From Nitrospirota bacterium (GTDB taxonomy: Bacteria > Nitrospirota > Thermodesulfovibrionia > UBA6902 > DSMQ01): DNA of 64,000 nt. The notes beneath the pieces are model-generated. The model was given only the letters and a program-made list of their open reading frames with translations, was not told where the DNA came from and ran no database searches. A program made the position numbers and the translations under genes. The DNA is taken from positions 32,683 to 96,682 of the forward strand of contig JACQXB010000009.1 of the NCBI GenBank assembly GCA_016208965.1, in the 5' to 3' direction. Positions 1-64,000 of this stretch are shown here, in pieces (the stretch's first letter is position 1; every line of letters begins with the position of its first letter).

Positions 1-2031
1 AAGGTCTGCCTTGATTATGGCACGTTCTATGTTTTGCCCATAAACCATGCCGTCCTTAAGTGTAATTTCTCCATTTCCACTGAATTCCTTTGCATCACCT
101 TTAAAGGATAATCTGCCATCAATATAGCCCGTTATAGGAGGTTTGGTTGGAGAAGGATATACAGCGGTTACTATTGACTTGACATCTCCATTTTTAATTA
201 CTGCAGAGGCATCATAATAAGGGTTGTCAAAGGAAAAGAGCCTATCAGCCTTTCTGAATTTGATACTGCCTGATGCATCATACTGAGATTCGCCTTGCTT
301 TACTCTTAATAATCCAACCGAAAGGGACTTTATACCATAATTTAAATCACCTGATGCAGATGTGAATGGCACACTATTAATACTGCCAGGCCCTATATCT
401 ATATTTCCTGCGATTTGGGGGTCAAGAGAAGAACCAGCGGCCCTGCCCGTGAATCTAACAGGTGCCCTTATGCCATTGTAATAAGGTCGGGTTAAATCCA
501 GAACATCTTGGCTCTGCATGTCTAAATCAAGACTAAGTTTTTTCTCTTTGAGGTTTATATCCCCATTTAAGAGAAGGGTTGACTGGGAGGTGGAAAGTTG
601 AGATTCATTGATTGTAAGAATTCCTTCTTTTAAGTTAATTTCTCCTTTTATACTATTTAACCTATCATTTAACTCCTCACCTTTTTTTGAGGTATTTATA
701 TAACTTATCTCTGCCTTCACATCAAAATCTTTATCATACATTTTATTAAGCTCAAAGTTTCCATTGATTTTACCTTTTGGAAACGGTGGTTCCCAATTAA
801 TAAATTTAAGAAATTCTGAGCTATTGATATTTACTACATCAGCGATTACAGAATAATCACCATGGGGGATAAAGAGGTACGCCTTGCCCTTAAGCTCTCC
901 ACTATAGGTATGTGCAATAAAATTCTCAAGGCCAAATCTTTTATTTTCGTATTTTATGATTCCTGATACATCATCAACAGGTAGGGTATCCAGCATGCCT
1001 TTTTTAAGTGTTACCTTGCCTTCTCCAAATAAGTTAGGATATGTCCCTTGAATCTCTCCATCTATGGATATATGACCCGAGATGTTACCTTTTACCTTGA
1101 GCAATTCCATTAATGTCTCTAAATAAAACCATCCTTTTGCTTTTAGGTTGAGACGTGCTCTTAAATCTCCATCGTGGGATATCTGTTGTGGGTTGATTAA
1201 GTCCACTGTTCCAGTGAGGGATAACTCACCATTCCTTTCTTTTTTTAGGTTGAAAAATTTTCTCATCGTTGATACAAGTATGTTAGCCTTTCCTGAAAAA
1301 CTGCCAAACTCAACCCTATCTTTGGCGAAAGGATTTATCTCCCCTTTTGTTACTATGTTAGAGCCTTCTGAATAAACCTTGACCCGTAGGAACTTAAAAC
1401 TTTTTCCGTCTGTCTTTATTGTCCCTTCAAGGTCTCCCTTAATTTCTGGGAGGTTGTGTAGTTTTAATCTGAGACCATTAAGTGACAGCCCAGCAACGAC
1501 GGCATCTTTTACTATTATCTCTGAATTTACTTTATCACTTGTAATACTTGTATGTGTTTCTGGGAATGATAATGCAAACTTTCCATCTGTTATGCTTGCA
1601 GTCCTTAAAGTGAGGGTAATGTTTTTTGCCTTCTTCTCTGATAAGTAATCTTCAATATGATTTATAATCCTATCCAGTCCTTGCTTATCTACAGTAAGAT
1701 TGGGTTCCTTCAGCGTCAGCCTTCTTATCCTTATTTCTTTCAGAAACAAGCCTGAGAAATCCATGTATGCACGAGTCTTTGTTATCCACAAGAGCCTGTT
1801 ACCCTCTTTATCAAATACTTTAAATCCCTTTGTCTGTAAATAAAAGGGGAACAGATTTATAACTGCCTTATCTATAATTACCCGCTCACCTATAGCTTCC
1901 TCAAATACAGGGAGGATAACCCTCTTTATAGAATTTGAGAGGTAAGGCCCCCTTAGCAAGAAAAAGAGGATACCAAAGGAGAGTATTACAGTAGCAATTA
2001 TTAATAACCATTTCTTTTGTATTTTTTTCAA
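1..2031 (-). CDS. AsmA/TamB-like large periplasmic protein, N-terminal part (runs off left edge)
   Basis: Open minus frame from TTG at 2031 with AGGTG upstream; N-terminus LKKIQKKWLLIIATVILSFGILFFLLRGPYLSNSIKRVILPVFEEAIGERVIIDKAVINLFPFYLQTKGF is a TM anchor followed by AsmA-like sequence; not in the ORF track because it is truncated. Confidence 0.75.
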   Translation of the reverse strand, partial: MKKIQKKWLLIIATVILSFGILFFLLRGPYLSNSIKRVILPVFEEAIGERVIIDKAVINLFPFYLQTKGFKVFDKEGNRLLWITKTRAYMDFSGLFLKEIRIRRLTLKEPNLTVDKQGLDRIINHIEDYLSEKKAKNITLTLRTASITDGKFALSFPETHTSITSDKVNSEIIVKDAVVAGLSLNGLRLKLHNLPEIKGDLEGTIKTDGKSFKFLRVKVYSEGSNIVTKGEINPFAKDRVEFGSFSGKANILVSTMRKFFNLKKERNGELSLTGTVDLINPQQISHDGDLRARLNLKAKGWFYLETLMELLKVKGNISGHISIDGEIQGTYPNLFGEGKVTLKKGMLDTLPVDDVSGIIKYENKRFGLENFIAHTYSGELKGKAYLFIPHGDYSVIADVVNINSSEFLKFINWEPPFPKGKINGNFELNKMYDKDFDVKAEISYINTSKKGEELNDRLNSIKGEINLKEGILTINESQLSTSQSTLLLNGDINLKEKKLSLDLDMQSQDVLDLTRPYYNGIRAPVRFTGRAAGSSLDPQIAGNIDIGPGSINSVPFTSASGDLNYGIKSLSVGLLRVKQGESQYDASGSIKFRKADRLFSFDNPYYDASAVIKNGDVKSIVTAVYPSPTKPPITGYIDGRLSFKGDAKEFSGNGEITLKDGMVYGQNIERAIIKADL

Positions 2032-2073
2032 TTTAAATACACCTTTTTTAAAAAACTAATAACTATTAACTTT

Positions 2074-2148
2074 TCACTCATATCTAATTGCGACAATGGG
2101 ATCCATACCCGCTGCCTTTTTTGCTGGGTATACACCAAAGAATCCCCC
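2074..2148 (-). pseudogene. 3' remnant of MacB/FtsX-type ABC permease
   Basis: Minus-strand peptide GGFFGVYPAKKAAGMDPIVAIRYE* matches the typical C-terminus of MacB/LolC-type permeases; in-frame TAA just upstream. Confidence 0.7.
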
Positions 2149-2242
2149 TTAATTTTCAGAAAGTTTTATAGTATATTACCTGAATTACGTGGTATGGTCA
2201 AATGAAGTTTGAGACCTAAAAACAGAGAGAAACAGAAACACG

Positions 2243-2872
2243 ATGCGTAAATTTCTTATAAGCATTATACTGCTGTTTATTCTATGGGGTTGCAGTAAAC
2301 CTTCTCCTTCGGATATTGCCGTTGGAGAGATTGATGCATTAGGTGAACCGCAGCAGATAGCAGTTACAGAAGATAAAGAGCCGATTGCCATTGATTTAGA
2401 AAATGGGAAGTTTTATCTAAAACCGGTTGCAGGGTATTCAATAAGTGCTGTTGTGGTAAGTAAAAAATCTTATTCTTATGGTTGGCAGGCAAAGCTTGCA
2501 CTAGTAGATTTAGCTCTTGCATGGGGAAAACTATCCGACCCTGAAACAAGAAAACATTTTAAATTCACCCAATCTGACAGATGGTATTACTTTGAATATG
2601 AGAATGACTCTCCATTAGATGTCTCTTACATCTCAACACATTCAAGCAATAATCACATAATCCCTGCAAATGAAAACATCCGCCTGGCTATAAAATCTTT
2701 AAAAAAGAACGACACGGTTACACTTGAGGGTTTTCTTATAAATGCCGCCGGGAAATACAAGGGCACGGACTTATGGTGGAACAGTAGTCTTACAAGAAAC
2801 GATTCAGGAGACAGTTCATGCGAGGTATTTTATGTAACAAAAGTCAGGAATGGAGATTATATTTACGAATAG
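2243..2872 (+). CDS. Predicted lipoprotein of unknown function
   Basis: ORF 209 aa; signal peptide with lipobox LWGC. Confidence 0.7.
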   Translation: MRKFLISIILLFILWGCSKPSPSDIAVGEIDALGEPQQIAVTEDKEPIAIDLENGKFYLKPVAGYSISAVVVSKKSYSYGWQAKLALVDLALAWGKLSDPETRKHFKFTQSDRWYYFEYENDSPLDVSYISTHSSNNHIIPANENIRLAIKSLKKNDTVTLEGFLINAAGKYKGTDLWWNSSLTRNDSGDSSCEVFYVTKVRNGDYIYE

Positions 2873-2917
2873 AATTGACTCAGGAGATATTTTTTGTTTT
2901 ACTATCCACTATCCACC

Positions 2918-2951
2918 CCGGCCTCATCCCGAAGCGTCGGGACGAGGCCGG
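2918..2951. repeat. Hairpin CCGGCCTCATCCCGA-AGCG-TCGGGACGAGGCCGG flanked by short tandem heptamers
   Basis: Near-perfect inverted repeat read directly; flanked by actatcc and attcact repeats. Confidence 0.75.
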
Positions 2952-2976
2952 CTATTCACTATTCACTGCTGTTGTC

Positions 2977-3049
2977 GGGGGTGTAGCTCAGATGGGAGAG
3001 CGTCTCGTTCGCAACGAGAAGGCCGGCGGTTCGATCCCGCTCACCTCCA
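2977..3049 (+). tRNA. tRNA-Ala (anticodon CGC)
   Basis: Cloverleaf: acceptor GGGGGTG/CACCTCC with G3-U70, anticodon stem TCTCG/CGAGA, loop TTCGCAA, T arm GGTTCGATCC; CCA not encoded. Confidence 0.95.
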
Positions 3050-3130
3050 TTAAACATTTTTCAAACTATTTAAGTTCTTCAAAAGAGTGGAGATGTAATT
3101 ATTAAAACTTATATACTCAAAAGACTTTTT

Positions 3131-4033
3131 TTGTTAATCCCCATTCTTCTCGGTGTCACTTTTATAACATTTGCACTTATAAAGGCACTTCCGGGAGACC
3201 CTGTTTTAAGCCTTGTTGGTGAAAGGGCAAGGCCTGAGACAATTGATTCAATCAAGAGAGAGCTTGGAACAGATAAAAACTTCATCTCACAGTTTATCGG
3301 ATATATAAGTCTTCTCTCAAAGGGGAACCTTGGCAGGTCTTATTATACACAGAGAGATGTGGCACAGGATATAATTGAAAAATTCCCAAATACAGTTAAA
3401 CTCGCCTTTACCTCTATGGCTATTGCAATCCTTCTGGGGATTACATTAGGTTTTATTTCTGCTAAGAACAAAGGCAGACCCACGGACATGTTCGCTTCGC
3501 TTATTGCAATCAGTGGCATCAGTCTGCCTGTCTTCTGGATAGGGCTCATATTAATTTATATCTTTTCCCTTCATTTAAAATGGCTTCCACCTTCCGGGAC
3601 AGGAGACATAAGATTTCTGATTTTACCTGCGATTACGCTCTCTATTCCAGCAGGGGCTTCAATCGCAAGGATTACGAAGGCGACAATGCTTGAAATAATA
3701 AATGAGCCTTTTATAAAAACAGCGAGGGCTAAAGGCCTAAAGGAAAATGTCATCTTATTTAGGCATGTTCTTAAAAATGCAATGATACCTCTTGTGACAA
3801 TAATAGGACTTGATTTTGGTAGTTATCTTAACGGTGCTGTATTAACAGAGACTATTTTTGGCTGGGACGGGATAGGCAGATTCACAATGGAGGGGATTAT
3901 TAAGAGGGATTATCCTGTTGTAATGGGCTGTCTTCTCATAGGCACATCTACATTTGTGCTGATAAATATTGTGGTTGATATACTGTACCACTATCTTGAC
4001 CCGAGGATAAGAGTAACCAAGCAGTATAACTAA
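3131..4033 (+). CDS. Peptide/nickel ABC transporter permease, DppB-like (true start probably upstream near 3098-3101)
   Basis: Family-typical N-terminus LIPILLGVTFITFALIKALPGDPV and EAA region; in-frame upstream extension IIKTYILKRLFL. Confidence 0.9.
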   Translation: MLIPILLGVTFITFALIKALPGDPVLSLVGERARPETIDSIKRELGTDKNFISQFIGYISLLSKGNLGRSYYTQRDVAQDIIEKFPNTVKLAFTSMAIAILLGITLGFISAKNKGRPTDMFASLIAISGISLPVFWIGLILIYIFSLHLKWLPPSGTGDIRFLILPAITLSIPAGASIARITKATMLEIINEPFIKTARAKGLKENVILFRHVLKNAMIPLVTIIGLDFGSYLNGAVLTETIFGWDGIGRFTMEGIIKRDYPVVMGCLLIGTSTFVLINIVVDILYHYLDPRIRVTKQYN

Positions 4034-4041
4034 GAATAAAA

Positions 4042-4836
4042 ATGGCAGACAGAATAGTCCTTATAATTTTAATGGTTATAACACTCTCAGTGGTGTTTGC
4101 ACCACTGCTTACACCCTATGATCCTATAAAGATAGACCTTGACAGCATTAAAGAACCCCCGAGCCTAAAACATCCTCTTGGGACTGATAACAAGGGGAGG
4201 GATATCTTAAGTAGAATCCTTTATGGAGGGAGGTTTTCAATTGGTATTGCGTTAGTAGCAGGCATTATATCTCTCTGTATTGGGCTTGCGGTAGGGCTTC
4301 TCGCAGGATATTACGGGGGCAGGGTAGACATGCTATTCATGATGTTTATTGACCTTATACTTTCATTCCCGTCGCTTCTTCTTGCGATAGGGATTTCTGT
4401 AATTTTTCCACCTGGTATTTTTACTGTTGTAATAGCCATTACTGCTGTCAGTTGGGCGTCCTTTGCGAGGCTTATTAGGGGTTATGTTTTGAGTCTAAAA
4501 GAAGCCCCTTATATTGATTCTGCAAGGGCAATTGGTTGTTCTAACACAAGGATAATACTAAAACATATATTACCCAATTGTCTGCCTCTTAGTTTTGTTG
4601 TGTTTAGCCTTAAATTAGGAGGTTACATACTTACAGAGTCTGCTTTAAGCTTTTTAGGGCTTGGTGCACAACCCCCTATTCCTACATGGGGCTCTATGAT
4701 AAGTCTTAACAGGGTTTTTATATTATCGGCACCGTGGATGGTTGTATTTGCAGGACTCGCGATACTTATAACAACCCTGTGTTTTAATATCTTTGGCGAT
4801 GTCTTAAGGGATAAAATGGGGTATAGGGTTGAATGA
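4042..4836 (+). CDS. Peptide/nickel ABC transporter permease, DppC-like
   Basis: HPLGTDNKGRDILSRILYGGRFS and SALSFLGLGAQPPIPTWG motifs. Confidence 0.92.
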   Translation: MADRIVLIILMVITLSVVFAPLLTPYDPIKIDLDSIKEPPSLKHPLGTDNKGRDILSRILYGGRFSIGIALVAGIISLCIGLAVGLLAGYYGGRVDMLFMMFIDLILSFPSLLLAIGISVIFPPGIFTVVIAITAVSWASFARLIRGYVLSLKEAPYIDSARAIGCSNTRIILKHILPNCLPLSFVVFSLKLGGYILTESALSFLGLGAQPPIPTWGSMISLNRVFILSAPWMVVFAGLAILITTLCFNIFGDVLRDKMGYRVE

Positions 4837-4845
4837 GGTAATTTC

Positions 4846-5331
4846 TTATGCGCTCTCTGTTATTCTTTCTTCTTCCTCTTGATGGGTTTTACAATCTATG
4901 CATAGTGTAGTGACAGGTCTTGCCTCAAGACGTTTAATATCAATTCCATTACCGCATTCCTCACAGATTCCATATGTGCCACTTTCAATCCGCTCAAGGG
5001 TCTCGTCGATCTTTTTTAAGAGCAGGCGCTCTCTGTCTCTTAGCCTTAGCATAAAATTTCTATCTGTCTCTACAGTTGCCTGGTCTCCCATGTCAGGGAA
5101 ATTTATCTCCCCCGGTAGGGTAGTCAGTGCCTCTTCTGCCTCTTTAAGTAGCCTTTCTTTCTCGGATAGGAGATTTTTCTTGATCTCAAGGATCTTTTTC
5201 CCTCTTAATATGGATTTTTTACTCTCTTTACCTTTTGTTTTTTTAGATTTTTTGGCTGGCTTGGGTTTTTTTACCTTTGCCTTTTTTGCCTGCTTTTTTG
5301 GTGGTTCTTTGCCTTTTTTAGTCTTTGCCAT
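4846..5331 (-). CDS. DksA/TraR-family zinc-finger protein with Lys-rich N-terminal extension
   Basis: YGICEECGNGIDIKRLEARPVTTLCIDCK C4 zinc finger. Confidence 0.88.
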   Translation of the reverse strand: MAKTKKGKEPPKKQAKKAKVKKPKPAKKSKKTKGKESKKSILRGKKILEIKKNLLSEKERLLKEAEEALTTLPGEINFPDMGDQATVETDRNFMLRLRDRERLLLKKIDETLERIESGTYGICEECGNGIDIKRLEARPVTTLCIDCKTHQEEEERITESA

Positions 5332-5346
5332 ATATACCTCAATGTA

Positions 5347-5639
5347 TGGAAGAAATTAAAATGGTGTATACCATAACAAATTTTTATAACTTAAGTCAAT
5401 TATTTTTTACTACCCAAATGAGCTATGATATATCATTCTCTATCTCTATTTTTTCTAAAGATGAATTTGATTTTAATAATGCCATCGGTAGTCCCTTTAT
5501 TAAAGCCATAAAAGCGGAAGGAGTCATAATATATGACGCTCAACTTAGAAGAGAAAAAGTCCCTCATATAAAAATGCTTTAGCATTTGTGGAAAAATCAA
5601 TAGAAGTGGCAGATAGATTAGTAAAAGAACTTGAATAGA
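5347..5639 (+). pseudogene. Remnant of a MNT nucleotidyltransferase/HEPN pair
   Basis: NT-like tail NNAIGSPFIKAIKAEGVIIYDAQ followed in another frame by HEPN-like tail NALAFVEKSIEVADRLVKELE*. Confidence 0.5.
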
Positions 5640-6998
5640 CTATTCTTCCAACCCATATTTTTTCAACTTTCTCCAGAGCGATACCCTATCTATTCCTAAT
5701 ATCTGTGCTGCAAGGGTTTTATTGCTGCCGACTTCTTTCAAAACCCACTTTATGTAAGACTCTTCCTGTTCCTCAAGGGATGGCAGCTTGCCTTCTTTTT
5801 TTCTGAATGTCCTTATGCTTAGCTCTTTCAGGTCTTCTGGAAGATGGGCTACTTCTATGGTGTTTCCGTTAGTGAGAGCAACTCCTCTTTCTATGATATT
5901 TTCAAGCTCCCTCACATTCCCGGGGAAGTCATAATTCATTAATATAGCAATAACGTCATGCGATATTTCTGTAACATTTTTTTTCATGAGGGCTGTATGT
6001 TTTTTCAAAAAATAATAACTCATAAGCGGTATATCATCCCTTCTTTCTGAAAGCAGAGGGACACGCAAAGAGACCACATTCAATCTGAAATAAATGTCCT
6101 GCCTGAAATGCCCATCTTTTATTGCGTCCTGAATATTTCTGTTTGTTGCTGCTATAAACCTGACATCTACTTTCACAGGCTCTGTGCCCCCGACCCGTAA
6201 AAGTTCTTTTTCCTGAATAACCCTTAAAAGATTTACCTGCATGGATGGGGGCATTTCTGTTATCTCATCTAAAAATAATGTTCCGCTTGATGCCATTTCT
6301 ATCAAGCCTTTTTTCAAAGTGTTTGCGCCAGTGAATGCGCCCTTTTCATGCCCAAAAAGTTCATTGCTAAGGAGTTCTTCTGTAAATGCCCCACAATTTA
6401 TTGCAAAGAATGGACCATCTGCTCTTGTGCTATTAAAATGTATATATCTTGCGAAGAGCTCTTTCCCTGTCCCGCTTTCCCCACTTATAAGGACATTGCA
6501 GTCTGTAGGCGCAATCTGCCTCGCTGTATCAAGAATCCTCTGCATATTAAAATCCTGTGTGATTATCTTTACTCTGCCCTGATATTTTTCTAACTGCTCC
6601 CGCAACTGGGCATTTTCTTTTTTAAGCCTTACCTTCTCTACTGCCTCCATTACTACTTTCCTTACCTCGTCCAGTTTAAAAGGTTTTGCTATGTAATGAT
6701 AGGCGCCTTTTCTCATTGTCTCTACTGCTGAGGTGACAGTAGCATAGGCTGTAATCATGATAACCTCTGTATCAGGATAAAGTGTCTTAGCCTTTTCAAG
6801 AACCTCAAGCCCGTCCACCTTTTCCATCTTCAGATCTGTAAGCACCACGTCAAACTCCTGCCCCTGAAGCATCTTCAGTGCATTAAGACCACTTGTTGTG
6901 CCAACCACCTCATACCCCTCTTTTTTCATAACATGCTCAAGGTTCCTGAGGGCGACTTTTTCATCCTCTACTATTAAAAGTTGTACCTTATTGTTCAC
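5640..6998 (-). CDS. NtrC-family sigma-54-dependent response regulator
   Basis: Receiver domain, GESGTGKELFARYIH Walker A, GAFTGA motif, C-terminal Fis-type HTH. Confidence 0.96.
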   Translation of the reverse strand: MNNKVQLLIVEDEKVALRNLEHVMKKEGYEVVGTTSGLNALKMLQGQEFDVVLTDLKMEKVDGLEVLEKAKTLYPDTEVIMITAYATVTSAVETMRKGAYHYIAKPFKLDEVRKVVMEAVEKVRLKKENAQLREQLEKYQGRVKIITQDFNMQRILDTARQIAPTDCNVLISGESGTGKELFARYIHFNSTRADGPFFAINCGAFTEELLSNELFGHEKGAFTGANTLKKGLIEMASSGTLFLDEITEMPPSMQVNLLRVIQEKELLRVGGTEPVKVDVRFIAATNRNIQDAIKDGHFRQDIYFRLNVVSLRVPLLSERRDDIPLMSYYFLKKHTALMKKNVTEISHDVIAILMNYDFPGNVRELENIIERGVALTNGNTIEVAHLPEDLKELSIRTFRKKEGKLPSLEEQEESYIKWVLKEVGSNKTLAAQILGIDRVSLWRKLKKYGLEE

Positions 6999-8412
6999 CT
7001 TTGCGCTCCCTTAAAGGCAGTCTAATCAAAAAAGTTGTTCCATAACCCACCTGGCTCTCTACATCAATGGTGCCTCCATGCTCCTCTACAATATTATGCA
7101 CAACAAAAAGGCCCAGGCCATAGCCTTTCTTTGTCTCTTTTTTTGTAAAAAATGGTTCAAATATCTTTGAAACTATCTCTGGCTCCATACCAATACCTGT
7201 ATCTCTAACCTCAATTTCAACTATATTACCTTTACCTTTTTTTGCTGAAATGAAAATCTTTCCCTCGTCTTCTATAGCCTCCATGCTGTTCTTAATAAGG
7301 TTTAAAAAGACCTGTTGCAGCTTCTGTTTATCTGCAAAGAGCCTAATGTCATTAGGAACATCTACACGGATGTTCACCTTTGATGGAACTTCCCCTCTGA
7401 TAAGACGAATAGACTCATTAACTGTGTTTTTCAAATTAATAATCTCTTTCTTGCCTGCCCTTGAAAACTCAAGGACGGTTCTCACAATATCCTTTGCCCT
7501 GTCTGTTTCGGCTTCTATCTGCGAAAGAAGCTCTCTTTTATATTCAATATCTGCTTCTTCTATTTCCTCCTTAAGTATCTGGCAGGAAGTAGAGATATTA
7601 GAAAGTGGGTTATTAATCTCATGGGCAACTCCAAAAAGCAGTGTCCCGATAGATGCTAATTTTTCTGACTGGACAAGATGCGACTGTCTTAACTCCAGTT
7701 CAACAAGCATTGCATTGAACGCTTTACTAAGAGACATCAGTTCCTTATCACGGGATAACACAGGGATAAAGGAAAATTCTCCATTGGCGATCTTTTGCAT
7801 ATTGTCCTCAAGCTGCTTTAATGGTCTTATAACCATTCGCGATAAATACTGAGCAATGAAAAAACCAACGATAATAAGAAAGATGCCTGAAAAAATAAGT
7901 ATCCTCTGAGAACGCTCTATCAATGTCTGCATATATTTTCGTTCTGCTACGGAGATTGCCTCCGTGGATGTAACAATTTTTTTCCCCTTCTCCCTTATTC
8001 TTTTTTCTAAGATATGGGTTTCCATGAGAGCATGTCTTTTGTCATGCTCAAAATGTTTCTGCATGAGGGATTTGTATTCCCGGATATTAGTCTCTAAGGC
8101 ATAGACATCTGCCTTGATTGTAAGTTTTTCTATGGCTTTCTTATTACTCTTTATAATGTCCTCTGCCTTTTCTGTAAATTGTAAGTTTTCAGAATAATCC
8201 TCTTTGAGCCCATAAAGAAAATAGTTCTTTTCAAACCTTCTCATCTCAAGGGTTGTATCAAAAAGATCAGATACTATAAAGCTAAATTCGGCCTTTTTGT
8301 TTATTGTCATTAGATTAAGGTAATTCAAAATAGAGATACCGACTACCATAATAATGCCAATGTAATACGCGTAGTTAACCTTATTGCGAATACTGGTTTG
8401 AAATCCGAGCAT
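6988..8412 (-). CDS. Sensor histidine kinase (HAMP, HisKA, HATPase)
   Basis: GVAHEINNPLSNIS H-box, DTGIGM and GYGLGLFVV; overlaps downstream regulator gene. Confidence 0.95.
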   Translation of the reverse strand: MLGFQTSIRNKVNYAYYIGIIMVVGISILNYLNLMTINKKAEFSFIVSDLFDTTLEMRRFEKNYFLYGLKEDYSENLQFTEKAEDIIKSNKKAIEKLTIKADVYALETNIREYKSLMQKHFEHDKRHALMETHILEKRIREKGKKIVTSTEAISVAERKYMQTLIERSQRILIFSGIFLIIVGFFIAQYLSRMVIRPLKQLEDNMQKIANGEFSFIPVLSRDKELMSLSKAFNAMLVELELRQSHLVQSEKLASIGTLLFGVAHEINNPLSNISTSCQILKEEIEEADIEYKRELLSQIEAETDRAKDIVRTVLEFSRAGKKEIINLKNTVNESIRLIRGEVPSKVNIRVDVPNDIRLFADKQKLQQVFLNLIKNSMEAIEDEGKIFISAKKGKGNIVEIEVRDTGIGMEPEIVSKIFEPFFTKKETKKGYGLGLFVVHNIVEEHGGTIDVESQVGYGTTFLIRLPLRERKGEQ

Positions 8413-8474
8413 GCAACAATTGTAACATTAATCGTTGCAAAATGCAATTTTGCTCACAATGATGCAACGGTTGT
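8412..8474. promoter_or_regulatory. Candidate enhancer (UAS) pair for the sigma-54 regulator
   Basis: TGCAACAATTGT at 8412-8423 and TGCAACGGTTGT at 8463-8474, 51 bp apart, upstream of a -24/-12 promoter. Confidence 0.45.
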
Positions 8475-8658
8475 GCTAATGGGTTCATGTTGGAGGTTAA
8501 GAATTATAAGTTTCAAGCCTTCCCGGTTCAAGCCTCAGATGTTGTAATTCCTCTGCTCATGCCGTAATTGCAAAATGAAACAAATATGAAAATATGCACT
8601 AAAAGGCTATTAAAGAAAAAACTTAATAAATTTAAACAGTTATAAGGTTTTTACCTCC

Positions 8659-8674
8659 TGGCATGAGATTTGAA
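8659..8674 (+). promoter_or_regulatory. Sigma-54 (-24/-12) promoter TGGCATGAGATTTGAA
   Basis: Matches TGGCAYRNNRNTTGCW except C15; sits upstream of the 8707 operon. Confidence 0.65.
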
Positions 8675-8706
8675 TAAGGGATAGTAAACGGATGAAAGGA
8701 GGCAAA

Positions 8707-9024
8707 ATGCAAAAGAGGTTTTTAAAGAGATTAGAAAACATATTTGCAGCGGTAGCATTTGCTGAGGAAGGTGAGTTTGAAACTGCAAGAGAAATAATGC
8801 TTGAGAAGAAGCCCCTATTTGAAAGGATTGAGGAGCTTAAACACGAAGTAGCATTGACAGTTGATGACCTCACTTCAATGGCAATCGTCTTTGCAGAAAC
8901 AGGGGAGCATGAAAAGGCAATGGAGATCCTGAAAGAAGCAGAGGACAGGCTTGTGGAAATTAAACTCAGTCACCAGAAAAACCTTAAGGGAGCAGCCCTT
9001 GCCCTTAAAATGAGTTCAATCTAA
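8707..9024 (+). CDS. Small helical protein with two FAE-GE-E-A repeats
   Basis: RBS AGGAGG before ATG 8707; FAAVAFAEEGEFETAREIM and MAIVFAETGEHEKAMEIL. Confidence 0.7.
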   Translation: MQKRFLKRLENIFAAVAFAEEGEFETAREIMLEKKPLFERIEELKHEVALTVDDLTSMAIVFAETGEHEKAMEILKEAEDRLVEIKLSHQKNLKGAALALKMSSI

Positions 9025-9046
9025 CTACTAATAAGAAGGAGAAAAT

Positions 9047-9520
9047 ATGAAAAATTGGCTAAAGAAATTTGAAGACATAATGTCTGCAGTTACTTTTGCG
9101 GAGGCAGGGGAATTTGAAACTGCAAGAGAAATTGTAAAAGGAAGGCAAAAGGTATTGCTTACATTAACAAGGAGGGAATCTGACAGGAAATCATTCAAGT
9201 ATGCCCTTAACATCTGTAAGCGGATAGGCGCAGGGCTTGAGATACTTTTTATATCAAAAAGAGATGAGATACTTCAGACGTTAAGAGAATTTCAAGAGGA
9301 GCTCAATAAAGAAGACATTACCTATGAAATTATTCAGGAGAGCGGATGTATAAAAGAGGCGATTATCAATCACACAGAGAAAAGAAGTGACATCCAGTTT
9401 GTAGTTATTGAGTCATCAGATGCCTTGAATATGGAGTGCAAAAAGGATGACAGAGAGCTTTCAAAAGCATGGGAAGGACTAAAGTGCCCTCTGGTTCTGG
9501 TCTCAGAGGCAAGGACATAA
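9047..9520 (+). CDS. FAE-GEF-ETA motif fused to Usp-like domain
   Basis: IMSAVTFAEAGEFETAREIV then Usp-like KVLLTLTRRESDRKSFKYALNICKRIGAGLEILFIS...CPLVLVSEA. Confidence 0.65.
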   Translation: MKNWLKKFEDIMSAVTFAEAGEFETAREIVKGRQKVLLTLTRRESDRKSFKYALNICKRIGAGLEILFISKRDEILQTLREFQEELNKEDITYEIIQESGCIKEAIINHTEKRSDIQFVVIESSDALNMECKKDDRELSKAWEGLKCPLVLVSEART

Positions 9521-9549
9521 GGATTTAATAACTTAAGGAGGAAAGTATA

Positions 9550-9795
9550 ATGGCTCAAAGCAGTAAAAGGAAACCTATTGGGAAGATGATAATAACAGGT
9601 ATTGTTTCAATAGCGCTTTATGCAGCACTGCTTCTCAATCAAGATATTATTAACAGCTATTTTGGAAAGGGTGGGGCATATGCCTTTCTACCGATTATAA
9701 CAGCATTCATCTTTTCCTTTTTCCATGGAAGTTTTACAAGCATCTTTTGGACAGTTTTAGGTGTAGAGGCAAAAAAGAAGAAGGAGGTCAAATAA
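9550..9795 (+). CDS. Small membrane protein (two TM segments)
   Basis: Good RBS (aaggaggaaag), hydrophobic segments, tight operon spacing. Confidence 0.65.
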   Translation: MAQSSKRKPIGKMIITGIVSIALYAALLLNQDIINSYFGKGGAYAFLPIITAFIFSFFHGSFTSIFWTVLGVEAKKKKEVK

Positions 9796-9796
9796 C

Positions 9797-10885
9797 ATGC
9801 ACGACATAGTTAATGCAGCGGCTAATTTCATCAACCTTGATGCAATTAATATTGTCTATCTCTTTCTCGTCGGATTCGTCGGAGGACTTGTGAGCGGGTT
9901 CATAGGCTCAGGCGGAGCTTTTGTGCTTACACCGGGCATGATGAGTCTGGGGGTACCGGGTCTTGTGGCAGTAGCAAGCAATATGTGCCACAAATTTCCT
10001 AAGGCGCTTGTTGGTGCAATAAAGCGCGCTAAATACGGGCAGGTTGACGTTAAGCTTGGTTTAATAATGGGTATTTCTGCAGAGGCAGGGGTCCTTTACG
10101 GCGCACATATACAGGAGAACATTAAGAAGGCATTTGGAGATGCAGGCTCTAACCTTTATGTAAGCGCTGCCTTTGTAGTTATTCTTGCAATCGTAGGAGG
10201 TTTTGTACTAAGAGATGCTTTAAAGACTTACAGGTCGGGAAACACACATGAAGAAGAAAAGGTCACAAAGCTTGCTCGCTGGGTTCAGTCTATAAATATA
10301 CCCAGAACAATGGTATACTTCAAGAGCTTAAATGCAAGAGTTTCAGTTCTTTTTACTATACCTCTCGGTTTTGCAACAGGAATGCTTGCTGCAACAATAG
10401 CTGTTGGCGGATTCATTGGCGTTCCATCAATGATTTATGTGCTTGGTGCACCAAGCCTGATGGCATCTGCAACTGAGTTGGTAATAGCCTTTGTCATGGG
10501 ATTAGGAGGTTCATTTAAATATGCAATGAGTGGGCTTGTTGACATCCGCCTTGCCATGATTATACTCGCTGGTTCTTTATTTGGCATCCAGCTTGGTGCG
10601 ATTGGAACAACCTATGTAAAACCTTATATGATAAAACTCGTAATGGGGCTTATTATGGTGATTGTCCTCTTCAGCCGTGCATTGATGGTTCCGGTGTATA
10701 TGTCACAACTCGGGCTGATGCAGCCACTTGCCGAGGAGACCGTTAAGGTGCTAAAGAGCACCAGTTTTGCTATAATGATACTGGCTCTGCTCATCGGTGC
10801 ATTTATTGTCCTGAAGGCAATGTGGCAGGGAATCAGGGTAGAGCGAAAAATGGCCAAAGAAGTTCTGAAACACAGTGAGGTGTAG
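9797..10885 (+). CDS. TauE/SafE-family permease
   Basis: FVGGLVSGFIGSGGAFVLTPGMMSLGVPG motif repeated in the second half. Confidence 0.9.
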   Translation: MHDIVNAAANFINLDAINIVYLFLVGFVGGLVSGFIGSGGAFVLTPGMMSLGVPGLVAVASNMCHKFPKALVGAIKRAKYGQVDVKLGLIMGISAEAGVLYGAHIQENIKKAFGDAGSNLYVSAAFVVILAIVGGFVLRDALKTYRSGNTHEEEKVTKLARWVQSINIPRTMVYFKSLNARVSVLFTIPLGFATGMLAATIAVGGFIGVPSMIYVLGAPSLMASATELVIAFVMGLGGSFKYAMSGLVDIRLAMIILAGSLFGIQLGAIGTTYVKPYMIKLVMGLIMVIVLFSRALMVPVYMSQLGLMQPLAEETVKVLKSTSFAIMILALLIGAFIVLKAMWQGIRVERKMAKEVLKHSEV

Positions 10886-10887
10886 CT

Positions 10888-11742
10888 ATGGGAAGATATA
10901 GAAAGATACTGGTTGCAGTTGATAGTTCTGAGTCGAGTCTTCATGCATTGAAGGAATCCTTCAAGCTTGCTATGAATGAAGGAAGCTGGATAACGGTTGT
11001 TTCAGTTGTGCCTCCGTATACAGGAGACCTTGATTTAGTTGCGGTAGGGAATATTATGGCATCCATGAGAAAGCCCTGTGAAGAGGCACTTAGGAAAGCT
11101 CAGGAGATAGCAACGGCAGAGAGGGCATCAATAAAGACTGCATGTGAAGAAGGCGAGCCGCATAGTGCAATAGTTGACCTTGCCCAGGCAGAAAATTTTG
11201 ATTTAATAGTAATGGGGAGAAGAGGACTCGGGCGTATTGAAAAAATTCTTGTTGGGAGTGTAACCACAAGGGTTATTGGCTATAGCCCCATAGATGTAAT
11301 CGTTGTTCCGAGGGATACAGAGGTTGGCTGGCAGAATGTCCTTCTTACAACTGACGGCTCAAAATACAGTGAGGCAGCCTCAAAGAAGGCAATAGACCTT
11401 GCAAAATCCTATGGAGGAGTATTAAAGATTCTTTCTGTAGTGGATGTTCCCCCGGAGTTTTATGCAGAATCTCCAAAGACCGTTGATGATATGATTAACA
11501 AGGCAAAGGGATATGTTGAGGTTGTAAAGAAACAAGCGGAGGCAGCAAGGGTTAAGGCAGAGACCTTTGTGAGAGAAGGAGAGGCTTATCAGGTAATAAC
11601 CAATATCGCAAAAGAACAAAATGCAGGTATTATTATAATGGGTTCACACGGAAGGACTGGATTAAAAAGACTCCTCATGGGAAGCGTCACAGAAAGGGTC
11701 ATCGGACATTCCCCATGCCCTGTGCTTGTGGTTAAGGCGTAA
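10888..11742 (+). CDS. Universal stress protein, tandem UspA domains
   Basis: Two copies of ILVAVDSSESS / VLLTTDGSKYSEAA and GxxGxxxxLxGSVTxRVI. Confidence 0.93.
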   Translation: MGRYRKILVAVDSSESSLHALKESFKLAMNEGSWITVVSVVPPYTGDLDLVAVGNIMASMRKPCEEALRKAQEIATAERASIKTACEEGEPHSAIVDLAQAENFDLIVMGRRGLGRIEKILVGSVTTRVIGYSPIDVIVVPRDTEVGWQNVLLTTDGSKYSEAASKKAIDLAKSYGGVLKILSVVDVPPEFYAESPKTVDDMINKAKGYVEVVKKQAEAARVKAETFVREGEAYQVITNIAKEQNAGIIIMGSHGRTGLKRLLMGSVTERVIGHSPCPVLVVKA

Positions 11743-12054
11743 GATTAAGCTGGAAGCCTGTCTTTTTTACAAAATCTAAATTGCCCTGCTTTTCGTTGTC
11801 TTTTATTAGCTTACACTTGAGTTTTTTTCTCTTTAATCCAAATAATGCATTTAGGAAACCACAGAGAACGCAGAGGTTTTTCTTAAATTAAATATTCTCT
11901 CTGTGTTACTCATTTTTTTCTCTGTGTTCTTGGTGGGTAATTGCATTTTCTGGGTTAATAGCTTCCTTCAACTTTTTTGCGAATGAACCTAAATTTTCAT
12001 GCCAAGAGCAAAAATCCTATTAAAAGCATTTATAATCTAATAGAATTTTTTTAA

Positions 12055-12083
12055 TTGACATCATCATATCATTATAATATTAT
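12055..12083 (+). promoter_or_regulatory. Sigma-70-like promoter TTGACA-17-TATTAT
   Basis: TTGACA at 12055-12060, 17-bp spacer, TATTAT at 12078-12083, before the GntR-family gene. Confidence 0.6.
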
Positions 12084-12089
12084 ATTGTT

Positions 12090-12848
12090 GTGCACAATGA
12101 AGCCACATCCCTGCAAGATAAAACAATAGACAGGTTCACTCAGGAAAAGCTCTATATTCAGCTTATGAGGATATTTCTGGAGGAAATAACATCAGGTATA
12201 TGGCAATTGGGACAGCAGATTCCAACAGAAGAAGAACTCTGCAAAAAATTCAATGTCAGCAAGATAACAGTTAGACAGGCAATAAATAATCTTGTCTCTG
12301 ATGGTTACCTGTTAAAGATTCAGGGTAAGGGGACATTTGTTAGTTCTGTCCTGCCTGTTGTGGGACTTGTCATGAAGACAAGGCTTACTGAAGAGATGTT
12401 TGGAAAAGAAGTGTACCTGAAAAGAGAGGTATTATTTAAAGGTATAAAAGACCCTCTTTCGGATATAACGACCCATTTAAAAACTGATGACAGGATATAT
12501 TACATCCTTAGCAAAAAGACAGGTAACGGGGAAACTGCATATATTGAGGAGGCATTTATTCCTTACAATATGCTCCCTTATATAGAGAAGCTTGACATCA
12601 CCCACAGTTCCATTTACTCAGTTCTTCAGGAAAGAGGAGTTAAAAAGATATTCAAGATGATACAGACCATTGAGGTTGCGCAGGCATTGGGAGATTCGGC
12701 AAAGAATCTTGGCGTGGACAAAGGCTCTCCTGTGCTTGTTGTTCACAGACTTTTTTTCAGCTCTGATAACACGCCCGTTGCTTATACAAAGATTCAAGGC
12801 AGAAGTGACAGATATAAATTTCAAACAGAATTTGAGAGGATTAGGTAA
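12090..12848 (+). CDS. GntR/HutC-family transcriptional regulator (UTRA effector domain)
   Basis: QQIPTEEELCKKFNVSKITVRQAINNLVSDGYLLKIQGKGTFVS wHTH plus UTRA-like C-terminus. Confidence 0.9.
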   Translation: MHNEATSLQDKTIDRFTQEKLYIQLMRIFLEEITSGIWQLGQQIPTEEELCKKFNVSKITVRQAINNLVSDGYLLKIQGKGTFVSSVLPVVGLVMKTRLTEEMFGKEVYLKREVLFKGIKDPLSDITTHLKTDDRIYYILSKKTGNGETAYIEEAFIPYNMLPYIEKLDITHSSIYSVLQERGVKKIFKMIQTIEVAQALGDSAKNLGVDKGSPVLVVHRLFFSSDNTPVAYTKIQGRSDRYKFQTEFERIR

Positions 12849-12940
12849 AGACTGTGTTAGTGAACGGTATCAGTGTCGGTGAATGATGTATTTTTTTTAC
12901 TGACACAAATCACTGACACAGGCACTAAATAAAGGAGGAG

Positions 12941-13462
12941 GTGTTTATGTTGAATAACAAAAAGGTCAAAGACTTAATGGTTTCTATTTCAGATTATCCG
13001 CATATGAAACAAGATGATTCTGTAAAAGATGCTTTCTTTATCCTAAGAAAAAATTTTAAAGAAGGCAGAGGTTACCGCAGTATCCTTGTGTTAAATGAAG
13101 AAAATCAATTAAGGGGATTATTGTCAATGAGAGATTTGATTAGGGCAGTAGAACCGCGATTCTTAAAAATGTCACAGCCGCCTTCTTATCAGGGGCCTAC
13201 TCAGGAATATCCTGCCTTAACCCTCATCTGGCAGGAGTTATTCTCTAAGGAGTGTAAGGAGGAAGCCAGAAAACCAGTTAAAGACATTATGACCCCTGTT
13301 AAACCTGCTGTTACACCTGATGATCCGATAGCTAAGGTTGTATATTTAATGGTAGAAACTAATTCCCGTGTTATTCCTGTAATTGATAATGATAAGGTGG
13401 TAGGGGTTGTCCGCCTTGTAGATGTTTTTAATGAAATCGCCAGTGTAGTTCTTGAAGATTAA
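12941..13462 (+). CDS. CBS-domain pair protein
   Basis: VKDIMTPVKPAVTPDDPIAKVVYLMVETNSRVIPVIDNDKVVGVVRLVDVF. Confidence 0.88.
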   Translation: MFMLNNKKVKDLMVSISDYPHMKQDDSVKDAFFILRKNFKEGRGYRSILVLNEENQLRGLLSMRDLIRAVEPRFLKMSQPPSYQGPTQEYPALTLIWQELFSKECKEEARKPVKDIMTPVKPAVTPDDPIAKVVYLMVETNSRVIPVIDNDKVVGVVRLVDVFNEIASVVLED

Positions 13463-13485
13463 ATCTAAGTTAATACTACGGAGGG

Positions 13486-14986
13486 GTGACAATGACAAAT
13501 GAAGCAGGACAAAAGGAGGTACACATGACTCCTGAAAAATCTAAGTTTGACTGGAAACGAGTATTTTTTATCTTACTGGGATTGGCATTATTCTTTTGGA
13601 TTTATTTTATGCCGCAGTGGAAGGACGCTGTTGACCCTACCGGGAAAGCGTTTCCTTTATCACCGGAGGGAAAGGGAGCAATTGCCCTATTTTTGATGGG
13701 CAGGCATCTGGTGGGTATTTGAGGTTGTGCCTATTGGCGTTACATCTCTTGCCATAGGCGTTTTTCAGGCACTGTTCAGCATCCGTTCTGCAAAGGATGC
13801 ATTTAAAGACTTTATGGACCCTTCTGTTATGTTTATATTTGGCTCTGTGATTGTGGGGCTGGCATTTACAAAAACAGGTCTCACAAAACGTATTGCTTAT
13901 AAGATGCTGGAAGTCGTAGGGGAAAAGACAAGCATGATTATGTTAGGGGCGCTTGTCGTTACCGCAGGACTTGCCCATTTTATGGCGCATACAGCAGCAG
14001 CAGCAGCTACAGTATTCCCTATACTTTTGGCAATTAATGCCCTCTATGGAGAAGGTGATAAACCCACAAAATTCGGTCGGTCACTCTTTATAGGTATGGC
14101 TTATGCAGCAGGTGCAGGTAGTATTGTAACAATTCTCGGCTCTGCCCGTGCACTAGCAGCAGCCGGTATGTTTAAAGAATTCACAGGGGCAGATATAAGC
14201 TTTTTTGAACTGACCAAATATATGTTCCCAATAGGATGGGGAATGGTTTTCCTTATATGGGTGATATTAATGTTTCTCTCCAGACCTGAAAAAAAGGTAA
14301 TCCCCGGTTTAAAAGATAAGGTGAAACAGCTTTCAAAACAGCTTGGGCCACTTACAAGAGATGAGAAATTTGTTATTGTTTGTGTAATCGGAGTGGTTAT
14401 CACCATGTCCCTGCAATCCGTTATTCCGGTATTAAAGGCGCAGGACAGGTCAGCCATTATGCTTGTATCAACGCTTTTGTTCTTTTTATTCAGGGTACTA
14501 ACAGTCAAAGAGCTTGAAGATATACCATGGAACATCATCCTTCTCTTTAGCGGTGCAATGAGCATAGGTTTCTGTTTATGGAAAACAGGCGCTGCACAGT
14601 GGATGGCTGTTAATTGGCTCATCATATTTCAAAAGGCACATTGGCTTGTATTTGTCCTGAGCATCGCAACATTCGTATTGCTTATGACCAATTTCATAAT
14701 GAACGTTGCAGCGATAGCGATATCTCTGCCCGTCTCTCTCGTTATAGCTAAATATCTTGGTGTCTCGCCTGAGGTTGTTTTATACGCATCACTGGTAACA
14801 GCAGGAATGCCCTTCTTGCTATTAATTGGCGCTGCACCAAACGCCATTGCTTATGAGTCTAAACAATTTACCACTGGACAGTTTTTTGGCTATGGCATAC
14901 CAAGTAGTGTGATTTTGATTATTGTTCTTGGAATAGCGATACTGACAATTTGGCCGCTGACGGGGATGCCGATATTGATTAAGTGA
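13486..14986 (+). pseudogene. SLC13/DASS-family sodium:anion symporter, interrupted by one frameshift near 13698-13700
   Basis: Two ORFs (13486-13722, 13727-14986); deleting one G of GGG restores ALFLMAGIWWVFEVVPIGVTSLAIG; total length is 3n+1. Confidence 0.85.
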
Positions 14987-15031
14987 ATAGTCGTTAGTGA
15001 ACAGTGAACAGTGACGCACTCATAAAAAGTC

Positions 15032-15174
15032 GTCATTCCCGCCCCGTATCAAAGTACGGGATAAACTCCGGCGGGAATCCAGACGCCGTCCCTGTGAAAA
15101 CAGGGAGCTATATAAGGAATTGGATTCCCGTTTACACGGGAAACCCTGGATTCCCATTTTCATGGGAATGACAG
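15032..15174. repeat. Intergenic palindromic repeat, GTCATTCC...GGAATGAC family
   Basis: cgtcattcccgcc...ggcgggaatcc...ggattcccgtttacacgggaa...ggattcccattttcatgggaatgacag. Confidence 0.85.
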
Positions 15175-15223
15175 AAAAGCGGTTTTTCAGAGTTTTTACG
15201 AGACCGTGAATAGTGGAGATTAA

Positions 15224-15940
15224 ATGGTATTTGAATATATATTGAAAAGATATTTCGACAGAGTCTACACCGAAGCTGACTTTGTAAAAAGGACATCCGA
15301 GGCATTAAGTAAATTAGGGTTTAATGCTGATAACAGCATTGCCTCTGTCTGTATCTGCAGGGATGAGATTTCTCAAGCCATGCCGGCTCTTATTGATGTA
15401 TGGGGGGAGGCGTTTAATCTTTCAAGCCTTGCCGGGATGTTCTTTGCCGGGCAGACCGGACTGGCTGCTGCAATGCACCATTCTCCAATTGCTGACGGGA
15501 AGGAAAGATATGTCTTTTATGCTGTGCCTCATATAGCAATTGATGCCGAAGGACATTTGGGTGCCTGTAAACGAACAGGTAGAAAAGAGGAATCTACAGC
15601 CTGCGGAGCCCTCAACGCCTTTCAAAAGGAACTATCTCAGGGCAAACTGAATCTCTCAATGGATGAGATAGACATTGAGCAGAGTCTTCTTAAAAGACGG
15701 CTATTAAGGGAAATCCCCTATGGCCATGTCCCTGACCTTCTTGAACTGACAAAGATAACTCAAAAAGTTGTTCAGAAGGATATAGAGTATGCCCTTAACA
15801 CAATAGTTGACAGGAGGAAGAGTGATTATGCGGTGATCTCAGGCATCCAGATACATGGGCCGGAGCGCAATTATGTCTGGGTTGTCTCCTGTTATGCTGT
15901 TGTGAATGAAGTGATGGAGAAAATAGTATTTAGTGAATAG
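15224..15940 (+). CDS. LCIB-type (limiting-CO2-inducible B) beta-carbonic anhydrase-like protein
   Basis: CRDEI, SLAGMFFAGQTGLAAAMHH, PHIAIDAEGHLGACKRTGR, STACGA match the conserved LCIB-family blocks as I know them. Confidence 0.78.
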   Translation: MVFEYILKRYFDRVYTEADFVKRTSEALSKLGFNADNSIASVCICRDEISQAMPALIDVWGEAFNLSSLAGMFFAGQTGLAAAMHHSPIADGKERYVFYAVPHIAIDAEGHLGACKRTGRKEESTACGALNAFQKELSQGKLNLSMDEIDIEQSLLKRRLLREIPYGHVPDLLELTKITQKVVQKDIEYALNTIVDRRKSDYAVISGIQIHGPERNYVWVVSCYAVVNEVMEKIVFSE

Positions 15941-16011
15941 TGAATAGTATTTAGTATTTAGTAAAAAACAATTTACTTCTCCTGCTATTCACTAACGACT
16001 ATTCACTATAA
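15926..16011. repeat. Inverted pair of AGTGAAT-type heptamer arrays
   Basis: tagtgaatagtgaatag ... ctattcactaacgactattcact. Confidence 0.8.
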
Positions 16012-16029
16012 AAAAGGAGGACTTAACCT

Positions 16030-17319
16030 ATGATGACCATGGTCGCAGTTGTTTTTGTGTTAGCCTACACAATGATAGCTCTGGAGCACCCCATCAAAAT
16101 CAACAAGTCCGCCACAGCCCTGCTCGCCACGGGACTGATGTGGACACTTTACTCCTTTGCAAGCCCTCTCGGTGTTGAAGGCGTAATCCACCAGCTTACT
16201 GAAAAATTGGCTGAAACAGCGGCCATCGTATTCTTCCTTATCTGCGCTATGACCATCGTAGAAGTGACCGACTCACACGGCGGTTTTGAGGTCATCACCT
16301 CACGCATCAAGGCTACAAAACTGATAAGCCTACTCTGGATAATCGGCTTCATCACCTTCTACCTGTCTTCAATCCTCGACAATATGACCACCACAATCGT
16401 GATGGTAGCTTTAATGAAGCGGTTGCTTAAAGACCATAAACAACGTCTCTTTTTCGCAGGCATTATTGTTATTGCCGCCAATGCCGGCGGCGCATGGAGC
16501 CCAATCGGCGATGTGACTACTACCATGCTCTGGATAGGCGGACAGATCACGACGGCAAATATCATTAAGGGGGTCTGGATTGCTTCTACGATTAATTTAT
16601 TGGTTCCTCTTATCATAGCCACTGTTTTCTTTAAGTTCCTTAAGGGCGACGTTGTGCCTCCGGACAAAGTTAAAAATGGCGTCACCAACACCTCGCAGTT
16701 TGAAAAAAACCTCATGTTCTTTATGGGCATGGGTTCTTTAATCTTTGTTCCGATATTCAAGGCAGTTACGCATCTGCCCCCATACCTCGGCATTTTATTT
16801 GCCCTCGGTGTGCTTTGGATGGTTGGTAATATCCTGCATCGCAACAAGCCTGCGGACGAGAAGGAACACCTCACTCTGACCAAAGCGCTCAGGCGTATTG
16901 ATATGGCATCAGTGGTCTTCTTTATCGGTATCCTGCTTGCCGTGGCTACCCTGTCTGCAAATGGCATGCTCCCTGCATTGGCTAAGTGGCTCGATATTAA
17001 GCTCGGAAACCAAGCTCTGATCGTAATTATCATTGGTCTTGTTTCCGCCATCGTGGATAATATTCCTTTGGTGGCTGCTTCTATGGGCATGTATCCGCTT
17101 TCCCAATTCCCTACAGACTCCTTTCTTTGGGAGTTCATGGCATACTGCGCAGGCACCGGTGGTTCAATCCTGATAATCGGTTCTGCTGCGGGCGTGGCTG
17201 CCATGGGGCTTGAAAAGATAGAGTTCTTCTGGTATGCCAGGCGCATTGGGCCGCTTGCCTTTGCCGGGTATTTTGCCGGTGTGGCGGCATACATCATTCA
17301 GTACAATCTGCTGCACTGA
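16030..17319 (+). CDS. NhaD-type Na+/H+ antiporter-like protein
   Basis: 429 aa polytopic; LEHPIKINKSATALLATG, DNMTTTIVMVALM, NAGGAWSPIGDVTTTMLWIGGQ. Confidence 0.85.
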   Translation: MMTMVAVVFVLAYTMIALEHPIKINKSATALLATGLMWTLYSFASPLGVEGVIHQLTEKLAETAAIVFFLICAMTIVEVTDSHGGFEVITSRIKATKLISLLWIIGFITFYLSSILDNMTTTIVMVALMKRLLKDHKQRLFFAGIIVIAANAGGAWSPIGDVTTTMLWIGGQITTANIIKGVWIASTINLLVPLIIATVFFKFLKGDVVPPDKVKNGVTNTSQFEKNLMFFMGMGSLIFVPIFKAVTHLPPYLGILFALGVLWMVGNILHRNKPADEKEHLTLTKALRRIDMASVVFFIGILLAVATLSANGMLPALAKWLDIKLGNQALIVIIIGLVSAIVDNIPLVAASMGMYPLSQFPTDSFLWEFMAYCAGTGGSILIIGSAAGVAAMGLEKIEFFWYARRIGPLAFAGYFAGVAAYIIQYNLLH

Positions 17320-17360
17320 CAGTAAAAACTAAGGGAGTATGAAAATATTATCAATAAAAT

Positions 17361-17466
17361 CCCTCCTTCCCTCCCTTTGCTAAAGGGAGGATATGTTTTT
17401 CCCCTCTATTAAGAGGGGATTAAGGGGTGTGTTACCCCTCTTTTCCAAAGAGGAGTAAGGGGAGAT
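17361..17466. repeat. CCCCCTTTG/CAAAGGGGG-type palindromic repeat
   Basis: tccctttgctaaagggagg...cccctctattaagaggggattaagggg...ccctcttttccaaagagg. Confidence 0.8.
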
Positions 17467-17604
17467 TTTCTAAGAAAGTGTATTTTCGGGTCAATCACAA
17501 GGAACCAATAACATAGAATTTAAGAAACGCAACACCATGAGTCATGGCGCTATTTAATTAACACTTGAGAAAAAACACCCCGAACTATTAAACTTTAGCC
17601 GGAT

Positions 17605-19071
17605 ATGAAAATACGCGAAAAACTTCTCCTTGCCTTTGGGTTTTATATGTTTCTTGCCGTATTGGGAGGGCTTTTCACATATAATGAACTGCGTACAATT
17701 ACAAAAAGATTAATCTTTGTTGAAATAGCGGATGATATAACCAACACCTTCCTTGAGGTAAGAAGACATGAAAAAAATTTCCTGCTGTTTAAGGATAAAG
17801 ACAGCCTGCCAGAGCTTAAAAACAATCTTGGGATATTTAAAAAGAATATAGATAGCATTGAGATTGAAATAGTAAAGGAATTAGGTAGAAGTAACTATGA
17901 GATGATGAAAAAGGCAATAGCTGAATATGAACATATGGTTAATAAAGTAGCAGAAGACTTCAAACTGCAGGATTCTATAGATACAATGAGGCTAAGGGCC
18001 CGGGAAATACAGTCTTTTACCGAGACCTTTTCAAAGAAAGAAAGAGCAGATATAAACAAAAGGCTAAAATTGTCCTTCAACCTGCTTTCATTTGCACTTC
18101 TAACAGTTATAATACTGGGTGCAATTGTAAATATAAAACTTGCAAGGGGTATCGCAACACCGATAAGAAGGCTTGAAGAAATAACTAAAAAAATCGCAGC
18201 AGGAGACTTCTCGGTGCGTATTGAGATTAAGGGAAAGGATGAGATTGCATCTTTAGAGTCATCAGTTAATATAATGGAGGACAGGCTTCAGGATACAATG
18301 AGGGCTTTTGAATTTGCAATAGAAAGACTGCACGAGAAACAGGCACAACTTGTGGAGACTGAAAAACTTGCCACTCTTGGAAAATTTGCTGCGGGTGTAG
18401 CACATGAAATCAATAATCCCCTTGCCATAATAAATGAAAAGGCAGGTCTAATAAAAGATGTTATTGAATTATCTGCTGACTTTCCGAATAGAGATAAATT
18501 TTTAAATATACTTAATTCAATCTCTGATAGTGTAAATCGCTGCCGGGTTATTACACATCGGATACTTGGATTTGCAAGGAAAACAGATGTTGCCACAGAG
18601 ACCATTAACCTGAATAATCTTATCGGAGAGGTTCTGGAATTCATAGAAAAAGAACTTTTGTTTAAAAGTATTCACCTTGAAATAAATTTAGCGGAAAATC
18701 TTCCGGAATTAGAGGGTGACACAGTCCAGCTTGAACAGGTATTTCTGAACATCATAAAAAACGCAATTGACGCAGTGGAAAAAGGAGGGTTAATTAAAAT
18801 TTCCACTAATATTAAAAATGAAAATACTGTCAGGGCATTTATTGAAGACAATGGACATGGGATACCGGAGGGAATACTGAAGCATATCTTTGAACCTTTC
18901 TTTACAACTAAGGTGAGAGGAAAAGGAACAGGGCTCGGTCTTTCAATAACATACGGTATTATAAAACGGTTAGGCGGAGATATACTTGTCAAAAGCGAGG
19001 TAAATAAGGGGACGACTTTTACTGTGGAGATACCGGTAAAATCTGACCTGCCCAAAGAGGTTAATATATGA
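17605..19071 (+). CDS. Sensor histidine kinase (HAMP, HisKA, HATPase)
   Basis: GVAHEINNPLAIINEKAGLI, DNGHGIP, GTGLGLSITYGII. Confidence 0.95.
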   Translation: MKIREKLLLAFGFYMFLAVLGGLFTYNELRTITKRLIFVEIADDITNTFLEVRRHEKNFLLFKDKDSLPELKNNLGIFKKNIDSIEIEIVKELGRSNYEMMKKAIAEYEHMVNKVAEDFKLQDSIDTMRLRAREIQSFTETFSKKERADINKRLKLSFNLLSFALLTVIILGAIVNIKLARGIATPIRRLEEITKKIAAGDFSVRIEIKGKDEIASLESSVNIMEDRLQDTMRAFEFAIERLHEKQAQLVETEKLATLGKFAAGVAHEINNPLAIINEKAGLIKDVIELSADFPNRDKFLNILNSISDSVNRCRVITHRILGFARKTDVATETINLNNLIGEVLEFIEKELLFKSIHLEINLAENLPELEGDTVQLEQVFLNIIKNAIDAVEKGGLIKISTNIKNENTVRAFIEDNGHGIPEGILKHIFEPFFTTKVRGKGTGLGLSITYGIIKRLGGDILVKSEVNKGTTFTVEIPVKSDLPKEVNI

Positions 19072-19399
19072 CATCTGCAAAGATACTTATAGTAGATGAC
19101 GAGGTGGAATTTGCATCCGTCCTTGCAGAACGACTTCAGCTGCGTGGTTATGATGCAAAGGCGGTATACTGCGCTGAAGATAGCTTTGCTATTGCCAAAA
19201 GCGACCCCCCTGATGTGATATTGCTTGACCTAAAAATGCCGGGGATGAGCGGGATAGAAATACTCATGACCATGATTTGCTGGTTGCAAAAATCAAAGAA
19301 GCATTTATGGAAAAGGTTGAAAGGGCAATGACAGCAATTACATTTGCAGAAGAAGGAGATTTTAATACCGCACAGAAGATAATAAAAAAAGAGGAATAA
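19068..19399 (+). pseudogene. Response regulator receiver with internal deletion and frameshift; C-terminal FAE-GDF-NTA motif
   Basis: Receiver ends after MPGMSGIEILM; other frame gives HDHDLLVAKIKEAFMEKVERAMTAITFAEEGDFNTAQKIIKKEE*. Confidence 0.75.
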
Positions 19400-19404
19400 C
19401 CATC

Positions 19405-19483
19405 ACCCTGTCATTCCCACGAAAGTGGGAATCCAAAGGTTGTTATTTTAAAAAATATAGATTCCTGCTTTCGCAGGAATGAC
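19405..19483. repeat. Palindromic repeat, GTCATTCC...GGAATGAC family
   Basis: tgtcattcccacgaaagtgggaatcc...gattcctgctttcgcaggaatgaca. Confidence 0.85.
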
Positions 19484-19961
19484 AGTATTTAATCCGATTA
19501 ACAAGAAGGAGGGTATTAAAATGCCTGAAGAATTAAAAGCAAATGTTCTTATAGTGGATGATGAAGAGCAGTTTCTTAATGTATTTTCACAGAGGTTAAA
19601 AGGACGGGGTTTAACAATTGACACTGCTGCAAGCGGTGAGGAAGCTATAAAACATGCAAAGGACAGGGATTTTGATGCGATAGTTCTGGACATGGTTATG
19701 CCAGGATTGGGCGGTATAGAGACCCTAAAGCGTCTGAGGACTGAGAACCCTGACCTCCAGATTATAATTCTTACAGGTTATGCAACAGTAGAAAAGGGTG
19801 TTGAGGCTATAAAGGAAGGCGCGGTGGATTTCATGGAGAAACCCGTGGATATTAATAAGTTAATGGAAAGGATTGGAGCGGCGAAACATAAAAGGGTTCT
19901 TCTTGTTGAGAAAAAGGCAGAAGAGCATGTGAAGAATATTTTACAAAGCAAAGGATGGTAG
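19479..19961 (+). CDS. Response regulator receiver protein (true ATG probably 19521)
   Basis: VLIVDDEEQFLNVFSQRL, VLDMVMPGLGG, LTGYAT, EKPVDINKL. Confidence 0.92.
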   Translation: MTVFNPINKKEGIKMPEELKANVLIVDDEEQFLNVFSQRLKGRGLTIDTAASGEEAIKHAKDRDFDAIVLDMVMPGLGGIETLKRLRTENPDLQIIILTGYATVEKGVEAIKEGAVDFMEKPVDINKLMERIGAAKHKRVLLVEKKAEEHVKNILQSKGW

Positions 19962-19978
19962 AAGGGAGGCAATAAAAA

Positions 19979-20947
19979 ATGCAACGTGGTTTTCTTGTAG
20001 TAATACTCATTATCGCAATGGCGGTTGGTTTTTTCGCTCAATTTTCTGGAATTGCCTATGCTGAAGAACAGGCAGTAGGGGCAGTTGCACAGGGTTCATC
20101 TACTCCATGGTGGGTATGGCCATTGGTCTTGTTCGTTGTAACATTTCTGCTTGGTATCGTGGCTGTCCTTGGCGGTGTTGGTGGAGGGGTTCTCTTTGTT
20201 CCGATTATAGGCGGGTTTTTCCCCTTTCATCTTGATTTTGTCAGGGGCGCTGGGCTTCTCGTTGCCCTTTCTGGTGCACTTGCAGCGGGTCCCGGACTGC
20301 TCAAAAAAGGCATGGCTGATTTAAGATTGGCGCTGCCCCTTGCGCTTATTGCATCTTCATTTGCCATTGTTGGTGCAATGGTGGGACTTGCACTTCCAAC
20401 AAAGATTGTTCAAACTGCATTGGGAGCAACCATTTTAGGCATAGTTGCAATTATGCTGATGGCAAAGAAATCTGAGTATCCTGATGTAAAACAGGCTGAT
20501 GCGCTCTCAACAGCATTAAGGATTAATGGTATTTACCACGAGGCATCAACAGGGCAGGATATTAACTGGAAGATACACAGGACGCCGCATGGCATTATAA
20601 CATTCATTATAGTCGGCTTTATGGCTGGTATGTTTGGGCTCGGTGCAGGCTGGGCAAATGTGCCTGTATTGAACCTCATGATGGGGGCTCCTCTGAAGGT
20701 ATCTGTGGCAACAAGTAAATTTTTACTCTCAATCACTGACACATCTGCTGCCTGGATTTATGTCAATAACGGAGCAGTATTGCCCATGATGGTGGTTCCC
20801 TCAATAATCGGGATAATGCTGGGCTCCATCGTTGGCGTCAGGATACTCACAAAGACAAAACCGGCAGCAGTAAGATATATTGTTATCGTAATGCTTCTAT
20901 TTGCAGGAGCACGGGCTTTGCTTAAAGGGCTGGGGATATGGAACTAA
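19979..20947 (+). CDS. TauE/SafE-family permease
   Basis: LGGVGGGVLFVPIIGGFFPFHLDFVRGAGLLVAL and GLGAGWANVPVLNLMMGAPLKVSVATS. Confidence 0.9.
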   Translation: MQRGFLVVILIIAMAVGFFAQFSGIAYAEEQAVGAVAQGSSTPWWVWPLVLFVVTFLLGIVAVLGGVGGGVLFVPIIGGFFPFHLDFVRGAGLLVALSGALAAGPGLLKKGMADLRLALPLALIASSFAIVGAMVGLALPTKIVQTALGATILGIVAIMLMAKKSEYPDVKQADALSTALRINGIYHEASTGQDINWKIHRTPHGIITFIIVGFMAGMFGLGAGWANVPVLNLMMGAPLKVSVATSKFLLSITDTSAAWIYVNNGAVLPMMVVPSIIGIMLGSIVGVRILTKTKPAAVRYIVIVMLLFAGARALLKGLGIWN

Positions 20948-21042
20948 AAACCAGTTTAAAGGTTGAATAGTTGAAAAGTTAAACGTTAAAAACATTCAAC
21001 ATGCAACCTTCAACTTTTCAACTAATGATAAGGGGGAATCTT

Positions 21043-21459
21043 ATGGATAAAAAATTAAAGGCAACTGAGGAACAGATTGCATATGCAAAGATACTTGATA
21101 TGGGCATGAAGCTTGGATTGATTGCAATTGTTATTACATTCATTGTGTATTTAACGGGCATCCTTACACCCTATATACCTGTGAATGACCTTTCTAAATA
21201 CTGGGGATTATCTGTACATGAATACCTTAAGGCTGCAAATATTCATCCGGGCTGGGCATGGATTGGAATGCTCGGCAAAGGAGATTTCCTTAATTTTATC
21301 AGCATAGCCTTTCTTGCAGGTGTTACTGTAATCTGCTATATTGCGATTATCCCGATATTTTTCAGAAAAAAAGATACAGTATACGGCGTTATCGCAATCC
21401 TTGAGGTTCTGGTGTTGGTGCTTGCAGCATCGGGGATACTAAAGAGCGGAGGGCATTAA
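21043..21459 (+). CDS. DUF1634-like small membrane protein
   Basis: Three hydrophobic segments, RBS agggggaat, directly after a TauE gene. Confidence 0.6.
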   Translation: MDKKLKATEEQIAYAKILDMGMKLGLIAIVITFIVYLTGILTPYIPVNDLSKYWGLSVHEYLKAANIHPGWAWIGMLGKGDFLNFISIAFLAGVTVICYIAIIPIFFRKKDTVYGVIAILEVLVLVLAASGILKSGGH

Positions 21460-22037
21460 ATATTGAAAATAAGCCTCTCTAAATATTTTTGAGTATACAC
21501 TGGGAACCTTTTTGAAAACTTTTTCACCGTAGTTATTGAAAGCTTCTTTATATCAAGTTCGTCTAAATCTAATGCAGCCAATCCCTTGGACGCAAGATAG
21601 AGGAGATCAAGAAATGCCTTTTCAGGCTTTGCAACACATATATCGCCCTTCATCTCATAACCCCAGAAAAGGCATTTCTTGATCTGCCTGAATTCTATAT
21701 CCCTTCCCATAACAATAAGTCTTTTGGTTTTTCTCGTCGTAGCAAAGGTTAATGTATAGGGCACAAGATTGAGGACGCCGTATCTTGAAAGCAAACTTTC
21801 AAATGATAGGTAGTTTGGCATATAAAGGGATGCGGCAATTTTCTCTATAGAGGTTTTTGCTGTGAATGGGCGATAAATGCCTGTACCTATTTTTTCCAGT
21901 ATCCCTCTACCAACCAATCTATTCAATGTCACATGCAGGCTCTTTCTGGTAAGACCTGTTATCTTTTCAAGGTCTGCAATAGAGTAAAACGGCTTGTTAA
22001 ACCGCTCCAGAGACTTTATGAGGTCTATCGCCTTCAT
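21456..22037 (-). CDS. AbiEi-like antitoxin (type IV TA)
   Basis: N-terminal wHTH KPFYSIADLEKITGLTRKSLHVTLNRLVGRGILEKIGTGIYR; 4-nt overlap with partner. Confidence 0.75.
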   Translation of the reverse strand: MKAIDLIKSLERFNKPFYSIADLEKITGLTRKSLHVTLNRLVGRGILEKIGTGIYRPFTAKTSIEKIAASLYMPNYLSFESLLSRYGVLNLVPYTLTFATTRKTKRLIVMGRDIEFRQIKKCLFWGYEMKGDICVAKPEKAFLDLLYLASKGLAALDLDELDIKKLSITTVKKFSKRFPVYTQKYLERLIFNI

Positions 22038-22699
22038 GCCTTCAATCTTTCTATTATAGGCCAGAAATCCTTTGGAAGATATTTCCTTAGTTCACGTATA
22101 AGTTCTCTTTTAGGAGTCAAAATAGCCTCAGGTTTATAAGGTTTTTTAAGTTTCTGGCATATATACCACATGTCAAAAATATCTTTTGGTTTTGCCCTTT
22201 CTTTTATACATGCAAGTTTGTCCTTATATAGTTGCTCTATTGTAGCCACTCTTCCAAGACATTGCACTGTGGAAACAGGAGAGGATATAATCGCCAGTTC
22301 AGATTTATAGTCCTTTTCACGCCTTTTAGATATCTCTATCTTTACCCTGAAGGGTGACGGAAGATAGTCCTCAATTATCTTAATCTCTCCAAGATATGTG
22401 TAATATTTCTCTTCTAAATCAGTTATCGTAAACTCTGGATATAGAGAGACAATTTTTTTAATAAGGGGGCTGAATTCCACTTTTAACTTATCTGCTGTTA
22501 GTGAGAAATCAAGGTCTTCGGAAAAACGGGGAGAGTTGTAAACAAGCCTCAATGCGGTCCCGCCCTTAAATATGAGAAACTTTCCCTTGGGAGAGTCGAA
22601 GAGCCCTTTCAGTATTACAGTCTCCCAGTATTCCCTGACTACCTGTGTTACATCAATCCTTAAATTCTTTGCCTGATTCTCTGCTATATCACGTTCCAT
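22034..22699 (-). CDS. AbiEii-type nucleotidyltransferase toxin (type IV TA)
   Basis: FLIFKGGTALRLVYNSPRFSEDLDFSL. Confidence 0.88.
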   Translation of the reverse strand: MERDIAENQAKNLRIDVTQVVREYWETVILKGLFDSPKGKFLIFKGGTALRLVYNSPRFSEDLDFSLTADKLKVEFSPLIKKIVSLYPEFTITDLEEKYYTYLGEIKIIEDYLPSPFRVKIEISKRREKDYKSELAIISSPVSTVQCLGRVATIEQLYKDKLACIKERAKPKDIFDMWYICQKLKKPYKPEAILTPKRELIRELRKYLPKDFWPIIERLKA

Positions 22700-22943
22700 A
22701 TTTCTTAACTATTTTGTTAAGTTATTAAGAATAATATATCTCTACTTAATGTTTTGTCAAGTTTTCCAAAACAATTTTATGGGACTTGCTGCAAAATGCA
22801 ATCTAAAATATTGGGATACACTCCATAGCGGGTTCAGGTTTGCAACTTGTCGAGTAGAGTCTCCGACCTGCTCCCGCGGCTGTAAATGATTAAAACTTAT
22901 TGACTCCTCTGTTTTCTGTGGTTAATTGCGTTATACGGGTTTA

Positions 22944-24455
22944 TTATTGGCACTTCTTAATAATCTCATCTGCAATCTTATACCCATTCTCTATACAGTC
23001 ATTCATCCCGATTCCCCTGTAAGCGTTACCTGTAAGATATAAGCCGGGACAGGATTTAAGCCTATCGTCTATAATTCTTAATTTTTCACCATGCCTAAGG
23101 TCATACTGAGGGATAGCTTTCTCCCATCTATATATCCTTACCATATCAGGCTCTGTCTTTAATGAAACAATAGGTCTTAATTCATCAAAAACGGTATTTA
23201 TAAGGTCATTGTCCTCTAACATTGCCAACTCAGGTGACTTTGCGCCACCAATCATACTTCTTAAAAGCACATGTCCTTCAGTAGCCCTGTTTGGAAATAT
23301 ACTTGAGTCCCAGAGTGTGCCAAGAATCTTTTTGCCCTCCTTGTGCGGAATTAAAAAACCGAAGCCATTGAGAGGATGTAATATCTTTTCACTTTTATAG
23401 CCAAAGCATACAACAGACACAGGCGGATATGAAATACCTGAAAGGTTTTTAGACAGCTCTTTATCAAAATCTCTTAAAATTTCTGAGGATGCATATGCGG
23501 GTGTTGCAAGGACAACTATATCTGCATAAACTATTCCTTCAGAGGTATGAAGTCTATATAAGTCTCCTTCTTTTTCAAGACCCTTAACAGAAACCCCGAT
23601 TCTTACTCTTCCATCAAGTTTTTCAGTGAGCGCATCAGTGATGGTTTGCGTCCCGTTGTAAAAAGATGTAAGATTGCCGCTAGGTGCAGGACCGACTTTT
23701 GCTTGAGAGGTTGAGAAGTTGAGAGGTTGAGAAGTTGAGAAATTCTTATCTTCATAACTTCTCATCTTCTTAGCTTCTGTCTTTTTCTTAGCTCTTTGCA
23801 ATTTTATCATTCCCCTTATGAGACTTCCATATTCCTGTTCAATCTCCTTTATCCTCGGAAAGCAATGCCTGATGCTCATCTTATACGGGTCACCAGCAAA
23901 TATGCCTGAGCACATAGGGTCTATTAGTTTTTCAAGTGCTTCTTTACAGAGTCTGCGTATTACAAAATCAGCAACAGTTTCATCTTCAGGTCCTTTTGGC
24001 GCAATGAGATCATAGAATATTCTGAGTTTTCCATGCCATGAAATAAGGTCTGATTTCAAAAATGCAAGCGGTGATTCAGGAAGGACGTTAAGTTTACCCT
24101 GAGAGAATATGTATCGTTTCTTGGCATTTTCATTGCTTCGCAAAGGTTCGATTCCGAGATCTGCACATAATTCAAGGGTTTTAGGCTTATTATCAAGAAA
24201 TCCATTAGGACCTTTTTCACAGAGAAATCCATTCACCTTATCAGTCCAGATTTTTCCTCCGGGACGATTATCAGATTCTAAGACCGTAATATCCAAATCT
24301 TCATTTAAAAATCCCCCTCTGTCCCCCTTTTTCAAAGGGGGATACAATATATCCCCCCCTTTAGCAAAGGGGGGTGAGGGGGGATTTTTACTGATAAGTG
24401 CATATGCAACTGTTAAGCCTGAGATTCCGCCGCCAACAATAGCTATTTTTTTCAT
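22944..24455 (-). CDS. hemG: Protoporphyrinogen/coproporphyrinogen oxidase, HemY type
   Basis: IAIVGGGISGLTVAYAL FAD motif, NRPGGKI, C-terminal LYLTGNAYRGIGMNDCIENGYKIADEI. Confidence 0.92.
   Translation of the reverse strand: MKKIAIVGGGISGLTVAYALISKNPPSPPFAKGGDILYPPLKKGDRGGFLNEDLDITVLESDNRPGGKIWTDKVNGFLCEKGPNGFLDNKPKTLELCADLGIEPLRSNENAKKRYIFSQGKLNVLPESPLAFLKSDLISWHGKLRIFYDLIAPKGPEDETVADFVIRRLCKEALEKLIDPMCSGIFAGDPYKMSIRHCFPRIKEIEQEYGSLIRGMIKLQRAKKKTEAKKMRSYEDKNFSTSQPLNFSTSQAKVGPAPSGNLTSFYNGTQTITDALTEKLDGRVRIGVSVKGLEKEGDLYRLHTSEGIVYADIVVLATPAYASSEILRDFDKELSKNLSGISYPPVSVVCFGYKSEKILHPLNGFGFLIPHKEGKKILGTLWDSSIFPNRATEGHVLLRSMIGGAKSPELAMLEDNDLINTVFDELRPIVSLKTEPDMVRIYRWEKAIPQYDLRHGEKLRIIDDRLKSCPGLYLTGNAYRGIGMNDCIENGYKIADEIIKKCQ
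23702..23741. repeat. Octamer tandem array GAGARRTT x5 inside hemG
   Basis: gagaggtt gagaagtt gagaggtt gagaagtt gagaaatt; translates as NFSTSQPLNFSTSQ. Confidence 0.85.
24309..24388. repeat. GC-rich palindromic repeat inserted in-frame in hemG
   Basis: Two CCCCCTTT..AAAGGGGG hairpins; peptide NPPSPPFAKGGDILYPPLKKGDRGGF. Confidence 0.9.
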
Positions 24456-24499
24456 TCTAATACCTTAAATTTTTAGATTGCCTGAGAATACTCTCTTTA

Positions 24500-24571
24500 G
24501 CCGTCATTCCCACGAAAGTGGGAATCCAGATCAAATTATTACTGGATTCCTGCTTCCGCAGGAATGACATT
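24500..24571. repeat. Palindromic repeat, GTCATTCC...GGAATGAC family, overlapping hemH 3' end
   Basis: gtcattcccacgaaagtgggaatcc...ggattcctgcttccgcaggaatgac; gives HemH tail VIPAEAGIQ*. Confidence 0.85.
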
Positions 24572-25678
24572 TGTCAACACAAGTTCTTTCAGCACCTCTA
24601 TAAACTTCTCAGATGTATTCAGAGCCTCGCATCTCCTGAAATTTATACCATGCTTCTCCGCTATCTCTTTATAGAGAATATCTATCTCATATAGAGTTTC
24701 TATATTATCTGATACAAAACTTATTGGCACAACAAATAAATTCTTACAGCCCTCATTTGCAAGTCTTATTATTGTTTTATCCGTTGCTGGCTCAAGCCAT
24801 TTAACAGGACCTGTCTTGCTCTGGAAAGATAGATGCCACCTAACAAGTGACGAGTGACCCTTCGACAAGCTCAGGGCAGGCTCAATGACGAGTGACGAGT
24901 TAATCGCTGTAATAGTTGCTTTAATTTGTTCAAGATAAGGGTCTCCTTCGTCAATAAAGCTCTGAGGAAGGCTGTGGACACTGTAGAGGATATCAACATT
25001 CTCCACCCTCCCCCTTGCCCCCTCTCCCGATGTGTCGGGAAGGGGGGTGGGGGAGGAGTGATCTTCATTAAATTTTGAAATGCCATTGTGTATAAGCCCT
25101 GCAAGCGCCTCTATATAAGGTGGGAAATCATACCACTGTTCAATGTATTGAATCGTGAGGCGTGAGACGTGAGGCATGAGGCGTGTAACTACTCTTTTAA
25201 ATTCTGAAATTGCAGAACCAGTTGTTGCCCTTGAGTAATGAGGATAAAGGCTTGCCACAACAAGATGCTTAACCCCATCTTTTATAATCTCCTTTACCGT
25301 ATCACTTATAAAAGGATGCCAGTAGCGCATAGCGATGTAGACCTTAAAAGAAAGTGACGAGTGACGAGTGACGAGTGACGAGTTTTTAACTTCTGACTTC
25401 TTATTAAGTGCTTTCTCAAGTGCCTCTGCCTGAGCCATTGTTATATCAAGCAGTGGTGATTTCCCGCCTATAAGACTGTACATCTTTTCTACCTTTTTTG
25501 AGCGAAGGTCTGATATGAGTCGTGCTAATGGTTTCTGAAGAAATGCAGGACCAAGTTTTATAATCTCTCTGTCAGAAAAGAGATTATAAAGAAAGGGCTT
25601 TACTGCCTGGAGGGAATCAGGACCACCAAGATTAAGTAGAAGAATGCCAATTGGGTCAGAATGTTCAGGCACGAGCAT
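24539..25678 (-). CDS. hemH: Ferrochelatase
   Basis: GILLLNLGGPDSLQAVKPFLYNLFSDREII; YSVHSLPQSFIDEGDPY. Confidence 0.93.
   Translation of the reverse strand: MLVPEHSDPIGILLLNLGGPDSLQAVKPFLYNLFSDREIIKLGPAFLQKPLARLISDLRSKKVEKMYSLIGGKSPLLDITMAQAEALEKALNKKSEVKNSSLVTRHSSLSFKVYIAMRYWHPFISDTVKEIIKDGVKHLVVASLYPHYSRATTGSAISEFKRVVTRLMPHVSRLTIQYIEQWYDFPPYIEALAGLIHNGISKFNEDHSSPTPLPDTSGEGARGRVENVDILYSVHSLPQSFIDEGDPYLEQIKATITAINSSLVIEPALSLSKGHSSLVRWHLSFQSKTGPVKWLEPATDKTIIRLANEGCKNLFVVPISFVSDNIETLYEIDILYKEIAEKHGINFRRCEALNTSEKFIEVLKELVLTNVIPAEAGIQ
24842..24901. repeat. GTGACGA heptamers interrupted by a TTCGACAAGCTCAGG repeat, in-frame in hemH
   Basis: agtgacgagtgacccttcgacaagctcagggcaggctcaatgacgagtgacgagt; peptide NSSLVIEPALSLSKGHSSLV. 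Confidence 0.85.
25003..25056. repeat. GC-rich palindromic repeat in-frame in hemH
   Basis: caccctcccccttgccccctctcccgatgtgtcgggaaggggggtgggggagg; peptide SSPTPLPDTSGEGARGRV. Confidence 0.8.
25155..25189. repeat. Heptamer array GTGAGGC x5 in hemH
   Basis: gtgaggc gtgagac gtgaggc atgaggc gtgtaac. Confidence 0.8.
25353..25383. repeat. Heptamer array AGTGACG x4+ in hemH
   Basis: agtgacg repeated perfectly; peptide NSSLVTRHSSL. Confidence 0.9.
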
Positions 25679-25689
25679 ATCTAAAAAGT

Positions 25690-26118
25690 CTAAAGAAAGT
25701 CTATTGCTTTAACACCTATCTCACGACAAATAACCTTCAAATGATTATCATAATGGAAAACAGATAGTGTATTCTCCTTGGCTATAGAGGCAATCATTAT
25801 GTCAACTGTTGGTATAGTTATTCCTTTTCTTCTCAATAAAAAACCCATTTCATACGCGATAGACCATGTATTTCCAGTCAGCCCATAAAGCGGCAATACC
25901 TCGAGGCGGGACTTTAGTGTCTCGTATTCTTTTTTATCCTTACATCCCTGCAAGAGTTCAAGTATTATAATATTTGTTGTAACAACTCTATCAGAATTCA
26001 GGGCTTCCCTGAGATAGTTCTTTAGTTTCTGATTATCCGATTCTTTAAAACTTACAATCCATGCTGAGGTATCTACAAGCACTTTATCGCTCATGTCGCA
26101 TCTTCCTGAGGTCATCAA
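25690..26118 (-). CDS. PIN-domain toxin (VapC-like)
   Basis: VLVDTSAWIVSFKE...TPTVDIMIASIAKEN. Confidence 0.88.
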   Translation of the reverse strand: MMTSGRCDMSDKVLVDTSAWIVSFKESDNQKLKNYLREALNSDRVVTTNIIILELLQGCKDKKEYETLKSRLEVLPLYGLTGNTWSIAYEMGFLLRRKGITIPTVDIMIASIAKENTLSVFHYDNHLKVICREIGVKAIDFL

Positions 26119-26290
26119 GTGTAAGATTAAAGCCTTTATAGTTACCTATCAGTCCTTTAAGTTCCTCTCTTTTTTTAAGCCTCAGATATTCGTTAAGAGC
26201 AATAACAATTGCTCCCTTCTTTGTCTTTGATTTGGATATTTCCATAACCTTTTTTAAAATACCATTATCTATATCAAGTGTAGTCTTCAT
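26084..26290 (-). CDS. VapB-like antitoxin
   Basis: MKTTLDIDNGILKKVMEISKSKTKKGAIVIALNEYLR, overlapping the PIN gene. Confidence 0.82.
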   Translation of the reverse strand: MKTTLDIDNGILKKVMEISKSKTKKGAIVIALNEYLRLKKREELKGLIGNYKGFNLTLDDLRKMRHER

Positions 26291-26381
26291 TATATATACT
26301 TCCTCCATTAATTTTTATTTATAATTTTCTCATTATTCTACATATTTGTCAAGAGAAATTGTATATACCAAAAAGAACGGG

Positions 26382-27446
26382 CTAATCCTGATATGTCTCA
26401 AAGACCCTGTAAAACTCATTCGCTAATTTCTTGAAGGCTTCAAGTACATGCGGGTCAAAATGCTCAGGCATTGTCCTACCGTCACCTTCGGTAATTATCT
26501 TCAAAGCCTCCTCATGAGAGAGGGCACGTTTATATGGACGTGTACTCCTTAAAGCATCATACTGGTCAGCAATGGTATAGATTCTGCCTTCAATTGGTAT
26601 TTCTTCGCCCTTAAGTCCTTTTGGATAGCCTCCACCATCCCATCTTTCATGATGACTTATGGCAATGTGTTCAGACATGTCCATAATCTGAGAAAATGTC
26701 TTACCGCTAAGTATATGGGCTCCTATAATTGTATGTGTCTTTATAAGGGCAAATTCTTCATGGGTAAGTTTCTTTGGTTTAAGGAGTATCTCAGTATGGA
26801 CACCAATCTTACCTATATCGTGCATTGGTGCTGCATAAAAGATGGATTCAACTTTGTCCTCGGGCCATTCTAATTTTTTTGCTAACAGCGAAGCATAATA
26901 GCCCGCCCTTTTAATATGAGAGGCTGTATCCTCATCCTTGTATTCTGCTATCCTTGTAAGTTTGTATATTGTGTCAATATAGCTTTCCTTCAACTGGGCT
27001 GTTTTTTCCTTTACCTGTGCATCAAGCAGTTTATTGTGTTTTTTTAAAAAATCTTCAAACTCCTTAACCTTTAGCAGGTTTCTGGCTCTTACCACAAGCT
27101 CTGCGCCGTCAACAGGCGTTGAAAGAAAATCATTTGCCCCTGTCTTTAAACCCTCAATCTTTGAGTCCCTATCTGCAAGGGCAGTAACCATTACAATAGG
27201 TATATTTTGTGTTTCAGGGTCATTCTTAAGCTTTCTACATGTCTCATAACCATCCATCACAGGCATCATAATATCAAGAAAGATTAAATCAGGAGAGATT
27301 TCTTTTGCTTTTTCTAACGCTTCAATTCCGTTTTTAGCTGTCTCACAGAGATAGTCGTAATTTTTGAGGATAGCACACATCAATTTGAGGTTCATTTCCT
27401 CATCGTCAACTATCAGGATTTTTTGCTTTTTGGTTTTTTCTGGCAT
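26382..27446 (-). CDS. Response regulator with HD-GYP phosphodiesterase domain
   Basis: Receiver plus MHDIGKIGV ... [20 protein letters not shown]. Confidence 0.95.
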
Positions 27447-27463
27447 AATATCTCCTTAATTTA

Positions 27464-27525
27464 GATGTTAGTGAAAAGTGAATAGTTGCTGACGACTATT
27501 CACTAAATACTGTTCACTATTCACT
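27464..27525. repeat. Inverted AGTGAAT heptamer pair, intergenic
   Basis: gttagtgaaaagtgaatag...ctattcactaaatactgttcactattcac. Confidence 0.8.
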
Positions 27526-28987
27526 GTCTCACTGGAATTACAAACACAAACTCACTTCCTTTCCCAACCTCGCTCTCAACCCATATCCTTCCGCCGTGAA
27601 GTTCTACAAATTTTTTACACAGACTAAGCCCAAGCCCTGTACCTTTATATTTCTTTGTCATGGGAGACTCAAGCTGCTGGAATGGTTGAAAGAGTTTTTG
27701 TATATCATTCTCCGGGATGCCTATTCCTGTATCCTCTACCGAAATTTCAATGAAATTTCGGGCAGAAGATAAGAAGTTGAGAAGTTCAGAAGTTAAGATT
27801 TTTTTCTCATCTTCATAACTTCCTATCTTCACATCTTCTATCTTTTTCCCAGCTTCTATCAGTCTTACGCTTACGCGCACGCTGCCTCCATCTGATGTAA
27901 ATTTCAAAGCATTGCTTAAAAGGTTCAATATTATCTGCCTCAGCCTTCTTTGGTCTGCTGTGATATTTACTATATTATCATCAATTTCAAATCTTATCTT
28001 TATCCTGTGTTTGATTACCGCTTCCTTAAGCATTGCAATACTACCTTCAATAGTCTCCCTGAGGTTAAACTCGGACAGTTCGAGTTCCTCTTTCTCTGCT
28101 TCTATTTTACTTAAATCAAGGATGTCGTTAATCAGAGACAGGAGGTGTTTCCCACTAATAATAATATCGTTAAGATATTCTTTCTGTAACTCACTTACGC
28201 TTTCTGCATGACCATCAACCATAAGTTCGGAAAACCCTATTATTGCATTAAGCGGGGTCCTCAATTCATGAGACATGTTTGCGAGAAATTCTGATTTAGC
28301 CCTGTTGGCTGTCTCTGCATGAACCTTTGCAATCTCAAGTTCCTTAGTCCTCTTTTTTACCCTTTTCTCAAGTCCTTCAACAAGCCATCTGTTTTCAATA
28401 GCCGAGGCAACGTGATTGGTAAATATGATAAAGACCCTTGCTGTTTTCTCTGTGAAGAAATCCGTTTTACTGCTATAGAGGTTAAATACACCCATTACCT
28501 CACCGTCAGAATTTATCAGCGGTAAAGCCATTGAAGAGCGATAACCCCTTTTCAATGCCTCATCCCTCCACTGTGCATACGAAGGATTAGTATCTATATT
28601 ATTTATAACTCTTGGTATCTTTGTCTTTATAGCCATGCCTATTGGTCCCATGCCTGTAGGTGAGTCATCCCATGTAATCTTTATGTTTGACAGGTAATCC
28701 TCCTCAAACCCTGATTTGGCAGCAGGTTTTACATCAAAGTTTTTATCATTCATTAACCCAATCCATACCATTTTAATATCAAAGTTTCTGATTACAATAT
28801 TACATATTGCCTCATAGATGTTTTCTGTGGGTGGTACAGCAGAAAGGACATTGGATGAATCAAGAAGAGATAGCAGGTCTTTGCTGTACCTCATTATCTC
28901 ATCTTCTGCATGCTTGCGCTCGGAAACTTCAATGTTCTCTAATGACCCGAGAATTTCTTTTGATTTTTGATTACTGTTTCTTCCCAT
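27521..28987 (-). CDS. GAF-domain sensor histidine kinase
   Basis: ATG at 28987 ([14 protein letters not shown]); [34 protein letters not shown]. Confidence 0.92.
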
Positions 28988-30029
28988 ATTTATGCACTGC
29001 CTCAACCATGGCAATTGCATTCGCCTCAGGAGTCTCAGGAAGAATACCATGTCCGAGGTTAAAGATATGCCCACGGGCAAAGACTGCTCTTAACAAGAGC
29101 TCTTTCACCCTCTTCTCTATCTTATCCCTTGATAAAAACAAAGCGCACGGGTCTAAATTGCCCTGAACTGAAAAATTATTGCCAAGTCTTTTTATAGCTT
29201 CATCTATATTAATTCTCCAGTCAATGCCAATTACATCAGCATTGCATGACTTAATCTCCTCAAGCAGACCCGAACATTCCCCAACGAAATAGATAATGGG
29301 AACACAATTATTTTGGGATTTGGGATTTGGGATTTGGGATTTAATGCCATCTATTACCCTCTTAACATAAGGAAGTGCAAACTCTCTGTAGTCCATTGGC
29401 GAAAGCACACCTGCCCATGTATCAAAGAGTTGTATAGCCTGCGCTCCTGCATCTATCTGAGCCTTAAGATATTTTGTAATTGTTTTCGCAACTTTATCCA
29501 TCAAGGATTTATATAAATCAGGATTCTGAAAAATCATTTTCTTGGTATGAAGGAAGTTTTTTGATGTCCCGCCCTCTATCATATATGTTGCCATTGTAAA
29601 TGGCGCCCCTGAAAAACCGATTAACGGGACTTTTCCGCTGAGTTCGCTGCGTAAAATTCTTATTGTTTCAAGAACAAAATTTAAGGACTCCTCAGGTTGT
29701 GGAATCAGAAGCTTATCAATAGATGCCCGGTCTCTTATGGGTTTTGCAAACACAGGCCCCTTCTTTTCTGAAAACTTGAGTTCCATGCCCATTGCCGCAG
29801 CAGGAATAAGAATATCTGAAAACAAAATTGCCGCATCCACGCCAAGTGCATCTATAGGTTGAATTGTTACCTGTGCTGCAAGTTCAGGAGTCTTGCAAAG
29901 TGTCAGGAAATCAACCCTTTTTCTTATCTTCTGATACTGCTTCAAATATCTCCCTGCCTGCCGCATAATCCAGACAGGTGTGTATGGGACAGGTTCACCA
30001 CGACATGCCTTTAAGAAAATGTCATTCAT
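28971..30029 (-). CDS. hemE: Uroporphyrinogen decarboxylase
   Basis: [32 protein letters not shown]. Confidence 0.96.
29315..29342. repeat. Heptamer array GGGATTT x4, in-frame in hemE
   Basis: Perfect 4 x GGGATTT; peptide [11 protein letters not shown]. Confidence 0.95.
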
Positions 30030-30051
30030 TTTGCCCCCATTATTTTTGTCC

Positions 30052-30162
30052 GCAGATTACACAGATTACTCAGATTTTTTTATAAAACCTGTTTAAATTT
30101 ATTGATCTGCAAATATTTTTTAAATTCACAATCTGTGACATCTGTGCAATCTGTGGATTAAT
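30052..30162. repeat. Inverted pair of CAGATTACA/TGTGCAATCTG short repeats
   Basis: ccgcagattacacagattactcagatt...aatctgtgacatctgtgcaatctgtgg. Confidence 0.8.
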
Positions 30163-31231
30163 TCTTTTTTATCATTTTTCGCGGGATATACCCGCAAAAA
30201 GGCTCCTCTTCGAGATAATCGCCATATATTGAATATGCCCTTGCCCTGCATCCTCCGCATACATTTATATACTCGCAGGAACCGCATCTTCCTTTATATT
30301 TCTTGAAATCTCTTAGTTCATTAAATAATTCTGAGTTTTCCCATATGTTTTTAAAAGACTGCTTTTTGAGGTTCCCTGCTGACATGGGAAAATAGCTGCA
30401 TGGTAAAATATTTCCGTCCACATCTATCAATGCAATAAGCTGGCCTGCAATACATCCCTTAGCACCGCCCGTAGAAAACTTCAATGTACGGCACTCAAAT
30501 TTTTCTCCTTTTTCTTTAGATTTCTGCAGCACAATCCTGTAATAATGCGGGGCACAGGTAGGTCTTACAAGCATATCCTTTTCTTCCTTCTCCATCTCGT
30601 AGTGCCACCCAAGTATCTCTTCGTAATCTTCTTTTGATATCAGCTCGTTCATTATATCTTCTCCTCTGCCTGTTGGGACGATCATAAACATATACCATGC
30701 GGTAGCACCGAGTTCTTTTGCGAGTTTATAGACATTAGGTATCTCTTCCCGATTCCGCTTCGTAAATGATGAGTTTATAAGAAATTCAATATTGTGTTTT
30801 TTGAATAATCTTGCGGCGTTTATAGTTCCACTAAATGCACCTTTTTGATTTCTAAAATCATCGTGAACATCTTCTGATGCACCATCAAGGCTCAACGAAA
30901 CAATCCTTATCCCTGACCCTTTAATCTTTTTGCAAATCTCATCATTAACAAGCGTTCCGTTTGTTGCAAGACACATCCTCAGACCTTTATCAGTGCCGTA
31001 TTTTGCTATATCAAAGACATCCTCTCTTAACAAAGGCTCGCCGCCGGAAAGCACTACAACAGGCTTGACGTAAGTTGATATATCGTCTATGATTCTATAT
31101 GCCTCCTCAATGGAAAAATCAGGATGGCCTTTTACTTCCATTTCAGATGCAGAGCGACAGTGGATACATTTTAAATTGCATCGTCTTGTAATCTCCCATG
31201 CAATCCATTTTGGTTCAAATTTTAAGGGCAT
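30158..31231 (-). CDS. Radical SAM/SPASM protein, AhbD/NirJ-like
   Basis: [12 protein letters not shown] CxxxCxxC, C-terminal [17 protein letters not shown], located among heme genes. Confidence 0.8.
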
Positions 31232-31287
31232 GCTATTATTTTAACATTATTTTACTAACCAATTTTAATAATAAGGTTTTTTTATGC

Positions 31288-32748
31288 TTACATAAATTTC
31301 CTAAAAACCTCATTAGAAAGCAAAAGCCCTTTTCTGGTAAGTCTTAAGTAAATATCTGTTTTATCTGAAAATCCCTCTCGCCACCTTTCGACTCCCCTAT
31401 ATCCCCCCTTAGTAAGGGGGGAATTAAAGGGAGGTAATAGAGGATTAATTTCTACCAATCCTGCATCCTGAAGCTCCCTTAGCTCTTCATGATAAAGTGT
31501 CAGTATATCCTTCCCATAGGATTTTTGAAAAGCCTTTAAATTTATCCCTTCTGTCTTTCTCAATCCAAGAAAGATAGCCTCTGATGCAGCCTTATCTTCT
31601 GTAATTTCTTCAGAACTTTTTACCGGGCTCTTGTTTGCTGAAATCAAATTTATGTAGTCATCAAGAATAGCGGTATTATGATACCTCTTTCCATTTACCC
31701 CGTTAGAAAGACCTTTTCTCGCGGGGTTTATAAAAGAATGTGCCCCTAAACCAACTCCATAATATTCTCCCCTATCCCAGTAATTAAGGTTATGCTTGCA
31801 AAAATAATCAGGCATTGCAAAATTGGATATTTCGTAATGGATAAAACCTTCTGCAGTTAGATAATCAATTGCGTAATCATACATTTCAATGATTTTATTT
31901 TCTTCCGCAAATCCCCCCTCCCCCCCCTTTACTAAAGGGGGGGATATATTGTATCCCCCTTTGAAAAAGGGGGACAGAGGGGGATTTTGCCAAAGAGGGC
32001 AACACACCCCATAATCCCCTCTTAATAGAGGGGAAGAATTTCCCCCTTTGGAAAAGGGGAATGAAGGGGGATTTTTTGCCATATACTCATAAAGCAGTGT
32101 CCCTTCCTCTACTGTAAGTTCATATGTTGAAATATGCCTTGGTTTTAGGCTTACTGCCTTTTCAAGAGTCCTTCTCCAACTATCAATACTCTGCCCCGGG
32201 ATACCGTAGATCAGGTCAATCCCGATATTCTCAAAACCTGTTTCCTTTGCAAGATAAACTGTCTGTTCAGCATCTTTTGAGGAATGGAGCCTACCAAGAA
32301 AATCAAGCTCATTATCATTAAAGGATTGGACACCTATGCTGATTCTGTTTATACCAGAGTATCGTATTGCTCGCAATTTTTCTTTGCTTACCGTACCGGG
32401 ATTTGCCTCAATTGTTGCCTCACCCCCCTCTCGCCCCCCCTTGCTAAGTGGGGGATGAGGGGGTGCAAAACGAAGATGATTAAAAATGTGAGCAATTAAA
32501 TCCGTCAAAGCCTTAGTTGAAAGTGCAGTTGGAGTTCCGCCGCCTATGTATAGACTTGAAACTCTCCCCCTCGCTTGAGGGAGGGGGATGGGGGAGGGGT
32601 AATGTTCATTTGAGATATTTAGAATCTCTTTTTTCAGAGCTTCAATATAAGAACTTTCTTTCTCCGGGCTATAAATTCCTGAAACAAAGTCGCAGTAAAT
32701 ACACCTTTTCAGACAAAAGGGAATGTGGACATAAAGGGAAAGTGCCAT
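31288..32748 (-). CDS. hemW: HemW-type radical SAM (HemN-like) protein carrying several repeat-derived insertions
   Basis: YVHIPFCLKRCIYCDF, TIEANPGTVSKEKL, GVQSFNDNELDFLGR. Confidence 0.9.
   Translation of the reverse strand: MALSLYVHIPFCLKRCIYCDFVSGIYSPEKESSYIEALKKEILNISNEHYPSPIPLPQARGRVSSLYIGGGTPTALSTKALTDLIAHIFNHLRFAPPHPPLSKGGREGGEATIEANPGTVSKEKLRAIRYSGINRISIGVQSFNDNELDFLGRLHSSKDAEQTVYLAKETGFENIGIDLIYGIPGQSIDSWRRTLEKAVSLKPRHISTYELTVEEGTLLYEYMAKNPPSFPFSKGGNSSPLLRGDYGVCCPLWQNPPLSPFFKGGYNISPPLVKGGEGGFAEENKIIEMYDYAIDYLTAEGFIHYEISNFAMPDYFCKHNLNYWDRGEYYGVGLGAHSFINPARKGLSNGVNGKRYHNTAILDDYINLISANKSPVKSSEEITEDKAASEAIFLGLRKTEGINLKAFQKSYGKDILTLYHEELRELQDAGLVEINPLLPPFNSPLTKGGYRGVERWREGFSDKTDIYLRLTRKGLLLSNEVFRKFM
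31391..31436. repeat. GC-rich palindromic repeat in-frame in hemW
   Basis: cccctatatcccccctta gtaaggggggaattaaaggg; peptide LLPPFNSPLTKGGYRGV. Confidence 0.85.
31909..32074. repeat. Compound GC-rich palindromic repeat in-frame in hemW
   Basis: Four successive hairpins; peptide NPPSFPFSKGGNSSPLLRGDYGVCCPLWQNPPLSPFFKGGYNISPPLVKGGEGGF. Confidence 0.92.
32421..32464. repeat. GC-rich palindromic repeat in-frame in hemW
   Basis: peptide PPHPPLSKGGREGGE. Confidence 0.85.
32562..32602. repeat. GC-rich palindromic repeat in-frame in hemW
   Basis: ctccccctcgcttgagggagggggatgggggagggg; peptide YPSPIPLPQARGRV. Confidence 0.8.
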
Positions 32749-33054
32749 AAGTTATTTTAACCCAAATTACGCAAACCTCGCTACAATCATTGCGAGGAGC
32801 GAAGATTCCTCCCCCGAATTAATGGACACCAAGAAGAGTTTGTATAATAAAGGGAGGAGGTACAAAAATGGGGGAAGGAAGACAGTGAACGGGGCAAGGT
32901 CAGCCGAGCCTCAAAATTTTAAGCATTTATAGCTGGAATTACACAAAAAGAAAAACTCTTGTAATCTACTCTGCAACAAGCTCTGCAACAACTTCTTGAC
33001 TATACACCACTTTTGTTTTACAATTTTGCTATCGATAAGAAAAAAGGGAGATAA

Positions 33055-33261
33055 ATGGCAACAACTACAATATCACCAAAATATCAGGTAGTAATACCGA
33101 AAGATGTTCGAGAGATGCTTCATCTCAAAAGCGGCCAGAAACTGACTGTCGTTGTGAAGGGAGGGGTAGTTCACCTGATTCCTGTAAAACCTCTGAATGC
33201 ATTCAAAGGCTTTTTAAAAGGCATGGATACAACGGACATAAGAGAGGATGAGGAAAGATAG
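33055..33261 (+). CDS. AbrB/SpoVT-type antitoxin
   Basis: TISPKYQVVIPKDVREMLHLKSGQKLTVVVKGGVVHLIPV. Confidence 0.92.
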   Translation: MATTTISPKYQVVIPKDVREMLHLKSGQKLTVVVKGGVVHLIPVKPLNAFKGFLKGMDTTDIREDEER

Positions 33262-33629
33262 TGTTTGTGATAGATTCATCTGGATGGGTTGAATTTTTTA
33301 CAGACGGCCGTTTCTCTGCACAATACTCCAAATATTTCAAAGACACCACAAAAATCATAACGCCTTCCATTGTGCTTTATGAAGTTTATAAAAAAGTAAA
33401 AAAGGAATGGACAGAAGAAGATGCCTTGCTCACAGTGTCTTTAATGAACAAAACAACAATTATTTCGCTTAATGAGAGCCTTGCCCTTTTGGCTGCAGAT
33501 TTGAGTCTTAAATATGCTTTGCCAATGGCTGATGCAATTGTTTATGCAACTGCATTAGAAAACAACTGTATTGTAATAACCAGTGATGCACACTTTAAAG
33601 GTCTTGATAAGGTAGTGCTTGTTTTGTAA
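33261..33629 (+). CDS. PIN-domain toxin
   Basis: FVIDSSGWVEFFTDG ... LPMADAIVYATALENNCIVITSDAHFKGL. Confidence 0.92.
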   Translation: MFVIDSSGWVEFFTDGRFSAQYSKYFKDTTKIITPSIVLYEVYKKVKKEWTEEDALLTVSLMNKTTIISLNESLALLAADLSLKYALPMADAIVYATALENNCIVITSDAHFKGLDKVVLVL

Positions 33630-33699
33630 AAGTTAGGAAACCGAAAAGGCACCTGATTTATTTCTCTCCCACAAAGAACACGGAATCAGGGAAAATTTA

Positions 33700-33834
33700 T
33701 CTCACTCGTTGACCGCATGATTGAACTGCACAAAAAGAAAAACTCCCTTCCACCCTTAGCGGAAAGAGGAAGAGGCATAAAAAATAATCTACATTCTCTT
33801 TAAAGCCTTTTTAAATAACTCGTCTAATTTTTTG
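33700..33834. repeat. 135-bp duplicated segment, copy 1
   Basis: Identical by eye to 37761-37895. Confidence 0.93.
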
Positions 33835-34013
33835 TTTTCTTCTGAGTAGTACAAGTAGGGTCTGGTCTTTAATTTTGCTTTTTTCAAATCGCGCTGAAGA
33901 ATTCTTGATAGAGGTAAAAGGAAGATAATTGTCTATGACTCGTAGAGAAGACAAATAATTTTAAAGGAAGATTCAGGTAGAATAAAGCCAAAGCATGAAT
34001 AGGTGGTGAGATT

Positions 34014-34235
34014 TTGAGAACAAGTGAGGCAACAGCAGAAGTTTTTTTTACAGCATTTAAAACACTTAAGAACAAGGGAAAAGAGGCTTTTCTTGAAAAA
34101 GTTATAAGTAACCACGAGCTACGAGAAGACCTTTTTGATATAGTCCTAATTGAAGAAGCAAAGAAGGCAAAGGGTAAACCAGTCTATGCCAGAGAGTATT
34201 TTACAAAACGTCGCAAGGCAAGGAACGTTGCTTGA
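34014..34235 (+). CDS. RelB-like antitoxin (putative)
   Basis: 73 aa, 4-nt overlap with a RelE-like ORF. Confidence 0.55.
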   Translation: MRTSEATAEVFFTAFKTLKNKGKEAFLEKVISNHELREDLFDIVLIEEAKKAKGKPVYAREYFTKRRKARNVA

Positions 34236-34494
34236 GTCTTTATGATGTCAAACTAATGCCACAAGCTCAGAAAGACCTTGATGGGTTTTCTGGTAAATTA
34301 TTATCACGATTTGAAGAAATAATTCTGGGCTTATATGATAAACCGAGACCGCATAATTCCAAGAAACTTAGCGGTGTTGGCTCAAGAAAAAGAAAAACTC
34401 CCTTTCTCCTTCGGCAGAAAGAGAAAAGATAGAACGTGAGATTGCAGTTACTGATGAGAAGATAGACGAAATTGTCTATAATCTTTATGGATAA
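34232..34494 (+). pseudogene. Truncated RelE/ParE-like toxin joined to a restriction-modification C-terminal fragment
   Basis: YDVKLMPQAQKDLDGFSGKLLSRFEEIILGLYDKPRPHNSKKLSG then in another frame KKKNSLSPSAEREKIEREIAVTDEKIDEIVYNLYG*. Confidence 0.65.
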
Positions 34495-34540
34495 CCCCCT
34501 TTCCATTTTATGTTATAATCAATCAAAGGGAGGCATCCAA

Positions 34541-34740
34541 TGGAGATATCGGGCAAGATGCCTAAAAAAATAACCGAGCATATTGGAAAGGCAAAATTAG
34601 ACATTCCCCGCGAAAAGATAACCGAATTCTGTCAGAAGCACCATATACGCAGGCTTTCACTTTGAGGAGAAGAAGATAATAGAAAAGGGTGATTTTTGGT
34701 AACATCAGAGGAATGCGTGGCCTTGACCTTTACCTACAAC
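34541..34740 (+). pseudogene. Second MNT nucleotidyltransferase/HEPN remnant
   Basis: LDIPREKITEFCQKHHIRRLSL* then GNIRGMRGLDLY (HEPN-like RGMRN..). Confidence 0.5.
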
Positions 34741-34778
34741 CTCGGATATATTTTAAGAATTAAAGGGGGGCTATCCCG

Positions 34779-35699
34779 ATGAAGAGATCGCCGGCAATAT
34801 ATGGCTCTATTATTATACTCGTGCTTTCCTTAACCCGCGCCTATGCTGACGAAAAAGAAATTCACAAACTCCTTTCCCTGCCTGAAAAGAAAATCGATAT
34901 CGGCATAGCCGCTCTGATAATTGCCAAGGATATATTTCCCGACCTTGATGTTAATGCTTATTCTCAAAAAATTGATGAAATGGTGGCAGGCGCAAGATTT
35001 CTCACGAAAGGCAGAATGGGCCCCGATTACAGGGTCAAAGCCTTGAACACATACTTCTTCAAAATTGCAGGAATAAAATATGATTATTCCGATCCATACG
35101 GCAAAAACACAAGGAACCGCTACATAGACGGAGTCCTTGATAGAAAAAGAGGCAACTGTGCTTCCATGCCTGTTCTTTATCTTGCGATTGCCCAGCGCCT
35201 CGGTTATCCTGTATATGCAGTTGCAGCGCCTGACCATCTTTTTTTGAGGTATGTCATCCCAGATTTTAAAGAGAATAACATTGAAGCAACGGGCGGCGGA
35301 GGATATTCGTCTAATGAAGAATATATCAGAGATTTCCAGATTTCTAAAATTGGCATTAAGAGTGGTGCGTATCTAAGAACGCTGTCCCATCGTGAATTGC
35401 TTGCAGAGTTGGTTTCAGAAAATGCCGGATATTGGATAGAGAAAGGGGATATAAAAAAAGGTATCAGGTATCTGGAACTTTGTGTTAAGATAAATCCGCA
35501 TTCGCCTGAGATAACCGGCAATCTGGGGGCGGCTTATTACAGATATAGGATGAGTCTTCCGGAGGCAGAGGGCCAAGAATTTATTGAGAAAGGCTATTCA
35601 TATAAAAGAAAGGCGAAAGAGATGGGAGTGGTGAGGCTCCCGCAGGAAGAATATATAAAGCAGGTAAAAAAGAAGGCTAAAGAAGAGACAAAAAAATAA
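34779..35699 (+). CDS. Secreted SirB1/transglutaminase-like protein with TPR-like tail
   Basis: Signal peptide; KRGNCASMPVLYLAIAQRLGYPVYAVAAPDHLFLRY. Confidence 0.8.
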   Translation: MKRSPAIYGSIIILVLSLTRAYADEKEIHKLLSLPEKKIDIGIAALIIAKDIFPDLDVNAYSQKIDEMVAGARFLTKGRMGPDYRVKALNTYFFKIAGIKYDYSDPYGKNTRNRYIDGVLDRKRGNCASMPVLYLAIAQRLGYPVYAVAAPDHLFLRYVIPDFKENNIEATGGGGYSSNEEYIRDFQISKIGIKSGAYLRTLSHRELLAELVSENAGYWIEKGDIKKGIRYLELCVKINPHSPEITGNLGAAYYRYRMSLPEAEGQEFIEKGYSYKRKAKEMGVVRLPQEEYIKQVKKKAKEETKK

Positions 35700-35711
35700 G
35701 GGAGGGAATTA

Positions 35712-36257
35712 ATGAAAAAATTAATTGTAACTCTCGTAACAGTCTTATCAATCTTTACATTTGTTAATGCCTCCGAAGCCCGCTGGTATGACCCTGAAAG
35801 CGGAAGGTTTCTAAGTGAAGACCCGATTGGGTTCCAAGGTGGAGTTAACTTCTATGTTTACGTACTCAATAACCCCGTTAACCATACTGACCCTTTAGGG
35901 CTGGATACATATATGTGCAAAAAACCGTTGGATCTTTTTGGTGGTACAGGAACGAAATCAGGTCCAGATGTAACCGGGAATCCCTTATATCACCAATATA
36001 TTTGCGTTGTTAATGAACAAGGCACAAAATGCGTAGGACAATCAAGTGCAGGAGGAAAATTATATGGAGAAGGAGCTAAGAGTAGGGATACTTTTGTGTC
36101 GAGCGGCTGTGAGAAAGTAGCCACTAACAAATGTATCGAAGCATGTATTTTAAATACAGGTTCTAATAGACCCACCTATGGGCTAGTTGGCCCTGGAACG
36201 AATTGTCAGGAATGGGCAACCGATACTTTTAATAAATGCGTTAGCCAGTGTTTCTGA
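35712..36257 (+). CDS. Mini RHS-core protein with signal peptide and toxin-like C-terminal domain
   Basis: ARWYDPESGRFLSEDPIGFQGGVNFYVYVLNNPVNHTDPLGL RHS core end; C-terminus with LYHQYICVV and GTNCQEWATDTF. Confidence 0.85.
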   Translation: MKKLIVTLVTVLSIFTFVNASEARWYDPESGRFLSEDPIGFQGGVNFYVYVLNNPVNHTDPLGLDTYMCKKPLDLFGGTGTKSGPDVTGNPLYHQYICVVNEQGTKCVGQSSAGGKLYGEGAKSRDTFVSSGCEKVATNKCIEACILNTGSNRPTYGLVGPGTNCQEWATDTFNKCVSQCF

Positions 36258-36757
36258 TGCAAAATCGTCTATCATTAAAAGCTTTTATTACAAGAAACTT
36301 TTCTGCAATCACAATATTCATTGTTGTAGGTATATTAGTTAGTTTTTCTATTGCAGGGCTTCCTTCAGGTGAGTTTCTCGGGAATCTTGCATTTGCAGTC
36401 TTATTAGTGTCAGTCATAACAGACATCTTCATTATTGTTGCAGCAATAATAAATAGTAGTCAGAAACATATGAAAATATTATGGTTAGGTATAAGTATTA
36501 TTTTCTTTGCTATCTCAGGTTTTGTTTATTTGATAAGTAACAACGTAAGGGATTTTTATATTGTATTGGGTTGGGAATTAAATATTTTAAGTTTTCCCGC
36601 AAGTTTAGCCATTAATTATTTAGCAGCTCTTTTCTCAAGATTTGTAGAAATGAATTTTATAGGTCTTATACTTACATGGGCATTATACATCGTGCCTGGT
36701 TATTTTCAATGGTTTGTACTACTCCCATTCATTGTTAAAAAAATCCGCTCAGTTTAA
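36248..36757 (+). CDS. Polytopic membrane protein, candidate immunity protein
   Basis: About four TM segments; overlaps RHS ORF by 10 nt. Confidence 0.55.
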   Translation: MFLMQNRLSLKAFITRNFSAITIFIVVGILVSFSIAGLPSGEFLGNLAFAVLLVSVITDIFIIVAAIINSSQKHMKILWLGISIIFFAISGFVYLISNNVRDFYIVLGWELNILSFPASLAINYLAALFSRFVEMNFIGLILTWALYIVPGYFQWFVLLPFIVKKIRSV

Positions 36758-36769
36758 GGTATCATGAGA

Positions 36770-37052
36770 AGGTAGCACTAATAATGTATCGAGGCTTGTA
36801 TGATAAATGAGAGTTCAAAGCAGAGAACTTATTATGGGCTAATGGTAAACCCCTCTCCATTGTCAAGACAAAAAACAGTACAATGGTACCCAAATTAAGG
36901 AGGCTAAAGGATTAGAATTTGGAGGCGGCGGTACAGTACAACGTGTACGCACAGTACAACGTGTGCCAGTGCCCGAAGGACCAATCACAGAACATTAATG
37001 GATTAGTAAAGACGTAAAAAGAGATTATGACTTATATGTAAAAGGTAAGAAA
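36770..37052 (+). pseudogene. Decayed RHS-type toxin-tip fragments
   Basis: gagaaggtagcactaataatgtatcgaggcttgtatgataaatga...acttattatgggcta resembles 36109-36185; then KEAKGLEFGGGGTVQRVRTVQRVPVPEGPITEH*WISKDVKRDYDLYVKGKK*. Confidence 0.55.
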
Positions 37053-37469
37053 TAATATTCCATGTGGCCCGTTCAAATAATCCACACAATGCTCGCCGTT
37101 ACTTCCTCACGCCTCTTAGGTCTATCCCACAGGGTCGAAAAGACCGAACTATGGGGTAATTGCCAGTTAGAACGGAAAAGGGGTTGTCACACGAATAATT
37201 GAGGAATAATTAGGGACACTCAAATTTTTTACTTCTTAACCGCAACCAGTTCCCTGTTCCCAAAACCTGCCAGTATGATAACTCAAACAGTTCCAGGGTC
37301 TTATAACTCATTGATTTTACGAGATGCTGAAACGAGTTCAGCATGACATTTTTATGTTTTTGGCATTTGGGCAATAGCCTGTTCATTATTCACAACCACA
37401 TCTCTGATTTACGAAGTTCCCGAAAGCTACCCCTTTCCTTTATGCTATAATTAATAGGAGGTGGAATAA

Positions 37470-37703
37470 ATGCTTGTAAAGATAGACACATATTTTGATG
37501 GCGAGTTTTGGTGTGCACGTGGGGTTAATGAAGATATATTTACCCAAGGTGCAACATATGATGAATTATTGAAAAATATTAAGGAAGCTGTAGCCTTACA
37601 TTTTGAGGACGAATTCAAAAAAAGTAAATCTGCAAACGATATTTTTACACGAGTCAGCCTCTGGAATAATATAAGCAAGGAAGAATTGATAAAGATATTA
37701 TAA
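37470..37703 (+). CDS. HicB-like orphan antitoxin
   Basis: VKIDTYFDGEFWCARGVNEDIFTQGATYDELLKNIKEAVALHFED. Confidence 0.7.
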   Translation: MLVKIDTYFDGEFWCARGVNEDIFTQGATYDELLKNIKEAVALHFEDEFKKSKSANDIFTRVSLWNNISKEELIKIL

Positions 37704-37760
37704 GAGATGTATGAGGATAGAATTAACCCTCCTCAGAAAGAGCGACCCACGACAAACTCG

Positions 37761-37895
37761 TCTCACTCGTTGACCGCATGATTGAACTGCACAAAAAGAA
37801 AAACTCCCTTCCACCCTTAGCGGAAAGAGGAAGAGGCATAAAAAATAATCTACATTCTCTTTAAAGCCTTTTTAAATAACTCGTCTAATTTTTTG
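37761..37895. repeat. 135-bp duplicated segment, copy 2
   Basis: Identical by eye to 33700-33834; 3' half is the end of the 37850-38047 gene. Confidence 0.93.
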
Positions 37896-38047
37896 CTCTC
37901 TTCTGCAATCTGCTTAAGAATATCTGATAATTCTTTTTTACCTAAAAGCTCTACCTTTGAAGCCCATACCATATAGGTTTTCACATGGTCATTGTTGTGC
38001 TCTATCCAGTGCTCAAGTAAATGTTTTAGTTTTTGTAGCTCTGTCAT
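37850..38047 (-). CDS. Small conserved helical protein
   Basis: KHLLEHWIEHNNDHVKTYMVWASKVELLGKKELSDILKQI; ATGA overlap with upstream gene. Confidence 0.65.
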   Translation of the reverse strand: MTELQKLKHLLEHWIEHNNDHVKTYMVWASKVELLGKKELSDILKQIAEESKKLDELFKKALKRM

Positions 38048-38745
38048 TTTTTCAGTAGGCTTTCAATCTTTTGAAAATTAGCCCCTCTTATAAATTGCCC
38101 ACTGATTACAAAACTCGGGGTTCCCTGAACACCAATGCTTGCCCCAAGTTGCTTGTGTTCCTCTAACCTTGTGATAACTTCTTTGTCGTCACAGACATCA
38201 ACCTTTTTGCCGTCAAGCTCCCCATTCATTACTTCCTCATATGCCTTTGTCTTATCCTTTGCGCAGAGGATATACTTTGCTTTATCCTCAGCCTGTGGAT
38301 GGAGACTAACTATAGGAAAAAAGAATATATACCTTGTTACATCGCCTCTCTTCTTAAAATACTCTGATGCCTTTCTGCAATATGGACAATCAGGGTCTGT
38401 AAATTCAACAACTATGTTTTTACCACTACCAATTTTTATTGCCTTATCAAGTGGTAAGTTTTTTGCTTTTGCAGATACAATCTCAGTATTTCTATCAGCA
38501 GTAAGGTTTTTACCATCTTTAGTATGTATCTCACCTGAAATGATATATCCTGTCTTAGGGTGGTAATAAAAAATGTTAATTCCTGATATGACTTCATAAA
38601 GCCCTTTAATCTGGATTTCCTTTATGCTGTCAAACTGCAGGTCTGGATAATTTTTCTTTAAAGACTCAGCAGGCGTCTCTGCGAATACAGTTCCAGTAAA
38701 AGTAAACAACACCAACATTAAAATTAATACTATCTTTTTGTGCAT
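38044..38745 (-). CDS. DsbC-like thiol:disulfide interchange protein
   Basis: Signal peptide; VVEFTDPDCPYCRKASEYF; QLGASIGVQGTPSFVISG. Confidence 0.88.
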   Translation of the reverse strand: MHKKIVLILMLVLFTFTGTVFAETPAESLKKNYPDLQFDSIKEIQIKGLYEVISGINIFYYHPKTGYIISGEIHTKDGKNLTADRNTEIVSAKAKNLPLDKAIKIGSGKNIVVEFTDPDCPYCRKASEYFKKRGDVTRYIFFFPIVSLHPQAEDKAKYILCAKDKTKAYEEVMNGELDGKKVDVCDDKEVITRLEEHKQLGASIGVQGTPSFVISGQFIRGANFQKIESLLKK

Positions 38746-38790
38746 AATTATCCTCCCGGGTGTTATCTTTAGGTATATTAACATATAATA

Positions 38791-39504
38791 CTATAAGCCA
38801 AAAAATAATATTGATATTCCGCATAAACATACTACAGCACCAGATATGGCATGAGTATAACACTCAAATCGTGTTGAAGGAATAAAATTGATACCAAAGG
38901 TCGAAATAAGAACAATGCTTACCATGGTCAGAATTGTTATCACACCAAAAATAATGGTAACCAAAATTAACCCGGCAAGACTGTTCTTAGCGGCAGGATA
39001 CATAAGCATCGGGATTAATGGTTCGCAGGGTCCAAAAATAAATATTGTAAAAAGAACCCACGGGGTAATACTTTTAGGTGCATTTTTTTTATGGACGTGC
39101 ATATGTTCTATGGTGTGGTCATGGGAGTGGCTATGACTGATGTCCTCTTCATGTGCATGTAGATGTTCATGAGATTTGTACCTTAATGCTTTCCGCATCC
39201 CCCAAACAAAGTAAATTAAACCAAATGCAATAAGAGTCCATGTTGCTAAATTGCCACGAAATGATTCAACTGCTTCTAATTTTAAAACAGCAATGCCAAG
39301 ACTTACACCTAAAATACCCAGTAAAACGGAACTTAATACATGTCCGATACCGCATAAAATAGTAACTAACGTTGTCTTGCCTAATGACCATTTGCCTGAC
39401 CTGGACATCATAATGAATGGTATATAATGGTCAGGTCCAAACAGTGTATGAAAAAAACCTATTGCTGCTGCTGCAGTTATAAGGATTAATAATTCATTAG
39501 ACAT
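38791..39504 (-). CDS. NicO/UreH-like metal transporter with His-rich loop
   Basis: GFFHTLFGPDHYIPFIMMSRSGKW; HEHLHAHEEDISHSHSHDHTIEHMHVHKK. Confidence 0.82.
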   Translation of the reverse strand: MSNELLILITAAAAIGFFHTLFGPDHYIPFIMMSRSGKWSLGKTTLVTILCGIGHVLSSVLLGILGVSLGIAVLKLEAVESFRGNLATWTLIAFGLIYFVWGMRKALRYKSHEHLHAHEEDISHSHSHDHTIEHMHVHKKNAPKSITPWVLFTIFIFGPCEPLIPMLMYPAAKNSLAGLILVTIIFGVITILTMVSIVLISTFGINFIPSTRFECYTHAISGAVVCLCGISILFFGL

Positions 39505-39542
39505 AATAATTGCGCTCTAAATAAAAAAATTATTTCAAATGC

Positions 39543-40916
39543 TTACCTGTTGTTGTCAATGACAGTTTTCCGTTCTCGCCCCTTTATTAAAATATACAAT
39601 AAGTTATCAACCTTATCTATGAGTTTTTTGAACAATCCTCTATGACTCTTTGAGTTTCCAAACAGTTCTATCCTGATTTTTGTGATCTCTGAGTCATTGC
39701 ATTCTTCATATGTAATATATCCTTTCTGTATGGCATGTCTTTCAAGAATCAAAAGATGTTTCGCTTTGTCTACAAATGGCATAAGCAATTCTTTAGTTTT
39801 TTTTAGACTATCTCCAAGTTTTTCTTGCCCCTTGTCTCTCGCCCCTTGCCCCTTTTTGAGTATCTCTGCGATTTCTTTTATCATGACATACAACGTGCAG
39901 TATTCAAGCCCCCTTACTCCCCTCCGCCACTGAAGAAGCATTGGGTTTCGCCAGAACCAGAGGAAATTTCGTTCGCCAAGGGAAATCAGCTCATCAACTG
40001 ACATTTCAAGTTCCTTGAGCAGTGACAGGTTTGTTTTGGAGCCTATAAGTTGAGAAGTTGAGAGGCTCTCATCTTCCCAATTTCTTATCTTCCTAACTTC
40101 TGTCTTCTGTCCTGCGAGATATCTCCACTGATTCTTTAGAACTATTGCGCCATTTTCATCATCAGGTGTATCAAAATGAATAAGTGATAGGATTACTTTG
40201 CCTTTGCCAAAATTACCTTCTATTACAGCAGGCTCACCTTTTAATCTCTCAGGATTAAGGTTAATCCTGTAAAGTGCTTCAAGTTTTGTCCAGCTACCGT
40301 TTGTTTCCACATCCCCCACATTCATGTCAGAACTGAAGGAATCAGGCAGGGCATCTCCATAGGTGGCGAGAATTTTTATCCCTTTGTCTTCTACTAAAAA
40401 TTGCGATGGCCACCAGGCGTGAAAAACAGGTGAGAAGTTCTCTGATGCATGATAATCCTGAATCTTGTATCCTGCATCTTGAATCTTGCAGTTGTCCCAC
40501 ACGGAATGTTTGTTGATATTGAGATGAATCTTCCCGCTGAAGCTCGGGACGCGATTCTTTGTAGGTCTTCTCCTGACATTTAAGAGTCCTACACTCTCCT
40601 GAGTTGCAAGCCCTGCACCGCCGCAAAGACCGAGGTAATCGCCTCCGTCTCTGACAAATCTTTTTATCTCCGTGATGCCTTTCTTACCGAGAGCCTTTAG
40701 CTTATTTGATGCCCATCCACCAGGGGTAAATAGCATTTTGTAATTTTTGAGTTGCCCGTTTTTAATATCAGCAGAACGAATAATATCAAAAGGCAGGTTA
40801 AGTGACTTCAATGCCTTATATGCCATTAATCCCCAAAGAAAAGACTCATCCCATAGAAAGGCAACATCATTTGAGGACTTTGAACTTTGAACTTTAAACT
40901 TTGAACTTTTTCTCAT
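39543..40916 (-). CDS. BPL_N-type (glutamine amidotransferase-like) protein in the cobalamin cluster
   Basis: MLFTPGGWASNKLKAL...FVRDGGDYLGLCGGAGLA. Confidence 0.7.
   Translation of the reverse strand: MRKSSKFKVQSSKSSNDVAFLWDESFLWGLMAYKALKSLNLPFDIIRSADIKNGQLKNYKMLFTPGGWASNKLKALGKKGITEIKRFVRDGGDYLGLCGGAGLATQESVGLLNVRRRPTKNRVPSFSGKIHLNINKHSVWDNCKIQDAGYKIQDYHASENFSPVFHAWWPSQFLVEDKGIKILATYGDALPDSFSSDMNVGDVETNGSWTKLEALYRINLNPERLKGEPAVIEGNFGKGKVILSLIHFDTPDDENGAIVLKNQWRYLAGQKTEVRKIRNWEDESLSTSQLIGSKTNLSLLKELEMSVDELISLGERNFLWFWRNPMLLQWRRGVRGLEYCTLYVMIKEIAEILKKGQGARDKGQEKLGDSLKKTKELLMPFVDKAKHLLILERHAIQKGYITYEECNDSEITKIRIELFGNSKSHRGLFKKLIDKVDNLLYILIKGRERKTVIDNNR
40454..40488. repeat. Heptamer array AATCYTG x5 in coding sequence
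   Basis: aatcctg aatcttg tatcctg catcttg aatcttg; peptide CKIQDAGYKIQDY. Confidence 0.93.
40875..40910. repeat. Heptamer array CTTTGAA at 5' end of the 39543-40916 gene
   Basis: ctttgaa ctttgaa ctttaaa ctttgaa; peptide KSSKFKVQSSKSS. Confidence 0.9.
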
Positions 40917-42801
40917 ATCCCCTCGGTGTTATCATCCAATTATTCCATGTAAATGTCTGTGAATTGCCTATTATCACTGTTGTCTGCATATCAATATCAT
41001 GTTTAAGCATTTCTTCAAGATTTGTGATCACTATTTTTTCGCCTTCTCTCATTGCAGCCTTCACGATGCCAACGGATGTTTCAGGAGACCTGTGCCTCAA
41101 GATAATATCCCTTGCCTTATTGATATGCCCCTGCCTGCCCCTGCTCTTTGGGTTATAAAGCACAATCACAAAATCAGCCGTTGTAGCGGCCTCAAGCCTT
41201 TTTTCTATCAAATCCCAAGACGTAAGCCTGTTAGAAAGACTTATACATGCAAAATCATGCATGAGTGGCGCACCGAGCCTTGCTGCACAGGCATTTAAGG
41301 CAGAAATACCGGGGATGACTTCAACAGAAATAGTGTCAAAGTGTCCGAGTGTCAGAGTGTCAGAGTCTTTGATACTTTGATACTTTGAATCTTTGACACT
41401 TAGTATCTCAAACACCAATCCTGCCATCGCATATATTCCAGGGTCTCCACCACTTATGATAGAAACGGTTTTTCCTGACATTGCCAGTTCTACTGCTCTT
41501 TTACATCTGTCTATCTCCTGCGTCATGCCTGTGGATACGACTTCTTTATCCTTAATTAACTCCTGTATTAGTTCAAGATATGTGCTGTATCCAACTATAA
41601 CTTCAGATTTTCTCATGGCACTTTGGGCATAAGGTGTAATGTGTTCTATACTTCCTGGCCCTGTTCCAACGATATAAATTTTGCCTTTAAGTGACGAGTC
41701 TAATTTAGAGTTTCTTATTTTTTTATTCGTTAACTTGTAACTTGTAACTTGTAACTTGTAACTGTCTTTAACAGCTATTGCCACTGTTACATTCCCTATC
41801 TTTTGCTTTTTCACAAGCAGTTTCTTTGCTCCTGATGCGAGTAATACTGCTGGCTCTGCTACTGCTTTGGCTCCAGTTGCTTTGAATGCAGCTTCTGATT
41901 TCACCACACCTTTAACATTATTCAGTTCGTCGGATGTGAACGTTTTAACCTTAAAACCATACTTTTCAGTGAATGCAATCAGACCAGGCTCGCTGCTTTT
42001 TTTATCAATGGTCGCTATGGAGTAAACCGATAGAAATGATAGATTATTTTCTTCCAATATCCTTTTTACAGCATCCTCTATCTCATCTGATGATGTCCCA
42101 CTATTGCAGCCCATCCCTATAACAAGGTTTTTGGGACGGAGATAAAGCTGACCTTTTACATGACATCCTCCAGAAGAACATATAAACTGATTGAGATAAA
42201 TGTTTGTTTTGTTTGTTATCACCACATCAGCAAATCGTGGGTCATTGACCTTCAAGAATTCTTCAGGAAGATTTACTTCCGAGTTTTGTTCTATACAGAC
42301 CATCAATGCACTGTTATTTACAAGCCGTGTGCCTATTTGCGGAAGGAGTTCCCAATCTTCTATGACAAGATTATTCTCCTTTGCCCACAGGTCTATGGAA
42401 GGCAGATTATTTACATCAGATGCTGTTGTTATTACCGCTCTGCCTCCTAAAAAATCAGCAATCTCCTTTGCAATCTTATTTGCACCTCCAAGATGTCCAC
42501 TTAAAAGACTGACAGCAAATCTCCCTGCTTCGTCCAGCACAACAACAGCAGGATCTGTCCTTTTGCCTTTTATTAAGGGTGCGATAGTCCTGACAACAAT
42601 TCCTGCTGCCATGATGAATATTAGATTTTTGCACTCGCTCCAGACCTCAGAAACAGCCTCTGATTTAAATTTCACCATCTGTGAATTAGGGAAAAGCTCT
42701 TTGAGCTTTTTGGCAAGCATAAGTCCCTTGTCTGTTATGTAAAATAAGGCTGAAGGCTGACTTCTGACTTCTGTCTTGTTGCCCTTATTTTCTGTATTCA
42801 T
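40894..42801 (-). CDS. CbiG-CbiH fusion (cobalt-precorrin-5A hydrolase / precorrin-3B C17-methyltransferase)
   Basis: CbiG: NLIFIMAAGIVVRTIAPLIKGKRTDPAVVVLDEAGRFAVSLLSGHLGGAN; CbiH: IYIVGTGPGSIEHITPYAQSAMRKSEVIVGY. Confidence 0.93.
   Translation of the reverse strand: MNTENKGNKTEVRSQPSALFYITDKGLMLAKKLKELFPNSQMVKFKSEAVSEVWSECKNLIFIMAAGIVVRTIAPLIKGKRTDPAVVVLDEAGRFAVSLLSGHLGGANKIAKEIADFLGGRAVITTASDVNNLPSIDLWAKENNLVIEDWELLPQIGTRLVNNSALMVCIEQNSEVNLPEEFLKVNDPRFADVVITNKTNIYLNQFICSSGGCHVKGQLYLRPKNLVIGMGCNSGTSSDEIEDAVKRILEENNLSFLSVYSIATIDKKSSEPGLIAFTEKYGFKVKTFTSDELNNVKGVVKSEAAFKATGAKAVAEPAVLLASGAKKLLVKKQKIGNVTVAIAVKDSYKLQVTSYKLTNKKIRNSKLDSSLKGKIYIVGTGPGSIEHITPYAQSAMRKSEVIVGYSTYLELIQELIKDKEVVSTGMTQEIDRCKRAVELAMSGKTVSIISGGDPGIYAMAGLVFEILSVKDSKYQSIKDSDTLTLGHFDTISVEVIPGISALNACAARLGAPLMHDFACISLSNRLTSWDLIEKRLEAATTADFVIVLYNPKSRGRQGHINKARDIILRHRSPETSVGIVKAAMREGEKIVITNLEEMLKHDIDMQTTVIIGNSQTFTWNNWMITPRGYEKKFKV
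41344..41402. repeat. Octamer array AGTGTCAG/ATACTTTG inverted pair in cbiGH
   Basis: peptide DSKYQSIKDSDTLTLGHFDT. Confidence 0.92.
41731..41763. repeat. Heptamer array TAACTTG x4+ in cbiGH
   Basis: taacttgtaacttgtaacttgtaacttgtaac; peptide SYKLQVTSYKLTN. Confidence 0.95.
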
Positions 42802-43540
42802 GTGTAAAGTCTTTGTTGTAGAGCTTTGATTCTTTGCCTAACGATTCTTCCGATGCCCTTAAAGCCTCACCAACATATATAAGTGCAGTCTTTTTTATAT
42901 TGGCAGTTTTAATTAATTCAACCATATTTTTTAGTCTGCCTCTTATAATTTTCTGTTTCGGCCAGGATACCTTCTCAATTATCACCACAGGCGTATCTTC
43001 CGGATAGCTTTTTAGTAATTCGTCTCTTAACTTTTCACTCATCCCTGCACTCAAAAATATCACCATTGTTGCTTTGTGTTTAGCCAACTCACTGAGCTTT
43101 TCGGTTTCAGGTACAAGAGTCCTTCCTTCAAGACGTGTAAATATGACAGTCTGGCTTATCTCAGGAATGGTGAGTTCCTGTCCCAGTACTGCTGCACCGG
43201 CCATTGCAGAAGAAACCCCTGGAATGACTTCATAATCTATGTTCAATTCTCGGAGCCTTTCTATCTGCTCTGATATGGCACTGTATAAAGAGGTGTCACC
43301 TGTGTGCAGCCTCACAACCATCTTATCTTTATCTATTGAGTCTTTTATAATCTTTATTATTTCATTAAGGGTAAGTTTTGATGAATCAAATATTTCTGCT
43401 TTTATGTTGTTCAAGAGTTCAGGATTCACAAGGCTTCCTGCATAAATTACTACATTGGCATTATCAAGGAGCCTTCTACTCTTGATTGTTATTAACTCAG
43501 GATCACCAGGCCCTGCACTTATGAAATATACCTTGCTCAT
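42785..43540 (-). CDS. cbiF: Precorrin-4 C11-methyltransferase
   Basis: VYFISAGPGDPELITIKSRRLLDNANVVIYAGSLVNPELL. Confidence 0.95.
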   Translation of the reverse strand: MSKVYFISAGPGDPELITIKSRRLLDNANVVIYAGSLVNPELLNNIKAEIFDSSKLTLNEIIKIIKDSIDKDKMVVRLHTGDTSLYSAISEQIERLRELNIDYEVIPGVSSAMAGAAVLGQELTIPEISQTVIFTRLEGRTLVPETEKLSELAKHKATMVIFLSAGMSEKLRDELLKSYPEDTPVVIIEKVSWPKQKIIRGRLKNMVELIKTANIKKTALIYVGEALRASEESLGKESKLYNKDFTHEYRK

Positions 43541-44304
43541 TTTCTTATTATCACCATTGAAAAGTAATTGAGGTCTTCTTCTTTTACATCTCTGATATTT
43601 TTGATTATCCTTTCATCTTCCATACCCACCTTTGAAATATAAACTGCTTTATTCAGGAGATCTGTTTCATCTAAGACATTCAATATATTTCTGAACACTT
43701 TATGAACCTTCATAAGCACAATGGTATCAAACCTTTCTAATGCATTCTTTAAGTCAGTCATGTAATTTGCTGGAAGTATAGCAATCCTTTCATCAGCGAG
43801 TCCCAATGGTATTTTTGCCATTGAGGCAGAGGCATTTATGGAAGATACTCCTGGAATTATTTCTATATTTAATTCTGGGTTGAGATCAAGAAGTCTATCA
43901 TGGAGGTAAAAAAATGTGCTGTATATTGCAGGATCTCCGATGGTGATAAAAGCCGTATCAATTCCTTTATCTAGTCTGCTATAAACAGCATTTATTGTTT
44001 CCTGCCATTTTGTGTCCAGTTCGCAATCTTTAAATCCCCCCTCACCCCCCTTTGTTAAAGGGGGGATGGGGGGATTTTCTGTATTCTGTGTTCTGGTCTT
44101 TCTCATTGGAAAATATGCCTCTATGATCTCTTTGCCGTCAATGTCAATAACTTTTCTAACAATGGATAATGCAAAACTGCTTCCTTCTTCCCTGCTCTTT
44201 GGAACACAGATGCATGACACTTCTTTTAGTATCCTTAGCGCCTTGAGCGTTAACAGTTCAGGGTTTCCGGGACCTACACCTATTACATAAAGTTTTCCTG
44301 TCAT
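43537..44304 (-). CDS. cbiL: Precorrin-2 C20-methyltransferase
   Basis: LYVIGVGPGNPELLTLKALRILKEVSCICVPKSREEGSSFA. Confidence 0.95.
   Translation of the reverse strand: MTGKLYVIGVGPGNPELLTLKALRILKEVSCICVPKSREEGSSFALSIVRKVIDIDGKEIIEAYFPMRKTRTQNTENPPIPPLTKGGEGGFKDCELDTKWQETINAVYSRLDKGIDTAFITIGDPAIYSTFFYLHDRLLDLNPELNIEIIPGVSSINASASMAKIPLGLADERIAILPANYMTDLKNALERFDTIVLMKVHKVFRNILNVLDETDLLNKAVYISKVGMEDERIIKNIRDVKEEDLNYFSMVIIRK
44032..44078. repeat. GC-rich palindromic repeat in-frame in cbiL
   Basis: peptide NPPIPPLTKGGEGGFK. Confidence 0.92.
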
Positions 44305-44306
44305 TT

Positions 44307-45635
44307 CTATCTTTCTCCTGTTATAACAAATATCGTATTTAAAGCATTCATGTGTCTTTTGCCACCCATAGTTTTTACTCTGGAAACAGAAATTTCAGAT
44401 ACTCCCACATTAAATTCGTTGTTCTCAAGATGTTGAATTGCCCCATTCAGTGTCTCTATTGTAGTGGCATTTATTACGATGACTCCAGACGATATCTTAT
44501 TGCTCACAAATTCTATTATCTCTTTAATCCTTCCGCTGCTCCCTCCTATAAATACTCTGTCTGGCTCTGGAAGATTTGATAGTATTTCAGGGGCATTGCC
44601 TTTTATTATCTCAATATTAGATGTGTTGTGTCTAATCATATTTTCCTTGATATGATTAACCTGCTCTTCATCTCTTTCGATAGCAAAAACTTTTAATTCA
44701 GGATAAAGCCTTGCTACTTCTATTGATACTGATCCAGAGCCAGCACCAATATCCCAGAAAACACCCTTTGGGGGAAGTCTTAATTTATGAATGGTTACTG
44801 CCCTAACCTCATCTTTTGTTATGAGCCCCCTTGAATGCTGAATCTCGTCTTCTCGGATACCAAAACAAAAACCAGAAGTTGAGAAGTTTGGAAGTTGAGA
44901 AGTTGAAATTTTCACATCTTCACACCTTCTCATTTTCTCATCTTCTGACTTTTTTATTATGACTACATTTGGGTCTGTGAATAACATGCCAGCAATCTCA
45001 TGAGGTGTTCCCTTAATAATCCTTTCATCAAGATAGCCAAGTTTTTCACAAACAAACATTTTGAGTTCAGAGTTTAGAGTTAAGGATTTAGAGTTAAGGA
45101 TTTTTGCTATTACCGATGGATTGTTCTCTTTATCAGTAAGAATGGCGAGTTTACTATATTTTGTGAGGAGAAATGGAATGTCTTTAATTTTATACTCAAG
45201 TTTTCTTCTTTTCTTTGGGTCGGGCCCTCCATGCAGGCTTATGAAAAATGCATCGCTCCATGTCTCTTTGATTTTTGAAAACGCCACCTGGACACTTGAA
45301 AGGTCCGGGAGTATCTCTATTATGTCATTTGCAAATTCGTTAACGATTCTTCTGCCAATTCCAAAAAACATCGGGTCTCCGGAAGCGAGAAGCACGATAG
45401 CACGTGATGCGTGATGCGTGATGCGTGATGCGATCAGGGACTTGATAAAATTAATTGTCTCATCCACATTGTTTATGACTTTTATTTTATCTTTCACTTT
45501 TTCATATTCCTTATAACTTTTAAAAACCTCAAAGAGCCTTTTGGATGCAAGGATGACTGATGAATTCAAGATAACTTTCCTTGCACCTTTATCAAGTGGT
45601 CTATAGCCAATGCCTATGACATAGATTTTATTCAT
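44307..45635 (-). CDS. CbiE-CbiT fusion (cobalt-precorrin-7 C5/C15 methyltransferase)
   Basis: CbiE N-terminus plus CbiT ITKDEVRAVTIHKLRLPPKGVFWDIGAGSGSVSIE. Confidence 0.94.
   Translation of the reverse strand: MNKIYVIGIGYRPLDKGARKVILNSSVILASKRLFEVFKSYKEYEKVKDKIKVINNVDETINFIKSLIASRITHHASRAIVLLASGDPMFFGIGRRIVNEFANDIIEILPDLSSVQVAFSKIKETWSDAFFISLHGGPDPKKRRKLEYKIKDIPFLLTKYSKLAILTDKENNPSVIAKILNSKSLTLNSELKMFVCEKLGYLDERIIKGTPHEIAGMLFTDPNVVIIKKSEDEKMRRCEDVKISTSQLPNFSTSGFCFGIREDEIQHSRGLITKDEVRAVTIHKLRLPPKGVFWDIGAGSGSVSIEVARLYPELKVFAIERDEEQVNHIKENMIRHNTSNIEIIKGNAPEILSNLPEPDRVFIGGSSGRIKEIIEFVSNKISSGVIVINATTIETLNGAIQHLENNEFNVGVSEISVSRVKTMGGKRHMNALNTIFVITGER
44872..44945. repeat. AAGTTGAG / CTTCTCAT short-repeat inverted pair in cbiET
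   Basis: cagaagttgagaagtttggaagttgagaagttg...cttcacaccttctcattttctcatcttc. Confidence 0.8.
45063..45104. repeat. Heptamer array GAGTTWA/GGATTTA x6 in cbiET
   Basis: gagttca gagttta gagttaa ggattta gagttaa ggatttt; peptide NSKSLTLNSELK. Confidence 0.9.
45404..45431. repeat. Heptamer array GTGATGC x4 in cbiET
   Basis: Four perfect copies; peptide SRITHHASRA. Confidence 0.97.
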
Positions 45636-45761
45636 ATCGAAAAAATGCTCAAGGTAAAATATTTAAGGGGAAATTCAGCGCACCTTTATACGATGTCAGA
45701 TCAACAGGATAAAAGTAGTGATTGATCGCTTTGATCCAACTCCTTGGCATTAGTTATTTTT

Positions 45762-46061
45762 TTACCACACCTTTCTCATGCTTTTGAGAGATGATAGATA
45801 GTCCTCGTGTTCCAGATTAGCCTCAACCCCGTAGTCCCTGAATACGTCCATCATTTTTGAGATAGAAACCCCTGCTATTCTTGCAGCCTTTTCGATAGAT
45901 GCCTCGGATTTTTTATATTTTTCTATAGCAAGCATTACCCTGCCGAGGTCAACAAGTTCCCTGACGGCTTTTGAAACATCCTCTTTTTCTTCTTTTGCAA
46001 GATGAGATAAGAATTTATAGTCATTGTCGTCCACACGTATACTTAGAGTTTTTGTTGCCAT
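45762..46061 (-). CDS. RHH/UPF0175-like antitoxin
   Basis: TLSIRVDDNDYKFLSHLAKEEKEDVSKAVRELVDLG, next to PIN gene. Confidence 0.7.
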   Translation of the reverse strand: MATKTLSIRVDDNDYKFLSHLAKEEKEDVSKAVRELVDLGRVMLAIEKYKKSEASIEKAARIAGVSISKMMDVFRDYGVEANLEHEDYLSSLKSMRKVW

Positions 46062-46062
46062 T

Positions 46063-46572
46063 TTAAATTCCTCCTTTTATTTGTCTTTCCGCATCAGCAA
46101 TTATTGCCTTGCCATATCTGCCTATATATCCAAGCCGTTGTAATTTTAAAAGAGCCTCATTTTTATCAATGAGTTGTTTTTCAAATGCCCTTATTAAAAC
46201 AGCTATGGCAGTAATAAACTCAATTTTTAACATTTTGCATGCCCTTATTGCATTTCTATCATCTGTCGCAATGAAGCGTATATTCTCCTGAATAGCAAGA
46301 CTTATTGCTTCTGCCTCGCCTTGGTCTATATTAAAATCTAACATAAGCTTATCTGACTGTTTCTTATTTTTAACCTTTAATGCAGTAATCTTTTTATCCT
46401 CAAATAGCTTCCGTATAATAGGTGAATCCTCATATTCTACTTGTCTTACTTCTGAAGCAACGCTCTCAGGCACTAAAACTTTCTGCTGAAAATTGAATAT
46501 AAACAATTCCAGTAAATCTATTTTTGCAAGAAGAATTAATGTTGATGCATCAAAGATTATCATGTAATTCAA
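46063..46572 (-). CDS. PIN-like (DUF3368-type) toxin
   Basis: FDASTLILLAKIDLLELF ... LDFNIDQGEAEAISLAIQENIRFIATDDRNAI. Confidence 0.85.
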   Translation of the reverse strand: MNYMIIFDASTLILLAKIDLLELFIFNFQQKVLVPESVASEVRQVEYEDSPIIRKLFEDKKITALKVKNKKQSDKLMLDFNIDQGEAEAISLAIQENIRFIATDDRNAIRACKMLKIEFITAIAVLIRAFEKQLIDKNEALLKLQRLGYIGRYGKAIIADAERQIKGGI

Positions 46573-46602
46573 TTGTAATCATTTGTATGACAAATGTCAA
46601 CC

Positions 46603-47832
46603 CTATTCACTATTTGCAATTATCTTCCCTTCATACGATACAAGATATGAAATAACAGGTATTCCTGAGGCTATGCTTTCTGCATATTTTTTAGCGGCAA
46701 CACAAACCTTTAAAAAAAGTGATGCGTGATGCGTGATGCGTGATGCGCTAATGAATTCAAAAATTTCCATTGCTGTATTGAACTCTTGCGCTAATCCCCA
46801 ATCCATAACCCCCAATCCCTTTAAAAATTCAATAGTTTTTTTTATATCAATTGCTCCGTGTTTTACATGTGTCTGAGGCGTTGACATTGCAACCTTTAGC
46901 ATCTTTGCCCATTGCGCACAGAGATGGATTTTTTTGAACCCATGCGTTTTCGCCTCAAGAAGCGAATATTCAAGATAATCACCCATCATTATATAATATT
47001 CTTCTGGAAAATTGAATTTTTTCATGTGCGATTTTTCCGAGGTTCGTCCGGCAGAAATAACAATTTCCTGATGCCCCATTGCCTTTGCCACATCCATAGA
47101 AGATGTTATTGTTGCTGTCCATGCCTCTGATGATATAGGTTTCACAATACCCGTTGTGCCGAGTATTGATATACCGCCTATTATACCCAGTCTATGATTC
47201 AGTGTCTTTTTAGCTAATTCCTCGCCATTTGGAACCGAGATGGTTATTTCCAAAACTGAGGCGGTTCTTTTTAAATCTTGCATCTTGCATCCTGCATCCT
47301 GCATCGCTTCCATCACTGCCTTTTCTATCATCTTTCTTGGCACTGGATTTATGGCGGACTCTCTGACAGGAACGGGAAGTCCGGGTTTTGTAACAATACC
47401 AACACCCTTACCACCTTTGATAATTAATAAGTGTGAAGTGGGAACTAAGAAGTGAGAAGTAAAAAACAAAGCATCTAAAAATCTTTTACTTCCTACTTCT
47501 AACTTCTCACTTTTTACTTGTATTGTTGCAACTATCTCTGCCCTGTTTGTTACATCCGGGTCATCGCCTGCATCTTTGATAACAGATGCCCGAGCAATCA
47601 GTGATGAGTGATGAGTGATGAGTTTGGAGTTATGGACTTTAAAACATACTCTGCTGCCATCAGGAAAAGGAATCTCTACATGGGTGATGGATAATGAGTG
47701 ATGAGTAACGGGTTTCTCGTCTGGTTTGTTACGCATTACGCATAACGCATTACGCATCACGAGCATTGCTGCCTTTGCAGCCGCAGCAGCACATGCGCCT
47801 GTTGTATATCCTGACCTGAGTTTTTTCTTCAT
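46603..47832 (-). CDS. cbiD: Cobalt-precorrin-5B C1-methyltransferase
   Basis: LRSGYTTGACAAAAAKAAM; GGKGVGIVTKPGLPVPVRESAINPVPRKMI. Confidence 0.96.
   Translation of the reverse strand: MKKKLRSGYTTGACAAAAAKAAMLVMRNALCVMRNKPDEKPVTHHSLSITHVEIPFPDGSRVCFKVHNSKLITHHSSLIARASVIKDAGDDPDVTNRAEIVATIQVKSEKLEVGSKRFLDALFFTSHFLVPTSHLLIIKGGKGVGIVTKPGLPVPVRESAINPVPRKMIEKAVMEAMQDAGCKMQDLKRTASVLEITISVPNGEELAKKTLNHRLGIIGGISILGTTGIVKPISSEAWTATITSSMDVAKAMGHQEIVISAGRTSEKSHMKKFNFPEEYYIMMGDYLEYSLLEAKTHGFKKIHLCAQWAKMLKVAMSTPQTHVKHGAIDIKKTIEFLKGLGVMDWGLAQEFNTAMEIFEFISASRITHHASLFLKVCVAAKKYAESIASGIPVISYLVSYEGKIIANSE
46719..46746. repeat. Heptamer array GTGATGC x4 in cbiD
   Basis: Four perfect copies; same unit as in cbiET at 45404. 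Confidence 0.97.
47274..47301. repeat. Heptamer array CATCYTG x4 in cbiD
   Basis: aatcttg catcttg catcctg catcctg. Confidence 0.93.
47429..47519. repeat. GAAGTGA/ACTTCTC inverted short-repeat pair in cbiD
   Basis: gtgtgaagtgggaactaagaagtgagaagt ... acttcctacttctaacttctcacttttta. Confidence 0.85.
47601..47623. repeat. Heptamer array GTGATGA x3 in cbiD
   Basis: gtgatgagtgatgagtgatgagt. Confidence 0.93.
47731..47758. repeat. Heptamer array ACGCATW x4 in cbiD
   Basis: acgcatt acgcata acgcatt acgcatc; peptide MRNALCVMRN. Confidence 0.95.
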
Positions 47833-47833
47833 A

Positions 47834-47995
47834 TCAAATGTCCGCAGATTTCACAGATTCCTCAGATTTTATAAAAAGCAAAAGCATGAACATTTACCTA
47901 TTGCGTCATTACGGGCTTGACCCGGAATGACAATATGAAACATTAAATTTGTTTTTCATAAAAATCTGTGTCAATCTGCGCAATCTGTGGATTAG
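47834..47995. repeat. CAGATTTCA/TCAATCTGCGCAATCTGTGG inverted repeat enclosing a GTCATT..GGAATGAC copy
   Basis: ccgcagatttcacagattcctcagatt ... aatctgtgtcaatctgcgcaatctgtgg. Confidence 0.8.
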
Positions 47996-49320
47996 AATTG
48001 ATATTCATACCGCATTTGTTCCAGCGAACCATTCCTCAGGATGTATTTAACTTTGTTTTCCGCAATTAATTTAAAGGCATATCGTATTATTTCTTTATAA
48101 GATTCACAGAATTCTGCTTTTTGATACATGTTGCCGCGTGCATGCATTTCTGCAGGGCATGGCGAGCCGCATATATGCCTGAAGTCACAAGTATTGCATT
48201 CTTGTATTTTCTCTACGGTTCTTGAACGTATTTCCCTGAATGGTCTTGACTTCATTGCTTCTGTAATTGATGTTTTAAAGATGTTTCCTCCTGAAAATTC
48301 TTTGAAACCGATGAATTCTCCGCAGGGAACCATGTCGCCATCGGCAGTAACGGTCAAGAATGTCCGGCCCCCTCCGCAGGGAGAAATATCGCACATCATG
48401 CGCCTTGCAGCGGGTGAAATGATAGCAAGAATAACATTAGCAAAATTCCCCACGACAATCTGACGTCCGGATTTCCGCGTAAGTTCCGTTGCCGTCCCCA
48501 CTGCCTTTATCAGATTTTTGGCTAACACCATATCATCGGGTTTCAAGCTCCATGAACGTCTCTGCGTCAGTCTCACGGGATTTAAAAGCACGCACGGAAC
48601 TTCTTTCCTGTGGAGAAATTTCACAAGCTCAGAAAGCCTGTTAACATTAAATTTTGTAACCGTGCATATTACATTCAATCCTTCATATCCGTCAAACCAA
48701 TCCAATGCCTGCACAGCCTTTTTAAAGTTGCTGCTGCCTTTTGTCGTTACGCGTGAGCGATTATTAATATCCGCATTGGCAGCATCAAGCGATATGCCAA
48801 TTCCAATCCTGTTCTTTTTTATAAACTCCGCATCTTTTTTTTCAAGCAGAAGGGCGTTGGTCTGGATGCCGAAAAGAAATTTATTATGATACTTTTTTAT
48901 TGCATCAAAAAGAATATCTTTCGCAAGCAAGGGTTCAGCGGCATGAAAAACTATCACTGTTTTTTTCTTGACGTTCTTGAAATGATTATCTATCTTTGTC
49001 AACACAATGTCTAAATCCTTTGCAGTCATCTGTGTGCCCTGCTTCCTTATCTTTGACGGAATATAACAATAAGGACAATTGGCATTGCATCTGTCAGTCG
49101 GGTCAATGTATATGCAGTTTAAATCAGTATTGAATCTGAAATCATAAAGCTCTTTATCAAGGTGTTCCCTCTCCTTTTTATAAAGGTCAATCAGGTTGTC
49201 CGGCAAAAGAAATTTTCCATTGTCTCTTGGAATTACACCCCAGAAAACATTGTCAGGGTCCAACGCCAGTTTCCAGTCAGCGTCAATATCGGAAAATGAG
49301 ATTCCGCGGTTGTTGTTCAT
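47992..49320 (-). CDS. Peptide-modifying radical SAM/SPASM enzyme, CbpB-like
   Basis: DPTDRCNANCPYCY CxxxCxxC; C-terminal CNTCDFRHICGSPCPAEMHARG; adjacent to precursor and cobalt-transport genes. Confidence 0.78.
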   Translation of the reverse strand: MNNNRGISFSDIDADWKLALDPDNVFWGVIPRDNGKFLLPDNLIDLYKKEREHLDKELYDFRFNTDLNCIYIDPTDRCNANCPYCYIPSKIRKQGTQMTAKDLDIVLTKIDNHFKNVKKKTVIVFHAAEPLLAKDILFDAIKKYHNKFLFGIQTNALLLEKKDAEFIKKNRIGIGISLDAANADINNRSRVTTKGSSNFKKAVQALDWFDGYEGLNVICTVTKFNVNRLSELVKFLHRKEVPCVLLNPVRLTQRRSWSLKPDDMVLAKNLIKAVGTATELTRKSGRQIVVGNFANVILAIISPAARRMMCDISPCGGGRTFLTVTADGDMVPCGEFIGFKEFSGGNIFKTSITEAMKSRPFREIRSRTVEKIQECNTCDFRHICGSPCPAEMHARGNMYQKAEFCESYKEIIRYAFKLIAENKVKYILRNGSLEQMRYEYQF

Positions 49321-49429
49321 TGTTTACTCTCCTTTTTCTGTCATTCCGGGCTTGACCCGGAATCCAGTTCCTTTCTTTTTAGATATAAATATTGGAATGT
49401 TGTCATTGCGGCTCGTTTAGAGTCTTGCA

Positions 49430-49445
49430 GGGGCAGGGTTGCCCC
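49430..49445 (-). terminator. Stem-loop between precursor and maturase (possible attenuator, no U-tract)
   Basis: GGGGCA-ACCC-TGCCCC on the minus strand. Confidence 0.4.
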
Positions 49446-49459
49446 GCCCCCGCATTCTC

Positions 49460-49597
49460 CTACAACGGCATCTTCTTCGGTACGTCGCCGTACATCACAA
49501 AGTGGGTCAAGCCGTTAGCGGTCTGCACACATTTCATGTGATAAGATACCGCTTTCTTTGCGCTCAACTTCCTCTTAGCTTTCTTGTCCTTGTTCAA
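49460..49597 (-). CDS. CbpA-like RiPP precursor peptide, 45 aa, TTG start (absent from the ORF track)
   Basis: MNKDKKAKRKLSAKKAVSYHMKCVQTANGLTHFVMYGDVPKKMPL; RBS AGGGGGTG overlaps cbiO stop. Confidence 0.75.
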   Translation of the reverse strand: MNKDKKAKRKLSAKKAVSYHMKCVQTANGLTHFVMYGDVPKKMPL

Positions 49598-49603
49598 GAT
49601 AGT

Positions 49604-50485
49604 TCACCCCCTTTCTGTTGCAGATGCAAGCATTTTCAGTATATCCCTTCTTGCCTCACCAATGGTGAGGGGTATACGGTCAAAGTCCAGTTTATCTTCA
49701 TGCTTCAGTTTGTAAATCAGATCTGCGATGTGGGGAAGCCTGAGTTTAACATTTGACATATCTTCAGGCGCTGTAAAAACATCCTCAGGGATACCGCTTC
49801 TAACAATACTGCCCTTGCTCAGTATATAAAGCCTGTCAAGAAATAATGGAACAAGGTCAACGCTGTGAGTTGCCATGACAATAGTTACGCCTTTTTCCTT
49901 ATTGAGCTTTGTCAGGAGATTCATCATTTTATACTCTCCCATTGGATCTAATCCAGATGTAGGTTCGTCAAGCAGCAGTATCTCGTGACCCATTGATAGA
50001 AGCCCTGCAATACAAATCCTTTTTTTCTGCCCGAAACTCAGATTATGTATAGACTTCTTTGCATATCCTTCCATCTCAACATCTCTAAGAGCGTTGTTTA
50101 TACGGTTGTCGACCTCATCTTCCTTGAAGCCCATGTTTATAGGCCCAAATGCCACATCCTCAAATACAGTTGCCGCAAAAAGCTGGTCATCCGGATTTTG
50201 AAATATAAGTCCGGTTTTTTTGTAAATCTCCTTTGGAGAAAGCCTTTTTATGTCTGTCCCGTCAAGATAAGCGCTGCCTTCAAAGTCCTTCGTCAGTCCG
50301 TCCATTATTTTAAGCAACGTTGTTTTTCCGGATCCATTTGAGCCGAGTATGCCGACAAATTCACCGTGTTTTATCTCAAATTTTATATCAGACAGCGCCT
50401 GCGTCCCGTCAGGATATTTAAAAGAATCTATTTGTATAGACAATCTTATGTTTTTTATTTGACTTCCGACTTTCAAATCTTCCAT
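49604..50485 (-). CDS. cbiO: Cobalt ECF transporter ATPase
   Basis: LGSNGSGKTTLLKIMDGL, LSFGQKKRICIAGLL, LLLDEPTSGLDP. Confidence 0.95.
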   Translation of the reverse strand: MEDLKVGSQIKNIRLSIQIDSFKYPDGTQALSDIKFEIKHGEFVGILGSNGSGKTTLLKIMDGLTKDFEGSAYLDGTDIKRLSPKEIYKKTGLIFQNPDDQLFAATVFEDVAFGPINMGFKEDEVDNRINNALRDVEMEGYAKKSIHNLSFGQKKRICIAGLLSMGHEILLLDEPTSGLDPMGEYKMMNLLTKLNKEKGVTIVMATHSVDLVPLFLDRLYILSKGSIVRSGIPEDVFTAPEDMSNVKLRLPHIADLIYKLKHEDKLDFDRIPLTIGEARRDILKMLASATERG

Positions 50486-51225
50486 ACAACCCCCATTGCA
50501 AATATAAATAAAATTGAGGCGGCAACTTCATCAAGCTTGAATGGTTTGTGTTTCAACATCGGTATATTGCCGTCATATCCTCGCTGAATCATTGCTGTGG
50601 TTGTGTTCTGGCTGTGTTCAAAGGCTTTAATAACCAGCGAGCCTGTTAGTGTTCCAAAGGAATTTAAGCCTCTCCTTATGCTTGAATATCCGAGGCGGTT
50701 TTTCTGGGCATTATAGATGACAAAGGCATCTTCAAGAAGCACAAAGATATAACGATAGGCAAACATTAATATCTCAATAAAACCCTTTGGAATTTTAAAC
50801 CATGAAAGACCTGCCATGATTTCTGTAAATGGAGTGGCAAAACCCAATGCGGCAACCACAGATACAGCGCCGATTATTCTGCAGGCTATGAACAAGCCGT
50901 CCATAAGCCCATCCCGGTGCCCTGTTAATGTGATGCTTCCCATCTGAATGGAAAACATGACTGCTTTCCCTGAAAACAGAAATTTGAGTATCAACACAAT
51001 AGATGCTATAAATAAAGGCTCTGAAAACCTGCGGATAAAGACCCTTAAAGGTATCCGCATCTTAATGCAGAGAAATAGACAGAGAATTGTCACGAGCAAG
51101 GGAAGGGCAAAGCCTTTATAGCTCAATACCATTACTAAAAGCGAAAGGACAACAAGCAGTTTTACCCTCACATCAATTTTTGTGAGAAAGTGTTCCTGGT
51201 GAAAATGTTCCGAGAAAATATACAT
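50473..51225 (-). CDS. cbiQ: Cobalt ECF transporter T component
   Basis: AYRYIFVLLEDAFVIYNAQKNRLGYSSIRRGLNSFGTL. Confidence 0.93.
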   Translation of the reverse strand: MYIFSEHFHQEHFLTKIDVRVKLLVVLSLLVMVLSYKGFALPLLVTILCLFLCIKMRIPLRVFIRRFSEPLFIASIVLILKFLFSGKAVMFSIQMGSITLTGHRDGLMDGLFIACRIIGAVSVVAALGFATPFTEIMAGLSWFKIPKGFIEILMFAYRYIFVLLEDAFVIYNAQKNRLGYSSIRRGLNSFGTLTGSLVIKAFEHSQNTTTAMIQRGYDGNIPMLKHKPFKLDEVAASILFIFAMGVVWKI

Positions 51226-51245
51226 TTGTTTAATCCTTCTGAAAT

Positions 51246-51379
51246 GTCATTGCGAGCGAATCGAAGCAATCTCGAGGCCTTTAGATTGCGGAGCCTGTTC
51301 CGAACCTGTCCTTGAGATTGCTTCGGGAACTGCGTTCCCTCGCAATGACAGGTGAGGAATCTCACTCCTCGCAATGACA
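51246..51379. repeat. MITE-like palindromic element GTCATTGCGAG...CTCGCAATGAC
   Basis: gtcattgcgagcgaatcgaagcaatctc ... gagattgcttcgggaactgcgttccctcgcaatgacag, plus an extra right arm. Confidence 0.88.
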
Positions 51380-51384
51380 ACCAA

Positions 51385-51738
51385 CTAAATATCCTTTTCT
51401 ATCGCTTCAATATTTTTCAGTCTGTCTTCAGTGTTCTCTGCTCTTCGTTCTGTCAGCGCCCTCCAGTAATACCCGGCTGCAAAGCCGCCGACTGCACCTC
51501 CAAGCAGAAAGACAAAAAGGAGGAGATCGCCCTGATCTGTGTTGATAAACGGCTCTCTTGCCTCTCTGCCATGCTCTTTTGCATATTTTTCAACTATAGA
51601 CTCATCAATACCACCCCACTTCTCCGAAGCAGCAGCGGAATCAGTGAATAGAGAATAGTGAATAGTGAACAGTGAAAAAATAATTAAAAATATTTTTCCA
51701 TAGTTTTGAAATTTGAAATTTGATTTTTGACTTTTCAT
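51385..51738 (-). CDS. CbiN-like small membrane component of the cobalt transporter
   Basis: Signal/TM N-terminus, WGGIDESIVEKYAKEHGREAREPFINTDQGDLLLFVFLLGGAVGGFAAGYYW, between cbiM and cbiQ. Confidence 0.7.
   Translation of the reverse strand: MKSQKSNFKFQNYGKIFLIIFSLFTIHYSLFTDSAAASEKWGGIDESIVEKYAKEHGREAREPFINTDQGDLLLFVFLLGGAVGGFAAGYYWRALTERRAENTEDRLKNIEAIEKDI
51644..51678. repeat. Heptamer array GTGAATA x5 encoding the CbiN-like signal peptide core
   Basis: gtgaata gagaata gtgaata gtgaaca gtgaaaa. Confidence 0.92.
51708..51735. repeat. Heptamer array GAAATTT x4 at the CbiN-like start codon
   Basis: gaaattt gaaattt gattttt gactttt immediately next to cat. Confidence 0.88.
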
Positions 51739-52523
51739 GATATTGCCTCCTCTGGCTTTAATACCTTCATCTTCACAAGCAAGTCAGGTCTCTTTTTGTA
51801 AAGCAGTACGACCATGCCTGCTGTCATTGCGCCTTCAAGGATTCCAAGTGGAAGCTGTGTCGGTATAAAGGCAATAAGAATCTTCCAGAAAAGAGGCATG
51901 AATGGTGAATCTCCCCTTATACCTGATGCGAGTTCAACAGATGTTGTGAGATATGTTGCCCAGTCTGCAAATAATCCAGCCATAAAGCCTGCAATCCAAA
52001 GATTAGCCTTTAACGCCCTCAATCCCCTAAATGTAAGATACCCTGCAAATGAGCCCATAACACCCATGGATACTATATCTGCACCCCATGTGCTTAATCC
52101 GCCGTGAGCAAGAAAGAGCGCCTGAATGAGCAGCGCTACTGCTGTAACAAGTATGCTTATTGTAGGTCCAACGAGTATCCCTGATATTCCAGTTCCTGCT
52201 GGATGTGAACAGGTGCCTGCTGTCGGTACAGGGATTGGCATACATGAAATGATAAATACTACCGCTGCCATCAGTCCGACAAGAGGTTTAAATGATAAAT
52301 CAGATTTTGAGAGTACTTTGACTCTCCACAATCCGTATGCAACAAATGGTATAGCAATAGCAAACCAGAAGGCTGCCCAGTTGAATGGCAGAATGCCTTC
52401 GGAGATGTGCATGGCATGAGCACTGTCAGTAGACAGTAGACAGTAGACAGTAAACAGCAAGAAATAAATTCCATATTTTTGAATTTTGCCCCGACCTGTT
52501 CGGGATGATTTTTGAATTTTCAT
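51735..52523 (-). CDS. cbiM: Cobalt transporter S component
   Basis: AMHISEGILPFNWAAFWFAIAIPFV; PIPVPTAGTCSHPAGTGISGILVGP. Confidence 0.95.
   Translation of the reverse strand: MKIQKSSRTGRGKIQKYGIYFLLFTVYCLLSTDSAHAMHISEGILPFNWAAFWFAIAIPFVAYGLWRVKVLSKSDLSFKPLVGLMAAVVFIISCMPIPVPTAGTCSHPAGTGISGILVGPTISILVTAVALLIQALFLAHGGLSTWGADIVSMGVMGSFAGYLTFRGLRALKANLWIAGFMAGLFADWATYLTTSVELASGIRGDSPFMPLFWKILIAFIPTQLPLGILEGAMTAGMVVLLYKKRPDLLVKMKVLKPEEAIS
52425..52459. repeat. Heptamer array GACAGTA x5 encoding the CbiM signal peptide core
   Basis: gtcagta gacagta gacagta gacagta aacagca; peptide LLFTVYCLLSTDS. Confidence 0.96.
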
Positions 52524-53309
52524 CTAAAACCTCCTCGCAATACCTGCAAGTAACGTATAGTCTGTTTCGGGTTTGTTAAGTCTAGCCTTAACGCCAAAAT
52601 CCACATCAAGGTCTTCTAACAAAGAATAAATCAGCCCGCCGAGAATAAACGCGGGATGTGTGTTTGACTCCTTATCGGCATTCCTCTCCATGCCGGTGTT
52701 TGCAACAAGTCTGAGATTTTTTACAACCTCTACTTCGGTTGCAAGGGATACATGCCATATGTCCTTTCTCTTAGCATCTTTATCTTCTTCCAGCTTATAT
52801 TCATTATATGTATAGGCAACGTTAAGATGAAATGCCCATGGTTTAATCTCTTTCGTCGTTATGAAATTAAGCCCGTATGATGCCCTGCCGTTGCCGAGCC
52901 CTTTTTCTTCATCGCCTATCGGCAGAGTGATCCCCGGTTTTAAAGCAAAACTCAAACCATCCTTGTCATAAAATCTCCATTTAAGTTCCACAGACATATC
53001 CGATATCCCATTCTCGTCCGAGGTCGTTTCTCCGTCTTCGTTGGTTTTTGACCATTGATACGGAAGTCCTAAAATAATATCTGCATTCTCTATGAAACAC
53101 TGGGACAAGATAGTGGCTATTTCACTACCGGTTGTCCTCCTTGTAACATCGTCTTCTGTTGCTTTGTCATAACTGATTTCACCGTTAATCTCAATCTGGA
53201 ATTTTCTTTTTCCCTGTGTACCTGTGTCATCTGTTATTAATGGATGAGCTGAAAATGCTGTTTTACACCACAGAATTACAAAAATCATGATAAGAACTCT
53301 TTTTAACAT
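52524..53309 (-). CDS. Outer-membrane beta-barrel transporter-like protein
   Basis: Signal peptide, HPLITDDTGTQGKRKFQIEI, alternating beta pattern ending in RRF. Confidence 0.75.
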   Translation of the reverse strand: MLKRVLIMIFVILWCKTAFSAHPLITDDTGTQGKRKFQIEINGEISYDKATEDDVTRRTTGSEIATILSQCFIENADIILGLPYQWSKTNEDGETTSDENGISDMSVELKWRFYDKDGLSFALKPGITLPIGDEEKGLGNGRASYGLNFITTKEIKPWAFHLNVAYTYNEYKLEEDKDAKRKDIWHVSLATEVEVVKNLRLVANTGMERNADKESNTHPAFILGGLIYSLLEDLDVDFGVKARLNKPETDYTLLAGIARRF

Positions 53310-53336
53310 TTTTCTCTCCTTTTCTCGAAGTTTTTT

Positions 53337-53481
53337 GGGAATGAACGGTCTCCTGGCTCGGGACTACCTAATTGCTGACCTTCCCATTCCGATAATCGGA
53401 ACAGTGGTTTAACCAGCTTTCGTTTCCCTTACAGTTGCGGGACAGCAGGGGAATTACACCCCTTTCCTCGTTTTCATTCCC
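53337..53481 (-). promoter_or_regulatory. Cobalamin riboswitch upstream of OMP-cbiM...O
   Basis: Minus strand: ATTCCCCTGCTGTCCCGCAACTGTAA, ACCACTG, TGGGAAGGT, CGAGCCAGGAGACC; P1 GGGAATGAA/TTCATTCCC. Confidence 0.95.
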
Positions 53482-53569
53482 ATGGTCTGTAGTTTGTGAA
53501 CTAAAGATTCACTTTTTGAACAATCTTAAACTACCTTGAACAATTTGGCTACCACCTCCTTTCCTTGAC

Positions 53570-53785
53570 ATGAGAGTGTTACAAAGATACAATAAGGTTG
53601 TGAATAAATTACAGAAAGAAACTCTTGGCAAATTTTTTGTAGATGTTTCAAAAGCTATTGTTTTAGGATATGGAATTAGTTTTTTCTTTGGAAAGACATT
53701 TGCTTCTGATGCACTTATGGCGCTGGGTTTAGCAGGAATAATGTTATCTATTGGTATATATGTAATGGGAGGTGAGAATAAATGA
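53570..53785 (+). CDS. Small membrane protein
   Basis: 71 aa, RBS ggaaaggag-like upstream, two TM segments. Confidence 0.55.
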   Translation: MRVLQRYNKVVNKLQKETLGKFFVDVSKAIVLGYGISFFFGKTFASDALMALGLAGIMLSIGIYVMGGENK

Positions 53786-53901
53786 ATGAGATACTCGGAC
53801 AGATTAGCCCCTTTACATGGGGATTGACGGTGTTTGTAATTGTTTCTGCTATAGTGGTATTCTTTATCGTGAGGCATGAAAAAAAACAAAAACAGCATTA
53901 A
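53782..53901 (+). CDS. 39-aa single-TM protein coupled to 53570-53785
   Basis: MNEILGQISPFTWGLTVFVIVSAIVVFFIVRHEKKQKQH; RBS ggaggtgag; 4-nt overlap. Confidence 0.55.
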   Translation: MNEILGQISPFTWGLTVFVIVSAIVVFFIVRHEKKQKQH

Positions 53902-54890
53902 TTTTCTCCCTTTGCCATCTTCAATAATGCATTCACAATCGCTGCTGCCACAGGGCTACCGCCCTTTCTGCCAAGCGATGTTATAAATGGATACTTCATG
54001 TGCAAGAGAACTTCTTTTGATTCAACGGCCCTAACAAAACCTACAGGAACGCCGATAACAAGTTCAGGCTTGAAATCGGTGTTCCTTATCAGCTTCATTG
54101 TTTTATAGAGTGCAGTGGGTGCATTGCCAATTGCAACGATACCTATATTGTTATTTTCTTTTACTGCTGACTCTATTCCCTGTTCCGCTCTCGTCTTATT
54201 TTCTGAATCTTGAATCCTGCATCCTGAATCTTGTATTTTGCAAAACACCTTTCCGCCCCACTTTTCAAGCGCTTTTTTATTTATCCCTGCCTCTATCATT
54301 TTAATGTCTACCAAAATATCCTTACCATTTTTGATCGCCATTAGTCCTGCCTCCACCGCCTCTGGATGAAAACGCATGTTTTTGGCAAAGTCAAAATCTC
54401 CTGTTGCATGTATCACCCTTTTTACTATCGGCGTCTCAATATCCCTGAAGTCTGTCTTCCTCATCTCTCTGGTGATTATCTCAAAACTCTTCTCCTCTAT
54501 TTCATGCGGTTTAAGTATTTTCACTGGCTGGATGTCTTTCTTTGATCTTTCAAGGACAACTTTTGCAATATTCTCATGTACCCCGAGGGGTTCTGTGAGA
54601 ACGAATTTAATATTACTATATCTTTTCATTGCCTCCGCAATCATTTCACCAATGTCTTCCTGAAAATGTCTTCCCTTGTAGAGAAAATAGGGGTGTATGA
54701 TAATTTTTTTGGCGCCTTTTGAAATACATGTAGAAACTCCTTCAAAGAAATCAGGTTTCGCAAACTGTAAAAAGGCAATCTCAACCAATGGTACATTGCC
54801 CATTGCTTTTACCAGATTCGCCATTTGTTTGAGCGCCCCGTTTGCCTCTGTTAGTCTGCTGCCATGTCCTAATAGCAATATCGCTTCCAT
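53898..54890 (-). CDS. CbiX-CbiC fusion (sirohydrochlorin cobaltochelatase / cobalt-precorrin-8 methylmutase)
   Basis: AILLLGHGSRLTEANGAL; CbiC RVIHATGDFDFAKNMRFHPEAVEAG, GNAPTAL. Confidence 0.94.
   Translation of the reverse strand: MEAILLLGHGSRLTEANGALKQMANLVKAMGNVPLVEIAFLQFAKPDFFEGVSTCISKGAKKIIIHPYFLYKGRHFQEDIGEMIAEAMKRYSNIKFVLTEPLGVHENIAKVVLERSKKDIQPVKILKPHEIEEKSFEIITREMRKTDFRDIETPIVKRVIHATGDFDFAKNMRFHPEAVEAGLMAIKNGKDILVDIKMIEAGINKKALEKWGGKVFCKIQDSGCRIQDSENKTRAEQGIESAVKENNNIGIVAIGNAPTALYKTMKLIRNTDFKPELVIGVPVGFVRAVESKEVLLHMKYPFITSLGRKGGSPVAAAIVNALLKMAKGEN
54206..54240. repeat. Heptamer array AATCYTG x5 in cbiXC
   Basis: aatcttg aatcctg catcctg aatcttg tattttg; peptide CKIQDSGCRIQDSE. Confidence 0.94.
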
Positions 54891-56380
54891 TATGTCTCCT
54901 TAACTGATTTTATAAAATTTCCTGCAATATTAAGATTTGAACCAAAATGTATATGAATATAACTCGTAAGTGTGTTTCTAATCCTGTAGCCTTCGTCATA
55001 CAGCGTTTCACCAACATTATTGTGAATAGAGTATATTTGAGTGTCAGAGTGTCCGAGTATCAGAGTATCAGAGTCCTTGACACTTTGACACTTTGACACT
55101 TTGACGTCTTGATGCTTGATTTCCGAATAATGAAACTCATGCCCTTTCGCTTTGTCACCCTTTTTGCCAAGGATGCAGTCTTCATTTAACACAATTTCTC
55201 TATACCCGAGATTTACATTGTCTTTTTTCATGACCGTTGTAAAAGGGAATACCTGCGCCATCCTGTGGAAGTTTCCTTCAAAATCATAAATTCCTCTTGA
55301 CAGATACATCAGACCTCCGCATTCAGCATATAAAGGCTTTCCAGACATGCACCAGTCATGAATAGCATTTAGCATTAATTCATTGCTGCTGAGAGCGTGA
55401 GCGTAAAGTTCAGGGTAGCCTCCACCGATATAGATGGTCTTCACATTGTCAGGGATCTTTTTATCAGTTAATGGGCTAAACGGTATTATCTCTGCACCGT
55501 TGTCTATTAACAAATCCATGTTGTCTTCATAATAAAAACAGAATGCTTTATCGTAGGCAACGGCAATTCGGATTTTAGAGTTATGAGTTTGGGGTCCGGT
55601 ACCCCTATATCCCCCCCTTAAATTACGGGGAGATATAGGGGAGTTATTCGCATTCTGCACTTCTGCACTTCTGCACTTCTGTACTATCAAATCCACATCT
55701 ATATGTTGCAAAACCGCATCTGCAAGGCGCTGTATTTTTTCATCAGATATAGGATTTTCTTCAGCGACAGTAAGTCCGAGGTGCCTGTGAGGAATTTCAA
55801 AGTCCAACTCTCTTGGTAGATAACCTAAGACAGGCACGTCTTGGACGCTGTCTTTAAGTCTTTTGAAATGATTTTCCGATGCCACACGGTTGAAGATAAC
55901 GCCGGCAACACAAGTATCAGAGTTGCAGAGTGTCAGAGTGTCAGAGTCATTGACGCTTTGATACTTTGATACTTTGATATTTTGATACTCTACAAATCCT
56001 TTCACAAGCGCTCCTGCGCTCTCTGCCATTCCATAGGCATCAACCACAATGACGACTGGCAGATTAAGCAGAGCGGCAAGCTTGGCAGTGCTGTAGTCGC
56101 CATCGTACAAACCCATAACGCCTTCAACTACCGATATATCAGCATTTATTGAAAAGGTGTAAAAACAGTTTCTAACATAATCCTCACCACACATCCAGAG
56201 GTCAAGGTTTCTTGAAGGGTTCTTTGTGATGAGTTTATGAAGTCCCGAATCAATAAAATCAGGCCCTGCCTTGTATGCCTGCACTTTATAACCCCTTTTT
56301 TTTAAAGCGGCAAGTATCCCAAGTGTAATAATCGTCTTGCCGCATCCACTGTGTGTTCCTGCAATTACTATACCGTGCAT
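54890..56380 (-). CDS. cbiA: Cobyrinate a,c-diamide synthase
   Basis: GIVIAGTHSGCGKTIITLGILAAL; YIGGGYPELYAHAL; YAECGGLMYLS. Confidence 0.95.
   Translation of the reverse strand: MHGIVIAGTHSGCGKTIITLGILAALKKRGYKVQAYKAGPDFIDSGLHKLITKNPSRNLDLWMCGEDYVRNCFYTFSINADISVVEGVMGLYDGDYSTAKLAALLNLPVVIVVDAYGMAESAGALVKGFVEYQNIKVSKYQSVNDSDTLTLCNSDTCVAGVIFNRVASENHFKRLKDSVQDVPVLGYLPRELDFEIPHRHLGLTVAEENPISDEKIQRLADAVLQHIDVDLIVQKCRSAEVQNANNSPISPRNLRGGYRGTGPQTHNSKIRIAVAYDKAFCFYYEDNMDLLIDNGAEIIPFSPLTDKKIPDNVKTIYIGGGYPELYAHALSSNELMLNAIHDWCMSGKPLYAECGGLMYLSRGIYDFEGNFHRMAQVFPFTTVMKKDNVNLGYREIVLNEDCILGKKGDKAKGHEFHYSEIKHQDVKVSKCQSVKDSDTLILGHSDTQIYSIHNNVGETLYDEGYRIRNTLTSYIHIHFGSNLNIAGNFIKSVKET
55039..55110. repeat. 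72-bp octamer hairpin array (9 units) in cbiA
   Basis: gagtgtca gagtgtcc gagtatca gagtatca gagtcctt gacacttt gacacttt gacacttt gacgtctt. Confidence 0.95.
55600..55644. repeat. GC-rich palindromic repeat in-frame in cbiA
   Basis: cccctatatccccccctta aattacggggagatatagggg; peptide NNSPISPRNLRGGYRGT. Confidence 0.85.
55653..55684. repeat. Octamer array TTCTGCAC x4 in cbiA
   Basis: ttctgcac x3 plus ttctgtac. Confidence 0.94.
55913..55984. repeat. 72-bp octamer hairpin array (9 units) in cbiA, second copy
   Basis: agtatcag agttgcag agtgtcag agtgtcag agtcattg acgctttg atactttg atactttg atattttg. Confidence 0.95.
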
Positions 56381-57528
56381 AATTTTGATAACTCTTTAAG
56401 CAGCAGAGTATTATCTTTTCGTGATTTAACAGCGACCCTGATATAGGAACTGTCCAAGCCCTTAAAGTTTGAGCAATCCCTAACAAGAATGCCTTGCTTT
56501 CTCAGAGCCAGAGTTATTCTGTTACCATCCCTCGTTTTTACCCACAAATCCCCCCTTCCCCCCTTTGTTAAAGGGGGGTGAGGGGGGATTATTTTTAATA
56601 AATAAAAATTGGCATCTGAGGGAAAAAACTCAACGTCTATCCTCCTGAAACCATTTTCAAGAAAATCTTTTTCACTCTTAATTAGTTTGAGGGTCTTACC
56701 TATATAGTTATTGTCTCCAAGTGCTGCTATTGCTGCTTTTTGAGCCAGTGTATTCACGGTCCAAGGCTCTTTAAATTCCTTTAGTTTGTTGATAATGTGA
56801 GATGGGAAGACTCCGTAACCGATTCTTAGCCCTGTAAGTGCATAAAACTTTGTCATTGAGCGCAAGACTATTAAGTATGGGTTATCCTGAACATATCTAA
56901 TTACTGATTCTTCAGGACAAAAATCAATAAACGCCTCATCAACAACGAGATAGCATTTTAGTTTTTTTGAGGCATCTGCTATCTTTAACACATCATCTTT
57001 TTTAAGCAATCTACCAGTAGGATTATTTGGATTGCATAGAAACGCCATATCAAAAGGCAGTGATGAGTGACGAGTGACGAGTGACGAGATAAATTCCTCA
57101 GGTGTTAATTCAAACCTATTTTCTTTTCTTAACTTGTAACTTGTAACTTGTAACTTGTAACTTGTCATTTTGCATGCCCTTTCATATTCTGAAAATGTCG
57201 GCGCCGGTATCAGGACTTTCTTAGGTTTCAGTGTCCTCGGTATAAGGTAAATCAACTCTGTGCTTCCGTTACCACAGAGTATAGTATCATGGGCTATTTC
57301 ATGATATTGTGCTATGGTCTTTCTTAGTTTTCTTGTATCAGGGTCTGGATAGTAAGATAAATTCTTCAGCCCTTTTTTAATCTCGTCCCTCGCTTTCTCT
57401 GGAACCCTGAGAGGATTTATAGAAGTACTGAAGTCAATGATCTTACTTTCAGGCAACCCAAGTTTCTCTGCAGCTATGTAGATGTTGCCACCATGCTCAT
57501 TCATAGATTGTTCAAAATTATTTAACAT
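56368..57528 (-). CDS. cobD: Threonine-phosphate decarboxylase / HisC-like aminotransferase
   Basis: IIDFSTSINPLRVPEKA; FLCNPNNPTGRLL; DEAFIDFCPEES. Confidence 0.9.
   Translation of the reverse strand: MLNNFEQSMNEHGGNIYIAAEKLGLPESKIIDFSTSINPLRVPEKARDEIKKGLKNLSYYPDPDTRKLRKTIAQYHEIAHDTILCGNGSTELIYLIPRTLKPKKVLIPAPTFSEYERACKMTSYKLQVTSYKLRKENRFELTPEEFISSLVTRHSSLPFDMAFLCNPNNPTGRLLKKDDVLKIADASKKLKCYLVVDEAFIDFCPEESVIRYVQDNPYLIVLRSMTKFYALTGLRIGYGVFPSHIINKLKEFKEPWTVNTLAQKAAIAALGDNNYIGKTLKLIKSEKDFLENGFRRIDVEFFPSDANFYLLKIIPPHPPLTKGGRGDLWVKTRDGNRITLALRKQGILVRDCSNFKGLDSSYIRVAVKSRKDNTLLLKELSKLCTV
56546..56590. repeat. GC-rich palindromic repeat in-frame in cobD
   Basis: peptide IPPHPPLTKGGRGDLWV. Confidence 0.9.
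57060..57087. repeat. Heptamer array GTGACGA x4 in cobD
   Basis: gtgatga gtgacga gtgacga gtgacga; peptide SSLVTRHSSL. Confidence 0.95.
57130..57164. repeat. Heptamer array TAACTTG x5 in cobD
   Basis: Five perfect copies; peptide SYKLQVTSYKL. Confidence 0.97.
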
Positions 57529-57563
57529 AGTTCAAGCTTGTTTAAAATTGTTTCTTTTAAAAA

Positions 57564-58838
57564 TTACACTAATGCCTTGAGATAAACAATTAATAGAGCT
57601 GTACAGAATCCTGAAAAAGAACTGATTTTTACAATAAAGATTGCATTCTCTGAAGCCTGTAAATAACGTTCGTATGAGTCTGTTGACCTTGCTGAGAATT
57701 GTTCAAACTTATTTAAAGGTTCAACATTGTTCAAACTTGAACTATTTTGAACTATCTTGAGCCCCCTTGAACTAATTAACTGGTCTTCTCCTATATATGG
57801 TTTTTTCACTATCACTCCATTATAGAATGAGGGGCCTCCAAGCCTTACACCAAGCGCTCCAGCCATTGCAGCTTCGGGGATTCCGCTGTTAGGGCTCAAG
57901 TGACTTCCACCGTCACGGAGCATAATTCTAAAAGCATTTATTCCGCTAACGCTAATAAAGTTTAGCTTTACCAGATTTAGTTCAACATTGTTCAAAGGTT
58001 CAATGTTGTTTAACTTTGAACTATTTTGAACTATCTTGAACAATCTTGAACTAAAGTTGAGAATAAATGTAGCCATGACAATCAAGATAGCAGTGATTCT
58101 TGCAGGTATATAATTCGCAATATCATCAAGTCTTGCTGCTGACCATCCAAAGTCTTTATACTTTTCGTTTTTGTATCCGACCATAGAATCAAGGGTATTT
58201 ATAGTCTTATACGTCATAGCAAGAGGCAGTCCGCCAATTAAAAAATAAAAAAGAGGAGCAATTATTCCGTCAGATGCATTTTCAGCAACGGTTTCAATCG
58301 TCGCCTTTAATATGGCATCCCTGTCAAGAGATTCTGTATCTCTGCCGACTATACAACTAAGATTTTTTCTGGCATTTTCTATATTGTTCACTTTTAAAGC
58401 CTTAATCACTAACTGCGCAGATTTTATTAGTTCACGTGTTGCAAGTGTACTGGAGATGAGATAGACAAGGAAAATAAAAGTGAGAAGTGAGAAGTGAGAA
58501 GTGAGAAGTAAATTAATAACAAAAAATAATCCATAAGTGGACCCTATTATGATTAATACAAGAAAAATCCCAGCCAGTTTTTCAAATCCCCCCTCACCCC
58601 CCTTTGCTAAAGGGGGGATATTATTGAGTCCCCCTTTGTAAAAGGGGGATGGATGGGGATTTTCTAAATTATCTGTATTCTGTGTTCTGTCCTTTGTGTT
58701 CTGTACCACTCGTCTTAAAAAATTCTCCATTTTTGTTATACCCCATCCCATTACCCTTACTGGATGGGGAAGCTGTTTTGGATCACCTATTGCAAGATCT
58801 AAGATATAAGCTACTGTAAGTGTGACAGGCTCTATCAT
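57564..58838 (-). CDS. cbiB: Adenosylcobinamide-phosphate synthase
   Basis: YILDLAIGDPKQLPHPVRVMGWGI; ENASDGIIAPLFYFLIGG. Confidence 0.95.
   Translation of the reverse strand: MIEPVTLTVAYILDLAIGDPKQLPHPVRVMGWGITKMENFLRRVVQNTKDRTQNTDNLENPHPSPFYKGGLNNIPPLAKGGEGGFEKLAGIFLVLIIIGSTYGLFFVINLLLTSHFSLLTFIFLVYLISSTLATRELIKSAQLVIKALKVNNIENARKNLSCIVGRDTESLDRDAILKATIETVAENASDGIIAPLFYFLIGGLPLAMTYKTINTLDSMVGYKNEKYKDFGWSAARLDDIANYIPARITAILIVMATFILNFSSRLFKIVQNSSKLNNIEPLNNVELNLVKLNFISVSGINAFRIMLRDGGSHLSPNSGIPEAAMAGALGVRLGGPSFYNGVIVKKPYIGEDQLISSRGLKIVQNSSSLNNVEPLNKFEQFSARSTDSYERYLQASENAIFIVKISSFSGFCTALLIVYLKALV
57697..57780. repeat. TTGAACTAT-type decamer/octamer repeats in cbiB
   Basis: ttgttcaaacttatttaaaggttcaac...ttgaactattttgaactatcttgag. 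Confidence 0.85.
57976..58062. repeat. TTGAACTAT-type decamer repeats in cbiB, second block
   Basis: ttgaactattttgaactatcttgaacaatcttgaacta (period 10). Confidence 0.88.
58480..58507. repeat. Heptamer array GTGAGAA x4 in cbiB
   Basis: Four perfect copies; encodes TM-like LLTSHFSLLTF. Confidence 0.97.
58585..58662. repeat. GC-rich palindromic repeat (double hairpin) in-frame in cbiB
   Basis: peptide NPHPSPFYKGGLNNIPPLAKGGEGGFEK. Confidence 0.92.
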
Positions 58839-60481
58839 GTTTTATTGCAGTGCTCCATGCCCATCCCGATTAGTCGGGACAAAATAAAGCATATATCTAT
58901 ACTGTTTCTTAAAACATCTGCCCATTTGTTTATTGCCTTTTCCTTAAGTTCAAAATAATTGACTGTTTGCTCAACAGGCGGTAAGCCCTTTTGTTCTTTT
59001 ATTGAATTAAGCAGTGACCTCCTGAAACTATTGTTATCAAACAGCCCATGAATGTATGTCCCCCAGACATTACCTTTTAGAGAACCATCCATTACAACCG
59101 TGAAGCGTGAAGCGTAAAGCGTAAAGCGTGAAAGACTGAACAATCCAATATCTCCTGTTGTTCTGCCCATATGGATTTCATATCCCTTTAAATCCTTGAA
59201 ATCACAATTTGAACTATTTTGAACTACATTGAACAAACTTGAACTATTTATAAGCTCTGCCTCTACCTGACACGTGGTCTTTGTCCTCTGAAGCGTTGTA
59301 ACAACATCGAGGAAACCCATTCCGTCTATTTCTTTCAAGCTGCTTTCTACACCAAATTGGTCAAATATCTTTTCCCCCAGCATCTGATACCCACCGCAGA
59401 TTCCAATAAGTGACGTTCCATTTTTAACTGCTGACTTTATGCAGTCCTCTATCCCATTCTCTCTCAGAAACAATAGATCGCTTACAGTATTCTTTGAACC
59501 CGGGATAATGATAAGGTCTGCACTTTTAATATCTTCTGCCCTCAATGAATAAATAAGTTCTACTTCTGGCTCATATAAAAACGGATCGAAATCTGTAAAA
59601 TTAGAAATGTATCTCAGTCCTAAGACCACAATCTTTAAGTAACGAGTAACGAGTGACGAGTGACGAGTAAAATTATTACTTACCCGTTCAAGTGGAATAC
59701 CGTCTTCTTCATGAAGCCCAAGATCCCCTAAATAATTAATCACGCCTATAACAGGTTTGCCGGTTTTATTTTCTATTATCCTCAGTCCGGGACGAAGTAT
59801 CTCTATATCCCCGCGGAATTTATTTACAATAAATGCCTTTATATAATCAGCATCGCAAAATAACCCCTCCTTACTCCTCCCCTTATCTAAGGGGAGGATG
59901 GGTGGGGTTAAGGAGGGATTAAGGGGGGTGTCCTTCAATAATTCAACTGTCCCGTAAAAAGATGCAAATATACCGCCTTTATCTATGTCCCCGACAAGGA
60001 TTACCGGAGCATCTGCATAACGTGCAATACTCATATTTACAATTTCTTTCTTTTGAAGGTTAATCTCTGCGGGACTGCCAGCGCCCTCTATTACGATAAC
60101 GTCATGATTCTGTGAAAGCCTGTCATATGCAGAAGTGACAACCTGCCATGCTGTATCCTTAAAGGCGTAGTACTCAATTGCATTCATGTTTCCATAAACC
60201 TTGCCGTTCAAAATCACCTGACATCCTGATTCTCCTGTTGCCTTGAGCAGTACAGGATTCATATCATTGCATGGTTCAATCCCTGCGGCATCTGATTGAA
60301 ATGCCTGCGCGCGTCCTATCTCACCACCTTCTTTTGTAATGAATGAATTCAGCGCCATATTCTGTGCCTTAAAAGGTGCTACTTTAATACCTATATCTCT
60401 GAATATTCTGCAGAGTCCCGCAACAATCATGCTTTTGCCAACACCAGAACCTGTTCCCTGTATCATTATGGACTTAGACAT
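58835..60481 (-). CDS. cobQ: Cobyric acid synthase
   Basis: IMIQGTGSGVGKSMIVAGLCRIF; GICGGYQMLGEKIFD; GTYIHGLFDN. Confidence 0.96.
   Translation of the reverse strand: MSKSIMIQGTGSGVGKSMIVAGLCRIFRDIGIKVAPFKAQNMALNSFITKEGGEIGRAQAFQSDAAGIEPCNDMNPVLLKATGESGCQVILNGKVYGNMNAIEYYAFKDTAWQVVTSAYDRLSQNHDVIVIEGAGSPAEINLQKKEIVNMSIARYADAPVILVGDIDKGGIFASFYGTVELLKDTPLNPSLTPPILPLDKGRSKEGLFCDADYIKAFIVNKFRGDIEILRPGLRIIENKTGKPVIGVINYLGDLGLHEEDGIPLERVSNNFTRHSSLVTRYLKIVVLGLRYISNFTDFDPFLYEPEVELIYSLRAEDIKSADLIIIPGSKNTVSDLLFLRENGIEDCIKSAVKNGTSLIGICGGYQMLGEKIFDQFGVESSLKEIDGMGFLDVVTTLQRTKTTCQVEAELINSSSLFNVVQNSSNCDFKDLKGYEIHMGRTTGDIGLFSLSRFTLYASRFTVVMDGSLKGNVWGTYIHGLFDNNSFRRSLLNSIKEQKGLPPVEQTVNYFELKEKAINKWADVLRNSIDICFILSRLIGMGMEHCNKT
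59100..59134. repeat. Heptamer array GTRAAGC x5 in cobQ
   Basis: gtgaagc gtgaagc gtaaagc gtaaagc gtgaaag; peptide SRFTLYASRFTV. Confidence 0.95.
59639..59666. repeat. Heptamer array GTRACGA x4 in cobQ
   Basis: gtaacga gtaacga gtgacga gtgacga; peptide TRHSSLVTRYL. Confidence 0.95.
59862..59930. repeat. GC-rich palindromic repeat in-frame in cobQ
   Basis: peptide NPSLTPPILPLDKGRSKEGLF. Confidence 0.85.
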
Positions 60482-60498
60482 TTTCTTTAACCTTAAAA

Positions 60499-60534
60499 AT
60501 AAAAAACCCAGCCTTCGTCTGAAAGCTGGGGATA
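60499..60534 (-). terminator. Intrinsic terminator in the cobQ riboswitch leader
   Basis: Minus strand CCCCAGC-TTTCAGACGAAG-GCTGGG-TTTTTT just before cobQ. Confidence 0.85.
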
Positions 60535-60591
60535 AAAGTCTAAACCTTTATCCTCACCCACCTCAACCACGAAGGCTTATCTGTGAGGCTA

Positions 60592-60806
60592 TGTTCAGGT
60601 AGGTCTTCTGGCTTACCCAACCTCTACCTGCCTTCCCTCCCCGATGCATTGGGAAAGTGGCTATTGATTGGTAAAGGCTTTTATCCCGAACTAATCGGGA
60701 TCGGGTTTACAGCGGCGGGTCCGCTCCTGTTTCTAACAGGATTCCCATTTCCGACTCGGTCGCCACAGACGACTGAGTCGGATAAGCCCAGATGGGCGCC
60801 TGAACA
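60592..60806 (-). promoter_or_regulatory. Cobalamin riboswitch upstream of cobQ operon
   Basis: Minus strand: CCCGCCGCTGTAA, AGCCACTTTCCC, GGGAAGGC, AAGCCAGAAGACC; P1 TGTTCAGG/CCTGAACA. Confidence 0.93.
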
Positions 60807-60893
60807 ATGTAAGGAATCATAAACTATTTTTTTAAAGAAAGTCAAACAAAATTTTCCTTGACAAAAAACCATGTTTTGAGATGAAATCATTGT

Positions 60894-61466
60894 ATGAAGG
60901 TAATCGCGTTTCTTGGTAGCCCGAGAAAAAATGGAAATACCGAGATACTATTAAAGGAAACAATCAGGGGGATAGAAGAGGCAGGGTTAAGTGTCCAAAT
61001 ATTTGATTTAAATTCTCTGAAGCTCTCCCCGTGTCAGAACTGTGGTGGGTGTGATGAAACAGGTGAATGTATTTTTCATGACGATATGGATGAAATTTAC
61101 GATGCGATAAGGACATCTAACAGGATTATACTTGCATCTCCTATATTTTTTTCTGGCTTGAGTGCTCAAACAAAAATCATGATAGACAGGTGTCAGAGCT
61201 TCTGGTGCGAAAAATATCTTCTTAAGAGACCTATTCCAGAAGGTGGTTTTAAAAGAAAAGGACTTTTACTGCTTGTCGGCGGCAGGAGAGAGGGTACCGG
61301 TGTTAGATGCGCAGAAGCCTCTGCAACGGCATTCTTCAGGAGTATAAGTGTCCCCGAACATACTACCCTTAGTTACCTCGGTATTGATAAGAAAGGAGAA
61401 ATTCTCAAACATGGCACAGCGCTGAAAGAGGTATATAATGCTGGTAGGTCCCTTGTGGGAAGTTAA
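60894..61466 (+). CDS. NAD(P)H-dependent FMN reductase / iron-sulfur flavoprotein family
   Basis: VIAFLGSPRKNGNTEILLKETIRGIEEAGLSV; CQNCGGCDETGEC. Confidence 0.88.
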   Translation: MKVIAFLGSPRKNGNTEILLKETIRGIEEAGLSVQIFDLNSLKLSPCQNCGGCDETGECIFHDDMDEIYDAIRTSNRIILASPIFFSGLSAQTKIMIDRCQSFWCEKYLLKRPIPEGGFKRKGLLLLVGGRREGTGVRCAEASATAFFRSISVPEHTTLSYLGIDKKGEILKHGTALKEVYNAGRSLVGS

Positions 61467-61537
61467 TTAATTCAACAAAGACTTGCTAACAATCTTCTCC
61501 TTAGTTATAATTCCTATCTATTTGTTTGGAGGTAAGG

Positions 61538-62473
61538 GTGCGTAGAAAAATTACAGTCGTTGGTGCAGGAAATGTTGGTACGACAGCGGCCCAGCTTATT
61601 GCTGAAAAAGGACTTGCGGATGTGTTGCTCATTGATGTTATAGAGGGCATGCCGCAGGGGAAAGCCCTTGATATACAGGAGGCATGCCCGATCTGGCGCT
61701 CTGCGGTTAAGGTTACAGGGACAAACGATTTCGGAGACACAAAATACTCTGATATAGTTGTTGTAACTGCTGGCCTTGCAAGAAAGCCCGGAATGAGCAG
61801 GGATGACCTTCTTCATGCTAATGCGAAGATTACAAGAGATGTCTCAGGAGCTATCGCTAAGACATCACCAGAGGCTATTGTTATTGTAGTAACTAATCCT
61901 ATGGATGCAATGGCATACCTTACCAGAAAAATAACTACATTTCCACACAGAAGGGTAATTGGCATGGGAGGGGTTTTAGACTCAGCACGGATGAGGAGTT
62001 TTATCGTGGAAGAGTTAGACATTCCGCTGCAGGATGTTCAGGCAATGGTATTAGGCAGCCATGGTGACCTTATGGTACCCTTGCCAAGATTTACCACTGT
62101 AAATGGGAGATGCATAACAGAAGTCTTGCCTGAATCTAAGATTAAAATAATTATAGAGAGGACAAGAAATGCAGGAGCTGAGATTGTGAGTCTTCTTAAA
62201 ACGGGAAGTGCATATTTTGCTCCTGCTGCCTCAGTGGTTGAGATGATAGAAAACATTCTCGGGTATAAGAATGATATTATTCCATGCTCTGTTTATTTAA
62301 ATGGGGAGTACGGAGTTAAAGGGGTCTATTCAGGGGTACCAGTAAGACTTTCTTTACAGGGGGTTGAAGAGATTGTGGAGTTAGAACTTACAGAAGATGA
62401 AAAACAGACGTTTACTGCTTCTGCAAAAGCAGTAAGGGAACTGATAGAAAAAATAGTTTTAAAAAAGGGGTGA
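61538..62473 (+). CDS. mdh: Malate dehydrogenase
   Basis: RRKITVVGAGNVGTTAAQLIAEKGLADVLLIDVIEGMPQGKALDI; VTNPMDAMAYL; GTG start with GGAGGTAAGG RBS. Confidence 0.93.
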   Translation: MRRKITVVGAGNVGTTAAQLIAEKGLADVLLIDVIEGMPQGKALDIQEACPIWRSAVKVTGTNDFGDTKYSDIVVVTAGLARKPGMSRDDLLHANAKITRDVSGAIAKTSPEAIVIVVTNPMDAMAYLTRKITTFPHRRVIGMGGVLDSARMRSFIVEELDIPLQDVQAMVLGSHGDLMVPLPRFTTVNGRCITEVLPESKIKIIIERTRNAGAEIVSLLKTGSAYFAPAASVVEMIENILGYKNDIIPCSVYLNGEYGVKGVYSGVPVRLSLQGVEEIVELELTEDEKQTFTASAKAVRELIEKIVLKKG

Positions 62474-62479
62474 TATTTT

Positions 62480-63220
62480 ATGGACAATAAAAAGATTAAA
62501 CAAACGCTTGTGCTTATCAAACCAGACGCACTCAAGAATTCGTTGACAGGTTATGTGCTTTCTCAACTTTCCGAATTTCATACCGGCTTGCGTTTTGCGG
62601 GGACAAAGATTGTTAATGTTAGTAGGATGCTCGCCGAAGAACACTATGCTGAACATCGTGGAAAAGTATTTTTCCCTTCACTTTTGGATTACATTATGGG
62701 ACGCATCCATTATCCTGATGAACCATGGAAGCATAGAGTAATTGCGATTGTGTATCAAGGGCCGGATGCAATAAAAAAAATACGGGATATTGCAGGGCCA
62801 ACGAACCCTCATATTGCGCGTGATGAAAAACCTGGATGCATCCGCGCACTGGGAACAGTGGTTCCTCTCAAAGATGCCGAAGGAAATGTAATCGGAGAGC
62901 GTATGGACAATCTCATTCACGCCTCTGCTACAGATAGTGAAGCAGAACGGGAAATTAAGCTCTGGTTCAAGCCGAATGATATCCCGCCACTCATGCATGC
63001 CTACCCAACCGAAGTAAGCGATGCTTACTACTATCATAAGGACAACAAACTTTACGTGACTCATGAGATAGGTAGCACTTGCTTCCTCGTTCCTGGTAAT
63101 GTTGCATGGAAGTCTGATTTGGAGACACTACGCCTGCTGCAACAAGGAATTCCCGCACCTTGTTCTCTTCAAACAGTGGTTGTCAAATACCTCATCAATG
63201 AGAAGGGAGAAACCCGGTAG
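62480..63220 (+). CDS. Nucleoside diphosphate kinase-domain protein (long form)
   Basis: QTLVLIKPDALKNSLTGYVLSQLSEF; NLIHASATDSEAEREIKLWF. Confidence 0.88.
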   Translation: MDNKKIKQTLVLIKPDALKNSLTGYVLSQLSEFHTGLRFAGTKIVNVSRMLAEEHYAEHRGKVFFPSLLDYIMGRIHYPDEPWKHRVIAIVYQGPDAIKKIRDIAGPTNPHIARDEKPGCIRALGTVVPLKDAEGNVIGERMDNLIHASATDSEAEREIKLWFKPNDIPPLMHAYPTEVSDAYYYHKDNKLYVTHEIGSTCFLVPGNVAWKSDLETLRLLQQGIPAPCSLQTVVVKYLINEKGETR

Positions 63221-63377
63221 AGATTCTATTTTCTTGCGGCATATAGGAGGGTTTGTTAAAAATTTGGCAGGTGGTATTTTTTATCCCCCTAAGAGTTTTT
63301 ATTAAATTTATATACGCCGTTGCTTGCAACGACTGAGAAACATTTTTGTCGTTTGTTTTGTCATTGACCCGAAAATA

Positions 63378-63495
63378 CCCCTCTTTGAAAAAGAGGGGAT
63401 AGGGGAGATTTTATGAATAATTATTTGTTTTCAAAATCCCCCTTCATCCCCCTTTAGCAAAGGGGGATGAAGGGGGATTTTACAAAGGGGGGAGG
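63378..63495. repeat. GC-rich palindromic repeat, intergenic
   Basis: cccctctttgaaaaagaggggatagggg ... atcccccttcatccccctttagcaaagggggatgaagggggat. Confidence 0.9.
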
Positions 63496-63668
63496 ATATT
63501 TTCACGTTCATTTGTGCCGAATTATCGGCATGACGATTCCTGCAAATGAGATGGTAATAATAGCGATAATTGCAATTATTGTTTTAGCGAGTAGTATTTT
63601 AAGTATTGATATCGTATACATCAAGGCTAAGAATAGCATTGCAACTTTAGTTTATATTAATTGATTGG

Positions 63669-63742
63669 TGGCGGTGGCTGGATTTGAACCAGCGACTCTA
63701 CGGATATGAGCCGTATGCTCTAACCAACTGAGCTACACCGCC
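63669..63742 (-). tRNA. tRNA with CAT anticodon (tRNA-Met or tRNA-Ile2)
   Basis: GGCGGTGTAGCTCAGTTGGTTAGAGCATACGGCTCATATCCGTAGAGTCGCTGGTTCAAATCCAGCCACCGCCA. Confidence 0.95.
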
Positions 63743-63876
63743 AAGAAATAAACCTGATTTTTTACCCTGTCAAGAGGCGTGAGTTATTTCTAACGGAGTA
63801 AAAACAGAGTTATCAAAAGTAACAAAATTAAGACCTCAAAGTCAACCACACAAGGGTGTTTTTTCTATGTAATCCA

Positions 63877-64000
63877 GAAATAGAAATGTCCGCTTTTACC
63901 GAAATAGAAATGTCCTATTCCAAGTGATACTATACTGCCTCTTTTTAAAAAAGGAGGCGAGGATGGCAGGAAAGGACGTTATCATTTTGCATCAAAGAGA
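63877..64000 (+). mobile_element. Left end and first codons of a probable ISNCY/IS1202-like transposase gene
   Basis: Direct copies GAAATAGAAATGTCC at 63877 and 63901; start MAGKDVIILHQR at 63963 running off the right edge. Confidence 0.5.

Follow-up and report, generated by a model that had tools for sequence, protein, structure and literature searches.

What places short tandem arrays of a constant period, built from changing words, inside the coding sequence of essential enzymes? The question is raised by a 64,000-nt stretch of DNA from an uncultured Nitrospirota (the window), in which the initial annotation described about 30 short arrays within heme and B12 biosynthesis genes. Tandem Repeats Finder confirms these arrays in place (Table 1), and chance or assembly artefact can be rejected: controls are empty and identical sites recur across dozens of independent assemblies. 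Exact periodic runs of at least 12 in the window number 17 for period 7 and seven for period 8, plus harmonics; order-3 Markov simulations yield 0.03 and 0.00, and there are no such runs for periods 5, 6, 9 and 12. A census of 462 kb of the host genome, a 28% sample taken as stretches, found 116 period-7 and 19 period-8 arrays versus none in a Markov control, so that the suspected excess of these periods is borne out at both scales. ORF-internal arrays account for 74 of the 116, with 30 intergenic and 12 at ORF edges; per kb, density in the window genome is higher in intergenic DNA (0.46) than in genes (0.19). The copy range first proposed, 3-9, is too wide: genic period-7 lengths peak at exactly 31 nt (four units plus 3 nt; 26 of 74), and intergenic ones spread more broadly. 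Several period-8 arrays form facing inverted pairs (for example 23703/23743 and 55039/55077).

Table 1. Array-bearing features of the heme and B12 gene region, in window coordinates.
Feature	Position	Strand	Source
hemG/hemY ORF, Amino_oxidase domain	22944-24455		Pfam
hemG/hemY: period-8 array TTGAGAAG x4.9, left arm of inverted pair	23703..23741	-	Tandem Repeats Finder
Period-8 array, inverted partner facing 23703..23741	23743..23778	-	Tandem Repeats Finder
hemH (ferrochelatase), five repeat-derived segments	24539..25678	-	
HemH site 3: heptamer array interrupted by CCTGAGCTTGTCGAAGG palindrome	24858..24900	-	
HemH site 2: degenerate heptamer array	25154..25182	-	
HemH site 1: AGTGACG x4.4, exactly 31 nt	25353..25383	-	
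Sensor histidine kinase: period-8 arrays, facing pair	27764..27844	-	
hemE: TTTGGGA x4.4, 31 nt	29312..29342	-	
ACTTTGA x4.7, cbiGH end / next ORF start	40877..40909	-	
cbiGH: period-8 arrays, facing pair	41332..41401	-	
cbiGH: TAACTTG x4.7	41731..41763	-	
cbiET: period-8 arrays, facing pair	44874..44946	-	
cbiET: CGTGATG x4.3	45403..45432	-	
cbiD C-terminal site: GTGATGC x4.1	46719..46747	-	
cbiD: ATCYTGC x4.4, AABB pattern	47275..47305	-	
cbiD site aa 103-136: degenerate period-7 arrays; paired hairpin site in relatives	47429..47519	-	
cbiD site aa 62-78: AGTGATG x3.4	47600..47623	-	
cbiD N-terminal site: TTACGCA x4.7	47729..47761	-	
cbiM: CAGTAGA x4.4, 31 nt	52427..52457	-	
cbiXC: degenerate period-7 array	54204..54240	-	
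cbiA: facing period-8 pair GAGTATCA / TTGACACT	55039..55105	-	
cbiA: TTCTGCAC x4.1	55653..55685	-	
cbiA: second period-8 facing pair	55913..55989	-	
cobD-type aminotransferase: AGTGACG x4.3	57059..57088	-	
cobD-type aminotransferase: TAACTTG x5.1	57130..57165	-	
cbiB: period-10 array	58016..58053	-	
cbiB: AAGTGAG x4.6	58478..58509	-	
cobQ: CGTGAAG x4.9 (AABB)	59099..59132	-	
cobQ: period-10 array	59208..59249	-	
cobQ: AGTAACG/AGTGACG x4.7 (AABB)	59638..59670	-	

The focus on heme and B12 genes is a genuine enrichment but not an exclusive one. The hem/cbi stretches (22.9-33 and 39.5-60.5 kb) hold 29 period-7/8 arrays, or 93 per 100 kb, about 3.5 times the density in the sampled remainder of the host genome (26 per 100 kb over 398 kb), and only two arrays of period 7 or 8 lie in the window outside them; MurD and LeuRS, both essential, FGAR-AT, GMP synthase and TGT are hosts as well. 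Array-bearing ORFs are open and encode full Pfam domains (ferrochelatase, URO-D, CbiD, CbiGH, CbiXC, CbiA, the CobD-type aminotransferase, CbiB and CobQ). With its five repeat-derived segments, HemH retains its fold and catalytic motifs (mean pLDDT of the predicted structure, 86.7), which, together with the essential hosts, rejects the notion of dispensable or decaying genes. Genic words contain a stop codon in 6 of 70 cases in the coding orientation versus 52 of 70 when reversed. Gain or loss of 7- or 8-nt units shifts the frame, and the arrays could in principle be phase-variation switches that toggle genes off and on. That reading is very improbable: the hosts include the essential MurD and LeuRS, array-bearing orthologues stay in frame across dozens of species, each array has only about four units, and the sole pure unit-loss case seen in sister species, a loss of two units, falls at the extreme end of a called ORF.

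The units, described at first as unrelated, prove to come from a limited vocabulary. The 116 period-7 arrays fall into 61 unit classes and make 109 same-class pairs, where shuffling the letters leaves about 12; words are shared by 2.4% of array pairs within genomes and 1.3% between them, compared with 0.14% for shuffled words. Array words are drawn from a restricted, TCA/TGA-rich lexicon common to genomes and recurring within them, and one word is patchily spread over 51 of 231 genomes. The proposal that the generating process acts on period rather than sequence stands for the period, which is kept between loci and between species, but sequence-blindness does not survive this lexicon. The same data bear on the simplest origin, in which slippage adds three units, an in-frame 21 nt, to a chance native 7-nt near-repeat, separately in every lineage. 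A 31-nt array would then be a 10-nt seed plus 21 nt, in keeping with a genic peak that is sharp beside the intergenic spread, and arrays at HemH site 2 continue, by inspection, in register into native IQ codons. However, array words are unlike a random sample of native 7-mers from the host genes (100 distinct words versus about 204 expected; 465 same-word pairs versus about 48), net length differences at array sites are +15, +9, 0 or below zero and not the +21 predicted, and hardly any arrays have period 6 or 9, which would preserve the frame from the start (four genic arrays together in the 462 kb, against 74 of period 7 and 14 of period 8). Simple slippage is already weakened by the lexicon and length data, and we consider it improbable.

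What is kept, and what changes, at a given site? Orthologues of five genes (HemH, CbiD, CobQ, MurD and LeuRS; up to 30 relatives per gene) bear arrays at identical sites with different words, so that the unit varies under a conserved period not only between loci, as first noted, but also at one site between species. In this order of Nitrospirota (Thermodesulfovibrionia-type), loops of many proteins are encoded by such tracts, mostly of 7-nt and less often of 8- or 10-nt units; the tract sites are fixed and common to species and genera, and they are array-free in many relatives. Alignment of homologues shows other peptides or no array at these sites; the idea of lineage-specific insertions oversimplifies, given the order-wide sharing of many sites, the equal length of some with and without a clean array and the replacement of native residues by some arrays. 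The cbiD C-terminal segment measures 99 nt in nine of ten array-bearing species, the HemH site 2 segment 81 nt in nine of ten, and the segment at cbiD site aa 62-78 has 93 nt in almost every species; CbiD site aa 55-85 likewise spans 93 nt, whether or not the array is clean; at HemH site 3 and CbiD aa 55-85, arrays replace native residues with zero or negative net length. Among segments of equal length, unit distance is lowest in register at 16 of 17 sites, where 2.4 would be expected (sign test 4e-13, which treats sites as independent, the species pairs being phylogenetically non-independent), and a shared TCA core could itself yield part of this signal. By gene, units differ between species by 1.6-3.4 of 7 positions in register, versus 4.3-6.1 in other rotations, and units inside one array by 0.4-0.85: closer within arrays than between species, as concerted evolution is defined.

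Turnover can be seen between two sister species, G029 and G031, which are 90.7% identical over the cbi cluster. Identity drops to about 50% solely inside some arrays, with sharp edges and flanks at 88-96%; whole-allele recombination between species is an unlikely source of words, since divergence is limited to the array and the flanks remain at background. HemH site 2 of G029 carries a new word, ACGCTCA, 1 nt off the AATTTCA-type words of its relatives and, by inspection, sharing its register with the native flank alone; this change resembles replacement more than slow drift and counts against the local rewriting preferred below. Gradients of in-register words occur inside one tract (L139), and AABB and ABAB unit mixtures are found in arrays.

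Could the arrays arrive ready-made? In the main rival explanation, heptamer arrays that are mobile or copied like REPs or RPEs repeatedly insert into loops that tolerate them, trimming afterwards brings them into frame, and species differ in words because each received different ones. A lexicon common within and between genomes, the patchy spread of one word across the class and the complete replacement of words between sister species are all as expected from such insertion; palindromic REP-like elements do occupy the same loops, and Y1-type transposases are present in 34 of 41 relatives. It sits poorly with the exact length retained despite different words, the register common to species and the zero or negative net length where native residues are replaced; no target-site duplication was seen, and several genomes without Y1 nonetheless bear some arrays. 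Array density is 2.5 per 100 kb without Y1_Tnp versus 11.3 with it, a difference driven by one region; the association with a RAYT-type transposase is weak and confounded. Repeated insertion is a possible explanation, on balance an unlikely one.

Neighbouring arrays often face one another. About one third are inverse complements, and 33 of 88 neighbouring pairs rank within the top 10% of their swapped controls for complementarity; palindromes occur only in paired arrays, single arrays having none, and their words are species-specific. Arms of one species complement each other better than arms taken across species at CbiD (p 0.0004 and 0.0006), MurD site 1 (p 0.02) and LeuRS (p 0.045 and 0.034), and the two arms of facing arrays change together between species; no co-change was detected at the paired site MurD aa 272-330 (p 0.25). 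Compensating change of the arms, along with the enrichment in cofactor genes, would suit tracts and hairpins maintained because they serve the mRNA or DNA, through transcript stability, pausing or protein binding. Yet many arrays lack a partner arm, words vary freely, intergenic density exceeds genic and sites are empty in many relatives, making such a function highly improbable. We also doubt that a dedicated enzyme, moving in a fixed step of 7 nt (8 nt), writes tracts of heptamers and complementary hairpins into tolerant sites of protein genes, overwriting older ones; if one did, this copier (a template-bound polymerase or transposase-associated) would be an active repeat-writing system inside essential genes.

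The reading we prefer, held at about even confidence, is that the tracts are long-lived residents of tolerant protein loops. Selection would hold them in frame, and local slippage or template-switch copying would rewrite them. Once established, a tract would be rewritten repeatedly: replication slippage or transient misalignment would copy one unit onto those beside it, and template switching would let one arm overwrite the facing arm. The outcome would be concerted evolution, a mutated unit spreading through the tract or a related word replacing it. Purifying selection on reading frame and protein fold would purge stop-containing words and off-frame lengths, which we propose as the reason for the near-fixed 31-nt size, made up of one unit, three more and a 3-nt overlap, and for the one-sided orientation. 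Two broader explanations were rejected. After the arrays are masked there is no residual lag-7 autocorrelation, and between G029 and G031 there is no excess of lag-7 templated substitutions; genome-wide lag-7 templating is therefore rejected, and the tracts are not fed by a copying bias acting across the genome. Loss of mismatch repair fails as well, MutS being present in 47 of 47 genomes. The shared lexicon and the patchy spread of words require a step additional to local rewriting: microhomology-primed copying from existing tracts probably gives rise to new ones, which would account for the sharing of words.

The pattern would expose an unusual local DNA-copying process within protein-coding sequence in uncultured Nitrospirota. 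The lineage offers a natural experiment: essential enzymes contain homologous sites by the dozen whose words change between species about 90% identical; period, register and often length are kept while the word changes, so the process can be followed stepwise. Conserved enzymes bearing loops encoded by self-rewriting repetitive DNA represent a route to protein change that is usually dismissed as noise in annotation and alignment.

How does this compare with known repeats? No description of the pattern in Nitrospirota was found in the open-licence papers searched. The STRR heptamers of cyanobacteria are mainly non-coding. Heptamer repeats are over-represented in bacteria and said to have no detailed literature (PMC4692102); the heptameric SSRs or STRR of cyanobacteria and the G-rich heptamers of Xanthomonas and Nostoc comprise few unit types and are strongest near ORF ends, and they resemble the present arrays as tandem 7-nt units in few copies at many genome-scattered loci (PMC4692102). 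Unlike cyanobacterial STRR, the arrays here use a large lexicon rather than few unit types and are largely genic, in essential enzymes, at sites common to genera with word turnover. The TAACTGA direct repeats of Beggiatoaceae are likewise heptamer arrays, of 2-6 copies and patchy across phyla, but of one intergenic word, related heptamers being rarely repeated, rather than many mostly genic words; mixed heptamers in Microcystis are mentioned there too (PMC4679880). REPs and the Rickettsia palindromic elements lie in frame within ORFs, those of housekeeping genes among them, and one gene may hold several (PMC3733652), and in-frame residence inside protein genes, a criterion for such elements, is found here too, in open ORFs with full domains; those elements are palindromes of conserved sequence (PMC3733652), whereas the arrays conserve only period, register and lexicon. 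Borg tandem repeats are also located in ORFs, evolve fast and form disordered segments, but their ORF units are always divisible by three (PMC9879509), and units here are 7, 8 or 10. Template-switch homogenisation, known for isolated short inverted repeats, shares arm-to-arm copying in coding DNA with the process proposed here (PMC8604942); unlike those isolated repeats, the arms here are tandem heptamers, and their turnover is recurrent at fixed sites.

Short tandem arrays with units ("words") of mostly 7 or 8 nt were detected in the window in two independent ways, by Tandem Repeats Finder and by an autocorrelation count. Counting exact periodic runs that span 12 or more matches gives 17 for period 7 and 7 for period 8, where order-3 Markov simulations yield 0.03 and 0.00; no such run occurs at periods 5, 6, 9 or 12. 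A 462-kb sample of the host genome (the window plus 398 kb from other contigs; 28% of the 1.67-Mb assembly) holds 116 period-7 and 19 period-8 arrays, a matched control none of either period. Of the period-7 arrays, 74 of 116 lie wholly within ORFs, called outside the window by a plain longest-ORF heuristic; the length of these genic arrays peaks at exactly 31 nt (26 of 74), that is, four units plus three bases, and intergenic lengths are spread more widely. Density reaches 93 arrays per 100 kb in the hem/cbi stretches versus 26 in the remaining sample; the related genomes G022, G029 and G031 likewise show enrichment in their cbi clusters. Further hosts are the MurD gene (7 arrays over 531 aa) and those for leucyl-tRNA synthetase (LeuRS), FGAR amidotransferase, GMP synthase, queuine tRNA-ribosyltransferase and LptD. 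The cobalamin cluster of G022 (stretch L201) carries 42 period-7/8 arrays in 18.9 kb, a density about ninefold that of another region of the genome.

The units had been described as unrelated in the initial annotation, a claim contradicted by a shared lexicon. The 116 arrays fall into 61 unit classes, with 109 same-class pairs versus about 12 after letter shuffling, and 245 stop-free genic words from across genomes form 100 classes with 465 same-word pairs, versus about 204 classes and 48 pairs for random 7-mers from the same host genes. Word sharing amounts to 2.4% within genomes, 1.3% between genomes and 0.14% in shuffled words, and 135 of the 245 words contain TCA (TGA when read from the opposite strand), versus 49 expected. 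Stop-containing words make up 6/70 in the coding orientation and 52/70 in the reverse, and 19/27 intergenic words carry a stop whichever strand is read: the stop bias of genic words is a purifying filter on the reading frame.

The sites are shared between species while the words change. HemH orthologues were identified in 39 relatives, the closest named sequences being Nitrospirota MAGs of Thermodesulfovibrionia type from groundwater and the subsurface; in many of the 30 that were aligned, two or three common sites are occupied by repeat-derived peptides, and the heptamer there differs between species, even within one genus. There are about seven such sites in CbiD and about three in CobQ, and MurD and LeuRS likewise share array sites with differing words. 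In CbiD, 9 of 10 species with a clean array at the C-terminal site share a segment length of 99 nt there, with words including ACTCGTC, CGCATCA, TTCAGCC and CTCAACA, and most species, clean array or not, have 93 nt at aa 55-85. HemH site 2 measures 81 nt in 9 of 10 array-bearing species and 66 nt in 14 without an array; at site 3 native residues have given way to the array. The window HemH retains the conserved motifs HSLP and SDNIETLYE, and its AlphaFold model (mean pLDDT 86.7) shows most of the repeat-derived segments as loops of low confidence; the exception, site 2, prolongs a helix.

Register is kept as well. Where two species both carry an array at a homologous site and their segments have the same length, the unit consensuses were compared at all seven rotations, of which one is the in-register alignment. 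The in-register rotation gave the lowest distance for 16 of 17 sites, versus 2.4 expected, and for 46 of 78 pairs (17.4 expected) among those whose units differ by three or more substitutions in every rotation. The p-values, including that of the sign test, are indicative, since species pairs are non-independent and the shared TCA core may add to the signal. By gene, units differ by 1.6-3.4 of 7 positions in register versus 4.3-6.1 out of register; successive units inside one array differ by 0.4-0.85. A single tract in stretch L139 forms a gradient of in-register words (ATTCAAA, ATTCATA, ACTCTAA, ACTCATA, ACTCGCA), and other tracts mix words in AABB or ABAB order.

Arrays turn over quickly and locally. 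Across 13 kb of the cbi cluster, G029 and G031 share 90.7% identity, and conservation extends to the majority of their common arrays. Exceptions are CbiD aa 62-78 and HemH sites, with about 50-70% identity inside the array versus 88-96% in the flanks and an edge defined within a few bases. Two units were lost from one array, and one CbiD hairpin is 45 nt shorter through an in-frame loss. Outside arrays there is neither lag-7 periodicity nor a lag-7 bias among G029/G031 substitutions, so the process requires a pre-existing tract.

Many arrays face a neighbour as its inverse complement. Among 88 neighbouring pairs at most 110 nt apart, 33 reach an inverse complementarity matched by no more than 10% of swapped-arm controls (about 9 expected); direct similarity is rare. 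Complementarity of an arm is higher to its own partner than to other species' arms at two CbiD paired sites (11.6 vs 6.0, p 0.0004; 12.8 vs 6.0, p 0.0006), one in MurD (14.8 vs 9.6, p 0.02) and two in LeuRS (10.8 vs 4.9; 10.0 vs 5.6; p ~0.04 each), and thus the two arms change together. At a second MurD pair, where the words are conserved, the difference is non-significant. In G036, facing TTAGTTG / CTAACAA pairs without an inter-arm gap form nearly perfect long hairpins (L202:10707-10757 and 17948-18008). The window also holds period-9 hairpins, about 73% identical to each other, that are inverted tandem arrays of the same design with another period, and mutually unrelated, translated palindromic families; in relatives, such palindromes are found in loops that also host heptamer arrays.

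Array sites and other repeat or RNA elements in the window
Feature	Position (strand)	Location
HemH site 1	25353..25383 (-)	hemH
HemH site 2	25154..25182 (-)	hemH
HemH site 3	24858..24900 (-)	hemH
CbiD aa 62-78 / aa 55-85 site	47600..47623 (-)	cbiD
CbiD C-terminal site	46719..46747 (-)	cbiD
Intergenic hairpin, period-9 arms (CACAGATT.. / AATCTGTG..)	30046-30155	directly upstream of hemE
Intergenic hairpin, period-9 arms (as above)	47839-47989	directly upstream of cbiD
Palindromic family CCCCCTTTG..AAAGGGGG	24310-24385	within or at end of hemG and hemH
Palindromic family TCCCCC..GGGGGA	25001-25060	as above
Palindromic family ATTCCTGC..GCAGGAAT	24501-24570	as above
Palindromic family CCTGAGCTTGTCGAAGG	24858-24883	as above
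Cobalamin riboswitch aptamer (RF00174)	53326-53528	upstream of cbi genes
Cobalamin riboswitch aptamer (RF00174)	60581-60807	upstream of cbi genes

What could rewrite a tract in place? A fixed site, period, register and often length, combined with a changing word, homogeneous units and co-changing arms, is the pattern that concerted evolution would produce. It could be driven by local slippage and template switching, with selection for an open reading frame acting on the rewritten tracts; in yeast, template-switch homogenisation of short inverted repeats is established in coding DNA (PMC8604942). The shared lexicon, together with a clear case at HemH site 2 in G029 where the word was replaced and moved by 1 nt, suggests that a tract sometimes originates, or is replaced, by microhomology copying of another tract.

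The word ACTCGTC, repeated over 24 nt, is very patchily distributed, being present in 51 of the 231 class genomes (56 copies in G006, 40 in G009, 25 in G019 and 23 in the window genome; most have none); the reversed control pattern gave hardly any matches. MutS was found in 47/47 relatives. SbcD, part of a nuclease that opens DNA hairpins, scores above the family cut-off in 1/47 relatives, 18/231 class genomes and 8/14 control genomes, and none of the 18 SbcD-positive class genomes carries the ACTCGTC array (p 0.009 ignoring phylogeny). SbcD absence may permit hairpin tracts, but most SbcD-negative genomes of the class likewise lack the word. Long period-7 or period-8 arrays, of up to 15 copies, lie near hemH in a Blastocatellia MAG (L107) and two Desulfobacterota MAGs (L099, L118), and the phenomenon may extend, at lower density, to phyla beyond Nitrospirota.

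In the open-licence papers searched, no description was found of array sites shared inside genes whose words turn over in register while facing arms change together. Already known are heptamer over-representation in bacteria, with cyanobacterial and Xanthomonas heptamers (PMC4692102), TAACTGA arrays in Beggiatoaceae (PMC4679880) and REPs within ORFs (PMC3733652). Borg ORF repeats differ in that their unit length is always divisible by three (PMC9879509).
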